Of a stretch of DNA of 64,000 nucleotides, positions 1-64,000 are shown piece by piece. Position 1 is the stretch's first letter; each line of letters opens with the position of its first letter. This DNA comes from Hydractinia symbiolongicarpus (Eukaryota > Cnidaria > Hydrozoa > Anthoathecata > Hydractiniidae). A program made the translations under genes and the position numbers. The stretch covers positions 19,964,001 through 20,028,000 of the forward strand of contig NC_079876.1 in the NCBI RefSeq assembly GCF_029227915.1, given 5' to 3'. The notes beneath the pieces were generated by a model, which saw only the letters and a program-made list of their open reading frames with translations, ran no database searches and was not told the DNA's origin.

Positions 1-2040
1 AAGGTGTGGAGGTCATGGAAAATCGTTTTCACAAGAAAAATTAAGTTTAGCGAAAAATGTGTTAGGCTTAATGTAGCAGTTATCGCAAAGAGACAAGAAA
101 AATTTTGGAAATATTTTGTTGGGTTTTTATGTTGTTGTTCATATATTTCACAAACCGTTAAGCGACTGTAATATACGAGAACTAAACAAAAGTGCAATGA
201 CCAGTTTATCATGTGAACCGAGTATAAATCATTGTACTTGGTATATTCGGTAGATTATTGTAAAATTTCGGCCATTGTTTTATAAAGTTCTTTGTTCAAC
301 AGCGACTAAAGTTAGTGCAAAACAATAAATGTGATCGTGTAATAAAGTTTCTTTTGAATTCAACCCTTTTTTTGTGCAATGACCAATAGGATTTTCTTTC
401 CCAAACTTATCGGTGATTAGGCCAAAAAAAATAGATCCGAGGCAAAATAATAGCAACATGGATATATGTAAAGTTTTCCGAGAAACTTTTATCATTCGTG
501 TGCACAAAGTTAAATTCTATGTAGGTGTACATTCTCGTTGATAGTTGAAAATCCGCTTTCCCTGAGATGTTTATCTGATTTTTGAAACAAGTATCTCGTT
601 TTCATTAAAATTGAACATATAATTCTGGGTAAAAATAAAACATTTTCGGTGTGAATGATAACTTCTCAAAATATTCACGTTAACAACAAGCAACCGTTGA
701 GCAACTTTTGTATTTTTTTAAAGTTGCTGATAAACAAAAAAAGGGTCTAGGCTATTCATTTTTACTGGAATAAAGTTTCTTTTATCGCTTTTTGATTTCA
801 CAAAGGAACAAAACAATACGTTACCTGAAAATTATATCAATCAAAGAAGACGTATTTGTGCACAAGAAAGCAATGGACAATAACATGTTAAAAAGTTTTT
901 TTCTTCCACGAAAAACACTTTTACATCGCGTTGGAGCGATGACGATCACTCAATGTAAAACTACCCACATCTTCCTTCACCTTTGCTGTATTGTAGTTTC
1001 TTCACAAACGGACGTAAACTGTGTTGGCTCATTACGTTGGTTAGTTCGTTATTCCACTTCTTATACATCTTGTGTTATGTTTTAGTTTTAATAGGTCTCG
1101 TAAATGTTGCTATAATTGAGAAATTTTGATATAAAGAGATACTGTAGCAATATTGAAATAAACAAAGTTTTTTAACGAAAGATTTAGAAGACGTAAAAAA
1201 AAGAGAGCACTTGTTCTAAACCTGCATTTTAGAACATTTATTGGAAAATAACAAAAATTTTCAAATGATAGTTACAGTTGCTTCCATAAAAAAACATTTT
1301 CTTCATAGTCCAGAAAATTTTTCAGTATAAAATCATTTTTGCTTACGTTTATGTTGCAGAAGAAAAAAACTTTTACTAGGAAGAGAAATTGTGACACTTT
1401 CGACAAGAATGGGGAGATTCGCTTTCCGCTTACTGAGATTTTTCTCTTGCACACCTGATGATCCATTAGGTTGAAAATTATTTATTCAAATATTAATATA
1501 ATAAAATTTGTACAATAACTTTTTGGAATGAAAATACAATTATTTTTTAGGAACAAAAATATTTTTTTGGCTACTGAGGCTGCACGAACAAGTCTGATAA
1601 AACAGAAGGATCGTTAGCAGTGTTATCGCTTTTTATGTAAGAATGATTTGAGTGCATATATTTGCAAATTGTGGATCGGCTGTTGTTATAAAACCAGTAT
1701 CTCAGGTACGTCGATTATGTGAATTTTGCCGTAAAAGGTGTTTTTTATCCGCAAATAAAGTGGTTACGAGATCAGCATTAAGCATATCGATACTATCTTC
1801 CAATCAAAGTTTCTTTCATTTCACAATCACTTAGGTGTTTCGTTGAATTTTCAAATTAGGAAATCAGCCTCCGTTGAACCAATGGAAAGGTTTTCTTTCT
1901 AACACTTTAATTATGACGTTCACACAGGGAAACACGACACGTGAGAGTTTTGATTTCCTATCAGCCCACACGGGTGCAATTTTCTTTTTGATTGTATGTT
2001 GACATCATGTAATTAGTAAGCACCATTCACTAATTACTTT
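1..2040. other. intergenic, no supported gene
   Basis: AT-rich DNA without recognisable coding homology. The only mildly notable reading frame is on the minus strand at 280-507. It contains a hydrophobic leucine/phenylalanine-rich run after an internal methionine, so it could begin like a secreted protein, but nothing else supports a gene. Confidence 0.5.
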
Positions 2041-2066
2041 AATGTCTTAATTACTCTTCAACATCG

Positions 2067-2076
2067 TATATAAAAG
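2067..2076 (+). promoter_or_regulatory. TATA box of peptide gene A
   Basis: TATATAAAAG lies 86 bases upstream of the ATG of gene A, a plausible distance for a core promoter with a short 5' UTR. Confidence 0.6.
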
Positions 2077-2161
2077 GCCGTGATCGTTATGTTCTTCAGT
2101 ATTCAAAATTCACTGATATTGATAACACACAAACTGTTAGGAAGAAGAATTTCAAACGAAA

Positions 2162-2681
2162 ATGAATTTTGCACCTGTTTTATGTGTACTAGTTTCAATT
2201 GTAGCGATTACTAACGGTAAGTCGGAGTGTCCATCATGTATAGCTGTATGTATTGTGATACGTATGCAAGCTTTTGAGAATAGCGTTTGATTAGGTTTTG
2301 TTAAAACACGATTCTTCCCTTTATAAAACTGCACTATTAATTATTTTTTTAAACTAAAAGAAAAAGGAATGAAATAATGTATTCGGTGGTTATTATATTT
2401 TTTGTTATTTAGGATTCAACCATAGTCGACTGCAAAAAAAATTCTTATTAAAAGCACAATCAGAAAAAGGACCATACACGAAAGAAACATCGCATCAGCG
2501 ATATCGAAGATTTTCTAACGATGTGACATTCGAACGTACACAAAGCAAGTTGACGGAATACTTGACTAACATGGTTGAGTACATATGGGATGTTCATATG
2601 AACCAGAAAAAGAATATCATACAAAAACAGCAAGTACGACAAGTACGAACGAATTATATACATAATTCTGGTCTGCACTAA
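2162..2681 (+). CDS. secreted helical peptide, family member A (two exons)
   Basis: Exon 1 is 2162-2216 (55 nt) and encodes a signal peptide of 18 residues (MNFAPVLCVLVSIVAITN). The donor GTAAGT follows directly. Exon 2 is 2413-2681, after a TTATTTAG acceptor. The join is phase 1 and the spliced frame is 324 nt, 107 residues. After residue 19 comes a lysine-rich spacer, a basic RYRR site at 48-51 and a helix-like block with EYLTNMVEYIW around 67-77. MNQKKN follows at 81-86, then a basic glutamine-rich tail. Exon length, intron phase and these blocks match members B-F elsewhere in the window. A is the most divergent: it has a 4-residue contraction in the helix and no NPWK tail. Function is not recognisable. 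The intron is 196 nt. Gene structure is inferred from splice consensus only. Confidence 0.72.
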
Positions 2682-2849
2682 CCAGCGTAAATCTTATACT
2701 CAGTAATCGTTTAACGCACATTCTGGCAGGCAATCACAAAAATCCGTTGACACTCAGTAAATAAGATATCCGATATTTGAAGCGTTTCTCCACCAGATAT
2801 CTCAAATGACCGGTGACATCAACTATGACTAATGACTGTCAATATCCTG

Positions 2850-2855
2850 AATAAA
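2850..2855 (+). promoter_or_regulatory. poly(A) signal of gene A
   Basis: AATAAA occurs about 170 bases after the stop codon of gene A, a suitable place for 3' end formation. Confidence 0.4.
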
Positions 2856-3991
2856 TACATTACTAATGATTTTAAACTTCCATTCAGGTGATGGTTTATG
2901 TAACCTTTCTCAGACAATTTTAGACAATGGGAGAATGCCCTATCAAAAGTTTTTTTGTTTATAATTCCTTCTCTGTTGTAAATTTTAGCACCAGCAAGTT
3001 CTTATCTTTTTAGCGTTAAATAGTTGAAACAATGAAGATTACCTGCAATTTAATAGGCTAATTGCAGTTAAGCTGAATTAGACTGAATAAGTTAAAAATA
3101 TTTAATATCTAAATATTCATCTCTTTCTTTACTATTATGAATTCTAGTCTAATTCTGTTCCATCATCCCAACCTGAATACAGTTAATATCAGTGAAAGCT
3201 CTCGCAACCAACATATAATTGTAATTTGTATTTGTACATAATATGTAAATGCCTATTAAAAAGATATTATTATAGAAGAAATTATATATATATATATATT
3301 ATATTATGTTATATTATATTATAAAGTAAAGTGTAACGCATTTGCTGGCAAGTGAAAAAAATTATCATAATTCAAGAATTATCCTACTAAGAATTCCAGT
3401 TTAGTTTTCTTCTTGAAGAATATACGGTGATGTTTATCAAAAACCAGTATCAGCAGCTGCTGTGCAGATTCCCTTATACTGATATCTCACACATGCACCG
3501 TGATACTTAGAGCATTAAAAGTTCTTATATTTGTTGGAACTATCCAAATTATTTTCTTATAAAAGAATCATGCTAAGTCAGCACTAGTATAGTTAAAGGT
3601 ATCTGCCACTTTAACACTATTATAACGGATTTTTTTCAACGTTACTTTTTGAATAATCATGGCGAGTGTTGATGAACACATAATAATGTCTGCTCCATAG
3701 ATCTATAGGAAGAATTAGCTTACTTGAAAGGCGTTGCAGTAGCCATCTGGATGATATTGATCTTTGTGGTTCAGTGTCTTACCATTGGTTTTACTTTAAA
3801 TAAAAGTGACTTCAGAGGTGCAAATAAATTACGTGCCGGGCAACCACTAAAAGGTTTACCTTCAACCTGTCATTTTAGTCAAAACTAAAATGTAACACTC
3901 TGCGCCTAATTGTAAAAGGGTGGATTCGTTATAATACGCCACAACAACATTAGGGATTATAAAGCAACATTGTTATCAAAAGTCAACAGCA

Positions 3992-4150
3992 ATGGAGAAA
4001 CAGAACCTCCAGCCGATTGATGACGAAGACATAACTGGTTTTACTAGAGATTCTTGTAGTTATTGTGAATATATCGAAGATTTCGACATTGTTTATGATT
4101 TTTCTAGGATTGAGTTTTTAGTTAGATCATTGCAGTGTAGTGTTGGGTAG
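3992..4150 (+). CDS. short acidic ORF, doubtful
   Basis: ATG to TAG frame of 52 residues, acidic at the start, with a CSYCEY cluster near residues 23-28. A TATAAAG sequence lies about 35 bases upstream of the ATG. No signal peptide and no family recognised. It could be a first exon, a TE fragment or chance. Confidence 0.15.
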   Translation: MEKQNLQPIDDEDITGFTRDSCSYCEYIEDFDIVYDFSRIEFLVRSLQCSVG

Positions 4151-6605
4151 GCCCTAATACTATTTGTCATGCTCTATCTTGTGCTACTTTTGTATCTGTT
4201 GTCTTCTTTTAAGTTATTTTTGAACTTTTTTCCGTTCCGAGTGGCTGATTTGTTTTCTGCCTTATACATGCCTGTTTTCATGGTTTTTGAGTGTTTTCAG
4301 TTTAAATAGTGTTTTTAACCTGCCTTTTTTAAAATTTTATATTCATTAACTAGTTTTTGGATTGTCTTGTTTATTTATTATCATTGAAAAAAAAATGTTT
4401 TAACGCTGAAATATATATATTATTATACATGTCATTTGAAGTTACAGCAGCTAGTCATGTCATAACGTCGTAAAGTGGAATGCAGTAACATTAATTACTC
4501 GTTCAACTGGCATTTCGTTTGCATCCTTTACTTATTTTGGTACATACGTTTTGATAAGTTCTGTTTTTATACCATCCTGTTTGATCATCAAGACGAAAGC
4601 AAAATAAACGTAAGAAAAAATACAAAAAATGAAAAACCTTAAGAAATCTAAAGAAGGAACAGACGAAGTGTAAATGAAATAAATGAACAAAACAATGCAA
4701 TTATGTACTTTCTCTTTGTGCTGATTTCGTTATGTGATATTAAACATTAGAATTGAGTTTTGATTGAACTAAAATAATACTTTTAGAAACTTGTACTAAA
4801 ATATCTCAATTGTAAGCTAAATGTTACAGCCAATTATTTTGTTTATCACGTCTCGCTCAATCTGGCACTTCTCAACTTTTGTGTTTTTCAATGGAAAACT
4901 ATCTGGTGTAAAAATAATAAAAGATATGAATACAAGGTAGATCGTTGAAATTAAAAAGAAACCTTGTGCTATGTCATAAAACAGCCCAGAAAGTCAGTGT
5001 AAAATTATTGATTGTAAAAGTAGTGTAGTGTAGAATTATTGATTTAAAAATCTCCATTTAATACCACTAACAATAATAAAGTTTATTTTGCATGGAAATA
5101 AAAAATAAAATCACAATACCAGTTGTTTCACTCAGCCAGTTTAAAAAACTGAGGATATAATTAATAAAGATTATGTCACACGTGGAATCTCATTAGCAAC
5201 AGACAACCTTTCCCACAAGGTTAAAGAATGTCTATTAACCTCGACTTATTTGAATCAAAAGTGAATTGTCACTATTTTGTCTCAAATAAAATCTAATGAA
5301 TGCGATCTTGCCGCTCGTCAGTCTAATAGAGAAGAAATGTAAAACTTAACAGAAAACAAAACAAATCAATTTATCAAAAAAAAACAGAAAAGAAAAGACT
5401 TTTTTACAGGATAAATGTCGTTTCTTACTTGAAATGAAAATAGGCCGGGTTTCAATGACAGGATTGTATTCAAATAACAACATGACAATGGCTTTAACAA
5501 TAAACATCGTTCAAAGTAAAGTGAGGTTTGCGGTTGACTGTATTTATGTTATTTACACTGTTAACGATCAATTTAATCTAGCTTATAGTTTTGTTGCACG
5601 GAGTGTGTTCGGTGCGCGAAGAACTTAAAAGTGTGTTTTTAAAACTTGACTGCTTAAAGTCAGAGTTTAAAACGTAAGCATGCAAATATAGTTTTTTGAT
5701 AAAATTAGAAGTGTTTGTTAATTCCAACTTTGGAATTACAATCTTTTTTTTGGCAGCTACTGGATGAGAAACAAAGGTTTCGTCAAAATAACTTTTACGA
5801 ACTTCGAAAATTTCAAAGTAGCTAGTTAACTATTGAAGCATTATGTTAGGATGCTTTTCCATGGCACTATCACATATTTGCCGCAATTTGTTTCTTTCTA
5901 AGGAAAAGCATTACAATTAGTTCCTTCCTTCTTTTAAAAACAATAATTTATTTTAATAATCGAGGACATACGGTTTAGTCTTTGACGCCAGCTATGGGTG
6001 GCTTGACGTTCTAATAAAACACATCTGTAAATTTACATGTGTGTTCTTAAATCTTTAGATGATATTTAACTATAAGATACTGACAGTGATGTTTCTAGCT
6101 GTGACCGTTGATTGTACGTCTCAAATTGTCGCTGAAAAATTATATTTATATATTTATTAATCATTTTCTTGTATCCATTTTAGCTTTTAATATTTTTCGT
6201 GGCAAAAATAGCATGAACAGCAAAATAACAAACTACAGCTTGAATGAATAAATATTAATATTTTAATGACTCTGAGGTTATAAATTTTATAGTAGTCTAT
6301 CTTTTAACATTTTTCTCAGTTCTTTGAAGCAAACCTTTACACAAAACATTTGATGAAAAGCATGATTATAAAAATTCAGGAAGAAAGGACAAAGTTTATT
6401 TATGCTTTTTAGTATTCATGATGTAATATAATTGAAGTAATATCTAACATTTTTTCGTTGTAATTTGTAATATTTCTTCGTTACAATCTCCGTCGTAATT
6501 GCTCTACAATAATACAAAAGTTTGTTTGGGAGGGAGGCACATGCACTTTTGTTCTTTAGAAATAGTGAAAAACTATGTCCTAATTGCTGTCACAACGTCC
6601 CTATA

Positions 6606-7490
6606 TTAGATTGACGTCAATGTTTTTAATTAAATTTATAAAGCTATTGCTGCGCACTTTTGAGTTTAGGCCAAATAACTTGGAAACAGGTGGAAATAAC
6701 TGATTAATCTCCCGCGTAGTAAATAGTTCTGGATACCTTGTAACTAAAATTAGGCCAATGTTCCAAAGCTAGGTCAACCCACCAGTTTTGGAGCAAGGGC
6801 GGTTCATGACGTCATAAAAACCCTGGAAGCTCAATATCTTTTCAACCGTTTGTTGAAAGCACGTGTACCTATACATTTTCTTGATCAGCATTTCAAGCTA
6901 CATACAATAAGGGCAACGGGTAAACGATTTCTTTAAACAAAATTATACATTGGTAAGTCTTTGCTGACGTCAGCAAAAGTTTTACCCTTACATCTCCTTA
7001 CGTTGAAAGCACATAAGTCTATAAATTATTTTGATCAAAGTTTTAATCTTTTTGCAATAGATGCATCGGCTTAACAAACATTTTTTTAAAAGAATTGTTG
7101 TATATATGAATTGCTGACGTCATCAAAATTCTTAAAACCTTCACCTTTTCTATTGTTATTTTGTCTCAATCATATTTACCGCGGGTTTATTGACTCTCTT
7201 ATATTAATACGCAATAAGTTTGTCTGTAACTACAAATACCGAATTAGGCCACAAGTCGGCTTTCCAAAGCAGAAGTTTCTTTCTGCTAAATAATGCACAA
7301 ATTTGAAAACATATTGTAGCTCGTTTATCATTTTCTATTTTATGCACTACGCACAAGGATGGCGCAATAAATGTTGAAAAATGGATTAAAATATGTGAAT
7401 TATGTGTTTGAAGGAAAACGTTAACGTGTATCATCACCCCAGGGTTTCTCTGCAGTAAATTCACTTAGGCAGAAAAACAACAGAGAGGAA
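6606..7490 (-). repeat. inverted, diverged copy of the TGACGTCA-rich repeat
   Basis: Read on the minus strand, this stretch carries the same ordered words as the arrays at 29-31 kb and 58-60.6 kb. These include the TTGACGTCAAT block, the GGCC-AAATAACTTGGAAAC block, TGATGACGTCATAAA, and two CTGATCAAGAAAATGTAT-like blocks. Both TGACGTCA palindromes and GCTGACGTCAGC recur. Divergence is larger than between array copies, so this is an older insertion. A short piece at 7447-7515 reads in the plus direction, suggesting a rearranged edge. Confidence 0.7.
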
Positions 7491-7499
7491 TCGTCATTT

Positions 7500-10400
7500 T
7501 AATACCACCAGCAATAGCCCGTCAATGCAAAAAAAATTAAGGAATTTATTTATCCGTTTCCTGCATACAATTGTTTATAATTTAAAAGTTTGCGATGCCA
7601 CAGCAAAACTGGCGAACGAGGCATATGTGGCACCACGTGGAAAATATACTCGCTGTGATAAGAAACAGAAAACGTACGTGCAAAAAAAACTTACAAAGTG
7701 GCAAATGCAGTTTATATATATGTTTATATATATCATGGCCAAAGTAGAAAGCACAAAACCACAAAAGACCTTTTAGGTAAATCGTTTCTCAAGGTCAAAT
7801 TGATAAAATTTAAGGCTTAAATTATCAATTATTATTATTAAATTTTAAGAAACTCCAGGCTTAACCAAGTACATTCATTTCTTATAAAAAAAACGTGTGT
7901 TTACATTTATTTCAAATAGCGACAAAAAATATTATAAATTGTGGCAGTAACATTATTTATTATCGCGTTAAATTTATTAGAAATTGCAATAGTTAATACA
8001 AATCGCGAAAATTTCACAAATTTCTGAACAACGGCATTTGTACGCCAATTTTTACATAATGAAGGATGAATGATGAAGAAAACCTGCTTCTTTCGTTCCG
8101 CGTTATTTACCAGATAATATACTTTATAACGATAATTCGATCAACCGATGCTGGTCTGACCTGTTTTAAATCAGGCTGTCTTGATCTAGTTAATCTTCAT
8201 AACACACAAATTCTATCCAGCATGAATTTGAGCGTGAGGCTAGCCTTTATAGCTCACCAACGCCGTAAAGGCTATTTCTAAGTATTTTTGGGAAGAATCT
8301 TTGTTGAGTTACGAATCCTTGTATTGCGTACAGCTACAAATGAACATCATAGCTCTCCCCTGCAGGTATCCTTATTTTATCTTCTGGCCTCAATCTTCTA
8401 GCAAATCTCTTGCAGAAAGCTGAAAGTAATATGCAGAACCGAGATAACCTTGTAAAATAAAGGTTTTGTGCCAAACAAGATTTTTTCTCGACTAAAATTT
8501 CAACATTGAGCCTTGTCTCATACTATATTAAATCAAATCTATTTATTTATTCTATTTTTAATTATGCCTTACCCGTCTGTTCTGAACATAGTATCTACGT
8601 GAGAAAGATAAAAAATGTTGTAATCATCTCAGTTTCTTTCTAGGATGTTTAGCTTCTTTCGTTTAAAAGCTATTAAGTGACTGTTACATAGAACGTATTA
8701 AATTTCCACTTCTTTTCTTCCATTGAAGGCAGCCCTCACCAATCTGGTGTCAAGTAACTCTGCATGCCGAGAACTTAGACAGATCAGCCTAGACAGGACA
8801 ATTTCCTACTTGTCTCATTCGAGAAAATACGCAAACTCGACTTGGATCTACATAAATTGCTGCCAATGGAAAATCATCATAATTCAGTACACACTTTTAC
8901 AATTCCCACTGTTTAAAGTTTCGTGTGATTTTAATTGGGTGCATGTAAGGTGCGCACGAAAAAATTGAGCTGTTTTGTTATTACCGGCCACTTTTCTTGG
9001 TTGTGGACTGCTTATTTTTCATTTTTAAACTGATCAAAGAGATGACACCTGGCGAACCCTCCTTAAAAACCCTGGAGGCGTCAGGCGTCCTTGGCATAAA
9101 ATAACAATTCGGCTGCCAGTTTAAATAAAATATGCATATTATTATTGAGCTCGCTGCTCAGTGACTAAACAGGAGGGCTCTACAGTTTAATTTTTCCTCT
9201 GTAAAACAAGCACCAAGCATTATTTATGCTACCTAAATTGCAAAGTCAACCTTTTTTTGCCTGAATGAATTTCTTATCTTCCAAGCTTTAAAGTTTTTTC
9301 TCGATGCTGTGTACATTTTATTGACATAAACTATCTCTTATGCAGGGATATTGTGTTATTAAAACATGCTTTTACTGGTACACCTTTTAACTTTTATTAG
9401 AAACCTTATTTATTTAAAAAAATGATGTAACTTTTCTATTTCATTATATTTCAGTCTTGCGTTTGTGAAAAGTAATAAAAACGATTTCTAGTAATTAGAC
9501 TAGCATCACCTGTTGCAAATGCTAGGCAAGCGAGGCTTGAGTTTTTATTGGTTTGCGATACGTTGATGATTAGAAATAGGATTTGTTGTAGCTGTGCAGC
9601 TATTTGTTTTTTCTAATTTGGGGGTATTTTTAAAGCGTTAACGGTATAATGCTTACCGCTTGGCTTCGGGATCATAACTGAAGTAGATGGTCTTTTAACA
9701 TTTGAGCTGATCGATACGAATTGTTTCTGAAAAATATATATTGCACTTCATACTGCAAAGAAATACCTTGAGATAATGGTAAGTATATTTCAAAAAAGTA
9801 CTTTTCTACTTGTCACAAAGATGAAAAGATCAAAATTTGAGAAGAACAAAAGTTCCATTATGGGGTATAGCGCCATCACGAAAATGTGGTTCAAAGAGAT
9901 AACAGTTCCTTTTTGTGCAAGACTCCTAATGTAAAACCACTGTTGATTTATAAGTACCCATCGGATATAACATTAAATCCGTCAAAAATTGGTCATTTGG
10001 GGACCGGAGGAAACCTATATTATTTGCACTTCAAATATAGTGCCATCAAAATTTATTATTCTGGGAAGTTTAGGAATCGAAAGTGGGCTTATGACATTTT
10101 ACTGACTGTAAATTTGTTTACCTTTTGTTAATATAATAACTAAATCAGTTTGTTGTCGACAATAGAACACGTCGACGAGTACTGAAATATATAGCAAATA
10201 AGCAATTGCACAAGTACTTCAAGCATAAGTTCCAAATTTGATGACCCTGTTATAAAAGGATGCCTTGACAGTTTTCATATTATTGCACGGTCCTGGGTTA
10301 CTCTCGACATCACCAGCTTTGGGGAGTAAAAGTAGTTTGATTTTTACTACATTTCAATTACACATTGTAACTGTAAAATTCATAGCAACGCCTAACAACC

Positions 10401-10775
10401 GTACAACATAAAAATCAGCAGGAAACCTGTTATTTTGTACTGGTACCGTCATGTCAGTGTCAGTATTACTATCGTTTTTTTTTTCTTGACTAGCTACATG
10501 TGAAGCACCAATAGCAGCCCTGTATGCTTGCAATGTACACGTGTTAGTTGTGCAATTCTAATTGTTGAATATTATCAAGAACCACAATCGATGGTTTAAA
10601 ATGTAGCCACAATTGTATCAGTGGTTTCAATTTGATAGTCGCAATTCAAGTAAAGTTTTTCTCAGTCTTGGCAGTAACGAATCGTGTACCAGAAAAGAAG
10701 CGAAATGATGTTATAAAGTTAATAAAAGTAAAGGTAAAAGGCAACAAAATTTTGTTAAAAAAGAGAGTGTATAAT
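7500..10775. other. intergenic, no supported gene
   Basis: Scattered short frames (for example 8723-8968 and 9886-10131, plus strand) have no recognisable motif, signal peptide or convincing splice context. An imperfect hairpin is visible near 9058-9080. Confidence 0.45.
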
Positions 10776-10776
10776 C

Positions 10777-10780
<4 letters not shown>

Positions 10781-10859
<79 letters not shown>
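10781..10859 (+). repeat. (GTCT)n microsatellite
   Basis: About 20 uninterrupted GTCT units. All three overlapping long frames here are translations of the repeat and not genes. Confidence 0.98.
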
Positions 10860-10864
10860 ATGTA

Positions 10865-11985
10865 AAATTGTAACCGCAGTAGCGAGACACACGAAATGCA
10901 ATGAATAAAAGATGGGCGAACCTGTGGAATTATCCACGGACTGCCGACTAGTGCTACATATTATGTGAGAGAAGTTTGCGTCAGTTGAGCTCGGAAGTAT
11001 TTTTATCAACGCAAAGACGAAGTAGCACAGATAGCTAATATTTAATGGAAATAAGTAGTTTTGTTTTAAACACAAAAAAGAAATTATGCTTATCTAAGGT
11101 TTTGCTTATTTTACCTTCTAAGTGATTGCCAGGAATGTCATTTGCATCACTGCATATCTAAAAAGCATTTGGCAATGTAAAAAAATCCAGACCAGAAGAA
11201 ATACCAAAAGTCAGCAACGTTTTTTTTGATAAAAAATATACGCATTATAAAGGTCAGGTCAAAAACTCCACAAGAGTATACAGTCCATTTATTATTTTAC
11301 TTTTTTTGCTCATATTTATATAAAAGTCGAAAGATCCAAACATTATTTCGTGACGTTCTCTTTTGCATGCATAACAAATGTTTTGCACTTTAAAAGTTAG
11401 ATTAGAAGGATTCATAAACGTTTTTCTCCTCGTTTTTCTCTATTAAATGCAAAGGTTGTATCAGTCTGGCCTTTTCCCAGACCGAGTATTTTAATAAGTT
11501 CATCCGACTCTTCTTTCTGATAGGTGTAGCTAGAAGAAAGTAGCTAAGTAGCTTGTGTTGTGAATCTTTCACGCGATGCAATGTTTTAAACAATGAAATG
11601 TTATACTTGAGTTAGAACCTTGTTTGTTTTAGTATGAAGCGCATTTTTAGAAAGGGGAGCATTTTTTGATAAACTTCTATTTTAACGATTTTATTAATTC
11701 CAAGAAGTACTATAATGCTGCTTTAAACTTTTAAAATCAAAAAGAAAATTAACATCCTTAACACTATTTGGTATGGGGGGAGAGGGCATAAAGTACCCGC
11801 GACCCACTTTCAAAGTCTCATAACTTTTTAATTAATGGATGAAATTCCTTGAGATTTTGGGACTTTTCCTAGCTTTTATTTGACTTTCGGAAAATAAAAG
11901 TGTCAATGTCCCTTTGTCCTTTATAACTTTTGCTGCAGTGGTAAGAATAAATGTTTTCGAAACTAACCAGTTGCATAAATATGTA
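10865..11985. other. intergenic, nothing recognised
   Basis: No homology-bearing frame, no clear repeat. Slightly G-rich patch at 11773-11790 only. Confidence 0.4.
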
Positions 11986-11989
11986 TTTA

Positions 11990-12720
11990 CTAGCCGGGAG
12001 ACCCGGCGTCAAAACGCCGGGTTAAGCCACAAGTAACTGTTGTTGAACGCCCTAAGGAGCGCTTAATAAGAACCGCAAACTGTGCGACACGGTCAGGTGG
12101 AGCGCTTTAGTATTGACATAGAGCATGTCGCAAATTGAGTGAAGCGCATACACCATTGTAGTGTTGAGACTGTAACATATTTTTTCAAAAAATAACTTTC
12201 CCACAACAAAGGCTGAAATAAAAACCGTTGTTACTCCATCATAGCAAAACAAATTGGTCAATATTTTTCCTTTTTTTGCGGAATAAGTTTTTGTGACAGT
12301 TAAAAAGTTACTTGTGATACCAGGCTGAGCGCTTAGTACAGTCAAACGGTGTTGCACAGATGTATAGGGATAATACCCTTAACTATCGCAGACTGTGTTT
12401 AATAAAAGCACAAGAAACAGTCCATTGCTAACACAGGGCTGAGCAGTTTAGTCCAGGTAAACAGTGTTGCATCTCCGTACAGGATTGTTGACCGAGAAAG
12501 TTTAAAAAATAATTGTTACAGTGGGCACGTTGCACATGCGCATAGGCGTAACAGCCTTTTCCAAAAAAACAATCTATTGTTAACACTGAGCTAAGCGCTT
12601 AGTACAGTTAAACAGAATTGAACAGGCGTATAGGCATATTACCCTTTTCCAAAATCTTCATTGCAACTTTGGTTTAAATAAAAACACAGGGAACAGCCTG
12701 TCGTTACCCGTCCAGCCAAA
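11990..12720 (+). repeat. repeat with GC hairpin head and internal reiterations
   Basis: It starts TACTAGCCGGGAGACC, the same opening class (TACTAG-C/T-CG) as the other repeat family, followed by a hairpin ACCCGGCGT/ACGCCGGGT. Inside, a block with GCTGAGCGCTTAGTACAGT then AAACxGTGTTGCA is repeated with drift at about 12105, 12323, 12440 and 12588. The minus-strand frame at 12052-12357 is a translation of this repeat. Confidence 0.6.
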
Positions 12721-12724
12721 ACAA

Positions 12725-13335
12725 TCGCTCAGCCATTTCATTTGCAGAAAAAGTTTGCAGAAAAATAATAGAATAAGTAGTTACCTAGCTAACTGCATTT
12801 AGCATTAAAAATTATTGCTTAGGAATATTATTGTAGCCAAACTGCATTTTTATACTTTCACTTCACCAAAGATATAGCTAAGGAGGTAGCTAAATAGCAA
12901 TCAGTCTCAACACAAAATTAAAGTTGGCTAGGATAAAAAGCTCCTATACTATACGGAATAGTAATAAGTAAGGCTCTAGCTAGCTAGCTAGCCTTCAAAA
13001 TCTTCGTTCCTAGCCAAAAACCCTAAAAATGGTGCGTTTAGGATTTAAACATGGCTAAAAAACGTGACAATTTATTATCTTAGCATGTAAAAACATATAG
13101 AAAAAAATATTAAAAAATAGAAGTATCAGAAAGAAAAAAATAATGCAAACAGTTAAGAAACTTCTTTTTCTCCAGCAATGAGTTGGTTCAATCTGATTGC
13201 CATATTTCGGACGGATAACGTAAAAATCGTTTCTAAGAAATATAAAGAGCTTTAGTTTCTGATTGGTCATTTATATAAAGCGGAGGACCGACGGGTTTCT
13301 TGTCCCTAGTGTGCTAGTATTTCGTGCGTAGTTAA
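12725..13335. other. intergenic
   Basis: AT-rich DNA with a TAGCTAGCTAGC run near 12977-12993. No gene supported. Confidence 0.4.
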
Positions 13336-13339
13336 CACA

Positions 13340-13575
13340 AGTCGCTTTTGACGCACGAACAGACAGACGACGGCTATTATAATAGAGATAGTTGTTGCCC
13401 GTGGAAAAATCCACGGGTTCGCCCGTCGTTTATATTTACCCGCCGCAACAAAGTGGATGAAAATATATCGTATTTGATATTCGTGTTTCCGCAACATCAT
13501 TTTCTAACTCAGCGGGGGGTGCGCGCAGAGACAGACGACGGCTATTATCATAGAGATGTATGTGATAGTGACAAA
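13340..13575. repeat. abutting ends of short interspersed repeats
   Basis: GACGACGGCTATTAT occurs twice (about 13368 and 13535), each followed by a TAGAGAT-type terminus. Between them lies the hairpin head CCCGTGGAAAAATCCACGGG. These are the tail and head signatures of the 29 kb and 58 kb repeats in a GC-richer subfamily. Confidence 0.55.
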
Positions 13576-13689
13576 AATTCATCATAGAACATGACATGCA
13601 TAATGTGTGATTTACAGACCGAAATATTTTTTTCTTTACTTAAAACAGATCTAACCTTGTTAGTAACTGTTGTTGCTATTACTTCCAAT

Positions 13690-14375
13690 CTGGGAATGGT
13701 TGTTGACTCTCAGCTTTCCATTATCAAACTCCGTAACAGTCCCCTTTTTGTTTTTTGCAGTTTCTTCGGTTTTGAAACATCTTGGTATATGCACAGCTTT
13801 TAATCCAAGCAACTCAGCACACCACTTTTCCCACGTTGCTCTTTTTTCGTTCCCAAAATTTCTTGTCATAACACAACTTCCTGAAGAAGAAGTGTCTCTT
13901 GGAGTAGAAACGGTGCTGAAATCCAAGTGGATCAAAAATTGAGCTAAATGTTAAATGTTTACCTTGTTAGTGGTGTGTCTTTAAAGTTAAGTGTTAAAAC
14001 CGAAGGAATTATATTTTACACCAATATACTACTAACATTCATCTTTTGAAACATCAGTTTTTCTGAAATTACTCCTCTTTCACTTTCATTAACATTCTCT
14101 AAAACTTTTGTCGAGTTCTCACTATCTTTTTTCGAAACTACCTAAGTTGCATAAATCTTTTATTTTTTTTTCCAACAGATTAATGAATTATTACACGGAC
14201 GAAGCGTATCATCTACAAAGAAGTTTTCAAATGTACGATTAGCTTCTATGCGAACTATATTATCCGTTATCTTCTTGTTATCTGTCTGTTTTAGTGCAAA
14301 TTCGGAGTAACTTGGTGGCGAAGCTGTGCCAAACAGGTGAACCATCATTTTCCATCTAGCCAGCAGAAAAATCTT
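13690..14375 (-). pseudogene. BEL/Pao retrotransposon pol fragment
   Basis: The minus-strand frame 14160-14348 reads MMVHLFGTASPPS, then FALKQT, then the catalytic-type FFVDD. This is the conserved RT end of BEL/Pao polymerases (family pattern VHLFG-S-PS-ALR, YVDD). Continuing in shifted frames are FKDTPLTR (about 13970-13995), a DPLGF-like segment near 13905-13935, and W-KW-AELLGL followed by IPRCFK at about 13776-13850. These occur in exactly the family order. At least two frameshifts and stops separate the pieces, so it is dead. No LTRs were found. The family call rests on remembered motif order, not a search. Confidence 0.82.
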
Positions 14376-14379
14376 AAGA

Positions 14380-16440
14380 AGAAAAACTGTTCTGTTGGAA
14401 TGTGCACTGAATAAAAATGCCTTTAAATATCAGCGATAATGGCTATTTCATCTGTTCTATTATTCCATTTAGTACCTCAATTAGCGGCTAACAGCTTGTA
14501 GCAAAAACATCTACTCCAACGGATGCCAGCATAGATAAATCGGCCAACTGGTTAACGTTGTAAAAAAACGTTGTTTTGTTTCTATTCCTTTAATAATTCT
14601 ACATTTTCCTTTCTGTTGAGTTGTGCTTACTGAGTAAAGAGATCCTAGTGTTCTATACCATCTTGTTATTGGTTGATACTTTTAACATAATGTCAACAAT
14701 TTTCATCCTATCTACTGAGGCATCCGGTAAGTAAACTGTACTGTTCTATCTCGCAATATTGTTTTTTCAAAGTACATTTTCACGCCATATCAATATATAC
14801 TAGCCGAATTCCCGTGGAAGAATCCACTGAATCTTTCATTAAGCTGATGTAAGGGATACCAAACAAGAACATACAACACAGTAATTTGAATTTTCAAAAC
14901 TCACATTTTAACCTGGATGAGGCTCTATGTCTTTTTTATAACGGGATGGAAAAAAGAGAAAAAAGCCCTGGGATCGAGGTTGCTTATAATATACATTATT
15001 CTATGTTTCTCGCCGAAACAAAAATGTCTAAAAATTTAAGCATGTGCAACAAAAAAATTATAAAAAAATTTATGAAATAAAAATGAAAAATGTCCAAAAA
15101 AATCAAAGGCGTCTAACAACCGTTACGTAAAAAGCAAAATACGCTAAAACTATATACTTGCTTTGCTATTCCAGAAGTACACCAGGGTAAAAAGGGATAC
15201 CAAACATTAAAAAAAAATCCAACATTTTTCGTGAAGTCATACAAAATCAGCTATTCTGTCTATTGCATACGGCAACCCTTCCAAAGTTATAGTCAAAATA
15301 TAAGACATTAATAGTTAAAACACATAAAAGAGAAATATAAAAACTTGAATCATTTGGTATATTGTATATCTACCGAAATATTCAATCCAAAATATTAAAA
15401 GAACTTATAATCAAGAAAATCACGCATAAAATCAAAGAAGATAACAATGCAGCGTTTTCGAATTTAAGAATCGAATATATTTCAAACGATCGTAACATAT
15501 CAGATGTAAACATTGATTTAAGTTTAGGTTTTAGGCTTAGGTTTTTTAAGACGACATCAACACTGAATTACACAGTCTGTAGTGTGAAAAACAGTAACAA
15601 CGGAAAAATTACTTTTTACAGTTTATGTAAATTCTTCTCCAGGATATACACGCAGTTTTTATAAGAATAGTTTGTTTTAGTTTCAGCCTCGATGTTCTTA
15701 ACTTTTTTGACAAATGCTTTCCTTATTATTGTCAATATGTTCTTAACATGACTATGGCCTGAAAATATATAATGCCTTAATAAAATAAAGCATGCTAAAA
15801 GTTACTATAGCTAGCTAATGGCAGTTCTACTACATGTAACGGCCCATTGCTTGGAGACAAAAAAGTCCAGTTCGTTTGATATACAATAAAAAAAGTAAAC
15901 TTCTAATCAATTTTGTGCGTCATACAAATGTTCATATTTAGAACAAACTGTCAAGCTTGGACATATTCTTAGGATATTCTAAAATTCTAACCCATTGTTC
16001 AGAGTATATTCTTACAAAATAGGTGCTTAAAGAAAATATTTTCCGGCTCAAGACACTACAACAAACTTAATATTTAAGGAAAAATTTAGCTCTGAAAGAA
16101 ACGGCTAAAAAATCGTTATACATCCAAATTCAATTCTCTATCAAGTAATTTAGACAACACACCTGTTTTTTTTTTTGCCTTCTCAGTAGGTCGCAAGCTA
16201 GCTCGAGACTAACAATTGTGGTTAAAAAACTCACACATATTGTCCAAACTATCGTTTTAAGATAGTTTGAGATAAATTAAACCAAGAAGGGGAATTATTC
16301 AGAAATGTGGACAATAATTTTCCCGAGAGCAATTATGCGAGAAATAAAGAGAAATATCCTAGAGGAAATTGTCGTAGAACCTGCTGCTGATGCAAGAAAA
16401 ATAATGAAATAAGTTAATCTTAAGCTAAACTTGACTACAC
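14380..16440. other. intergenic with repeat fragments
   Basis: Contains a repeat head TACTAGCCGAATTCCCGTGG at about 14799-14818. A short fragment with AGCCCTGGGATCGAGGTTG lies near 14964, of a type that recurs near 62957. A possible tiny exon at 14689-14727 ends at GTAAGT but is not signal-peptide-like. The frames at 14886-15080 and 15362-15664 are not recognised. Confidence 0.4.
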
Positions 16441-16559
16441 TATAATAAATACAACATTATGAACACCTATCGCCCCATTTGCAACATTTTATTATAAAGT
16501 TGAAGAAATTGTGTTAACAGGGTGGACATGATTAACCAACAATAATTTGTGTCTTTTCT

Positions 16560-17535
16560 AAACTTCCTTGCAATTAACGTTATTTCCTGGTCTGCTGACA
16601 TTCGAGTTGATATGCGATTCATTCCATCTTAAATCAGCACAACGTAAAGTCATACAAAAAGTGGGAAGACCGAATTGTTTAACCATAGACAAAACCTCAA
16701 ATAGAATCCTTTATCAATGAGCAGGTGTTCCTTTAATTGGGCTCATAAATTTGAAAGCATTTATTTTCTCCAATTGACAGTTTCAGAGAAATATTTTGAC
16801 AACATACCTGCAGTCACAGTATTTGTGCTGGCCTTTTCCATAGCAATAACAATTTGTCTAGCTAGATTGAGTTGATACATAGTAGATAGAGCATAGAAAA
16901 TATAATCTCGGTCTGATGCACACTTTTGCTTATAATTGAGGAGCCGTTGATTAAAAGATTTAGTAGGAGTCAATTTTATATCACGCTCATCTTTGTACCC
17001 AAATTTCCCTGTTTGGCAAATCTGTAACATTTTCAATAAAAAAGGCTTACTTAAGTTTTTAAGTGATGAGGGATCAGTAATTCATCAATTATTACATCAG
17101 TATATAATGAATTATGTTCTTTTAAATAAAGCAGGGATGATTTTACAAATTCTAGGTTAACAGTTTCAACTTTGGAGATTGGCCCTTGAGCATAATACTA
17201 ACCCTTTTGAACAGTATTCTCCAGGTAATAATTGTTTTCACTAGCCTATTTAATGATTTCAAGTCATTTGGCATGCCAAATATTTCCAATATATTCCAAA
17301 CAGCTTGAGAGGGAGTTTTATATTTCAGTAACTGTTTATGACACGTGAAACAAATGAAGGACTTTCCATCAGTACTCAAAACTAAATGAACCAAGTCAGA
17401 GACGTTTATTTTGCATTTGTATAAAACTACAGACCGTTTGTAAAAACAACGATTACATATAACACAAAGTAAATGCTGGGCCTTTTTTAACAGCATTTTT
17501 GAATTTTTACATTCTATTTGAAGTAAGTCTTTCAT
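16560..17535 (-). pseudogene. Helitron Rep/helicase N-terminal relic
   Basis: The minus-strand frame 17152-17535 has a zinc-knuckle-like spacing (CVICNRC, later CFTCHK) followed by QAVWNILEIF and the ILFKR--IMLKGQSPKLK signature of DUF6570-type segments in Helitron proteins. The next piece (about 17050-17150) reads FLKEHNSLYTDVIIDE-like. The frame 16761-17036 has LTPTKSFNQRLLNYKQK, then ASDRDYIFYAL and TAGMLSKYFSETV, a Helitron-like N domain. About 16575-16690 gives VKQFGLPTFCMTLRCADLRW. The order is right but frames change and stops intervene, so it is inactive. No SF1 helicase part is seen downstream. Confidence 0.85.
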
Positions 17536-17559
17536 TTCAATATTTATTATATCTTTGTT

Positions 17560-20500
17560 TCAACATTTTTTATGTTCTTGGCTACCTGATAGAGTTTTCT
17601 TTTTATATCTACCATGTGGGTCGAACAGATATATTTATAGCTTTTGTCCCAATAGCAGAACTATAACCACATGTACAAAAAAATTAGACCATCACCGATA
17701 GAATTTAAAGTTAAGAAATAATTTTTATCACCCAAAAACGCCGAAAATTAGTAAATCATGCACAGTTTTGGTCCTATCTCTTCATCCCTGCAAGAAACCA
17801 AACTCATGGATTCATGCTACATATATAGAATGACATTCCATCCGTTAAAAAGCTTCGTTAGTTTGAACTCTAAAAAAAAACAATATCATAAGTGGGAGTT
17901 GAAAATATTGGCAAATTAAAACATAAGCTAAACAAAAAGCCAGTAGGCATCCGTTGTCGAATTTACAAAGTTGATTCTATTACTCATTTTTTTTGCCGCA
18001 TCATCTTAAAGTCAAATAAATGCACGTGGATAATTACAGTCAATTTTAATTACCCATGTGTCCATGTGGCATTCTATTAGCTGACAAATTGCTTATTCAT
18101 TCGACCACACTTACGTAAAATAATAATTATTTTGTGAAATATTTTAAAGGAAAACCTTGCAAAGTACAACAATCGAACAATATCACAAACAAGTAATATT
18201 TCTCCTTTCTTATTAATTAATGATGATTCAATTACCTCGTATAGAACGTAGAAAATTTCCCTCATTGAGCTTGCAACGTTGTTACCTTTTGTGGTTGTTT
18301 GTAAAATATTTTTCATCTGGCGGGAAGATTTATATTGTATTTTATTTTCTATATGTTGAAATTGTCTACAATTTTAATATACCTACAAATTTGGTGGTCT
18401 GTATAATCAAAGATAAGACACTTATACAATTTGTTTAAGTACAATTTGGTGTACTAAGGCGTTGACTTTTTCCATATCTGTCAATGTTAAGTAAACATAT
18501 GTGATGTAATGTTTGAAGGCTTTCATTAATACAGACTTCAGATCGGAAAGTTGTCGCAAAAGCATATAGGATTGTAATGGTGCAAATTGGTGATACTCTT
18601 TCATTATCGACAACTCTTTCTATTCCCTGCAAATGTGGGCGTTTTGTTTTACTTTCATAATATGGAAAAGTCAGTTCTGAGAAAAAAATTTCAAAGTGTT
18701 TAAAGCCATCATGTGACGAAAATATCAGTCTTAGCTATGGCAGATACTCACCTCACTTTAGTGTGTTGTCGTGAGTTGACAAAAAACAAAGTATGTTGCC
18801 GAACAAAATAAAGTATATTTGTAAAAGCGACCGAAAACACATAACCCATAACGGCAACCAATCCCAGATGCTCGAAAAACGTTCATCGCTTCAAATATAA
18901 ATAAATTGTGTGAGGATTAAAGACGTCCAATTTGTATCAACTAAACAAATTTTAAGTAATGGAAATAAATATAACTTGTAAAAGAAATTTTAATTGCCAA
19001 TCGATACTGGAAAGCTTTAATGAGATAAGAAAAACGGTTGCTCACTGCGGAAATGAGTTACATTAAGAAATTAGATGACATGGCACACGAAAATTAAGAA
19101 ACTTAACATTTGTTGACATAAGGACAATATTTTCTTGATTTAGAAAGAAATTTGTATAACAATAACTCCGTCAATTGGAAACACGTGTCACAATATTGCA
19201 TCTTTATTTTACACCGTAGTATTACTGCTTCACTAAAACGATAATGGAACATGTCTTTATTTTGAAAGAACAGGAATTCGATTTTCATTTAAAGTGATGA
19301 TGTCATAGATAACGTATAAAGTTTGCAGAAACCTTTACAAAGGATACCACGCACATGTCACAAGAAGCGCTCGGTTACTGCTTGACCTTAGTTGAATTTT
19401 CCTTATTGCATTTGTTTGAGAGGCAAATAGATCACGAGAATTATTCTTTGTTACCATCCATGTACAGTAGCTGTGTCTAAATTTTTTTTAACAAAAAAAA
19501 AAAGATTTTAAGAAATTAGCAATGGACAGTTTTTCATTTTGTGAGGAAACCTTACTAAATTTCAGCAATCTTATGGCATAACATTATAAACAGCAAGATT
19601 AAAAGAAACTAATTTAACGAAGAAAAAATACAGCGTGTTGTGTGAGTGTGTAAAAGAAAGCTTTTTTCTCTTTTACAATTAGAGTTTGCATATTCATTGC
19701 CGCTTTTGTTGAATGCATAGAAGAATGTACGGATGATTCATTGTGAAAAATTGTTTTATTTAAAGATGACCTAATGAAAATTGAAAAAAAGAATATGCCG
19801 TACATGTACATGCACGCATGCGGTCATATATGACGTCAATAGCTCCTCTCAATTTTTCATAGATTCTAAAACTTTAACTTCACAAAGACCTGGACGCACA
19901 TGTTTCTTTGACAGACTTCCATGGGATAACATATCATATAATAAAAGTGTTAAATATTTTTCCTCAAATTTTAATCATTGTATGTTCGAGCCCAAACAAA
20001 CCATTACTCATTGCTGACATTATGCATCTTTGACATTCTGTCACAAATTTTTTTCTTGATATAATACATTGACAAAAGAGGTTAGAATTATCATATTTAA
20101 AGATATTCAGCAGATTTTTAATTTAAGACAAAAACAAGATTGATAGTGAAATAAAAATAAAACAAATTCGTGAATAAAACTAGGCCAAAAATTCACACAC
20201 GGTGTAGATATGTGATCAGATTAATCCGTAAGTTGCACATTTAGCGAGATCTGAAACACACACATTTCAATAAAGCAATCATGCAAAGTAATTCTATCTT
20301 AATTTTGATAAATAACTATGAAGACTTCAGAAGTGACACTCATTATTTATTGCTATGGAGCTACCGGCATTGTATACTGTATTACGTTTTTCTTTAGGTT
20401 AAAATTATTGTTTGAGTGCACTATTGTACACAAAACATAATTGAATGCTTGTTTAGATATGTAAAAATTCAGAAGTGCTTGAGCTATTGAATTTGAGTAT

Positions 20501-21405
20501 CAAAATCCAAAGTGTAATTGAAGGAAAAAATATTGTTGTTTATAACATTATAGCAATTACATTTAGTTTTACATCATACTATTAAGACTGGTGAGAACGT
20601 TTTGCTACTACGTACATCATACTAATAAGCTGGCAATGAGAAGGATTAGATTCCCTCTCGTCGTAACTGCAACCAGATAACAAATACATTGTACCACGTG
20701 TATGCTAACAATACACGCAAATAGCTTATCCATAAACATGTGTATGCAAATAACCGTCGGTCGCAACATGAATGCCCGTTAAGATCGATGTTGCAAGCAG
20801 GATGATTAGCCTCTGTGTAAACTATTGATGTTTTTCATAACATGGTAACATCAGTTATAAAGTCACTTGCGCAGTATAGCAACACGTCACTTGATTGAGA
20901 AGTAGAAAAAAAAAGGTTATGTCAATATAGGTTAAATCAATAAAAACCAACTAAAAAACAGCACTAAACATGCCGCTGTGGGATTAAAACTTCTTAGTTG
21001 AAGTAAGCTCGAAAAACAAACAAATTTACAATCATAAATGTCACTGTTATGACAGCGGAGGATATGGAGTCAAATGAAAAAGGTTGTAGCTACAACTTAC
21101 AAGTCCTAATGGAAACCTAGTCATTTAAAAAAAATAAATTAAAACCTATTGAAGCGCGAAATTAAGATACAAAAAGGCATTTAAAGCATCGCATCGTATA
21201 ATATACTTCCAAGGTTATGACGCATGTACATTCCCTCGTATTCTTCTGTAGTATGGAGAGGTTACGAGAGTAATGTGACATATTTTGTGGATTGTACGAC
21301 GGTAAAAGGTTAATAATTCTTCAATTATAAAGTATGTCATAAAGATGGTGAATACAGAGGCTGCTTCAAATATGCACCAGTGCGACGAATTAATATTGTT
21401 TTGTA
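17560..21405. other. intergenic, no supported gene
   Basis: Only short frames. The minus-strand frame 18422-18613 could encode an amphipathic, leucine/lysine-rich 60-mer, but it has no signal exon or homolog visible here. Low confidence that any gene is present. Confidence 0.4.
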
Positions 21406-21417
21406 TGTAGTCCATGC

Positions 21418-21451
21418 ATGTACTGTGCATGCATAGCGATGCACAGTACAT
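21418..21451. repeat. 13-bp perfect inverted repeat
   Basis: ATGTACTGTGCAT, an 8-base spacer, then ATGCACAGTACAT. It lies about 120 bp beyond the stop codon of gene B, on its 3' side, and could fold as a hairpin in the 3' UTR or transcript end. Confidence 0.75.
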
Positions 21452-21573
21452 ACCTTTGATAGAGAGATTGCTTTCCACTAATAACACATAAAAATGTAAC
21501 AAAATATAATCGAAATGATCCTGACGCGAATTCAAAATCATTTAAATAAACGTTCATGTTTAGTTTGGGTTTA

Positions 21574-22047
21574 TCATGTAACTCGCTTCCAAGGATTCCT
21601 TGACTTTGTATGCAGATGATGTGGCGTGAGCTTTCTTTTCGAGTGATTCATCTTGATGCCTCTCCAAATCAGCTCCATTTTAGCTATTAACCATTTTTCA
21701 AGAAATTCTGCAGTCGCCTTATCTACTTTGTACCGAAGACATGTATTTCTTTTATATCTTCCGCGTGTAGTGCGTTGAACCACTTCAGCTATGCCTTTGG
21801 TCATGCCATGATATATTCGATGGGTACGTAGACCTAGACATATTCAATATTTTATTAGGTAAGCACATAGACAGCACAGCTATAATCAATAAATCATAGT
21901 ACCTAAAGTGATTACTGCTGTATTAAAAAATCGAGCTGTTTTGAAACAGAATTGACAGAAATCAGGTGCACAATAAAGGTTTGTAACAATACCTTGTATA
22001 ACTGTAAGAAGGAATAAAATGCAAAATGCTGTTCCGGATAAACCCAT
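21574..22047 (-). CDS. secreted helical peptide, family member B (two exons)
   Basis: Exon 1 (22047 down to 21993, 55 nt) encodes the signal peptide MGLSGTAFCILFLLTVIQ. Its donor is CAAG/GTATTG. Exon 2 (21833 down to 21574) follows a TGTCTAG acceptor. Phase 1 joining gives 315 nt, 104 residues. The new N-terminus is predicted near Gly19. A basic RGRYKR stretch at 42-47 is a good proprotein-convertase-like site. The helix block is FLEKWL at 62-67 and KMELIW at 70-75. The tail is His/Lys/Arg-rich and ends with SRNPWKRVT (RNPWK at 97-101). One cysteine (residue 50) remains in the putative mature part, so no intramolecular disulfide is possible there. It shares the upstream module with C, D, E and F. 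Function unknown; probably a secreted cationic helical peptide. Confidence 0.8.
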
Positions 22048-22164
22048 AGTGAAATAATAAGGTAGATCCTCTAATGTTCTTCTTTATTTTTTCTACATGT
22101 ATTCGCGAAACCTTTTTTTATTATTTACCCATCTAATGTCATTTACTTTTTACAGGTTTAGAAG

Positions 22165-22258
22165 AAAAGGAAATTATATAACACGACTCTTAATGAGGTT
22201 GTACCCATGTGCCTGTATATACAAAAAAGTGAGCATTCTTTTGTCACAAATACCACGC
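22165..22258 (-). promoter_or_regulatory. conserved upstream module of gene B
   Basis: On the minus strand ATGCGTGGTATT (22260 to 22249) is followed 60 bases later by CATTAAGAGTCGTGTTATAT and TTTCCTTTTCTTCTAAAC. The same two blocks in the same order precede members C, E and F (D keeps only the second), 120-230 bases before the ATG. The shared position suggests promoter or enhancer sequence, or a relic of the neighbouring cysteine ORF (see G). A degenerate reading KIVSHEI at about 22350-22370 resembles G. Confidence 0.5.
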
Positions 22259-22399
22259 ATTTTCTTTCTTTGAAACTACACGTCACGTTAACTTTTCTTC
22301 CACATACGGTAATGTCTTATTGAGACACCAGTGATGATCTCGTGACTAACAATTTTTTATATCAGTTACTGTTGTTGTAGGTTGCCAGAAAAAAATCCT

Positions 22400-25060
22400 C
22401 ACTAATGATGTGATTAAATGAGGGAAAATTATGTGTTTAAATCTACTTTTCTCGCTCTCTTGTTATCTGTAATTTTAAAGTTGAAAAAGACATATACAAA
22501 TTGGATATATACAAATAAAAAGTCGTTGACATACTTGAGGATATACTGATATATTCTCTCTATTAATAAAACACGTATTGTATTTTGTTCAAAATCAAAA
22601 AAGTGTATTCCCCTTTAAACTGAGGATGCATTAAATATCAATGCGCGGAATAAATACGACGTGCACATATGTAATGAAAAGATGTCCACAAGTAAATTCT
22701 GAGATTTTGAAAAAAGGAGGTGATAAAGGGGGTTGATAACTGATTTAATTCTCCGACTACAATATCTCTTAAGAATTTTCTTATTATAATTTCTCTTTTT
22801 GGTTGACATTCTATGTAAATCTTGTAAACGACAGTGGAAAGTATAAGCGAAGTTTTAGCAGATCTACCTTTACACAATTACACAATATTGTGACACATAA
22901 CACTAAACACATATAAAACCAGAAAAAATTAGTATAGCATACAATCAATTTAAGTGAAAATTGCGTATAACGAGAGAAAACTACATGGGATCGTTATCCA
23001 CCATAGAAAATGCTTGTGAAAATTGCAATCAGTATCCTACGCAGATGTGAATGCGAAAAAATACTGACAAGTAATATAGATAAAATTATACCGGTAATAA
23101 TAGTTTAGACGTATTTGTAAGATTAATTTGCGATGACACCTGCGCAGATTTCAATATGCAAAGCAAAATAAAAGGTTTTAGGACAGTATAAAATTGCGCT
23201 TAGGATGGTTGGTTTGAATTTTAAAAAAGTACGGATTTGGCAATATCAGGTAAAAAATGATTAGCTATTTTAAATCACGAATTTTAAAAAACATATGAAT
23301 ACGGTTTTTTGTGTAAAAATTGAGTTTATTTCACCACTATTAAATTTTTGCTTAAGTACAAACAACCTTTTTAATTGACCAAGGACATATGCATTTGTTA
23401 AAGGAATCAACAATAAATGCGTGTTGCTTTTCTTTTTGGGTAAGCCTAATTAATCATAATTTTATCGCGACGTGTGTAGCTAAGGTAAATTCTCATGTAG
23501 TTTAATTTAAAGCGACATGAGTGTGTAAACTTCGGTTTTCTATCCAGTATCTATAGGTATTTACATGATTTTAAATAATTTTTTCTGGGTAAATTGGATC
23601 AACTTATATCATACCAAGTTTACCCAAACCTCAGCGTGTGTACAAAACTATAACGCATGGAAACCGCGATAAAACATTTCATATGAAGGCAATAATAGTA
23701 TATTTATTAACTGAAATTTATTTTTAACCAGTTTATACGGGAAGTCCGCAGCGCTGATTGGCTAAAAAGCCTTCACGACCGACTTTATACAGCAAAGTAT
23801 AACTTTTAACCTTATAGCAACCATAATAGTAGCTTTAAATGTAAACAAATAACATTGCCGAAAAATCGTTACGTAGCTACATACACACAGGACTACATAC
23901 AGACAGACTCAAAAATCAAGTTGCAGTAAATCCAAAATCTCGAACCACTCCGCCCGTTTTTGATATAAACATTTATTAGGCCCATAAGCAACAAGTAAAA
24001 CGGCGTTGAACTTGTGAGACTCTTCTATTCGCGAAAAATAAACTTTGGTTCAAAAAACGTTTAAAAGATTCTATAAATGGTTATTCGAATGTTTTGTTTT
24101 CGGTCAGTATATTGATCTCAGGTAATATTTCTCCGTAGACATACACAAAACAGTTTATATTGTTTTAGAAATGTATAATCTTTTACCTTAAATCTCTATA
24201 TTTCCAATTCTGAACAATCATGTCATAAAGTTTGTTTTCATTATGTTCAGACAATTTTATTAAGCTAAAAGATATTATACAAATGCTTCTGGAGTTCGAA
24301 TACGTATGAATAAATTGAAGTAAATGATTATCTTTCTCTTTTTTCTCAGTCGTCTAAAAATTACTCTTAAGGAACAATGACACCAAGCTTTGAAGTTTTA
24401 CTATTTAATTATTACCCTGCATCTATGACATAGGCAAATTACAGCGTTTGCACCATTTTGGATTGTTATGATAACAGCAGAAAATATGAAATATAGGAGC
24501 AAGAGGTTGGTTCCGCACTACTTCATTAAAGTACGTAACGTACTGTAATAAATGCCACTCTAATGACAGAGAGGAAATGGAAGGAGATGCATAATGAAAA
24601 ACAAGTATTTAATATAAGCGACTTATCACATTTCTCCTACATAAGACTTGCAATATATGATAACTATAAGAGTATCTTCATATTAATTTAAAAAACATGA
24701 TTAGCAGGGACAGGTGTGTAAAATAAACCATAATTAATTTCATTGATCATGTTGTCGCAATTGCTAAACTGTTACACTGTTTAAAATTTTATTTTTTTTC
24801 CATGTAGTCGTTAAAAAAACCTTATGACGTTATACAAGTGTATATTAATTGGTCGAAGCACATAAATGTAATCTCAATCAAACGGAATTTATGTTTCGCA
24901 CATTTTGCAAATCATGATGCAATACTCTTATACAAACCACAAAGTTCTTGTGCTTATAAAATAACTGCCACGAAACTTCAAATATTTCCAAAATTCATTC
25001 TATTTTTATTGCATAACTGATTATTTCATTTTCTAAAAGAAATTTCTTGTCGTATTGATT
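22400..25060. other. spacer of the peptide array
   Basis: No recognised gene. Around 24570 there is a stretch related to 21055, 27040 and 41285 (GGAAATGG/GTCAAATGA words), which supports tandem duplication of units larger than the genes. The minus frames at 22615-22877 are unassigned. Confidence 0.35.
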
Positions 25061-25081
25061 TGATCTGTTATCGTCAAGTTT

Positions 25082-25436
25082 CTATGTACTTTTTAGCCAG
25101 ATTCGATTTAATTTTGCTTTTAACCAACGTTCAAGGAATGCTACAGATTCCGTATTGGAGTTATATGTAGATGAAAATTTTACGTTAAAAAACTTCTTTA
25201 TTAAATCCAGATTATTATTTGCGCTGTATCCTTGCCTTGTTCTTCTTACGCCATGCAAATGCCAACCTGTGTGGAAGTAAATGATAACAGTATAAAATCA
25301 AAACAAACACCTGTACAGTGATTCATTACAGTAACATTATTGTATATTTGTAAGGGAATAATAATGCCTTATAACATATACCTTGTGTAACAGCAACCAG
25401 AAATGAAATGAGAAACAGTAATGTTTTTATTTCCAT
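25082..25436 (-). CDS. secreted helical peptide, family member C, short form (two exons)
   Basis: Exon 1 (25436 to 25382, 55 nt) encodes MEIKTLLFLISFLVAVTQ, an ideal signal peptide. Its donor is CAAG/GTATAT. Exon 2 (25266 to 25082) follows ACTTCCACACAG. Phase 1; 240 nt, 79 residues. After Gly19 come VRRTRQ (25-30), an Asn-rich spacer, KKFF, and then the family helix FLERWLKAKLNRIW at 62-75. The protein stops four residues later, so it lacks the basic tail and NPWK end of B, E and F. No long open frame reveals this gene because it lacks an ATG in exon 2 and is short. Identity with the family is seen in the exon design, the 55-nt signal exon and the FLE-WL--K---IW pattern. Function unknown. Confidence 0.75.
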
Positions 25437-25556
25437 TTGTAAACAATATGATAGTATTATTGTTATATGATTGTACATGTGTCGTTGATAGTGCTTTTGC
25501 CTTTGTGTTCGCTACTATTACGACGTTGTACTTATACCATTATTGAAAATAAAAAA

Positions 25557-25625
25557 AATTGAGTAACACAACTTTTGGAGGAAACATGGTGACCTTTGTA
25601 TTTTGCCACCATGAATACCACGCAT
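25557..25625 (-). promoter_or_regulatory. conserved upstream module of gene C
   Basis: ATGCGTGGTATTCATGG (minus strand from 25625), then CCTCCAAAAGTTGTGTTACT (from about 25582), corresponds to the two blocks before B, E and F. A TATAAG lies at about 25533-25538, 100 bases before the ATG. In another reading the first block is inside a minus-strand frame with DAWYSWWQ, so some coding remnant is possible. Confidence 0.4.
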
Positions 25626-25639
25626 CATATTCTTCCAAC

Positions 25640-26615
25640 AGCTTTTCAACTTGTGTAGGCTTTATTTATCTTTTACTTCTTTTAGAGGCATACATTAAAA
25701 AAAACGCAAATAAAAATTCGTTTAGAAAACGTATGAACAAATCTCGCGCATCTGTAATAGGATGATCGCATGGAGCGTTAGACATTTGATATTTTGGGCC
25801 AATTTTGTCAGATTATTGATCGAAGACATTTTAATAATTTTGTACCTACGTACATAACTAATTGCGAAACAATTTTCATACAATTGTAACAATGGTTGAA
25901 TGGTTTAAGTTTCACTTATATTGGAAAAGATAAATTGGGACAAGGTGACCTTTCGTTATTGGAGATGGGTATCTTTACCATGTTGCAACAAATGCAAACA
26001 TAGATATTAGGTAGAAAAAAAGAACTTTTTAATTGTCAAAAGTTAGATTACATAGGACTTTATACATCATGATAGCGGGCTGAATAGATCTAGTGAAATG
26101 TCTCGTACACCCTTGTTCTCAATATACTAAATTTATAGATTTGAACATTTACAATAACATTGGTAAAACTATATTCTTTTACCAAGCTAACAAGGCAATG
26201 TGCACTATCTTAAGTTCAGTATGTTGTGATAACTAAATTATTGAAAAATTAATACATGTGGCACTCCATAAAGCAAGCAAGTTGTTATGGATTAAACGCT
26301 TTTCTATTTAAACTTTTCTATCTGTCGAAACCTAATGAACAATATCAACACAAACACCTGATTAATAAGTTAAAACTTTTCTACATCACTATTTTCACAT
26401 CTACATAATTCTCTAATGCGTAATCTTAACGGCACTGAGGAATTAGTATGCCATAATACTGTAAATATCATTTGGGAGTGATTCATAGTTACATTGTGGT
26501 AGTAATTACATTGTTATATATTAAAAGGTAGTTTCTACCATATCATTTTTGAATAGTGATGACTTTGTATAACTAAAGATCACGCTTGCAAGAAAACACG
26601 ATATATTCACATACT
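25640..26615. other. spacer of the peptide array
   Basis: AT-rich, no gene or clear repeat recognised. Confidence 0.4.
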
Positions 26616-27439
26616 TCAAAAATTGCTTATTCATGCACCATCGCACATTTATGCACATGTAAATGGATATCATAACTTCATCAAAATCAATTAGAATTCA
26701 GTAAATCAATTTCAGAAAACAAGGTTGACAGGTTTGTGTCATGTAATCCTAAGTCTTTTTTGTGGCATAAACAAACATTAATTCTTATAAAATATTTTGC
26801 CAGAAAATGCACCCCTTTACTAACTGAGCAAAAAATAAGTGGAATATCAAATAAGGAAGAGGTTGTTGGGAAAAGCGAAAGCTAAATATATCATAACAAA
26901 ATAAGATGTTAGCCGATGTTAAAAGACATTTAATAAATCATGTTCTCCTATAGTTAAGTTGCAAATGCCCGTTAAAGTACATTGGAAATAATTAAAAAAA
27001 CAATTATAATTAATGTCAATTTAATAGTAAAAGAGGAAATGGCTTCATATGAGCAAGTTGTGCTTCCGTTTAACTGTTAATGAGTTCAATTTGTCAGTGC
27101 CTTAGAAATTGACTTCATGTTTATAAAAAGAATGAACGAAGCCTGTGTGTCATCATGAATTCAACCCATGATGGGCAGAGAGCTCAACTGTTGGAGTGAT
27201 GATACCAAATATTTATAAAGTTTTATTGTATGTAACATCCAAGTGTACAACAAAATACAAAGAATTTCGAAGGTAAAACCCTTACAGCGTTACCGTTACA
27301 TATATAAACAGATTTGAATTTTTCCTTTATTATATCTTTATGATCTGATTATGAGATAAGACAAGCAATAAACTTTGACAGAAATTTTTCCCCTAAAATT
27401 CCGTGTGTAGGATAAAGTTCTTCTAACGCGATACCTCTT

Positions 27440-27991
27440 TTATCGCATTATGTAACGCTTGCAAAATGGGTGCGGCAACTGCAATATGCGGTATAATATC
27501 TTTGACTGGATTATAATTAACTCATTAGCCTCCAAATATTTGGGTGAGCTTTTATGTTGATGAGTTTGCGAAAGCTTTTTTTTCGATTGATTTAGCGCCA
27601 TTTCTCGCCATATTAACTCCATTTTCATATTTAACCATTTTTCAAGATAGGTTGTTGAGATAGCATCCAACTTACGAAGAACTGACGTATTTCTCCTATA
27701 TCGATTCTTTGTGTGCATCATATCTTTGTTACCTCCATTTACTATTGGATTTTCCGCTTGATCTTTTAAAAACAGACCTAAAAACCATATATGGAAAGAT
27801 ACATTTATTGTGTCATAATATGCAATTATGTAACTAATTTTTTGTGATAGAACAGGTTAAAAAAGGCCTCTCTAAAAACCATTCCAAAGCAGTTATAACT
27901 CTTCACATTAAATAGAAAAATGATCTCGAAACATACATTTTACTAATACCACAAGGAAAAGAAATGTAGAAAACTATTTCAATAATTTCAT
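27440..27991 (-). pseudogene. secreted helical peptide, decayed member D
   Basis: The exon 2 region begins at 27777 after a GGTTTTTAG acceptor and is almost identical to E through RYRR, YLEKWLNMKMELIW and NQSKKKL. One extra base in the tail shifts the frame, so the NPWR end is lost and the frame runs on to 27440. The exon-1 equivalent (27991 to 27937) keeps length 55 and a GT donor but has an in-frame TAG at codon 6. The last exon base is T, not G. With both ends damaged, D is best read as a recent pseudogene of the E type. A different start upstream or an alternative first exon could still rescue expression. Confidence 0.75.
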
Positions 27992-28054
27992 TGTAATAAT
28001 TGTATTTCCTTAAATATAACTTGAATTTGCTTTTATCTTCAATTAGTATTAATG

Positions 28055-28097
28055 AACGTTAGCAGACACTTGCAAGGTGCAAGTGTCTGCTAACGTT
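28055..28097. repeat. perfect 20-bp palindrome with 3-base loop
   Basis: AACGTTAGCAGACACTTGCA, then AGG, then its exact reverse complement. It lies between the promoter block and the signal exon of D. The E copy has only the outer arm (CTGCTAACGTTGGG), so the inverted duplication arose after the segmental duplication. Confidence 0.92.
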
Positions 28098-28149
28098 GGG
28101 TTGAATGCCTCATGCTGTCGTGAAGCTGTATTTATTTGTTTAGAGAAAA

Positions 28150-28190
28150 AAGAAAGTCATGTAACGCGACTTTTATTGAGGTTATTGATG
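28150..28190 (-). promoter_or_regulatory. upstream block of D (truncated module)
   Basis: Minus strand CTCAATAAAAGTCGCGTTAC followed by ATGACTTTCTTTTTTC, nearly identical to E. The more distal GCGTGGTA block is absent because a Helitron fragment occupies that place. Confidence 0.55.
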
Positions 28191-28202
28191 TAATTGCAAA
28201 CG

Positions 28203-28495
28203 CAGCTACCGAACTGCCATCATTACCGTCAGAAGTTGGAATAGTGGTTATTAAAAAGAAAGGAAGTCAAAATTCAGTTCAACAGTATACTGTGCAAAGG
28301 GGTAAAGTTGAAAACGCATTACGGGGACTGTGTTTTGGATACCCAGAAGGGGGTGTTGAAGGTCCAGATACTAAAAATAAACATCAATACAATGGCTCTG
28401 ATCACATTGACAAACCTTTAAAAGGACGCTACTTCCAGTTCCTGCCGAATGAATACTATAAGGATGTCTCAATAAAATATGACCGCATTAGAATT
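28203..28495 (+). pseudogene. Helitron DUF6570-type fragment inserted upstream of D
   Basis: In the frame 28136-28504 the portion after codon 23 reads ELPSLPSEVGIVVIKKKG, then YTVQRGKVENALRGL and NEYYKDVSIKYDRIRIL. This resembles the part of Helitron proteins that pairs a val-rich strand with V-R-KV--AL and N--Y-DV-I-.-R---L. The boundaries are visible because both flanks match the 42.5 kb copy. Neither the helicase nor Helitron ends are present. It is a captured or leftover piece, not a working gene. Family call from memory, moderate. Confidence 0.5.
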
Positions 28496-28501
28496 CTTTT
28501 C

Positions 28502-28700
28502 TGAAAATAAAAGCCAAATTTAAAGCTTTTTTGTCTATAATTGGTAATAACTCCTTCGCATTCCATATAATAGCGAATCTCGTGATTAACCATTTTCCCT
28601 TATGTTATTTGGTTATGTAAAGGTCTCAAAAAAAGAATTTTCTAAGAAGTGTTTTTAATGGTTTAAAAGTCACAACAGGGCATAAAATGTTTCTTTTCTG
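28502..28700 (-). pseudogene. relic of cysteine-containing ORF G
   Basis: The minus strand reads KMVNHEI, then ECEGVITNYRQKSF, aligned to the G exon at 42.6 kb, but the CC pair is replaced by YY and the end is cut by the Helitron fragment. An ATGGCTTTTC start matches the first codons of G near 28710 but soon meets a stop. Confidence 0.5.
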
Positions 28701-28754
28701 AAAAGCCATCTCTAAAAAAGTTAATTTAAAAGCAATGAAAATGGATCACAATAG

Positions 28755-29175
28755 CAGATGCTATTGTACAAATGTGACTGCACTTTATTCAATTAAGTGG
28801 GGAGGAAATTTTTGGTTTTTAAGTAAACGTTTTTCCAATTATTGCAACAAGAATGGTAATGTGTACAATTTATAAATATGTTATTTTGTACACATAAATA
28901 AGACTAAAGTTCTATAAAGAATAGTCAATTGGTAGAATTGACAAAAATAACTAAAGTATTGCATACTCAAGGTTATTCGTTATTTAAATAATATATGACA
29001 GGGAGAAAAGGATTTCTTATGGATCAAGTTTTAGTAAATTGAAACTTCACGTCTTAGCTAGCCGCTAAAAAAAATGGTAATAAAATGTTAATGCTAAGGT
29101 TGAAGACATCAGATAGATGATAAGGATGATAACTAACTTGCTTAAGAAACAATTCTGAAAAAAAAAATTATTATT
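28755..29175. other. intergenic
   Basis: AT-rich, nothing recognised. Confidence 0.4.
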
Positions 29176-29178
29176 ACA

Positions 29179-30885
29179 TACTAGTCGATTAGGCCCGTGG
29201 AGAAATCCACTTAGTCAGAAGGACAATGGAAAATAGGTTGTTTTAGATGTTTTAATGACGTCAACAACCCATTCACAAAAATAAAATAAAATAAGAACCT
29301 TTTTTTCACATTGCCTCTATTGTGTAGAGCTTGAAACGCTGATCAAGAAAATGTATATAATCATGTGCTTTTGATGAACGCCTAAGGAGATACAAGGATT
29401 TAAAAAAATTGCTGACATCGGCAATGGCCCGTCAAAACCTCTAAAAATTTTTTTAAAAATTTGTATATCTGTTGCCTTCATGGTATAGATCTTGAAACGC
29501 TGATCAATAAAATGTGAAGGATCATGTACTTTTGACAAACGGTTGCAGAGATATTAGGTTTTGAAGGTTTTTTGATGACGTCATCAACCCGTTCATTCCG
29601 AAAGGGATTCGGAGACGTAGGTTTACAAAAGTTACCCAAAGTTCTCCTAGGTGATTTCTAGTTACGCACGCGGTGAAAAATGACTGACGTCACCACCTTG
29701 TTTCCAAATTATTTGGCCTCAAAATTTTAAGTGCATTGTGATGGCTTCGTTAATTTAATATAAGATATTGACGTTAAAGTAATAATATTGACGTCGCGCC
29801 GTAACGTCAGAGAATTTAACATTTCAAACAAAATCTTTTCGGTTACATCAAAGGAAAATGTACACATCCCCTTTGCCTGTCATAGACACACATACTCTCT
29901 GTATTATTATAGAGACTAGTCGATAAGTCTCGTGGAGAAATCCACTTAGGCAGATGAACAATGGAAAAATAGGTTGTTTTAGATGTTTTGCTGACGTCAG
30001 CAGTGAAGATCCCGAAAAAATTAGATAAATTTATTTTATTTTTTAATTGTAATGTGTAAAGGTTGAAACGTTGATCAAAATAATGTATAGGATAATATGT
30101 TTTCGAGGAACGCCAAAGGATATATAAGGGTTTAAAAATTGTGCTGGCGTCAGGAAAGGCCCGTGAAAACACAAAAAAGTTTTTTTAGAAATTTATTTAC
30201 CTGTTGCCTTCCTCGTATAGATCTTAAAACGCTGATCAAGGAAATGTATAGGATCATGTACTTTTGACAAACGGTTACAGACATATTGTGGTTTAAAGGT
30301 TTTGTGATGACGTCATAAACCCGTGCATTCCGAAACGGATTTGGGAACCTAGGTTTGAATAACTTACCCAAATTGGTCCCAAGTGGTCCCTAGTTATCTA
30401 CGCAGTGAAAAATCATTGACGTCACCACCTCGTTTCCAAGTTATTTGGGCACAAAGTTTTAGGTGCACTGTAATGGCTTCAATAATTAAATATAGGATAT
30501 TGACGATAAAGTAGTAACGTCAGAAAATTTAACATATTAGACATGCATTTTTCGGCAACATCAAAGGAAAATAAGCATATCAACTTTGCCTGTTACAGAC
30601 GCACTTAGCGTATTATTATAAGAGACTAGTCGATAAAGCCCGTGGAAAAATCCACTGAGGCAGAATAAAAATGAAAAAGAGAAGTGTCATTTGGATTTCA
30701 TGATATTAGCAACCCATCCACAAAAAAATATTTAAAACCATGTTTTCACGTTGCCTCTGTTGTGTACAGCTTAAAGTGCTGTTCAAGAAAGTGTATATGA
30801 TCATTTGCTTTTGATGAACGGGTTTAAATGAACACATCCACTTTGCCTGTTACAGAGACACAGAACTGGCGTATTATTATATAGA
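29179..30885 (+). repeat. tandem TGACGTCA-rich repeat array I
   Basis: Head-to-tail copies start with ACTAGTCGAT at 29180, 29915 and 30625. The first two are 735 and 710 bp and the third is cut to about 260 bp. Each opens with a CCCGTGGA..AATCCAC hairpin and ends GTATTATTATA-AGA. Inside are GCTGACGTCAGC-type and TTTTTGATGACGTCAT-type palindromes and two CTGATCAAGAAAATGTAT blocks. There are no terminal inverted repeats. The structure resembles Helitron/Helentron-derived short elements, which often form tandem arrays, but that class is a guess. The minus-strand frames here are repeat translations. Confidence 0.8.
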
Positions 30886-31129
30886 CTAGAAGTTGCTACT
30901 TCCCAGGGGCTTTTTGTAACCACAACAAAAGCAAGCGCGATAAAGATTATGTTTCTAACTTCCCCTTGCCTCATATACCATGGCAAAAAGTTTGGTTTAT
31001 TTATATGTAATGCCGTTTCTCCTGAAATAGGTTGTTTGTACAGGGATGCAAATATGATGACGTCATTTTACGCCTTATTTGCGGCTGTTTTGAAATTTCA
31101 AAATTAGCGCATGCGCAGACTGAATTTCT

Positions 31130-31365
31130 TGCTTCTAGGCGAACTTAAATGACCGTGCGTTGCCTCTATTGTGTAGAGCTTAGAATGCTGATCAAGAAAA
31201 TGTATATGATCATGTGCTTTTGATGAGCGATTAATGAGATATAAGGGTTTAAAAATTTTGCTGACGTCAGCAATGGCCCGTCAAAACCTAAATTTTTTTT
31301 TTAGAAATTTGTATACCTGTTGCCTTCATCGTATAGATTTTAAATTACCCAAAATTACCCAAATT
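31130..31365 (+). repeat. partial copy of the same repeat
   Basis: Begins at a GTTGCCTCTATTGTGTAGAGCTT block and contains TTGCTGACGTCAGCAATGGC and ACCCAAATTGGTCCCTAG, internal words of array I. Both ends are missing. Confidence 0.7.
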
Positions 31366-31369
31366 GGTC

Positions 31370-32055
31370 CCTAGTTAAATATATATGTGGCGGGGAAATT
31401 TAACCCTTTTTAAAATTTTTAGTCAACCACGATGTTGCACTGGACATTGTGTTTTCGATATTCATTATTTCCATGGAAGAAAAAATTAACACTTTTAAAT
31501 TTTGTCCTTGCGAAAATTAATCCACGCAAAGCAAATAAAGATTTTTCGCGAACATTAATTTATCCATGCGAAAACTTATCCGTTCATTTACTACAGAAAA
31601 ATATATTTGATAGTAAAGAATTTCCTTTAGTCAAAAACATCAAGTGTGAGGATCGTATCACATCATACTCTTTTTAGGGTACTTTTTCAGACCTGTACAT
31701 AGTCAGTATAAAAATTGAGCTGAAGCGTTTTCCTGCCTTTCTAGTAAATCCTCCTTTATTTCTGTGGATGAAACGCTAATATACCGCAGCGGTAATTTTG
31801 CCTACCCTGCTCCTCTGTCATGATGGTTGGTCGAATTAAGGCTTAACAAGTGTAACAAAATCATGCACTAATTTATTAATTTGGTACCGTCAGGGGCGCC
31901 ATTTCATAAACCGTCTTGCCCCTACATCCTTGGGCAAATAACAATGCTATAATCACGTAAGATTAGGAAAGAAATAGGATTTTTATTTAGATGTTTTTAT
32001 TTACATGTAAAACAATATAAACAGTATTAAAAAGCCATTGTACACGTTTTACGGC
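31370..32055. other. intergenic with repeat-like CGCGAA patch
   Basis: The frame 31432-31677 is rich in TTCGCG/TGCGAAAA words typical of an interspersed repeat rather than a protein. Similar wording appears near 63230. No gene supported. Confidence 0.35.
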
Positions 32056-32060
32056 ATGAA

Positions 32061-32190
32061 GCATTAACTCTGAGTCTGAGTGGTCCTGTCTGAGTCTTGG
32101 TGGTTCTGGCTGATTCTGGGTGGTTGTGGCTGATTCTGGGTGGTTTTGGCTGATTCTAGGTGGTTCTGGGTGGTTCTGGGTAGTTCCATA
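32061..32190 (+). repeat. TGG-rich minisatellite
   Basis: About six imperfect units of roughly 20 bases built on GGTGGTTCTGGCTGATTCTG. Confidence 0.85.
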
Positions 32191-32194
32191 GTTT

Positions 32195-32985
32195 ATTAAT
32201 ACCGATATATGTAGCTACCTAATGCCTAATAGAAAGTCTGTCAAAATATTTATTTATGTTAGCTAAAGTACCTAATTTTATGCTAGCTCAATTGGTAGTT
32301 TTATCCCAGCCAATTAGTTGATTTTATGCCAGCTTTGTAGCTAGTTTTTTATGCTATAGCTAGCTATATGTTTATATATGTTTGCTCTATTTTATGCCAG
32401 CTAAAAGTGTATTTAAGTTATAATATAATCCCAGCTCAGTCAATAGATTTATGTTAGATAGCCTTAGGCGTGAGTTAGAATAAGAAAGGGTTCATTACAT
32501 GTAAAAAAATAATGATATATAGCTAGAGAAACATACCCTTTCTTCTTTTTCTTGAACAAGCCCTTCCGTCAGTTGCGAGATAGCTTAGATTAACAAATGT
32601 TTGAGTTTGAGGCGCTATGTGTCCAAGAAAAGGTCACCTGATATTAATAAAGGTGACCAATGTATCACGTGGCTAAAAAGAGTAGGCTGATTTGGTCTCA
32701 ACTAAAAACATCCGATTTCCCGCTTAGCCATCTTTAAAAATCAACAAAAGCACTCCATCGTTGTTTATATTAAAAAGCCTCGTTTCGCTTAATCAAAAAT
32801 TTACGGAAATATAACCAGGTTATAATACTGGGAAATCGGATCCTCCATAAAGGAAATGCTAGCCGTTTTTTATGCATTGGGATGTAATTGATAGAAATAC
32901 GAGATACTTTCCACCGTAGTAACTTTTTATAATATTTGACAATAATAATGAGGAAATGGGCTCTGCTACGCTCCGTTCGCTGACG
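32195..32985. other. degenerate TTTTATGCCAGCT repeats and GC patch
   Basis: Between 32260 and 32430 the word TTTTATGC(C/T)AGCT returns several times at irregular spacing. A patch GTGGCTAAAAAGAGTAGGCT at about 32672, then TTGGTCTCAACTAAAAA, is repeated near 38800. A TACGCTCCGTTCGCTGACGC string at about 32968 is typical of an interspersed element edge. Confidence 0.45.
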
Positions 32986-32989
32986 CTCA

Positions 32990-35625
32990 CTACGCTTTGC
33001 TCCGCAAAAATCCACTTAGACAGAAAAACAATTGAAAAGTTCTGTCATTTGAATTTTATCAGCAGTAAAATGGGTACTGCCTTTTACCAAAAAAAAATAA
33101 TCTGAAAATGCATAAAAAGAAAGTCAGTCATAATTTAACAAAAAGGTTCTTAAAATTTAACACAAAATATCAAACTTCAAATCGCATGAAATCCTCCCAA
33201 CAAAACTTCAGACAAAATATGAAAAACAATGGCGTTCAAGGTGTAAAATCTAGTTGGTAGAAAGTTACAACATTGACAGTCACAACCCAGACAGTTACGA
33301 CAACAATAATAATAATGTCAGAAATAACACATAATACATCTTATTATGTGATTATGTTGAAAACCTTCAATATTTTAATCTGAAGTGTCGAAAAGAAAGG
33401 CTTGCAACAGTAAGCAAAGATCTATGAAAATAAGCTCTTTACACATTTTAAACATTGTCTTTTCCCTAAATGCTTATACAACAATGCAACCTGAACAATA
33501 TCAAAAAGCCAAACTAAAACAAACACAAAAAACCAAAACACATAAGTTAAACTTTGAAAAATCATTTATTCGGTTGCATACCATCCTCTCCCGCCAAAGT
33601 ATGAACAAAATGTAAAAATTAACCGGTTAACAAAACAATTTTTTTGTCTAATGATCCGTACTGACTTTACCAAACATTTTAAACTGAAATGTCGAAAACG
33701 CAATGAGCAAAAAGTAAATTTCAAATCAACAAAAATCATTGTATATATGGTCCTTCCTCACAAAAGTTTACAATAAATGTAAAACGCAAAGGTTTCTGAG
33801 AAGCAAATCAAAATATGAACAAAAAATCAGTTCAATTGACATGTTCTATATTGTCTTCACCCATAAAATCTTCCACAAGAAGGATATAAAACCCATCAAA
33901 TTCAACTCAGAAAAAGCAGTCATTTCAGTGCATACAAAAATACAAATTGGAAAGTGTAGAATATGAAATTATATTTTTAGTATATATATACTTGCATATG
34001 CTCCTCCCTCACAACTGTTAAACAGTTTGAGTCTGAACATTCAGTAATTTTTTATCATCACCAAATATTTATTCCCGCAAAATTTTGTTAAATTCTTAAC
34101 AAAAACAAAAACGTGAAACCGTGGACTTTTCTTCCAGCAAAACTGACATTACTCACAGTTAGTTTAAAGTTTAAAAAAAGTTTATAACACAAAATATAAA
34201 AAAAATCAACTTACACAACAGCTCACAGTCTAAATGTAGAAAAATTTGTTCTTTCAGTATTTTGCATGTGGTCTTTTTCCACAATACTTTACACAGCATT
34301 TAGGAAACAGCAGTTTGCAACACAGACAATATAAACGGCAACCATACTATTCTCTGCTGAGAAATTTTAACCACAAATGTCAAAAACTCAGGTAAATTCC
34401 CCCCAAATGTCAACAACCTTTGTAAAAATATCAACCACCACCCTTGTAAAAATATATAACCTTGTTATTTACATGCGGGCTCACAGAAGTTTAACAGGAT
34501 GTCAACAACAAAACAATAAAACTTTCTCCAATTAACGCACACACTTTAATTTTATAAAATCATTCCTCTTAAAGTAAAGTTTGCAGAAAACGTGAGAAAA
34601 ATTATTCCTCACACAACCCTAAAATTTCAATAAATCTTTGAAAGATTTTGTGGCTTGTTAAATCATAATTCGCGCTCAAATAAGACCCTTAAGTTTGACT
34701 ACTAAGGTGGATATAAATAGCTAAAAGAGGAATAACAACATTAATCATCAGTTAGCTAGCTAGGTTTAGTTATGGAGCTTGAAGGTAGCATTAGCTAAGG
34801 CAGATACCCTGTTAAATATAGTTAAACTGGGAAGACGCATATAGCCAGCTAGCTATTTATGCTTAGTAAAACACATATAAAGAGAAACAATAGCAATATA
34901 AAAATTATGACATTTGCAGTAAGTTCAACAAACCAAAAGTTTCGCTAACACATTAGTTTGATAGTCAGCTAACAGCTTTATGTAGAATTTTGAATTTTAG
35001 GAAAAATACATTAGTTACGCACCAGGGGACACATTAATTATGCAAAAAAGTGTAAAAAAAATATGCTAGCTTTTTTTATAAAAAACGCGGTAAAATATAC
35101 AATAGAAAGTATATAAGCTTTTAAGTGACTTTTTCCTGGCAAATGCGAGTCTGTCTGACACGTAGCTCTAGTGACATAAAAACATAACGTCTAAAAATAT
35201 CAAATTTCTTAATATTTGTAAATCCAAATCGACTTTAAATCCAACCTTTCATTTCTACTTTTGACTTTACTTTACAGCTCCACTATTCACTTCCCAAGTA
35301 ACTTCTTGTGGCTTCTAACTTTACTTTTGTACCTCTACTTCTTCACTTGGACTTTTCTTTCTCTGAATCACTTTTTGCACTTTTTTGCAGACGAAGGGAC
35401 CGTTCTTTTGTTGTTGTTGTTTTCTCGAGGGTAACCATTTTTAGCCGTTAAAATTATTTCAGCAAATCAAGTTGCTTCATTTTGATCACGTGATGTAAAC
35501 AAAGCAAACCCGCTGGCGAAATGGACATACTTTTTCGACGACTTCAAAGGAAATTTCGGCTACATCAAAGGAAAATGAACACATCCACTATGACCGTCAC
35601 AAGCACTCCGTATTATTATATAAGA
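32990..35625 (+). repeat. long element sharing ends with the TGACGTCA repeats
   Basis: The left edge AAAAATCCACTTAGACAGAA matches the repeat head. The right edge (about 35545-35623) has TCGGCTACATCAAAGGAAAA, ACATCCACTATGACCGTCAC and then CCGTATTATTATATAAGA, matching the tail. The 2.5-kb interior is A-rich with loosely repeated CTCCCTCACAA-type words near 33590, 33755, 34005 and 34285, plus a CT-rich stretch 35230-35400. No protein is recognised. Either a larger member of the family or a copy split by another insertion. Confidence 0.5.
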
Positions 35626-35639
35626 AGATATCTTCTACT

Positions 35640-36770
35640 CTCTACACACTGGCTGAGTGTTGCAGAGATGTCATGATAGGGGAATATGTGGCGTTTCTCT
35701 TCTACGAGGGTGTTATGGTAGGTAAATGTGAGAAGTTTCTTCCGTTATTGGTATATCGTGTCCTTCCTGCTATAAGCTTTTTGTATGCTAGATATTTGGC
35801 GTAAAGAAACCAAGGGTAAGTATTCAATGCTCAATATTGATAATTTTATCATTATTAAGTATTGGATATTTTCTATTTTCTCTTTTCTACTCTAATTTAT
35901 TGGCAAAGATTGCGAATTTTGGTGCTTGTGCTTTTAGTTTTTGGACTAACAAATATCACCTGTCACGTATAACAATATATTATATCATTACGTTAAGGTT
36001 GATCGGAACTGAAAGCAATATGGAACCCAACCTTATAGAATCGATCAACTCACTAACATGCAGCTTGATGTATCATCTGTTTTCACCAATGAAAGTAGAA
36101 TTTATTGTGCTAAATTCCCAAGTTATAGTACTTAAAATTGTATAATAAATCCGAATACGCTCAGGAAAGATTCAACCTATCCATGAAGAGCGTTCATTTA
36201 CACCTTTCTTTCAATACATCCAAGAAAATGGAAATTAATACAAGTTTGAGATTAGGATGATAGCATGCATTTGATTTATACTATATCTTGAGCTTTTACA
36301 GAATAAACTGCTTTACACGGTATCTGTCAGACAACTAACAAGCGAAGCAATGCATAAACATGTGATTGTATTTTGTAATGAGTAATCTCATATCTGAAAA
36401 ATATGGTTTTAGTTAATTTTGAATTATTCATAAATGTCTATATCAAATATTATTTAATATATTAGTACTAGTAATCACATGTTTGAGAGGGAAATTTGCG
36501 ATAAATTTACTGAGTTTGATTTTTGAAATTTTAGAAGCAACTATTTTTATAGTTTAAAGAAATTTACAAACTATTCAACGTTCATATGTTCTCACTTAAA
36601 ATTGTTATAAGGACTGTGACAATTCACTGTCAGAAATTGCATACTTTCGTTTTCGACTTTTCGGAGAATGTTGTTCAAATTAACAGTGCCACCATGAAGT
36701 ATATCATATTTTCCACGCTACTACTCGACAATAAATCATTTCGAACATTTAAAAACGCTACTGGTTGGTG
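35640..36770. other. intergenic, unassigned frames
   Basis: The frame 35837-36145 has a hydrophobic start and could be a membrane or secreted protein by chance. A GGGTAAGT site lies just before it. No homology seen. Confidence 0.3.
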
Positions 36771-36779
36771 AGTTTTATT

Positions 36780-37890
36780 AATATTGAAAGCATTAGTCAT
36801 TCCACGAATTTCATCCTCATCTCCACGATCATAACTTTTTAATCTAGCCGTGCTTGTGTGACCTGTCACTTTGATAATCGAAGAATCCGGTATATTAGCT
36901 AGCAGATTTCAATTTTTAATAGCGGTATTTCTCACACTATGGATTGTTAGTTTCTTTCCAAAATTCTCTATTGAAGTTCCAGCTATTAAAGCCTTTATAA
37001 TGATTAATAATTTTCCATTGGATTTATAGTATGCCAGATTTCATCTGTTTGGGAACAACTTGGTTTAGGTGTGAAATAAAATCTACTTGAATTTTTCATT
37101 ACATTAGGACGCTTCGACAAATACAATTTCAACAATCTTACGGAACATTTCTCCTCGAACAGCAAACATTTTGAAGTTCGTTATTCTTTACTTTGGACAA
37201 AGACCACCTTGTCGAGTTTTGGTTGGATCTTTCATGAATTTAATATATTCCATTCCGTTGTTGTCGTGAAGTGTTACAAAATTTCCCACTCGCATTGTTT
37301 TGTGTTCCTGACATCCTCGTTATCTACAATGTTAAGTACAAAGAAACCACATTGTTTTTGCAAGGGAGAAGAATAATCACCCAGTTTTCCATTTCACCAA
37401 AAGTTCTCCTCTTCACCTGGGCGAGAGCTCTACTGGAGTTTCTTAACCTTCCAAGCTTTACGACTCCGAATTAATACTTGATCTTTCAGAATGTTTTTAT
37501 TGTATCTTTTTCCGTAAGGTAACGATGTAAAAAACTTCCCTTCACTCGTAAACTGTCTGGTTTATACTCTTTCCCATTTTGTTTTCGACCTTCTCCACAG
37601 TACTGTGACAAAATGTCTTCAAAGTTTTGATTAACGGAACGTTCTTGAGCCCATGTTTGATAAATTTTATTTACTTTTTGTGCTTTTCGTTGTGTTTTCG
37701 TTCTCAGCGTTGAAACTAAGTTCCACTAGATCCTTATCAGACAGCAATTTAAATCGAGGTTTATCTGTATTTTCAGATAAATGTTTGCTAGCTTGCAACA
37801 GCGACTCCTCGAGAAAAACAAGAACTGAATTGAAAAAAACATTCAACATTTGTAATTTTCTTATAGAAGAAAAGTGCTTAAACATTCGAA
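36780..37890 (-). pseudogene. Crypton-type tyrosine recombinase relic
   Basis: Reading the minus strand in order: an N-terminal part with LLSDKDLVEL (about 37710-37745), then ILSQYCGEGRKQNGKEYKPD followed by SLRVKGSFLHRYL (about 37515-37615), the linker segment typical of DUF3504 proteins. Next is KDPTKTRQGGL (about 37200-37235) and finally HSVRNTAIK (about 36915-36945), then IIKVTGHTSTARLKSYDR (36810-36875). The last part contains the recombinase HxxR and H of the catalytic set; the tyrosine follows in KSYDR. Frames are broken by shifts and stops. Typical Crypton recombinases run several hundred residues. No flanking ends identified. Confidence 0.8.
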
Positions 37891-37989
37891 ATATATTTGC
37901 GGCGGGAAACTACAAAACGTCAGCGGAAAATTTCAAAACAGTGAAAATTTTCAAAACAATTGCATAGACGAGGTCAAACATATATCATT

Positions 37990-38400
37990 GGAAGTGTGAT
38001 TAATTCTAGAACGGGGGAGGGGGGCGGATTCCGCCCGCAAAACGGTTTTTTTTAACAACTTCTCTATGCTACATCGCATGACTACGATACTTGCTAAGTT
38101 TCAATATTTATCTATTAGACACCTGCATGCCAATTTTTTAGGTCCGATACCGTTCAGGCGCTTTGATATTGGCTATTACTCAAAACTACCCCCCAAAATC
38201 TCTATGAAAACCTTATAATAGGGAAAATATAATAACTCTTGTTAGCATTATTGATAGAATTCGAAACTTACAACACAACTTTGTTTTATCAAGAAAAATA
38301 ATTTTGCATATTTTGACCACGTGTTTAATCCGATTTCCCGATTTTTTCGGATTTTACACGAAAATCGGGAAAAACCGTAATTCCGGGCAATTTTCGGCAT
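37990..38400. repeat. G-rich interspersed repeat edge
   Basis: A GGGCGGATTCCGCCC hairpin at 38022-38036 sits in a GGGGGAGGGG context, followed by a poly-T run and unusual low-complexity words (CGATTTTTTCGG, TCGGGAAAAACCG) to 38400. Not coding. Confidence 0.4.
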
Positions 38401-39650
38401 TTTTTTACGCATTCTGTGTAAAAACCTAAAAATATGTTAAATAACTTTTATTTAAGTTTCAGAAACTTTAAACACAATGCAAAAATTCGCTCTTGAACTA
38501 AAGTAATTGAATTTTAAGTAGATAGTGGCATTTTGAACAAATTTCAAGCTTTTGATGACGTCACAGAATATGTGCTTACGCAAGCAAAGATTTAATGCTG
38601 CCATTTTGTTCCTTTTGTGATGTACTAGAAGAATTAAGTTTAATTCAATTTGGATAAGCCTATAAAAAGTTATAATATGGTCATAATATGTTCGAAAAAC
38701 CCCAGACCGAATAGGGTTAAACTATAAGCCGACTTAGTAACAGCTGGAAACGGCATCACGAAATATAACTAAAAGTAACTAATGGATCACGTGACTAAAC
38801 ACTGTAAGCCGAATTGGTCTCAACTAAAAAGAGCACGGATAAAGTTGTATCGATCGATCAGGTCACTTAACATTTTAAAGAAATGACCATAATAACATTT
38901 GGGCACTATGTGTCAAAAAACGCCGACTTTTCAAAATTTTACATCTTAGGAGAAAACGTAGAAATTCGTTACGCTCTATTGTTTTCCTGGGAACGGAGAA
39001 AATAGCTTCGCTCGCTTTCGCTCCGCTCCGCAAACGACATGTTTATTTGCAATTCTATTTAGCTCTAGTTATGACGCTCTAGTAAAAGTTCAAAACACTG
39101 TAGAACATTCCAGTAGCTAGCAAATAAACAACATGCGTGGACTCATGTGGCTCCAAAGTTCCAGTTGATGGTATGAACTTATTTTAGTTAAATCAATTTT
39201 ACGACCAAAGAAGCTCAATGGGCAAAACTAGAGTAAATTGTTGGAGAGCATTAAGAGAAGAGAAAAGACAACTTGTTCTGGAGATGAAGAGAATAATCTT
39301 CCAGCATGGCAATATTTTTGAGAGTTGGAATAAGTGATATAGTAACAATTCGAGCTACAACCGACAACGTAACACACTTATTTACACAACCTCTATCTCT
39401 TAGTTTATGTAGCCAAGTGACTACATCTGAAAGTTCACAAATGAATTTATATCATTAGTTCATTGCTTTAGTTTTACTGTGGCAACTACCCCAACTAGCA
39501 CTGTAACGAGAGCCCCCAATATATTCTTAATTTTTAACCCACTTATTCTCAATGTTTTTATAAATTTTATTCTTATAAAAAAACAGCATGTATGCAATTA
39601 TCCCCTCCTATCAAATTAGTATTGATAGGAAGATTCAAGTTCTTTATTGC
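38400..39650. other. intergenic with dispersed repeat words
   Basis: A stretch near 38795-38850 repeats 32660-32710. A GC patch TCGCTCGCTTTCGCTCCGCT at about 39008 resembles 32968. No gene. Confidence 0.4.
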
Positions 39651-39659
39651 TCATTAACT

Positions 39660-40410
39660 AATTGTGGAGAATAACGCATGCTTTTGTAACTCTTGTAACA
39701 ACCTCCTTTCTCGCAATAATTGGCGTTCGAAATATTCGGAATCTAGTTGGCAAAATTCCAAAACTGTTCTCGAATATTCGTCTGCATCGCGACAATCTAT
39801 AGTTAAATATGCGTTATTTTATGCGCAATGAAGCCTTGAATATGGTTTCATCAAATTTATTTTTAAGGAAAATGCCTCATCACCAACGAAATGTTCTCAC
39901 ACATTTCTCTGGTTGCTAAAAATTTAGTGGATTCTCAACGATGAGAACATCAAGGTTGCTACTTGAAACCCCCCTCCTCACTATTTTTACCAGAATCTAC
40001 AATATCCAACATGGTGAATTTATAGTTGGCGTTGCACACAGCCATTAGAGTGTGTTTTTTTGTAATTAAAGTACATTGAGCCTGATCTAACATGCAATCA
40101 ATCGCACCAAGGGAATGATTAAATTGACGCTTTGCTTTAGAATCGCTAGCGATTTGTTTCCAATTTTCCGTTGATGCAAACATCCCATATAACTGCGATC
40201 GTCTCGAATATGGTTCGTCCAATAGCAGTGGGACTTTTACGAAAGCTATCTGATATCGTGACTTGCGCATCAGTGGTAACAATTTAACGAAGTGTAACGC
40301 TTAAACATTCGCTCGGGCCAATTGACTTCCTCTTTACCGATAACACTTGCTCAAGAAGATGTTCGTATTGAGTAGCTTTCATACGGAAATATTGAAAAAA
40401 AGAGCTTGAT
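39660..40410 (-). pseudogene. PIF/Harbinger (HARBI1-like) transposase relic
   Basis: The minus frame 39959-40282 contains FNHSLGAIDCML and LMAVCNANYKFTMLDI, then SGKNSEEGGF. These are the DDE_Tnp_4 signatures around the first two catalytic aspartates (GAIDG and ANYKFT-VD in the family; here the first motif reads AIDC). Upstream in another frame is SECLSVTLR (about 40295-40330), and downstream are LMKPYSR and FTIDCRDADEYSRTVLEF-like pieces (about 39700-39860). Frameshifts and stops make it dead. No Myb-like partner ORF or TIRs seen. Confidence 0.82.
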
Positions 40411-40414
40411 TTCC

Positions 40415-40905
40415 TGTATAAGCAAGTGAAATTCACCTTTCTCTTTTCCTTCTTTATAAATTTGATGAACCTTATTAGCTTAACATGAAACTAAGGCACA
40501 TTTGTTTCTGTTAACGACCAATACGGACAATTATTTTAAGTAAGGTAAATTTGTAAATGACAATGCCGAGAAATCATTATTACAGCATACCACCGTGCGA
40601 AATGATTTCCTTTCAAGATGGGGTCATGGTAAGACAACTTGGGTTTGTGCAAGACACGTAGCATTTGAATAGGTTTCTTCCTACAGTTGCTTTATGAAAC
40701 ATTATTCGTTATTCTTATTTAAAATATTATTATTGCTTGTTAAATAACCGTTGTGTTTCTCTCATGTTCTTTTCTTTACATTTCTCTCTGCATTTCTTTG
40801 AAAAGTAAAAATTATTTTTTCTCTCTGCCGTCGACCTGAATTTACTGCGTTGCAAAGAGTGAGTTTTAATAAAAATCTATGTGGCTTTAACATGCTGTCA
40901 GTAAA
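40415..40905. other. intergenic
   Basis: Nothing recognised. Confidence 0.4.
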
Positions 40906-41846
40906 TTGCTTATTCATGTACCATCATAGATTTGCGCACATGCTATCATAACTTTATAAAAATCAATTAATTATCAATAGATCAGTTCGTAAAGCAAAGG
41001 TGACAAGTTTTTATATTTTAAACATTTTAGATAAGCATCTTTTGTGACGTAAACATGTTTTATTATTTCGTAACTTGCAATATTGTATGTTTTAAAAACT
41101 AATGTTACCGTAGAACAACAAGTGTCAGATAGAAGAATATTAAGAACCGCGATCACTAAATGTGTTTTTCCAATGATATAAGAAAATCAATTAATCAGAA
41201 TTTCGTATAGCTAAATTGTATTTGTCGATTCAAAAAACAAACAACGCAACTATAATTATTTTCAATTTAATGGTAAAGCAGGAAATAGTGTCAAATGAGC
41301 AAGCTGTGCTTTTATTAATGGTTGATAAGTTTGACTTGTAATTGTCATAAAAATTGACTTCATAGTTATAAAAAGAGTTTACGAAGTATTGCTTATCGCT
41401 CATGGATTCGCACGATGTGCAGAATGTTTAGCTGTAGACGTCATGACAAGTTAAGTAAAGAATTTATTTTATTATATATTTTTATTAGTTACACTTTTAT
41501 TGGAATATTTAAAATTTACAAAATAAAATGCGTTTCGTAAATAAAAACAATTACATCGTCATGTATAAATCGTCATGTATAAATATTTTATATATATATA
41601 TATACCTATAATTGAATCTTTGCTTAGCTAAATCTAATTTTATAATCTGATTATGAGCTAATACAATTGATATTCTTTGGTAGAAATCTTTTCACTTTTA
41701 TTTCAATGTAGTGTTACTCTCGTATTTCTATAGCGTGTAAAGGATAAAGTACTTTTAACATCATATCTCTTTTATTACGTTTTCAAACAACTGCAAAGTG
41801 TATGCTAACTACATTATGCAGTATGATATTTTCGGATTGTTATTAA

Positions 41847-42320
41847 CTAACTCGCTAGCCTCCATGGATTTCTGGAGTTCTTATGTTGATGAATTCGCGT
41901 AAGCTTTCTTTTAGATTGATTTAGCGCCATTTCTCGCCATATTAACTCCATTTTCATGTTTAACCATTTTTCAAGATAGGCTGTTGAGATAGCATCCAAC
42001 TTACGAAGAACTGACGTATTTCTCCTATATCGATTCTTTGTGTGCATCATATCTTTGTTACCTCTATTTACTATTGGATTTTCCGCTTGATCTTTTAAAT
42101 ACAGACCTAGAAAACGTATATGGAAAGATACATTTATTGTGTCATAATATGTGGCATGAAAATATGCAATTATGTAACTAATTTTTTGTAATAAGTCCTC
42201 TAAAAACCATTTAAAAGAAGTTATAACTCTTCACATTAAATATATACAAATCGATCTCGAAAACATACCTTTTACTAATACCACAAGGAAAGAAATGTAG
42301 AAAAAAGTTCTAAATTCCAT
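41847..42320 (-). CDS. secreted helical peptide, family member E (two exons)
   Basis: Exon 1 (42320 to 42269, 52 nt) encodes MEFRTFFYISFLVVLVK with donor AAAG/GTATGT. Exon 2 (42106 to 41847) follows an ACGTTTTCTAG acceptor. Phase 1; 312 nt, 103 residues. The order is signal peptide, acidic/neutral spacer (19-36), MMHTKN, RYRR at 43-46, YLEKWL at 61-66, KMELIW at 69-74, NQSKRKL, a His-rich stretch and RNPWR at 96-100. No cysteine in the mature part. Closest to pseudogene D. A cleavage after RYRR would release a 57-residue basic peptide with an amphipathic helix (inference). The signal exon is one codon shorter than in the other members. Upstream on the same strand is ORF G. Function unknown. 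Confidence 0.8.
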
Positions 42321-42460
42321 TGTAATGATTGTATTTCTTTAAATATATATTTTATTTGCTTTTATTTTCAGTTAGTATAATGATGTTGCATGCATCTGCT
42401 AACGTTGGGTTGAATGCCTGATGCTGTCGTGAAGCTGTATTTATTTGTTTAGAGAAAAAA

Positions 42461-42550
42461 GGAAGTCATGTAACGCGACTTTTAATGAGGTTATTGATGT
42501 AATTGCAAACACAGGAAAGTTAGAACTCTTCTGTAAAGTTTACCACGCTT
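42461..42550 (-). promoter_or_regulatory. conserved upstream module of gene E
   Basis: On the minus strand AAAAGCGTGGTA (distal, overlapping the end of ORF G) is followed by CATTAAAAGTCGCGTTACAT and GACTTCCTTTTTTC. These match the blocks before B, C and F and lie about 140-230 bases upstream of the ATG. Confidence 0.5.
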
Positions 42551-42787
42551 TTCTCCTTTTCTGTAAGCACATGCCAACTGTGAAGTTTTTTTGTCTATAA
42601 TTGGTAATAACTCCTTCGCATTCCTTGTAACAGCAGATGTCATGACCAACCATTTTCCTTGATGTTTTTTTCTGGAAAAATAGAGATACATAAAAGTTAG
42701 AAAAATTAACGAACTGTGAACACTTACTTTAAACAAGAGCGAAATGGAATAAAGTGCTATTGAACCAGTGCAACCAAAAAATGCCAT
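42540..42787 (-). CDS. putative small cysteine-containing secreted peptide G (two exons)
   Basis: Exon 1 (42787 to 42728, 60 nt) encodes MAFFGCTGSIALYSISLLFK and meets a GTAAGT donor. Exon 2 (42671 to 42540) starts after TCTATTTTTCCAG. Phase-0 joining gives 192 nt, 63 residues. Exon 2 reads KKTSRKMVGHDICCYKEC, continues with EGVITNYRQKNF, and ends MCLQKRRKAW. Cysteines CC, C and C would allow two disulfides in the mature peptide. The signal segment is only moderately hydrophobic. An unspliced frame also runs through, so the intron is uncertain. Relics lie in the same position upstream of D (KMVNHEI...) and perhaps B and F. It may be a companion gene of the peptide family, or part of its upstream control DNA that happens to be open. 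Confidence 0.35.
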
Positions 42788-42829
42788 TTTATATATATTG
42801 CAAACTGCAGCACTATTTTGCAAATAAGA

Positions 42830-45150
42830 ATGCCTTTATGGATAGAAATTTGAAAACTTGACCTCAAATGTAACATTAACTCAAAACAGACAAAAAGTAT
42901 ACGTTGGTTAAAGTGTCGTTTCTAAAAATACCGATGCGCAAAGAATATGTAGTGTTGCAGTAGAAGAATGTTGCACGATAGTGTTTTTCTCGCACAAAGA
43001 GTACTCAAAGAGTAAGAAGGATGTAATAACGTTTTCTTTAAACCATTGGTATAATGAAAACTTAAGCAATATAGGTATCATAGCAACATAGGAATATAAT
43101 TTATCATGTGCATGTTGTAATTTATTAAATATGAAAAAGTTCTTTTTTGTAGGCGTTTGTTAATAATTTAAAGAGCTAAAAAAATATTTGTTACGATATG
43201 ATATTACTTACTACAAAACACGCACATACTAGCATTATTTGGTGGCTAATATTAATTATGCGAAAAACGCGCAGGAAGAGTTCACTCGCAATATACATTT
43301 CTTTTTTTACAATAAATTTGAGGCATCCTTTAACTGTTTCCAAAGTTGTGAATTGGATTTTGCCTGTAGCTCAAGTTCAGATTCGATCAACATATTCAAC
43401 CGTATCAGTATTCGCATCTACTAATGATATGACATGAAATTTGTCAGTTTAAAACTACAGCACTAGCACTAATAGTCACAATTTTCTTTAAATGAATTGT
43501 AGTAAAAAAGAGAAAAGAGAAATTAATCAAAACGAGTGACATAGATATTGATAGAATATATCCTTCCTTCGTAAATTATTGGGCATATAAAAAGCTGATA
43601 ACAAAGAGGGACACGATATACCGCTAATAGAAGCATTTTTGCATATTCTTTTTTCTTAGTAAGGGGATATCTTAGTACTTGTTCTGTTTCTTATGTTACA
43701 CTAACTAAATTCAAAGGAATTATAAAAATCTTCTATATTTTTCAAATTGTCACTATATCGGGTCGAGAGCACGCAATTCAAACAAATTCTAGTTGGTAAA
43801 TTGCAAGTGGCACAGATGAGGAAAAAACGTACATCGAAATCCTGGATCTGATCCTGATTTAATTGTTGGTTTTCGTGATTAAGCCATCCGCGTGTGTGGG
43901 GACGTGTTTTTTGGAGTTCAGGGTTTATGTGTTAGTTAAATTAATGCGTTGGTTTCTATAATTTAAAACAAGTTTGAAAAGAATTCTCATCACCTTTGGT
44001 ACATTCTGTCTCCCTTTATACACACAGCTGGCATAGAACTAGAGCAGATAAAGAAAGTTTTATGTTTTGATCAAAGAAGAACTGACAGTAGAATTAGACA
44101 TTTGCCCAATTCACTAATTTTTAGTAACGTCAATCATTCTGCTTCCACAAAAAGTTTTTCTTTTAGTCATTGTACGTTTTATTGTTTGTAACGAAGATTA
44201 GTTAACACGCTATGAGAACTTACTTTTACAGAGGATATTCAGGTGTTGTGACTTGATGACATAAAATTTGAAAGATAACTTGTATTAAAATTATCCATAT
44301 CAAAGTATATCTTCCATTTAAAGTTTACGAGTCGATCAAATCTGTATATCCGGTACACAGCCTACTGCAGGAAGACTTTTTATGTACACAAAATTTTCTG
44401 AAACCACAATTTAATAACTTTTTTTGTATCGCCTACCACGTTGGTCAGACAATCAATAATTACAAATTTGAAATGCCTACATATAAAGCAACCTCTTATA
44501 AAAAAGTTCAATTGTAGATGCAATACCTAACCATAGTTTTCCCATTATTGCAATGAAATGATTAACATTCGCCTAATAGTTACGTCTTTTGGTAGCGCAG
44601 AATCTTGGTCTTCTACATATATATGTTTGTCATTAAACAAGTATCATCTTTAAAACCAACTCCTTTGCTACCTGATTGCTATTAAAGTTTTTTACTCGTC
44701 GACTATAAAACTTAAATTCAAAAGTGTGCTTGTAACGTGTAAAAAAATTTACTTGGACTTGAACTGCGTTTCTCCAATCGTCAAAGAAAAATATATGATT
44801 AAGCTGCGATTGCTACGCATAACCATTTTCACATAAAAAACGAAAATATTGTTGGTGAAATAAAAATATATGTTTTTGTAAGAGATAATTTATTTTGGGA
44901 TTGTCAATTTTATGAAGGTTGCCGTGTCTGATATATTTTTTTTATATTCACTGAATGGTTCAATATATAAAGAAGTGATAATACGCTCGGGTTGTCATAA
45001 AAAGTTTTCAATGAATAAATTTGTAATTTTAATTAATTTCGTTTTTATTTTTAGATTTTCAGTTCGGTTAAAATTTACAGGAATTCACATGTTACAATCT
45101 GACACGTTATAGGTTATACTAACAACATTGCCTATTCATACTTTCGAATA
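42830..45150. other. intergenic between E/G and F
   Basis: No homology. Overlapping frames at 43198-43437 are unassigned; one contains a CFQSCELDFAC cluster but no start context or signal exon. The frame 44912-45112 includes a hydrophobic MNKFVILINFVFIF start. Neither is convincing. Confidence 0.35.
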
Positions 45151-45170
45151 AAAAGTTTCAGGGAAGTAAT

Positions 45171-45276
45171 GCGTGGTAGAGTTTTTACAAACTTTCCTAT
45201 ATTGACACTTGCATCATTAACGTCATTAAAAGTCATGTTATACAACTTCCTTTTATATGAACGTTTAAATAAAAGA
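45171..45276 (+). promoter_or_regulatory. conserved upstream module and TATA-like site of gene F
   Basis: GCGTGGTA at 45171-45178, CATTAAAAGTCATGTTATAC from 45223, then AACTTCCTTTTAT, and a TTTAAATAAAAG TATA-like site at 45265-45276 about 90 bases before the ATG. The order and spacing match B, C and E, though F is on the opposite strand. Confidence 0.55.
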
Positions 45277-45363
45277 TTACCCCGTTAGTGTGCATGAAAA
45301 CAAGAACTGTTCCAGTATACATGTATTAAATACCAAATACATTAAAGACTTATATATTTTGCA

Positions 45364-45839
45364 ATGGAATTATTTAGAACAGCGTTTTGCATTTCTCTGG
45401 TTATCATCTCTATACAAGGTAAAAGTTAATACGCAATAGTGCCATATTATTAAATCAATTTCTTAGTTGCCTTTTTATTAAATGCAGGCTTTAATGTAAC
45501 TTGTCGCCTAATTATTCAAGTGTATGGTGAGACACAAAATAGCGGCGTTGTACATAAATTTCATCGATTAAATGTCTTATTTATATATTTTTAGCTCGAC
45601 ACTTAGCTAGAATAAGCCCTGATGTGTCTAAAGAAACTACCAAAACATTTCCGAATTTCGAAGGCAGAGTACAATTCCAACATATATTGGACGACACATC
45701 CACAGCAATTCTTGAATTCTGGCTGAACAGAAAAATGGAAACAGTTTTAAAAGAAATTCAAAATAACCAATTAAAACAAAAAGTTAGCATAAAGCATGAA
45801 CATAGACACCCAAAGAATCCTTGGAAAATGATAAAGTAG
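45364..45839 (+). CDS. secreted helical peptide, family member F (two exons)
   Basis: Exon 1 (45364-45418, 55 nt) encodes MELFRTAFCISLVIISIQ and is followed by donor GTAAAAG. Exon 2 (45595-45839) follows TATATTTTTAG. Phase 1; 300 nt, 99 residues. After Ala19 comes RHLARISPDVSKETTK, a spacer with no clean dibasic site, then ILEFWLNRKMETVLKEI at 57-73, NNQLKQKV, a His-rich tail and PKNPWKMIK to the end (NPWK at 93-96). The block order equals B and E but the sequence is well diverged, and the strand is opposite to B-E. No cysteine in the mature part. Function unknown; the family pattern is clear. Confidence 0.8.
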
Positions 45840-45849
45840 TTATGCTTTA

Positions 45850-46980
45850 AATATTAGCAAAAGGCGAATGCTTCCAAACAGTTTCCTTGTAATGAGTTGG
45901 ATTCCCTTAATATATAAAAAAGCATATGATTTTGTCTTTCTTGTTGACAGATTTGCACCACTATTAAACATTGTTACCAATCTTGCCGGAAAATCTATCG
46001 TTGAAAGAAGACAAGTGCTGTGGCGTTTTATCTATCGCACGTAGTTCGTTACAGACATACGATTAATAGTGCTATTATTAGAAACACAGTACTTCATCTC
46101 GCATTGTGCATAGCAGAGATTCGTATCAGAAAAAATGATTGCAAATGAATATTACTAATTGTTTAAAAAAATCTGATAATTCTTCTATAATTGAGAATTA
46201 TGTCAGGCCCAGTTGTAATTGTATTAATTTTTGACAAAAATTACATTGTTCTTTCTTCATTCGAATTATCATTTCATACCTGCGCTTAATTTTTAGAGAA
46301 TATAAATTATGTAAGGCTCCCTTTCATAACTAGGTTTCTTTTATGACCTTTCAAAGGAATTAAAGACTTGGCTTGTTCGTTGAGCAGCTTGAATTGTGTA
46401 AGACTCTAATTTTTTAACACAAGTACAACTCTTCCTGTATGCCATTTTATAACGTTATATTATCGAGAGACAGTGCAAGAACTAAATATTCATTGAGAGA
46501 TGTGTTAAAGGGGGTATATTGACGTAAACTCTTTAGCATCATGTTGACATCCTTGAAATTGTTATACTGTTGTATAGCACTTCCTTCTTCTGAAGCAACA
46601 AGGTTAACAGCATGACCTCTGTCATGAAATACAGCTAATTAGTATAGCAACAACATAATTAATGAAGACATTAATATTTTTTAAGAATGCGATATTGCTT
46701 CTTCCATCATCACAGTGTTTTTAGATATTTCGATATAATTACATTGTTTTTTTATACTTATTGTTTTTTAATACTTTGTTGAGCAAGTCTAAACAAAGCA
46801 AATGAAAGTGGAGGAATGTAAGCTAAGCAAAACTGAAGGGGAGACATTGATAACTTATGAGTTGTTTATTAATGTACTCTCAGGTCCTTAATACAAAAGG
46901 TGACTTTATAATAATCGTTTTCAAAAGCTGATTGTCGGAAATAGATGGGAGGGTGGTTATAATAAGAGAGAAATGGATGC
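45850..46980. other. intergenic
   Basis: Nothing recognised. Confidence 0.4.
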
Positions 46981-46984
46981 ATCA

Positions 46985-47410
46985 ACAGGGGCGGCGCCAC
47001 TAGGGGGCTGGGGGGGATTCAGCCCCCTCCCACTTTTTTGCGAAGTAATAATTTTCTATTTTCTCCCAATAAGTGTCTCTATCACTGAATGGAAATTGAT
47101 GTTATCCAACCAGAGAACCTGCAGGCTATATCACTCCGAAGGCTAAGGTATAGCCGTTTTACGTGTTTTGGGACTCTAAAAATGCGTTGGCTTCCAGGCG
47201 CGAAGCCCCTAGTCCCCACCAGGGGCTTACAGCGCCCCCTGCACCTCAGCTGTTTCGGCAACTTGCGTCACTCGTTGATTGCCAGTATAATCTCAAAATC
47301 TCCCACTATGCCTAAGCATTTTTGGGGGGGGGGGGTTACCAGAGTTTATCCGACTAAAGATTTTTTAGATATTTTGTTACGAACCACCATCTTTTTTCCG
47401 ATTGTGTAGT
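46985..47410. repeat. G/C-rich interspersed repeat
   Basis: GGGGCGGCGCCACTAGGGGG opens the block and AGGGGGCT...AGCCCCCT can pair around 46999-47028. GC-rich CCCCTAG..CAGGGGCTTACAGCGCCCC words and a poly-G run (47322-47334) follow. The base composition is unlike the surroundings. The frame 47089-47409 is a translation of this repeat. Confidence 0.5.
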
Positions 47411-47419
47411 CACATTCAA

Positions 47420-48050
47420 CTACTAATTCGTTGGGCAAAAGTGACTAAACTATATCAAAGTGACTAAATTTTTTTGTGGTTTTTTAGTTTTTTTTGACTT
47501 TTTTATACTGATAATATATGTAAAAACTTTCGCAAAGCAATATTAAGACACAATAACTTTAACGTAGTTCAGCCAAAAGTGGCAACCTTTATCCTGTCTG
47601 ACTTGTCCATCGTTTTCGAAAAGAATAAGCAGAATAAGAATAAGTAAGGGTAGTAATAAGTTATTGCGTTAAAACTTAGTGATAATAAACATAGTTTTTT
47701 CAGAGAATGTTTGAATGCAGCTATCTATGGGGATACTGTAATCGTTTTTTACTAACTATTATTTTTCTTGAAACACAAGGCTGGTGACTGTTTTATTATG
47801 GCAAAGTGAACGAAATTTGTGCAGAAGTTACTTTTTGATAAGGTTTCTCATTTGCTAAACCTTACAATTTCACCTGGTTTCGTTCTAATAACGCATAACA
47901 ATTGTAGCATCGTAGCAATCGTAGCATCGCACATTACAAATATTTGCTGAATAAGCATTTTCTCGCCTGTAAATTATCCGTATGAATAATCTCGTGACCG
48001 CTCTCAAAAATACAAGATGGCTAACTATCAAGAAATCGTACTCCAAAGCT
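47420..48050. other. intergenic
   Basis: AT-rich, no gene recognised. Confidence 0.4.
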
Positions 48051-48052
48051 GT

Positions 48053-48238
48053 GAAGAAGAAGAAGAAGAAGAAGAAGAAGAAGAAGAAGAAGAAGAAGAA
48101 GAAGAAGAAGAAGAAGAAGAAGAAGAAGAAGAAGAAGAAGAAGAAGAAGAAGAAGAAGAAGAAGAAGAAGAAGAAGAAGAAGAAGAAGAAGAAGAAGAAG
48201 AAGAAAAAGAAGAAGAAGAAAAAGAAGAAGAAGAAGAA
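48053..48238 (+). repeat. (GAA)n microsatellite
   Basis: About 60 GAA units with two AAA interruptions near the right end. The lysine-run and glutamate-run frames are artefacts of it. Confidence 0.98.
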
Positions 48239-48239
48239 T

Positions 48240-48640
48240 GTATATATTTCAGCCGTTAACCATGTTACAAATACTATATAATATATATATTAAATTTATA
48301 TAATAAACTATATTTTGTATATTTAACAACTATAGAAATATAACTATCACTATAAAAACGTATGACCAATTCTATAGAATAAATATACACTAGAAATATA
48401 TAGTTCAAAGAAGACAACATATTTAGGCTGTTAATACTGAGAAAAATCTTGAAAGATTAAACAAGCTCAGTACCAATTTGTTTTTTGTTTTTTTCATGCA
48501 TGGCGGCAAAAGCGGTTGTGAGATGACACGGGTCAAAGACTGATTCTAGTAAAAGTCTGTAGTAGTGTTTTAGAATGTAGAAATATGTTAGGAATACAGA
48601 GTAGTTAAAATGAGTGATTACAGTGATACTTGGTTTCAGG
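48240..48640. other. AT-rich spacer
   Basis: TA-rich stretch then ordinary sequence; may include 3' UTR of the adjoining LINE. Confidence 0.4.
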
Positions 48641-48652
48641 TTTTAATTGATT

Positions 48653-50260
48653 TTAAATCGTTGTAAGATGTTGTTTGTAAGATTTCTTAAACGTTTCAAG
48701 AGAATTTGCTTTTTTTATTGTACTTGGAATGCCACGATTCCAATTGATTACTCCTTTATATGTTATAAAGCTTTTGGCTACCTCTGTGTTTCTATGAGGA
48801 TTGGTAAATTTTTCCTTATCTCTTTCGTTAATTAGGACACCATGTTTGAAAAACATTTTTCGTGACATCAGCTATGAAATTGTTAGAAATTCTCCAGATC
48901 AATTTCCCTGATGCTAATTTTAGATTAGTAGTAATGGGTAATATATTTATTTCCTTGTATAAAGGAGCTGTTATAGTAGTTTTATTGCAGAAGTTCATTA
49001 TTCTGACAGCCTTATCTTGTGTATTGCTTAAATCCTGAAGGTGACCTTGTGCAGTAGTGCTCCATACTAGGATACCATAATCTAAGAATGAATGGAAATG
49101 AGCATAGTATAAGCTTTTAAGTAACTGGTGTGGAACAAAGTGTCTGAGATTTGCAAGCAGAGAATTGCTTCTGATTTATTATGCATGTCTGTTGGGTGAA
49201 TATAATTTTGTTGTCTATTAAGATACCAAGATATTTAACGCATTCAGTTTCTTTTATTTGCATATCGTTTATTTTCAGGTTAGAGTCCAGGTTATTTTTT
49301 GCATACCTTGGTCTAAATATTATGACATTAGATTTTCCTACATTTAGGCTAAGTTTATTAGCTGTAAGACAATCAGATAGCTTGTTCAATTCTTTATTCA
49401 AAATTCGTTCTAATTCTATTCTATTCTTATTTGAGTAAAAAATACTAGTGTCATCTGCAAACAAGAACATAGTGACGATGTCAGGGACTTTCACAATGTC
49501 ATTTAGATAAATTAAGAAGAGCAGTGGCCCTAGCACACTGCCTTGTGGTACTCCAATTTCTATTGTAATTAATTCAGAGGTGTTATTTTGGATTGAAACG
49601 CATTGTTGTCTATTATATAGAATATATAAAATATAAAATATCCAATTACCAGCTCCTCCCCTAATTCCGTAGTGTTCCAGTTTTTGAATAAGAATGTTGT
49701 GGTTGACAGTATCGAAGGCTTTAGCAAAGTCTAAGAATATACCACACGGTGCTTCTCCTTTCTCTAGTGAATCAATGATCTTAGATTGTAGATCTAGAAT
49801 TGCCATTTCTGTTGATTTACCATTTTGAAATCCATATTGTCTATTATAAAGTATTTTTTTATGTTTAAAGAATGCTATCAGTCTGGAATACATGACCTTT
49901 TCTAGTATCTTGCTATACGGGGTAATAGTGAAATTGGTCTATAGTTGCCTACTTCTAGCCTAGGATTGGCCTTATAGATCGGGATTACTTTTGCAGTTTT
50001 AAGCAAACTGGGAAACATACCAAGTTCAAATGATTTAATAAAAAGCTGTGTCAGTGGGTCGCATAATGTATAAGCTCCTATTTTTAGTAACTTAGGGGAT
50101 ATATCATAGATATCTGCAGATTTAGAAACGTCCAATTTTGAAAGCAGTATTGCTATTTCACTTGGTTCTGCTTCATTTAGGAATATACTGTGTTCATTTG
50201 GGTTTTTTAAGTAATATTGAAATTTGGTATTTGGATTTGGTAGTTTTTCAACTAACTCAA
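48653..50260 (-). pseudogene. non-LTR retrotransposon (CR1/jockey-like) RT fragment
   Basis: Minus strand, truncated at its 5' end. 49902-50135 gives GNYRPISLLP and 49117-49893 gives YGFQNGKST, then GIFLDFAKAFDTVNH, GVPQGSVLGPLLFLIYLNDI and FADDTSIF, the RT blocks in order (FADD replaces YADD). KYLGILIDNK follows. The thumb and C-terminal part continue in shifted frames, ending in 48653-48868 with WNRGIPSTIKKANSLETFKK, a standard LINE ORF2 tail. At least two frameshifts; no endonuclease domain is left. Inactive. Clade assignment is tentative. Confidence 0.9.
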
Positions 50261-50269
50261 CAACAACTC

Positions 50270-50405
50270 ATTAATCTTTTCAATCTAATTTGAAAAAATA
50301 CAAATGTTTGATAAGAAAAACTGTCAAACGAATGCAACATAAAAAAATGCATTTTTAGACAGAGAAATGTCGGATAGAAATTTGTTATATATATATTAGC
50401 CGCCT
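50270..50405. other. short spacer
   Basis: AT-rich DNA between the LINE fragment and the TIR element. Confidence 0.4.
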
Positions 50406-50406
50406 A

Positions 50407-52189
50407 CCCAGTAAACACAAAGACGTCTTAATTAAAGACGTCTTTTTCTCGTCTCTAGCTCGTTCGGACGTCTCACGACCAGAAAAAGACGTCTTAAAGA
50501 CGTCTTATAAGACGAGTCAAATCTCGTTCAAAAGAAACGTCTTAAAGACATTTTTATTTGGTCTCCGTTAGACCAGTTATATCTCGTTCCAAAGAAACGT
50601 CTTAAAGACGTCTTTATCTGGTCTCCGTTAGACCAGTTATATCTCGTTCTAAAGGAACGTCTCAAAGACGTCTTTATTTGGTCTCTGAAGACCAGTAAAA
50701 TCTCGTTCGAAAGAAAAGTCTCAAAGACGTCTTCATTTGGTCTCTGTAAGACAATTATAATCTCGTCCGAAATGAATGTCATCATTTCTTTTCGTTTTAA
50801 AGATAATTTCACAAGAAACAAATAACTACGTTAATTCTTTGCCCATTCGCAATAATTGGCGTAGAAATAAACGTTTTTGATATTTCAGAACTTCTTATAC
50901 AGAGGTAGCCAAAAATTCGAATTAAATTTGTCTAAAAAAGCATACATTTTACAATGAAAACAGCGTTCGAAAGACCGCATAGAATAAACTTGTAAAGAAC
51001 ATCGTTCTATTTCACGTTTACTTTTAAAGAGAAAAGAATAATGTGCTCCATAAAACAAGTAAATAGCAAAGCAAAAGGCTGTTTTTACCCGAGATATGAA
51101 TAGACAATGAAGAAAATATTTTGGTGATTAAAAGTAAGTATCTTAGATTTTTTTTGTACTTTTTCGGCCAAGAACATTTGTGATTTTTGGTCTTTCAAGG
51201 GGAGCTTTCATTAATACTTGGGAAAATAATACTTTTAATGCTTAGTTTTAGCTATCCATTTCGCTTCAAGTGCACGTCACACATGTTCTAAAGCTTTAGA
51301 CCTATAAAGTTTGTTCTTGAAAAAAATAGCAGTAGCTACTTTATATATTGGTGTAATGACTGAAATGCATTTTATTAAAGGGTTGTTTGGATATAACTTC
51401 AAAGAATAAACACATCATCCAACGTGCACAATATGACAGACATATTTTACAAGCAGGGCTCAGACCAAAGTGTTACTGATTGGCGAAATAAAATGACGCT
51501 GTTGTTCAAGACAACCTTCAAAGATACTAACTGTTATTGTTTCTGGTCAACAATTTTATTTTTGTAGTATTACACTATATAATTTGTGTTATGCACACTT
51601 TTTTATTTTGGCCTAATGCAGCTTAGTTTTTCTGTTTTAAAGACTCGATTGTTGCTATCTGTTGCTCATTGAACATTCATCTTTTAGAACAAGAAAAGTT
51701 TCCAAAAGTATTTAATGAATTTGTTTTCGTTGTTGTTGCTTATAAAAAAGCTTGTATGTGATATTATTTTATTCATATTAAACTGTTTATTTATATAAAT
51801 GATATAAATATCAAGTTTCTATTAAATACTTCATCATCGTTTTCTTAACCCTTTTCTTGTTTCGGTTTGTCACACCTCAATCAGATTTAAAATTACTAAA
51901 ATCCTAATGCGCATAGGCGAAAAATATTTGAAGCAGGCCTGCTTTGGCAGTATAACGTTTGAAAAGACTAAATAAGGACGTCTTTAAGACGTTTTGGTAC
52001 CTACGGGAACGTCTCTTAAACGTCTTTAAAACGTCTTTAACACGTCGCAAAAAGACGTCTTTTTTACGTTTCTTGAAGACGTCTTTAGGCGTTACGCTTT
52101 TAGACGGGTCAGAGACGTCTTAGAGACGTCTCGTCTGGTCTTTAAAAGACGTTCTAAAGACGTGTTTAAGACGTCTCGTGTTTACTGGG
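50407..52189. mobile_element. AGACGTCT-rich element with CCCAGTAAACAC inverted ends
   Basis: CCCAGTAAACAC at the left end and its exact reverse complement GTGTTTACTGGG at the right end enclose 1783 bp. Both sub-terminal zones are packed with AGACGTCT palindromes (left about 50420-50510, right about 51975-52170). The middle has no recognisable transposase. Probably a non-autonomous DNA transposon. No clean target duplication is visible (left flank GCCTA, right flank AAGAA), so the superfamily stays open. Confidence 0.75.
50520..50770. repeat. four 60-bp tandem units inside the AGACGTCT element
   Basis: Units begin ATCTCGTTC and contain AAAGACGTCTT(T/C)AT then GGTCTC, with drift between copies. 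The 97-residue minus-strand frame is its translation. Confidence 0.85.
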
Positions 52190-52678
52190 AAGAAAATAGC
52201 TTTTAGGTAGATATCGCACAAATACAGCAAAGAGATGGATGAAAAGTCAGAAGTCGTGAGTATACAATTCAGACGGAGAATAAAACAAGGTACAGTAGAG
52301 TCTCCATAACTCGAACCTCTATTACTCGAACGTCTTCTTAACTCGAACGAATTCGTTGACACCGTGAAAATTTCCTAATAAACTCTTATAAAAAAACCTC
52401 TACTACTCGAACCTCCATAACTGGAATGTTCCCTTAAGCCGAACAGATTATTTTGTCCCTTGAAGGTTTTTGACTCCATCACTCGAATTTTGTGGCATTT
52501 TGAAAAAAATTGATAAGTTTTCCTGATCATTTAACTCTTTATCATTTTCATATTTTAATGTTTACGTGTGTTGTGGACCTTATATTGTTCGAATGCATGA
52601 TTCGAATGTTTTGTTTGTTTCGAACGACAACGCTTTCTCAACCAATTTTCAAAAACAGAATTACAGAGCAATCTGACA

Positions 52679-54873
52679 ATGGCGTCTGTGGCAGTGTCAA
52701 AAAGAAGTAGAGCCGATAACAAGTCCTGTAAAATAAAATACAGTGCCCTCAAAGAGCTTGAAAAAGGAACTGCTCCAAAGGATGTTGCAAAAGCTTTCAC
52801 TATTCCTTCAAGCACATTGTCGACGTGGAAAAAAATAAGAAAAGGGTTAATCTCGAAGAGATCAAAACCTGAAAAATCTGAAGATGCGAACAAGGCTGTT
52901 CATAAGTGGCTACTTGTGATGAGAAGCGAAAATATTCCGATAAGTGGAGTGATTCTGAAGGAGAAAGCTCTTGAGTTCGCAGAAGAACTGGGTGTTGAGT
53001 CGTTTCAAGCTTCACAAGGGTGGCTAGCTAAATTGAAAACCAGGTTGGTTAAACATACTTTTATATTTAAATTTATACAAATCTTATGAATATTACAATA
53101 GCTTTGGTAGTATCAATAGACTTTTTTTCTGAGATGAAGGATAACTTGCATGGAACTTTCATCCCCAAACCATCACCAGCATTTAATGACTTTCCAGTAA
53201 TTGTTATTTTGCAAACATTGAAGCTGTCATTCCCGAGAAAATAAAAAATGACTTTTGCAAAACGGCCGGACTTCCCGAGGGGTAGATGACCTATGACTTC
53301 TCCATCATTTTTCTTGACTGCGACTGCATATTTATCCAATTTATTTGTCGGTTCCATAAAACCATAAAATTCGTCTCCGGTAGAGGGTGTCCAGTTACTT
53401 TTATAAACATGATAACCCATTACAAAAGCGTTTATATCGTAAGTAAGAAGCCTAATGATGGGAAGTTCCTTGCAGCAAATAATGTCTTTTAATTTTTTGA
53501 CTTGTTTGACTTCCATGGCATCCAAAACAAACAAACCGAAAACAAAGTAAACAAATTTAGAAAAGTCGAATCTTTTTTATTCGAATCAAGCAAAGCTTAA
53601 AGCTCTAATCACACTTGACACATCAACGGAGATACACATTTTTCTTATCTTATATTTTCAGGTAGGGCGTATCCTTCAAAGCCATCGCCGGCGAATCAAG
53701 ATCTGTCACTGAGGAGATGACAGCACCATGGTCAGAGACAACCTTACCAACCATTTTGTCCCGCTATCCTTTGGAAAACATTTTCAATGCCGACGAATTC
53801 GGGCTCTTCTTCCAATGCCTTCCAAATAAATCTCTGCACATGAAAGGTGAAAAGTGCTTTGGAGGAAAGCATAGTAAAGTCAGACTTACTGGGTTAGCTG
53901 CTGGCAATGCCTTAGGAGAGCGCTTACCAATGTTTGTAATCGGAAAGTCTGTCAAACCTCGTTGCTTTAAAGGTGTCAAAACACTACCCTGTCGATACCG
54001 TTCGCAAAAAAAGAGCTGGATGTCTGGAGAGCTGTTCGAAGATTGGGTACGCGAGTTTGATCGAAAATTTTCTGTCTCTAAACGAAAAATTGCTCTGATT
54101 GTTGACAATTGCACCGCTCATCCTCATGTTGAAAAGCTGGAATGGGTACAATTAATCTTCCTTCCTCCGAATACAACGTCGCATACTCAACCTATGGACC
54201 AAGGAATCATTCGTGCACTGAAAGCGAATTATCGATCGTTAGCAGTCCGCAAGTTAATAAAAGCATTGGATGAAAAAGTCTCTATCCCGAAGTTCTCGAT
54301 TCTTGCTGCTATGTTCATGCTTAGAAAAGCGTGGAACGATATTGACAACCAAACCTTTACCAACTGTTTTCAGAAATCAGAAATTTCCCAGAAGGATGCT
54401 GAAAATGCCATCAACGAAGATGACGATCCATTCAAAGACCTTGTCAGTAGCGAGGTAGAAGAGGACCCAATCCCGACCCTCGATGCTGATCTCTCGTTCC
54501 AAGCTCGTACATAAAACGAAGGTTTCCTGACCATATCGATTCTACCATATCAGTTGAGGATTTCATTGATTTCGATATCGAAATGAGCACATCCCATACA
54601 AGTCTAAAAACTGCTGACATCATTGCTGATATCACTGGAACTCAAGATGAGGAAGATGAAGAGGATGAAGAAGATGACGATGACAAGGATGAGGATAATC
54701 TTTCAAGACCAACGGCCGAACAAGTGCGTTCAGCAATCACCGTCCTTGAGGACCTAAGCGTTTTCTCGAAATTTGGGGAAGAAATGTTGGCTTCCCTAAA
54801 GGACTTGAATAAAAACATCAAACGAGATTGTGATGATATTTGTAAACAATCAATTATAACTGATCTTTTTTAA
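52679..54873 (+). pseudogene. Tigger/pogo-like transposase (CENPB-HTH plus DDE), near-intact but broken
   Basis: Exon 1 (52679-53043) has a psq-type helix-turn-helix (SALKELEKGTAPKDVAKAF, then STLSTWKK) and a CENPB-type DNA-binding domain ending in FQASQGWLAKLKTR. The intron 53044-53661 has GT-AG ends. Exon 2 gives GVSFKAIAGESRSV and the DDE domain: NADEFGLFF (first D), LIVDNCTAH (second D), PMDQGIIRALKANYR (third D). The best splice puts an in-frame TAG at 53663-53665. A one-base frameshift near 54500-54514 splits off the acidic C-terminal tail (frame resumes through 54583-54873). Otherwise intact, so a young copy. The expected role is cut-and-paste transposition at TA. Confidence 0.9.
53073..53516 (-). 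CDS. HIRAN-like domain ORF, antisense in the Tigger intron
   Basis: Open frame of 147 residues from ATG at 53516 to the stop at 53073, on the strand opposite to the transposase and wholly inside its intron (53044-53661). It reads VMGYHVYKSNWTPSTGDEF, then NKLDKYAVAVKKNDGEVIGHLPL and later TGKSLNAGDGLGMKVPCKLSF. This follows the pattern of animal HIRAN-like proteins (G-H-Y---W-P--G, D-YAVAV--G--VGH-P, a late VPCKL strand). HIRAN domains bind DNA 3' ends in HLTF. Here it is a stand-alone domain with no helicase. Whether it serves the transposon or is captured host sequence is unknown. No stop or shift breaks it. Confidence 0.6.
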   Translation of the reverse strand: MEVKQVKKLKDIICCKELPIIRLLTYDINAFVMGYHVYKSNWTPSTGDEFYGFMEPTNKLDKYAVAVKKNDGEVIGHLPLGKSGRFAKVIFYFLGNDSFNVCKITITGKSLNAGDGLGMKVPCKLSFISEKKSIDTTKAIVIFIRFV

Positions 54874-55099
54874 AGAATTTAAGCAAAAAGCAACTAAAAC
54901 GCTCTGTTTTTGTATTTCACCAACCCAGAACCCCCAATAAGTAAGACTCCGTACTTAATACACTGTTTTTGTTCATCTGGTAGGTAAATAAGGGAAAAAT
55001 TTTGAAAAAACTTGAAAACCTCTACTATCGAACGTCTCCTTAACTTGAACGGTTTCCTTCCCCCCCTGGCCGTTCGAGTTATGGAGACTCTACTGTATG

Positions 55100-56345
55100 T
55101 CTTTCAAAGAAAAATATAAAAGCGTTACATAAGGTTTTTCGTTTTTTACAAATACAAAACAATTAAGTCTCTTTTACACACATGGAAAATTTGTCAGGGT
55201 GATTTATTCGACACACTTTCGTGAAGATAAACTAACAGAAAAAAGGGCTGAAAATGTTCATAAGGCATTGCTGGACGGAGGAAAAAAGTTTGGAACGTCA
55301 AAGTGAGCAATGAATGTATTGAGGACAAGAAATGCGAAACAGAGATCACAGTTAAATTTTAATACATATAAGGAATTCAATTATAAAACACATCCTCAAA
55401 TCTTAACAGATGCTATGATACAATTTGAAATTACAAATGCAACAGGCTAAAATATATTACAAAAGCAACCTTGTCTTAGGTCGTTTTTTCTGACAATCTC
55501 ATCGTCCTTGATTGCCAGAAAGAGAAAAAAAGCCATGACGTTGGTTACAAAAGTTAACTCCAATTTATAAAATAAGCCATGAGAACATAAACGCTTTTGT
55601 TCTAGATGAGATTACCTGAAAGAATTAAGAAATGACAGTGAGCTTTTACGCAATGGTCTTAAGACCACGTGATTTATATAATCAAGATGGAAAATACAAT
55701 ATTTTTTGACAAGATAGATCATTTTTTCAAACCATCGCGGAAAATTTTAATGTAACCAAGGGAACGTGGTTTCTACACTAAGAATGCACAATTACGTTCT
55801 TGTTAGCGCCTATTTTTATCAGTAGAAAGAAATGAAAGAAAGATGATATTTAGATAAGATACCTACGACGACTCGTTTACGATTATTTGAATGTTTGTTG
55901 AGGTAATTTTCATGAATGTGAATTGTTCATTCAATTCATGTGTTTGCGCACAAGGTCGAATATTTCTTCATTTTTATTAGGTGCAAAACTTACAGCAGAA
56001 AATTTATTACTTCCAACAAAGTTAAGTAAAAACAAGTATTTTAAGAAAACACATTCCCCATTGTGCTTTGTTTAACGGCCAATCTAGAAAAAATAATATT
56101 TTGCATTGGGTCGAATAAAAACCCATTTTCATGACATTGAACACCCAAATCGTTATTTATTTTAACCAAATACAAATATTAATTTTGGTCAGGACAAGGA
56201 TTTTCTAAGTTCCTTCTAATAAACTTTACTTTAAGTACAAAATTTAAATCTTAATATCTCGAAAAAATTTTTGCTCCACACACCTCTACGCTTTAAGGTA
56301 CAAGCATTAATGAATATGGAGTCATAACCATAACATATCTTTCGA
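55100..56345. other. intergenic
   Basis: AT-rich; no gene recognised. Confidence 0.4.
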
Positions 56346-56350
56346 ATTAA

Positions 56351-57662
56351 CTTTCATACAGCGCGGTCTGGGCACGAATAAAGCGCTTGTAGGGACAAAT
56401 TTTTAGCTTGTTTTTTGACTCGATAGCCCAGTCAAGTTTCTCGGTTACTTTCTCACAAAGAATTATTTGTGTCATACGGTGAAAGGCCAAGAAATGTGTA
56501 ATCTTTAGTTGTTTTTTTCCTTCTTTGCTTTTTATACTAACGCTTTACTTTTAAATAACGTGTTGAAATGGTGCTGCTAGACCTTTCTGTGGTATATTAA
56601 CTTTATTAAAAGAAGCTATGTGATTGATCTGTGATTGCAGAGGCAATGAGCATGGACTATCTATAAGAAAATACGTGACATACTACTAGATATTACACAT
56701 CTTTTCCTTATAATCAACCTTCATGGTATGAATTATATATAGATGGCTGGAAACTACCATATGTATATACAATGTAATGTATGTTTCGCTATGACTACAA
56801 CAAGGACAACCAAAAAAAATAGAGCTAGCTAGCTAATTGTTGCAAAAGGAGAAGAAATGGATAATCGAATATCAAGCTGAAAGAATCAAGATACATATGG
56901 ATAATTATCAAAAAATATTTTCAAATTTGGACGAAAGGTTATTAAAAATGCCACAACTGCATATGTAGCTTATACTGTCCTTATTATGTGATTATCTAAA
57001 AGCGAATATTTAACCCCGCCAACTCCATAATTTTATGGTTTAGCATCTCTAAAAATAACTTTAAAAAAATTGTGATTTATTTAGGGTCAAGGTAGATGCA
57101 ACTACAGCTAACATAATGATAATAAAAAAAAGTATTTACAGTGATGTTTCCCTTGTACCTGTGCACTGGCCAGGCCAACTAAAGCTAACTGGCTTAAAGT
57201 ACACCTATCTTTCGTCGGCAATTTAGCTAGCTAGTTCACTAACTGCACTTGTTTTGTTTTGAAATATAGTGGTAGTAACTATTGGAGACAATACTTTTTA
57301 AAGATAACAATTAAAACTTTGGTGCCAACAATAACATTTCTTTCTGGTTTAACAGGTTGGACACTTGACTTTTAGCTAGGCTAATCTTAAGACGGAATCA
57401 ACACAGTCTTTAGTCATTAATAACCTTGGATTTTGTGTCTTTTGAATAGAATACAGTCCATAAACCATTAAAGATTACCCTTCTTTAATTTTAGTGTTAT
57501 AATAGTAAAACAAGGAGGTGTAAAAGTTCTTTTATACCTCCATGGGTCAGCCACAATCTAAACTTTCTGTTAATGTTGTTGTTTTTTTCTTGTTGCGCTA
57601 CCATTATGAAAAAATTGTCCCTACAAGCGCTTTACTAGTGCCCAGACTGCGCTGTATGAAAG
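56351..57662. mobile_element. non-autonomous DNA transposon with 48-bp inverted ends
   Basis: 56351-56398 (starting CTTTCATACAGCGC) and 57615-57662 (ending GCGCTGTATGAAAG) are inverted repeats matching at 45 of 48 positions. The 1.2-kb interior has no recognised ORF. Flanks contain AATTA on both sides (left AATTAA, right GTAATTA) but no clean duplication, so the exact ends may differ by a few bases. Confidence 0.8.
57514..57541. repeat. 13-bp inverted repeat
   Basis: GGAGGTGTAAAAG and CTTTTATACCTCC pair with one G-T position across a 2-base loop, within the TIR element near its right end. Confidence 0.7.
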
Positions 57663-57990
57663 TCGGTAATTAGTTGCTCTATTGTTATGAAATTTTGTGA
57701 CTATTAATTAATATTTTTAGGACTGACATCTCTTCTAAATATTTTGACATCACCTTTTGATAACGTAACAAGTTGTTAGATATTACTTAAACAAAACCAC
57801 CATACTAAAATATCTAAAACGAAGAACGTTATAAATTATAAATTTTGATCTAATGATCATATGAGTATAAAAATTTAGTGCCTATGGTATTAAATCAAAC
57901 ATTTTGGCTAAATTTTGCCACATTATGTATCCTTTTCCCTATTTTCACAATTATAATTCTATATATGTTTCTATATATGTTTCTATTTTA
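57663..57990. other. intergenic
   Basis: AT-rich spacer before repeat array II. Confidence 0.4.
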
Positions 57991-60610
57991 TACTAGTCGA
58001 TAAGGCCCGTGGAAAAATCCACTTAGGCAGGATAACAGAGAAAAATAACCGTCATTTAAATTTTGATGACGTCAGCAGAGACATGTCAGAACACAAAACT
58101 TTTTTTTTCAGAAATGTGTATGCCTGTTGCCTTCATCGTATAGATCTTGAAACGCTGATCAAGAAAATGTATAGGATCGTGTATTTTTGACAAACGGTTG
58201 CAGAGATATTAGGGTTTGAAGGTTTTTTGATGACGTCATCAACCCGTCCATTCCCGAAACGGATTCAGGGACCCAGGTTTGGGAAACTTACCCAAATTGG
58301 TCAAAGGTGGTCCCTAGTTACCTACGCAGGAGATGACGTCAGTTATTTCCACCCGTTTCCAAGTTATTTAGCCTTAAATTTAAAAGTGCAATGCAATGGC
58401 TTCACTAATCTTAATATACTTTCCTTTGACGTCAATATTGCTTTAACGTCAAAGTTTGGTAATTTACAGAACAAATTTATAGACGATGTTTTATAGACTT
58501 TATCAAAGAAATTTTATCCACTTTGCAAAAGTCACAGACAGACAGAACTGGCGTATTATTATATAGACTAGTCGATAAGGCCCGTGGAAAAATCCACTTA
58601 GGCAGAAGGACAATGGAAAAATAGGTTGTTTTAGATTTTTTGCTGACGTCAGCAGTGCAATTAAAAAATTTTTTGGCGAAATTTAGTTTATTCGTTGCCT
58701 GTACTGTGCAGAGGTTTAAACGCTGACCAAGAAAATGTATATGATCATGTCTTTTTGATAAGCAGTTAATGAGATATAAGGGTTTTAAAATTTTGATGAC
58801 ATCAGTCAAACCCCCCCCCAAAAAAAATTTTTATTTAGAAATTTGTACACCTGCTGCCTTCATCGTATAGATCTTGAAACGCTGATCAAGAAAATGTATA
58901 GGGTCGTGTACTTTTGACAAACAGATGAGGAGATATTAGGGTTTAAAAGTTTTTGATGACGTCATTAACCCGTCTCTTCCGAAACGGATTCGGTGACCCA
59001 GGTTTGTAAAACCTACCCAAATTGGTCCCAGGTAGTCCCTAGTTACTCACACAGGAGATGACGTCAGTTATTTCCACCCGTTTCCAAGTTATTAAGCCTT
59101 AAATTTAAAAGTGCAATGCAATGGCTTCACTAATCTTAATATACTTTCCTTTGACGTCAATATTGCTTTAACGTCATAGTTTGCTAATTTACAGAACAAA
59201 TTTTTAGGCGATATTTTATAGACTTTATCAAAAAAATTTTATCCACTTTGCAAAAGTCACAGACAGAAGCTCCGTATTATTATAAGAGACTAGTCGATAA
59301 GGCCCGTGGAAAAATCCACTTAGGCAGGATAACAGAGAAAAACAACCGTCATTTAAATTTGATGACGTCAGCAGAAACATGTCAGAACACAATTATTTTT
59401 TCTTAGAAATGGGTATGCCTGTTGCCTTCATCGTATAGATCTTGAAACGCTGATCAAGGAAATGTATAGGATCGCGTATTTTTGACAAACGGTTGCAGAG
59501 ATACTAGGGTTTGAAGGTTTTTTGATGACGTCATCAACCCGTCCATTCCAAAACGGATTCGGGGACCCAGGTTTGGGAAACTTACCCAAATTGGTCCCAG
59601 GTGGTCCCTAGTTACCTACGCAGGAGATGACGTCAGTTATTTCCACCCGTTTCCAAGTTATTTAGCCTTAAATTTAAAAGTGCAATGCAATGGCTTCACT
59701 AATCTTAATATACTTTCCTTTGACGTCAATATTGCTTTAACGTCAAAGTTTTCTAATTTACAGAACAAATTTTTAGGCGATATTTTATAGACTTTATCAA
59801 AGAAATTTTATCCACTTTGCAAAAGTGACAGACAGACACACGGAACTGGCGTATTATTATATAGACTAGTCGATAAGGCCCGTGGAGAAATCCACTTAGG
59901 CAGATGGGCAATAGAAAAATAGGTTGTTTTAGATGTTTTGCTGACGTCAGCAGTGAAGATCCCAAAAAAGTTAGAGAAATTTATTTTATTATTTTATAGT
60001 AATGTGTAGAGGTTGAATCACGCTGATCAAAATAATGTGTAGGATAATATGTTTTCGAGGAACGCAAAAAGAGATATAAGTGTTTAAAAATTGTGCTGAC
60101 GTCAGCAAAGGCCCGTGAAAACACAAAAATTTTTTTTTCAGAAATTCATGTACCTGTTGCCTCTCTCGTATAGATCTTGAAACGCTGATCAAGAAAATGT
60201 ATAGGATCATGTACTTTTGACCAACGGTTACGGAAATATTGTGGTTTAAAGGTTTTTTGATGACGTCATAAACCCGTTCATTCCGAAATGGATTTGGGGA
60301 CCCAGGTTTTGAAATTACCCAAATTGGTCCCAGGTGGTCCCTAGTTACCCACGCGGTGAAAAAACATTGACGTCACCACCTCGTTTCCAAGTTATTTGGC
60401 CTCAAAGTTTTAAGTGCATTGTAATGGCTTCACTAATCTTAATTAACTTTCCTTTGACGTCAATACTATTTTATCGGTAAAGTTTGGTAAATTACAGAAC
60501 AATTTTATAGGCGATGTTTTAAAGAATTTGTTAAGGAAAATTTTGAAGAATGTAATCCACTTTGCAAAAGTGACAGACAGACACACGGAATTAGCGTATT
60601 ATTATAGAGA
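57991..60610 (+). repeat. tandem TGACGTCA-rich repeat array II, four copies
   Basis: Copies begin with TACTAGTCGATAAGGCCCGT or ACTAGTCGAT at 57991, 58565, 59289 and 59865. Lengths are about 574, 724, 576 and 746 bp. Short copies 1 and 3 share GATAACAGAGAAAAA and ACATGTCAGAACAC. Long copies 2 and 4 share ATAGGTTGTTTTAGAT. Each has the CCCGTGG-AATCCAC head hairpin, several TGACGTCA sites and a GTATTATTATA tail. The coding-like frames at 58227, 58477, 59753 and 59989 are repeat translations. Same family as array I at 29 kb. Confidence 0.88.
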
Positions 60611-63600
60611 TACGTCTATATATGTCTGTTTTTGAAATTGCTGATGACGCCACACAAAACATGTGACGTCAATTAAAAAATAATGAGAATTTATTTAATT
60701 TGTCCAATGCTACAGTTGTGCGGATTTTCTTGTCGTAACTATAACTCACAGAATTTATGTCTCCATACTTTGAAGGCCCTAAAGTAGGTTTAAAATGAGT
60801 TGTAAAGATTTTATTAAAGTATAAAGGTAAAAGTTCAACGAAAAAGCACAAAAAGCAAAATATTGATACAAATATGGAATTAGGTAAAAAGCAAAACGGA
60901 GCCGTGTTTTAGTACTGAAGTGGAGTACATTTGAATGATTTGTGATTTCTACGCGATAATTTTTTTACGTGTTTCCAGTTTATTATTTTATGACAAAAAT
61001 AGCACTATTCGATAGGAAGTTTATCTGGCACCCTGAAAATCTATACTTTTATATACTTTTATTTTACAGTTTAGGAAATATGGACAGTATTCTCAACATG
61101 GGTTATAACTGTATGGTATTATTAAAAGAAAAATCAGAAATAAAACAGTTAAGGCTGAGATTTTGCTAAAGAACATAATAAGAACTGAATTCCTTCCTAG
61201 CTTTTGAAAAATAAAGCACGTACTAAGACACAATTATCTGTTATACTTTTGTTTTTTTATTTTGTTTATTTGAAACGTTTTTTGGGATGAGTCTGGATGT
61301 GTTTTTTAACCTTAAAGGAAACTTCTGTTCAATAAGATCCTTGTCTATTTTATATTATCAATTTTATCATTATCTGTGAATTAGCAGTTGATTACCTAGC
61401 GTCAAGTTTCTTATAAAAAACACGTGGATGCATATTTCTACAAATAAAATAACTTCAACATCATCTACTTCGCATTTATTATCATCCGTAAATCGTATAT
61501 CTGATGTATTTCTGTAACTTTTAGAAAAACGCAAATAAGAACACTTGTGGCGAAAAATATGGTAAAAAATACACATCCAGCATCAAACAAAATTTAAGCA
61601 TTCTGATGAAAAAACTGAAACAAAAAATAAAGAACTAGTCTTAAGAATTTAATAGAATGGACACTTCGGGGTATGCTCTACCCTGTGGTAAATTATAGGA
61701 GTGATTGGAATTATATGGGTAGCAAAGTGGGTATTTTTTTTACAGAATGTTCAAATTGGTTGGAAGGCACGTAATAAATAAATTTATTTGATATTTCTTA
61801 TAATGCAGTAAACTAAATTACAGTACAAACTTCATACTTTGAAGTAAATAAGATAAAAAGCACTTTTTGTTTTTTAAAAAAATTAAAAAGACACAGTCAC
61901 GTTATCTCAGCAGTTTTTTAGTGGAGTGGTGTGAATTCTATTGCAGTTTTAGCGCAGCCTAAGTACTACAGACACTAGGGCGTACACTTAGAAGCCAATT
62001 GTTGCGACACGTGAACATCGCAAACAATACTGACTTTATGTGATTAACAAGAACATTGTCGGTACTTTTGTGTAAACCAAGAGGCAAAAAACAAATTCAA
62101 GATGTATATGATCGTATACTAAAATAACTAAAAATATCTGACATAAATAAAAATTAAATTTTCATAACAGTGCGTAACAAATATGATCAAACCCCCACCC
62201 CTCAGGCATTATGTAATTATTGAATGGTCTCTCTAGCTGTATAACTTTTTTCTTTGGTTTTTGTTTTCAGCCGTAAATCCTTTTTGTGGTGTTTTCAGAA
62301 ACACATTTTGTTTCGAAACGTGACATTTTTCTACCTATAACTGGTGTGGCGAAATTTTGCACAAGTGTGACGTTTCTGCTTGCTAGCTATACATGACAGA
62401 CCAACAAAATTTGTCGGCCGGTCATGTATAACTAGTTAAGAAAACTTGTTAAGCAGTCATATCAGTTGTTTAGCTATAATAATTAGAGACGCATTTAGCT
62501 GGTGTGACTAAACTATACTTTAGGAAGAGCACTTGTTTTTTTAAGTAGAAAAATGAAAAAAAAATAAGATTTTTTTTTATTTAGTAATGGCTGATTACGC
62601 CTGCCTAAGTACATAGTAGCAAGATTAGCTAGCTGCATGTATTTTCTCATCCAGCTAAATTGCCAAAGTCATGTTTTTTAATGAGCTTAAAGAAGAACCT
62701 TATTATTATTCAAAATGTCAACAATGGAAATCTGCCAAAATAACATCTTAACATCATCTCTCACCCTTTTTTAGTCAATCTTTTTTAACTTCCTCATAAT
62801 GTTTTTTGTAAGGAAATCCGCCATCTTTATAGTAAATTGTAGCATATGTTATGATGCGTGAATAAATTATCTATGTCGGATGTACGTCAATCGCATTACA
62901 GAATTCACCAGCCTGTACCAGGGGTAATTTCGCTGCCCGCCTCGAGGTCAAAAAGGCAAAAAACCCTGGGGATGAGGTTCTTTAGTCCTAGGGCTTTAAT
63001 GTTCTCCTTATATACTCTTCCGATGATTTTTTATTATTATTCCGTTTTCCTGTAGTTCTGTTAATTTGGTGACCTGTAAAATTATTTATTTTGATTCACA
63101 GCAAAAAAAAAAGAATATTTTCAGTTGTCATGTTATAGACATAATTGGTGCCAATTATCATTCGTACCAAGTTTTACTTACGGCGAATTTTCACTTAATA
63201 ATTGTTAGTGGAATTAATTCGCCTAAACTTTTTTCGCGGGAAATAATTTCGAAGGCGTGATTTCTACTTACGAATATGTAAGTTCACTTTTAAAAGCAAA
63301 GAAACATGGCTGCTTCTGTTATAATAAAGATGAGGGTAAGAAGAGCATGATTTTTAGTTCGTAAAATATTTGCTGAAAGAAACTTTAAAAGGGAAATATC
63401 ACACTTTAATTTAAGGCTTAAAATATTTCTTAAACAATTTCGTATGCTACGAGTAATATGAAGAGTAAAGTGGGTAGCACCTAGAATAACAAAATCCAAC
63501 TAAGTGAGAGCCAATTGCTTTTTGCGAACTTTTTTCACATTTCGCTTAAATTTATGTATTGGAAATCAGCCTTTACAACCCAACACCAGAGAACGGCATG

Positions 63601-64000
63601 GATAGGGTTACGCTAACCAAATTGAATTGTCAACTTTGTGGTGTGATAAAAAATTATTGAAAAAATAAGCAGGTTTATTAGAACATTAGAACATGGTTCA
63701 TTTTACACGATTCAACCAACCCATACTTCTAAAAAAAGTAAAGTTTTCGTCAGGCTAGTGTTTGGGCTACTCACAAAGTCACATCACATAGTATTAAGCA
63801 AGTCCGGTTTGCCGTTATCCGAGACCTTACCTAAACAGATTAAAAATTATTTATTTTGAAATTACTGCGTTGTTAAGCGGCCAGAGAATCTAAACTTCTG
63901 TGACCTCCGCATATGAGTTTCAAGTCTCAGGTCTGCAACATTGACGAGAGCAGTCTTGGTTTTTTCTAGCTAAGTTAAATTTACATTTTTATGCATAGGA
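60611..64000. other. intergenic, no supported gene
   Basis: Only short frames (60969-61169, 62858-63055, 63066-63260, 63290-63499) with no recognisable motif. A fragment with AAAACCCTGGGGATGAGGTT near 62959 is related to the one near 14964. A CGCGGGAAATAATTTCGAA patch near 63235 resembles the 31.4 kb repeat. Confidence 0.4.

Follow-up and report, generated by a model that had tools for sequence, protein, structure and literature searches.

A dispersed cluster of two-exon genes for predicted secreted peptides in Hydractinia symbiolongicarpus, most likely a lineage-restricted set for defence or signalling

A window of 64,000 nucleotides from the hydrozoan Hydractinia symbiolongicarpus (NC_079876.1, positions 19,964,001 to 20,028,000) contains five small two-exon genes, A, B, C, E and F, and a decayed relative, D (Table 1). 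After splicing, the five give open frames of 107, 104, 79, 103 and 99 residues, respectively. Their first exons measure 55 nt, or 52 nt in E, and their introns (196, 159, 115, 162 and 176 nt) all run from GT to AG in phase 1, so the anatomy and lengths called by an earlier sequence-only reading are present as claimed. D is not intact: a stop falls early in its would-be first exon and its 3' end has diverged. D and E lie within a segmental duplication. Transposon fragments are abundant in the region, and neither AATAAA nor ATTAAA occurs in the 600 nt downstream of B.

Table 1. Positions of exons, promoter blocks and upstream boxes in the window
Feature	Position	Strand	Remarks
A exon 1, signal peptide	2162..2216	+	55 nt; strongest hydropathy in signal-exon scan
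A exon 2, stop included	2413..2681	+	counterpart P0003; family membership unproven
B exon 1, signal peptide	21993..22047	-	spliced frame, signal-exon scan
B exon 2: RYKR, helix core, basic tail, NPWK	21574..21833	-	alignment, profile, counterpart P0001
B promoter block	22158..22204	-	recovered when left out, E 3.7e-6
GCGTGGTA box upstream of B	22251..22258	-	
C exon 1, signal peptide	25382..25436	-	spliced frame, signal-exon scan
C exon 2, short, terminates just past core	25082..25266	-	alignment, left-out profile E 7e-4
C promoter block, weak	25543..25589	-	in-sample; left out, best non-training site, E 0.99
GCGTGGTA box upstream of C	25616..25623	-	
D, decayed near-copy of E: exon-2 frame open, first exon broken	27440..27991	-	
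D promoter block	28141..28188	-	upstream comparison
E exon 1, signal peptide	42269..42320	-	52 nt; signal-exon scan
E exon 2: RYRR, helix core, basic tail, NPWR	41847..42106	-	alignment, profile, helix model
E promoter block	42450..42497	-	upstream comparison
GCGTGGTA box upstream of E	42541..42548	-	
F exon 1, signal peptide	45364..45418	+	spliced frame, signal-exon scan
F exon 2: helix core, basic tail, NPWK; without RYxR site	45595..45839	+	counterpart P0002
F promoter block	45214..45261	+	recovered when left out, E 1.3e-5
GCGTGGTA box upstream of F	45171..45178	+	

In the genes for the predicted precursors a signal-peptide exon comes first, a phase-1 intron interrupts the frame where the signal is likely to be cleaved, and the part conserved in the second exon is a helix core. 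In B, E and F the second exon also conserves a basic tail of His, Lys and Arg residues that ends in NPW[KR], which the sequence-only reading had already placed near their C-termini. Its claim of basic residues downstream of the core stands for these three genes and fails for C, which stops past the core with neither basic tail nor NPW. The block [FY]LE-WL--KME-IW, described for all six loci, is absent from A, and in F it reads ILEFWLNRKMETVL, without the last W.

Signal exons of this kind are rare by chance. We scanned both strands for exons that start with ATG, contain a hydrophobic stretch and end at a phase-1 G|GTR donor, using criteria set after the exons had been seen. Six exons matched, and hydropathy reached at least 2.8 in exactly five, those of A, B, C, E and F; at that hydropathy the chance level is 0.15–0.20 per window, and none of 180 Markov simulations gave five. 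The place and phase of the introns alone are no proof of common descent, because animal genes in general have an excess of phase-1 introns around the signal peptide cleavage site, according to the text available of one survey (PMC1626468). Unlike generic genes of that type, the present loci have related second exons (B, C, D, E and F) and related promoters (B, D, E and F).

Comparison with shuffled sequences, set beforehand as one of two refuting tests, placed B, C, D, E and F above shuffles. Smith-Waterman alignment of the secreted parts of B, D, E and F yielded z scores of 13.8–54.5 over the six pairs (0/500 shuffles each). C scored 5.8–6.6 against B, D and E (0/500 each) and 3.3 against F (5/500). 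Leave-one-out profiles searched among 1512 ORFs recovered B (E 1.4e-20), E (1.2e-22), F (4.3e-13) and C (7e-4). These sequence comparisons make the paralogy of B, D, E and F clear and mark C as a shorter, distant paralogue, which bears out the prediction of a secreted peptide gene family from signal exons and related second exons.

Locus A, counted as a full member in the sequence-only reading, did not rise above shuffles in the same comparisons. Its pairwise scores against the family were matched by 10–128 of 500 shuffles and its profile score (E 1.7) by 49 of 2000; a two-block score was equalled by 521 of 20,000 shuffles, and the core block alone by 5198 of 20,000. We therefore rejected A as a proven member, since about one shuffle in 40 matches the family as well. 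A does share the gene architecture, and a model whose alignment included the other members predicts its helix in the matching place. We hold the anatomy and family status of B, E and F with high confidence and those of C with less, and for A we regard them as tentative.

The genes also share upstream sequence. New here is a putative promoter block of about 50 bp common to B, D, E and F, weak in C, with a GCGTGGTA box upstream of the block in B, C, E and F. Of the five copies of GCGTGGTA in the window, four lie 187–228 bp ahead of the ATGs of these last four genes. None of 800 control comparisons matched the block pairs B–E, B–F or E–F, and the blocks of B, F and D/E were each found again when left out. 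Upstream regions of C–E and C–F did not exceed control (178/800 and 361/800), and upstream comparison found no promoter block at A. Two further candidates were set aside: the fifth GCGTGGTA copy, at 19352 (-), considered as a sixth promoter, has no signal exon downstream, and the ORF at 42491–42835 (-), considered as an extra gene, is signal-peptide-like but overlaps the E promoter block. The cluster is best read as a dispersed set of lineage-restricted paralogues with a common proximal promoter, encoding predicted secreted prepropeptides.

Sequence counterparts in other assemblies exist for A (P0003), B (P0001) and F (P0002). Exon 2 of A and P0003 are identical at 65 of 67 positions. Between B and P0001, exons are conserved at 98 of 103 positions versus 37 of 51 in the intron (p 1.4e-4). 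F and P0002 keep the exon-2 frame with one 2-codon gap, while the frame of the intron has shifted. The helix core is constrained against the counterparts, and when B, C, E and F are compared in six pairs, 55 of 108 core positions are identical, versus 42 of 108 for the signal peptide. Paralogue dN/dS ranges from 0.27 to 0.53, a rough estimate because dS is high. The B/E pair (0.27) shows purifying selection (Fisher 3.3e-5); the test for D/E was not significant (p 0.10). The description of the family as rapidly evolving thus fits the stretch ahead of the core, which changes fastest when F is compared with its counterpart (8/34 positions), but not the constrained paralogue ratios.

These data bear on two alternatives. 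It is very improbable that the loci are mobile-element remnants or non-expressed decaying duplicates instead of working genes: transposon fragments are plentiful here, D is decayed, C is short and D–E sit in a segmental duplication, yet B, E and F have intact frames, splice sites, the promoter block and purifying selection, and the F counterpart retains its exon-2 frame. The genes of the cluster look real. Gamete- or self-recognition proteins would match basic, helical, secreted paralogues with a common promoter in a duplicating cluster; against this rather improbable reading, paralogue dN/dS does not exceed 1 and no recognition genes are seen linked in the window.

Searches for known relatives returned nothing usable, in keeping with the lineage-specific, unrecognised family that had been proposed: the only relatives in the searches run are the assembly counterparts of A, B and F. 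Pfam gave nothing significant for A, B, D, E and F, the matches of the D ORF to CamS (0.088) and RICH (0.1) falling under any usable threshold. The same holds for PDB sequence matches at E 0.65–1.4, below which nothing was found. Rfam and a tRNA scan each gave 0 matches. Protein searches yielded two candidates with E alone and four with E, D and C, none scored. Searches with E exon 2 in viral contigs (23 stretches) and B exon 2 in prokaryotic contigs (63 stretches) yielded none that were confirmed. No description of the family was found in the literature searched, a scope that excludes most subscription journals and all preprints.

Structure prediction supports the helical character expected from sequence: a long helix is predicted with pLDDT >90 across the core, and the models are essentially single helices. 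The expected cationic character is also seen, with net charges of +6 to +17 in the secreted parts. A second new feature is a putative furin-type site, RY[RK]R, ahead of the helix in A, B, D and E, where basic motifs flank the helix on both sides; the first site is absent from F and C, and C lacks the second too. Ahead of RYxR, the pro-part of A, B and E carries a basic net charge of +4 to +7, and the helix, if KRK were also cut, would be almost neutral, with +1 in E and +3 in B. The hydrophobic moment, which in amphipathic-helix antimicrobial peptides goes beyond composition, did not exceed shuffles in A (126/500), B (171/500), C (270/500) or E (214/500); in F, 26 of 500 shuffles reached it and the best stretch falls outside the core. 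The secreted part holds one cysteine in B and none in A, C, E and F. Arminin precursors, like the present peptides, are cysteine-poor.

The peptides most likely form a lineage-restricted set that serves defence or signalling. Signal peptidase would cleave close to the exon junction, and in A, B and E a furin-type convertase would cleave at RY[RK]R; F and C would either function uncut or be cleaved elsewhere. It is possible, though short of probable, that the helical peptide, once freed with its basic tail, is released to serve in host defence as an antimicrobial or microbiota-shaping effector, whose tail would bind negatively charged microbial surfaces. A helix that is not unusually amphipathic, a pro-part that is not acidic and the lack of a cysteine pattern speak against a classic antimicrobial peptide. 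Prohormone- or cytokine-like signalling, in which cuts at RY[RK]R and K-x-K/KRK free a receptor-binding helix of about 36 residues and the tail is a spacer, is somewhat unlikely. It would account for the basic motifs around the helix in A, B, D and E, for a core that is better conserved among paralogues than any other part and constrained against counterparts, and for the near-neutral excised helix, but not for F, C or the empty Pfam and PDB searches. Less likely still is an undescribed lineage-specific ligand family in which, under the shared promoter, a convertase-freed, conserved helix of about 36 residues, different in each paralogue, acts on a receptor and the basic NPW[KR] tail forms another conserved product. 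Venom components of nematocysts or glands would also be short, secreted, clustered and fast-changing, and are an improbable reading given that a disulphide scaffold is missing and the Pfam and PDB searches turned up no similar known family. No result singles out venom or allorecognition, both raised in the sequence-only reading.

Known cnidarian peptides offer a comparison. The available text of PMC10945409 describes the antimicrobial repertoire of Hydra as built from lineage-restricted clusters of secreted peptide paralogues with similar exon-intron structure, an organisation that the present cluster resembles, and considers dozens of such families probably unrecognised. Small two-exon genes are easily overlooked in annotation because each exon is short. 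Beyond the families named in that text (PMC10945409), the present cluster adds testable junctions, precursors and a common promoter. Periculins, as described there, are likewise lineage-restricted paralogues at few loci with similar exon-intron structure, but their charge is bipartite and their cysteine pattern complex (PMC10945409); compared by description, the periculin/HyCWR cysteine pattern is absent here. Arminins are alike in their short secreted precursors, basic C-terminal part, one-locus paralogues and lineage-only homologues (available parts of PMC10945409, PMC4820302). Their conserved N-terminal part is acidic and their basic C-terminal part variable (PMC4820302, in part); compared by description, no acidic region follows the signal peptide in A, B and E, where the pro-part is basic. 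Arminins, as far as the available text of PMC4820302 goes, are the reverse of the present family, in which conservation is higher in the helix core than in the signal peptide.

Five of the six loci that the sequence-only reading proposed as two-exon secreted-peptide genes (A and F on the forward strand; B, C and E on the reverse) read as claimed: each joins a 52–55-nt signal-peptide exon to a terminal exon 2 across a phase-1 GT..AG intron, giving 107 (A), 104 (B), 79 (C), 103 (E) and 99 (F) residues. Scanning both strands for ATG exons of 49–64 nt with a phase-1 G/GTR donor and a hydrophobic stretch returned six exons, and the five with hydropathy of at least 2.8 are those of A, B, C, E and F. 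Simulated sequence (Markov orders 1, 2 and 3; 60 each) held a mean of 0.15–0.20 exons at that hydropathy and never attained five. The scan is a strong control, though not a blind one, because its criteria were chosen once the exons had been seen. The sixth exon (47934, reverse strand; hydropathy 2.21) lies inside the chance range. Phase-1 introns are described as frequent at signal cleavage sites in animals (PMC1626468, in excerpt).

The proposed kinship stands against shuffled sequence for B–F and is not shown for A. Secreted parts of B, D, E and F align at z 13.8–54.5 in all six pairs (0/500 shuffles as high), and those of C at z 5.8–6.6 with B, D and E (0/500) and 3.3 with F (5/500). In searches of the window's 1512 ORFs, profiles lacking the member sought still picked up B, C, E and F. 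Against the five others A reaches only z 0.7–2.7, matched by 10 to 128 of 500 shuffles, and against the B, C, E, F profile E 1.7, equalled by 49 of 2000. In a two-block test designed in A's favour (RYRR block plus core, the conserved helix block of exon 2, spacing free), 521 of 20,000 shuffles attained its score, which among 591 ORFs was level with that of a reverse-transcriptase ORF; 5198 of 20,000 attained that of its core alone. Because shuffles reach A's pairwise, profile and two-block scores, its shared ancestry is unproven; architecture, the RYRR motif and a predicted helix are what it has in common with the family.

A block of ~50 bp (consensus approximately CATTAAAAGTCRYGTTAYATGACTTCCTTTT) recurs upstream of B, D, E and F; its AGTYRYGTTA stands 133–180 bp 5' of the ATG, and its 3' end is ACTTCC, presumably an ETS-type site. 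Left-one-out scans found the block in B at 3.7e-6 and F at 1.3e-5 and, with D and E both left out, in E at 3.2e-6 and D at 2.8e-5; in C it was the best remaining site, yet at E 0.99. Upstream 300-mers of B–E, B–F and E–F score above all 800 control comparisons; controls equalled B–C in 35, C–E in 178, C–F in 361 and pairs with A in 400 to 759. Four of the five window copies of the octamer GCGTGGTA lie 5' of an ATG (B 211, C 187, E 228, F 193 bp). An ORF just 5' of E has a hydrophobic start and a candidate GT..AG intron; as a gene it is probably chance, and it overlaps E's promoter block.

D and E lie within a segmental duplication, with identities of 239/258 in exon 2, 127/144 in the intron, 174/194 immediately upstream and 355/506 downstream. 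In D, the would-be first exon carries an early stop and the 3' end has diverged. Via its DUF6570 resemblance, we take the insertion upstream of D to be a Helitron-type fragment.

Exon-2 dN/dS ratios (Nei–Gojobori), rough because dS is above 1, were 0.27 (B/E), 0.34 (B/F), 0.36 (C/E), 0.46 (D/E), 0.47 (B/D) and 0.53 (B/C); saturated dS gave none for E/F. Selection was significant for B/E (p 3.3e-5) and not for D/E (p 0.10). A profile search of 5.8 billion proteins yielded 163 candidates, three of which matched: P0001, P0002 and P0003, counterparts of B, F and A. P0001 and P0002 contain the intron and are therefore genomic. B and P0001 are identical at 98/103 exon and 37/51 intron positions (p 1.4e-4), differing at 2/39 pre-core, 2/28 core and 0/18 positions of the tail, the basic stretch after the core. 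F and P0002 agree at 66/78 with a two-codon gap, differing at 8/34, 4/28 and 2/18; their intron match of 12/36 is frame-shifted, hence not like for like. P0003 matches A at 65/67, and lends A's membership no support because the query profile contained A.

Net charges of the secreted parts (His excluded) are +9 (A), +17 (B), +8 (C), +12 (E) and +6 (F). AlphaFold2 predicts a single long helix in E exon 2 (residues 38–76; mean pLDDT 65), with block means of 93 and 92 across residues 41–60, and a helix at 37–85 in A exon 2 (mean pLDDT 77; alignment including the other members). A, B, D and E carry RYRR or RYKR N-terminal to the helix and a KRK, KKK or KK run C-terminal to it. Hydrophobic moments of A, B, C and E show no excess over shuffles; that of F, matched by 26/500, stems from its N-terminal stretch. 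A Pfam scan of A, B, E and F gave no family match, and the lowest E-value in a PDB sequence search was 0.65. This anatomy is what one would expect of secreted peptides that are processed and whose genes share a promoter. The closest described match in organisation is the Hydra antimicrobial peptide families, presented as lineage-restricted clustered paralogues of similar exon-intron structure (PMC10945409, in excerpt). Protein features fit poorly: the cluster is without acidic pro-part, cysteine pattern or marked amphipathicity, and its conserved part is the helix, not the N-terminal part. Given like organisation and poorly matched proteins, we tentatively favour candidate defence peptides, and consider receptor ligands somewhat less likely.

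Coordinates of the duplicated segments and other features of the window
Feature	Position	Strand	Remarks
D/E duplication	27001-28205 vs 41247-42514; 28496-28610 vs 42556-42670		
D/E duplication, additional piece	26620-26735 vs 40903-41010		
Insertion upstream of D	28205-28496		weak DUF6570 resemblance, E 0.012, under Pfam cut-off
ORF just 5' of E	42491-42835	-	
Non-LTR-type reverse transcriptase pieces	48828-50267	-	RVT_1 1.1e-30 within 49117-49938
Pogo/Tc5-type DNA transposon	52601-54873	+	HTH_Tnp_Tc5 2.7e-14, DDE_1 1.9e-38
167-aa ORF, weak HIRAN match	53073-53576	-	1.2e-4, slightly under Pfam cut-off; antisense, adjoins transposase ORFs
~1.3-kb repeat units, 70-90% alike	29167-31344, 57984-60610		partial inverted copy at 6595-7231
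Simple repeats (GAA)62 and (TGTC)20	48053-48238 and 10780-10859		several frames open
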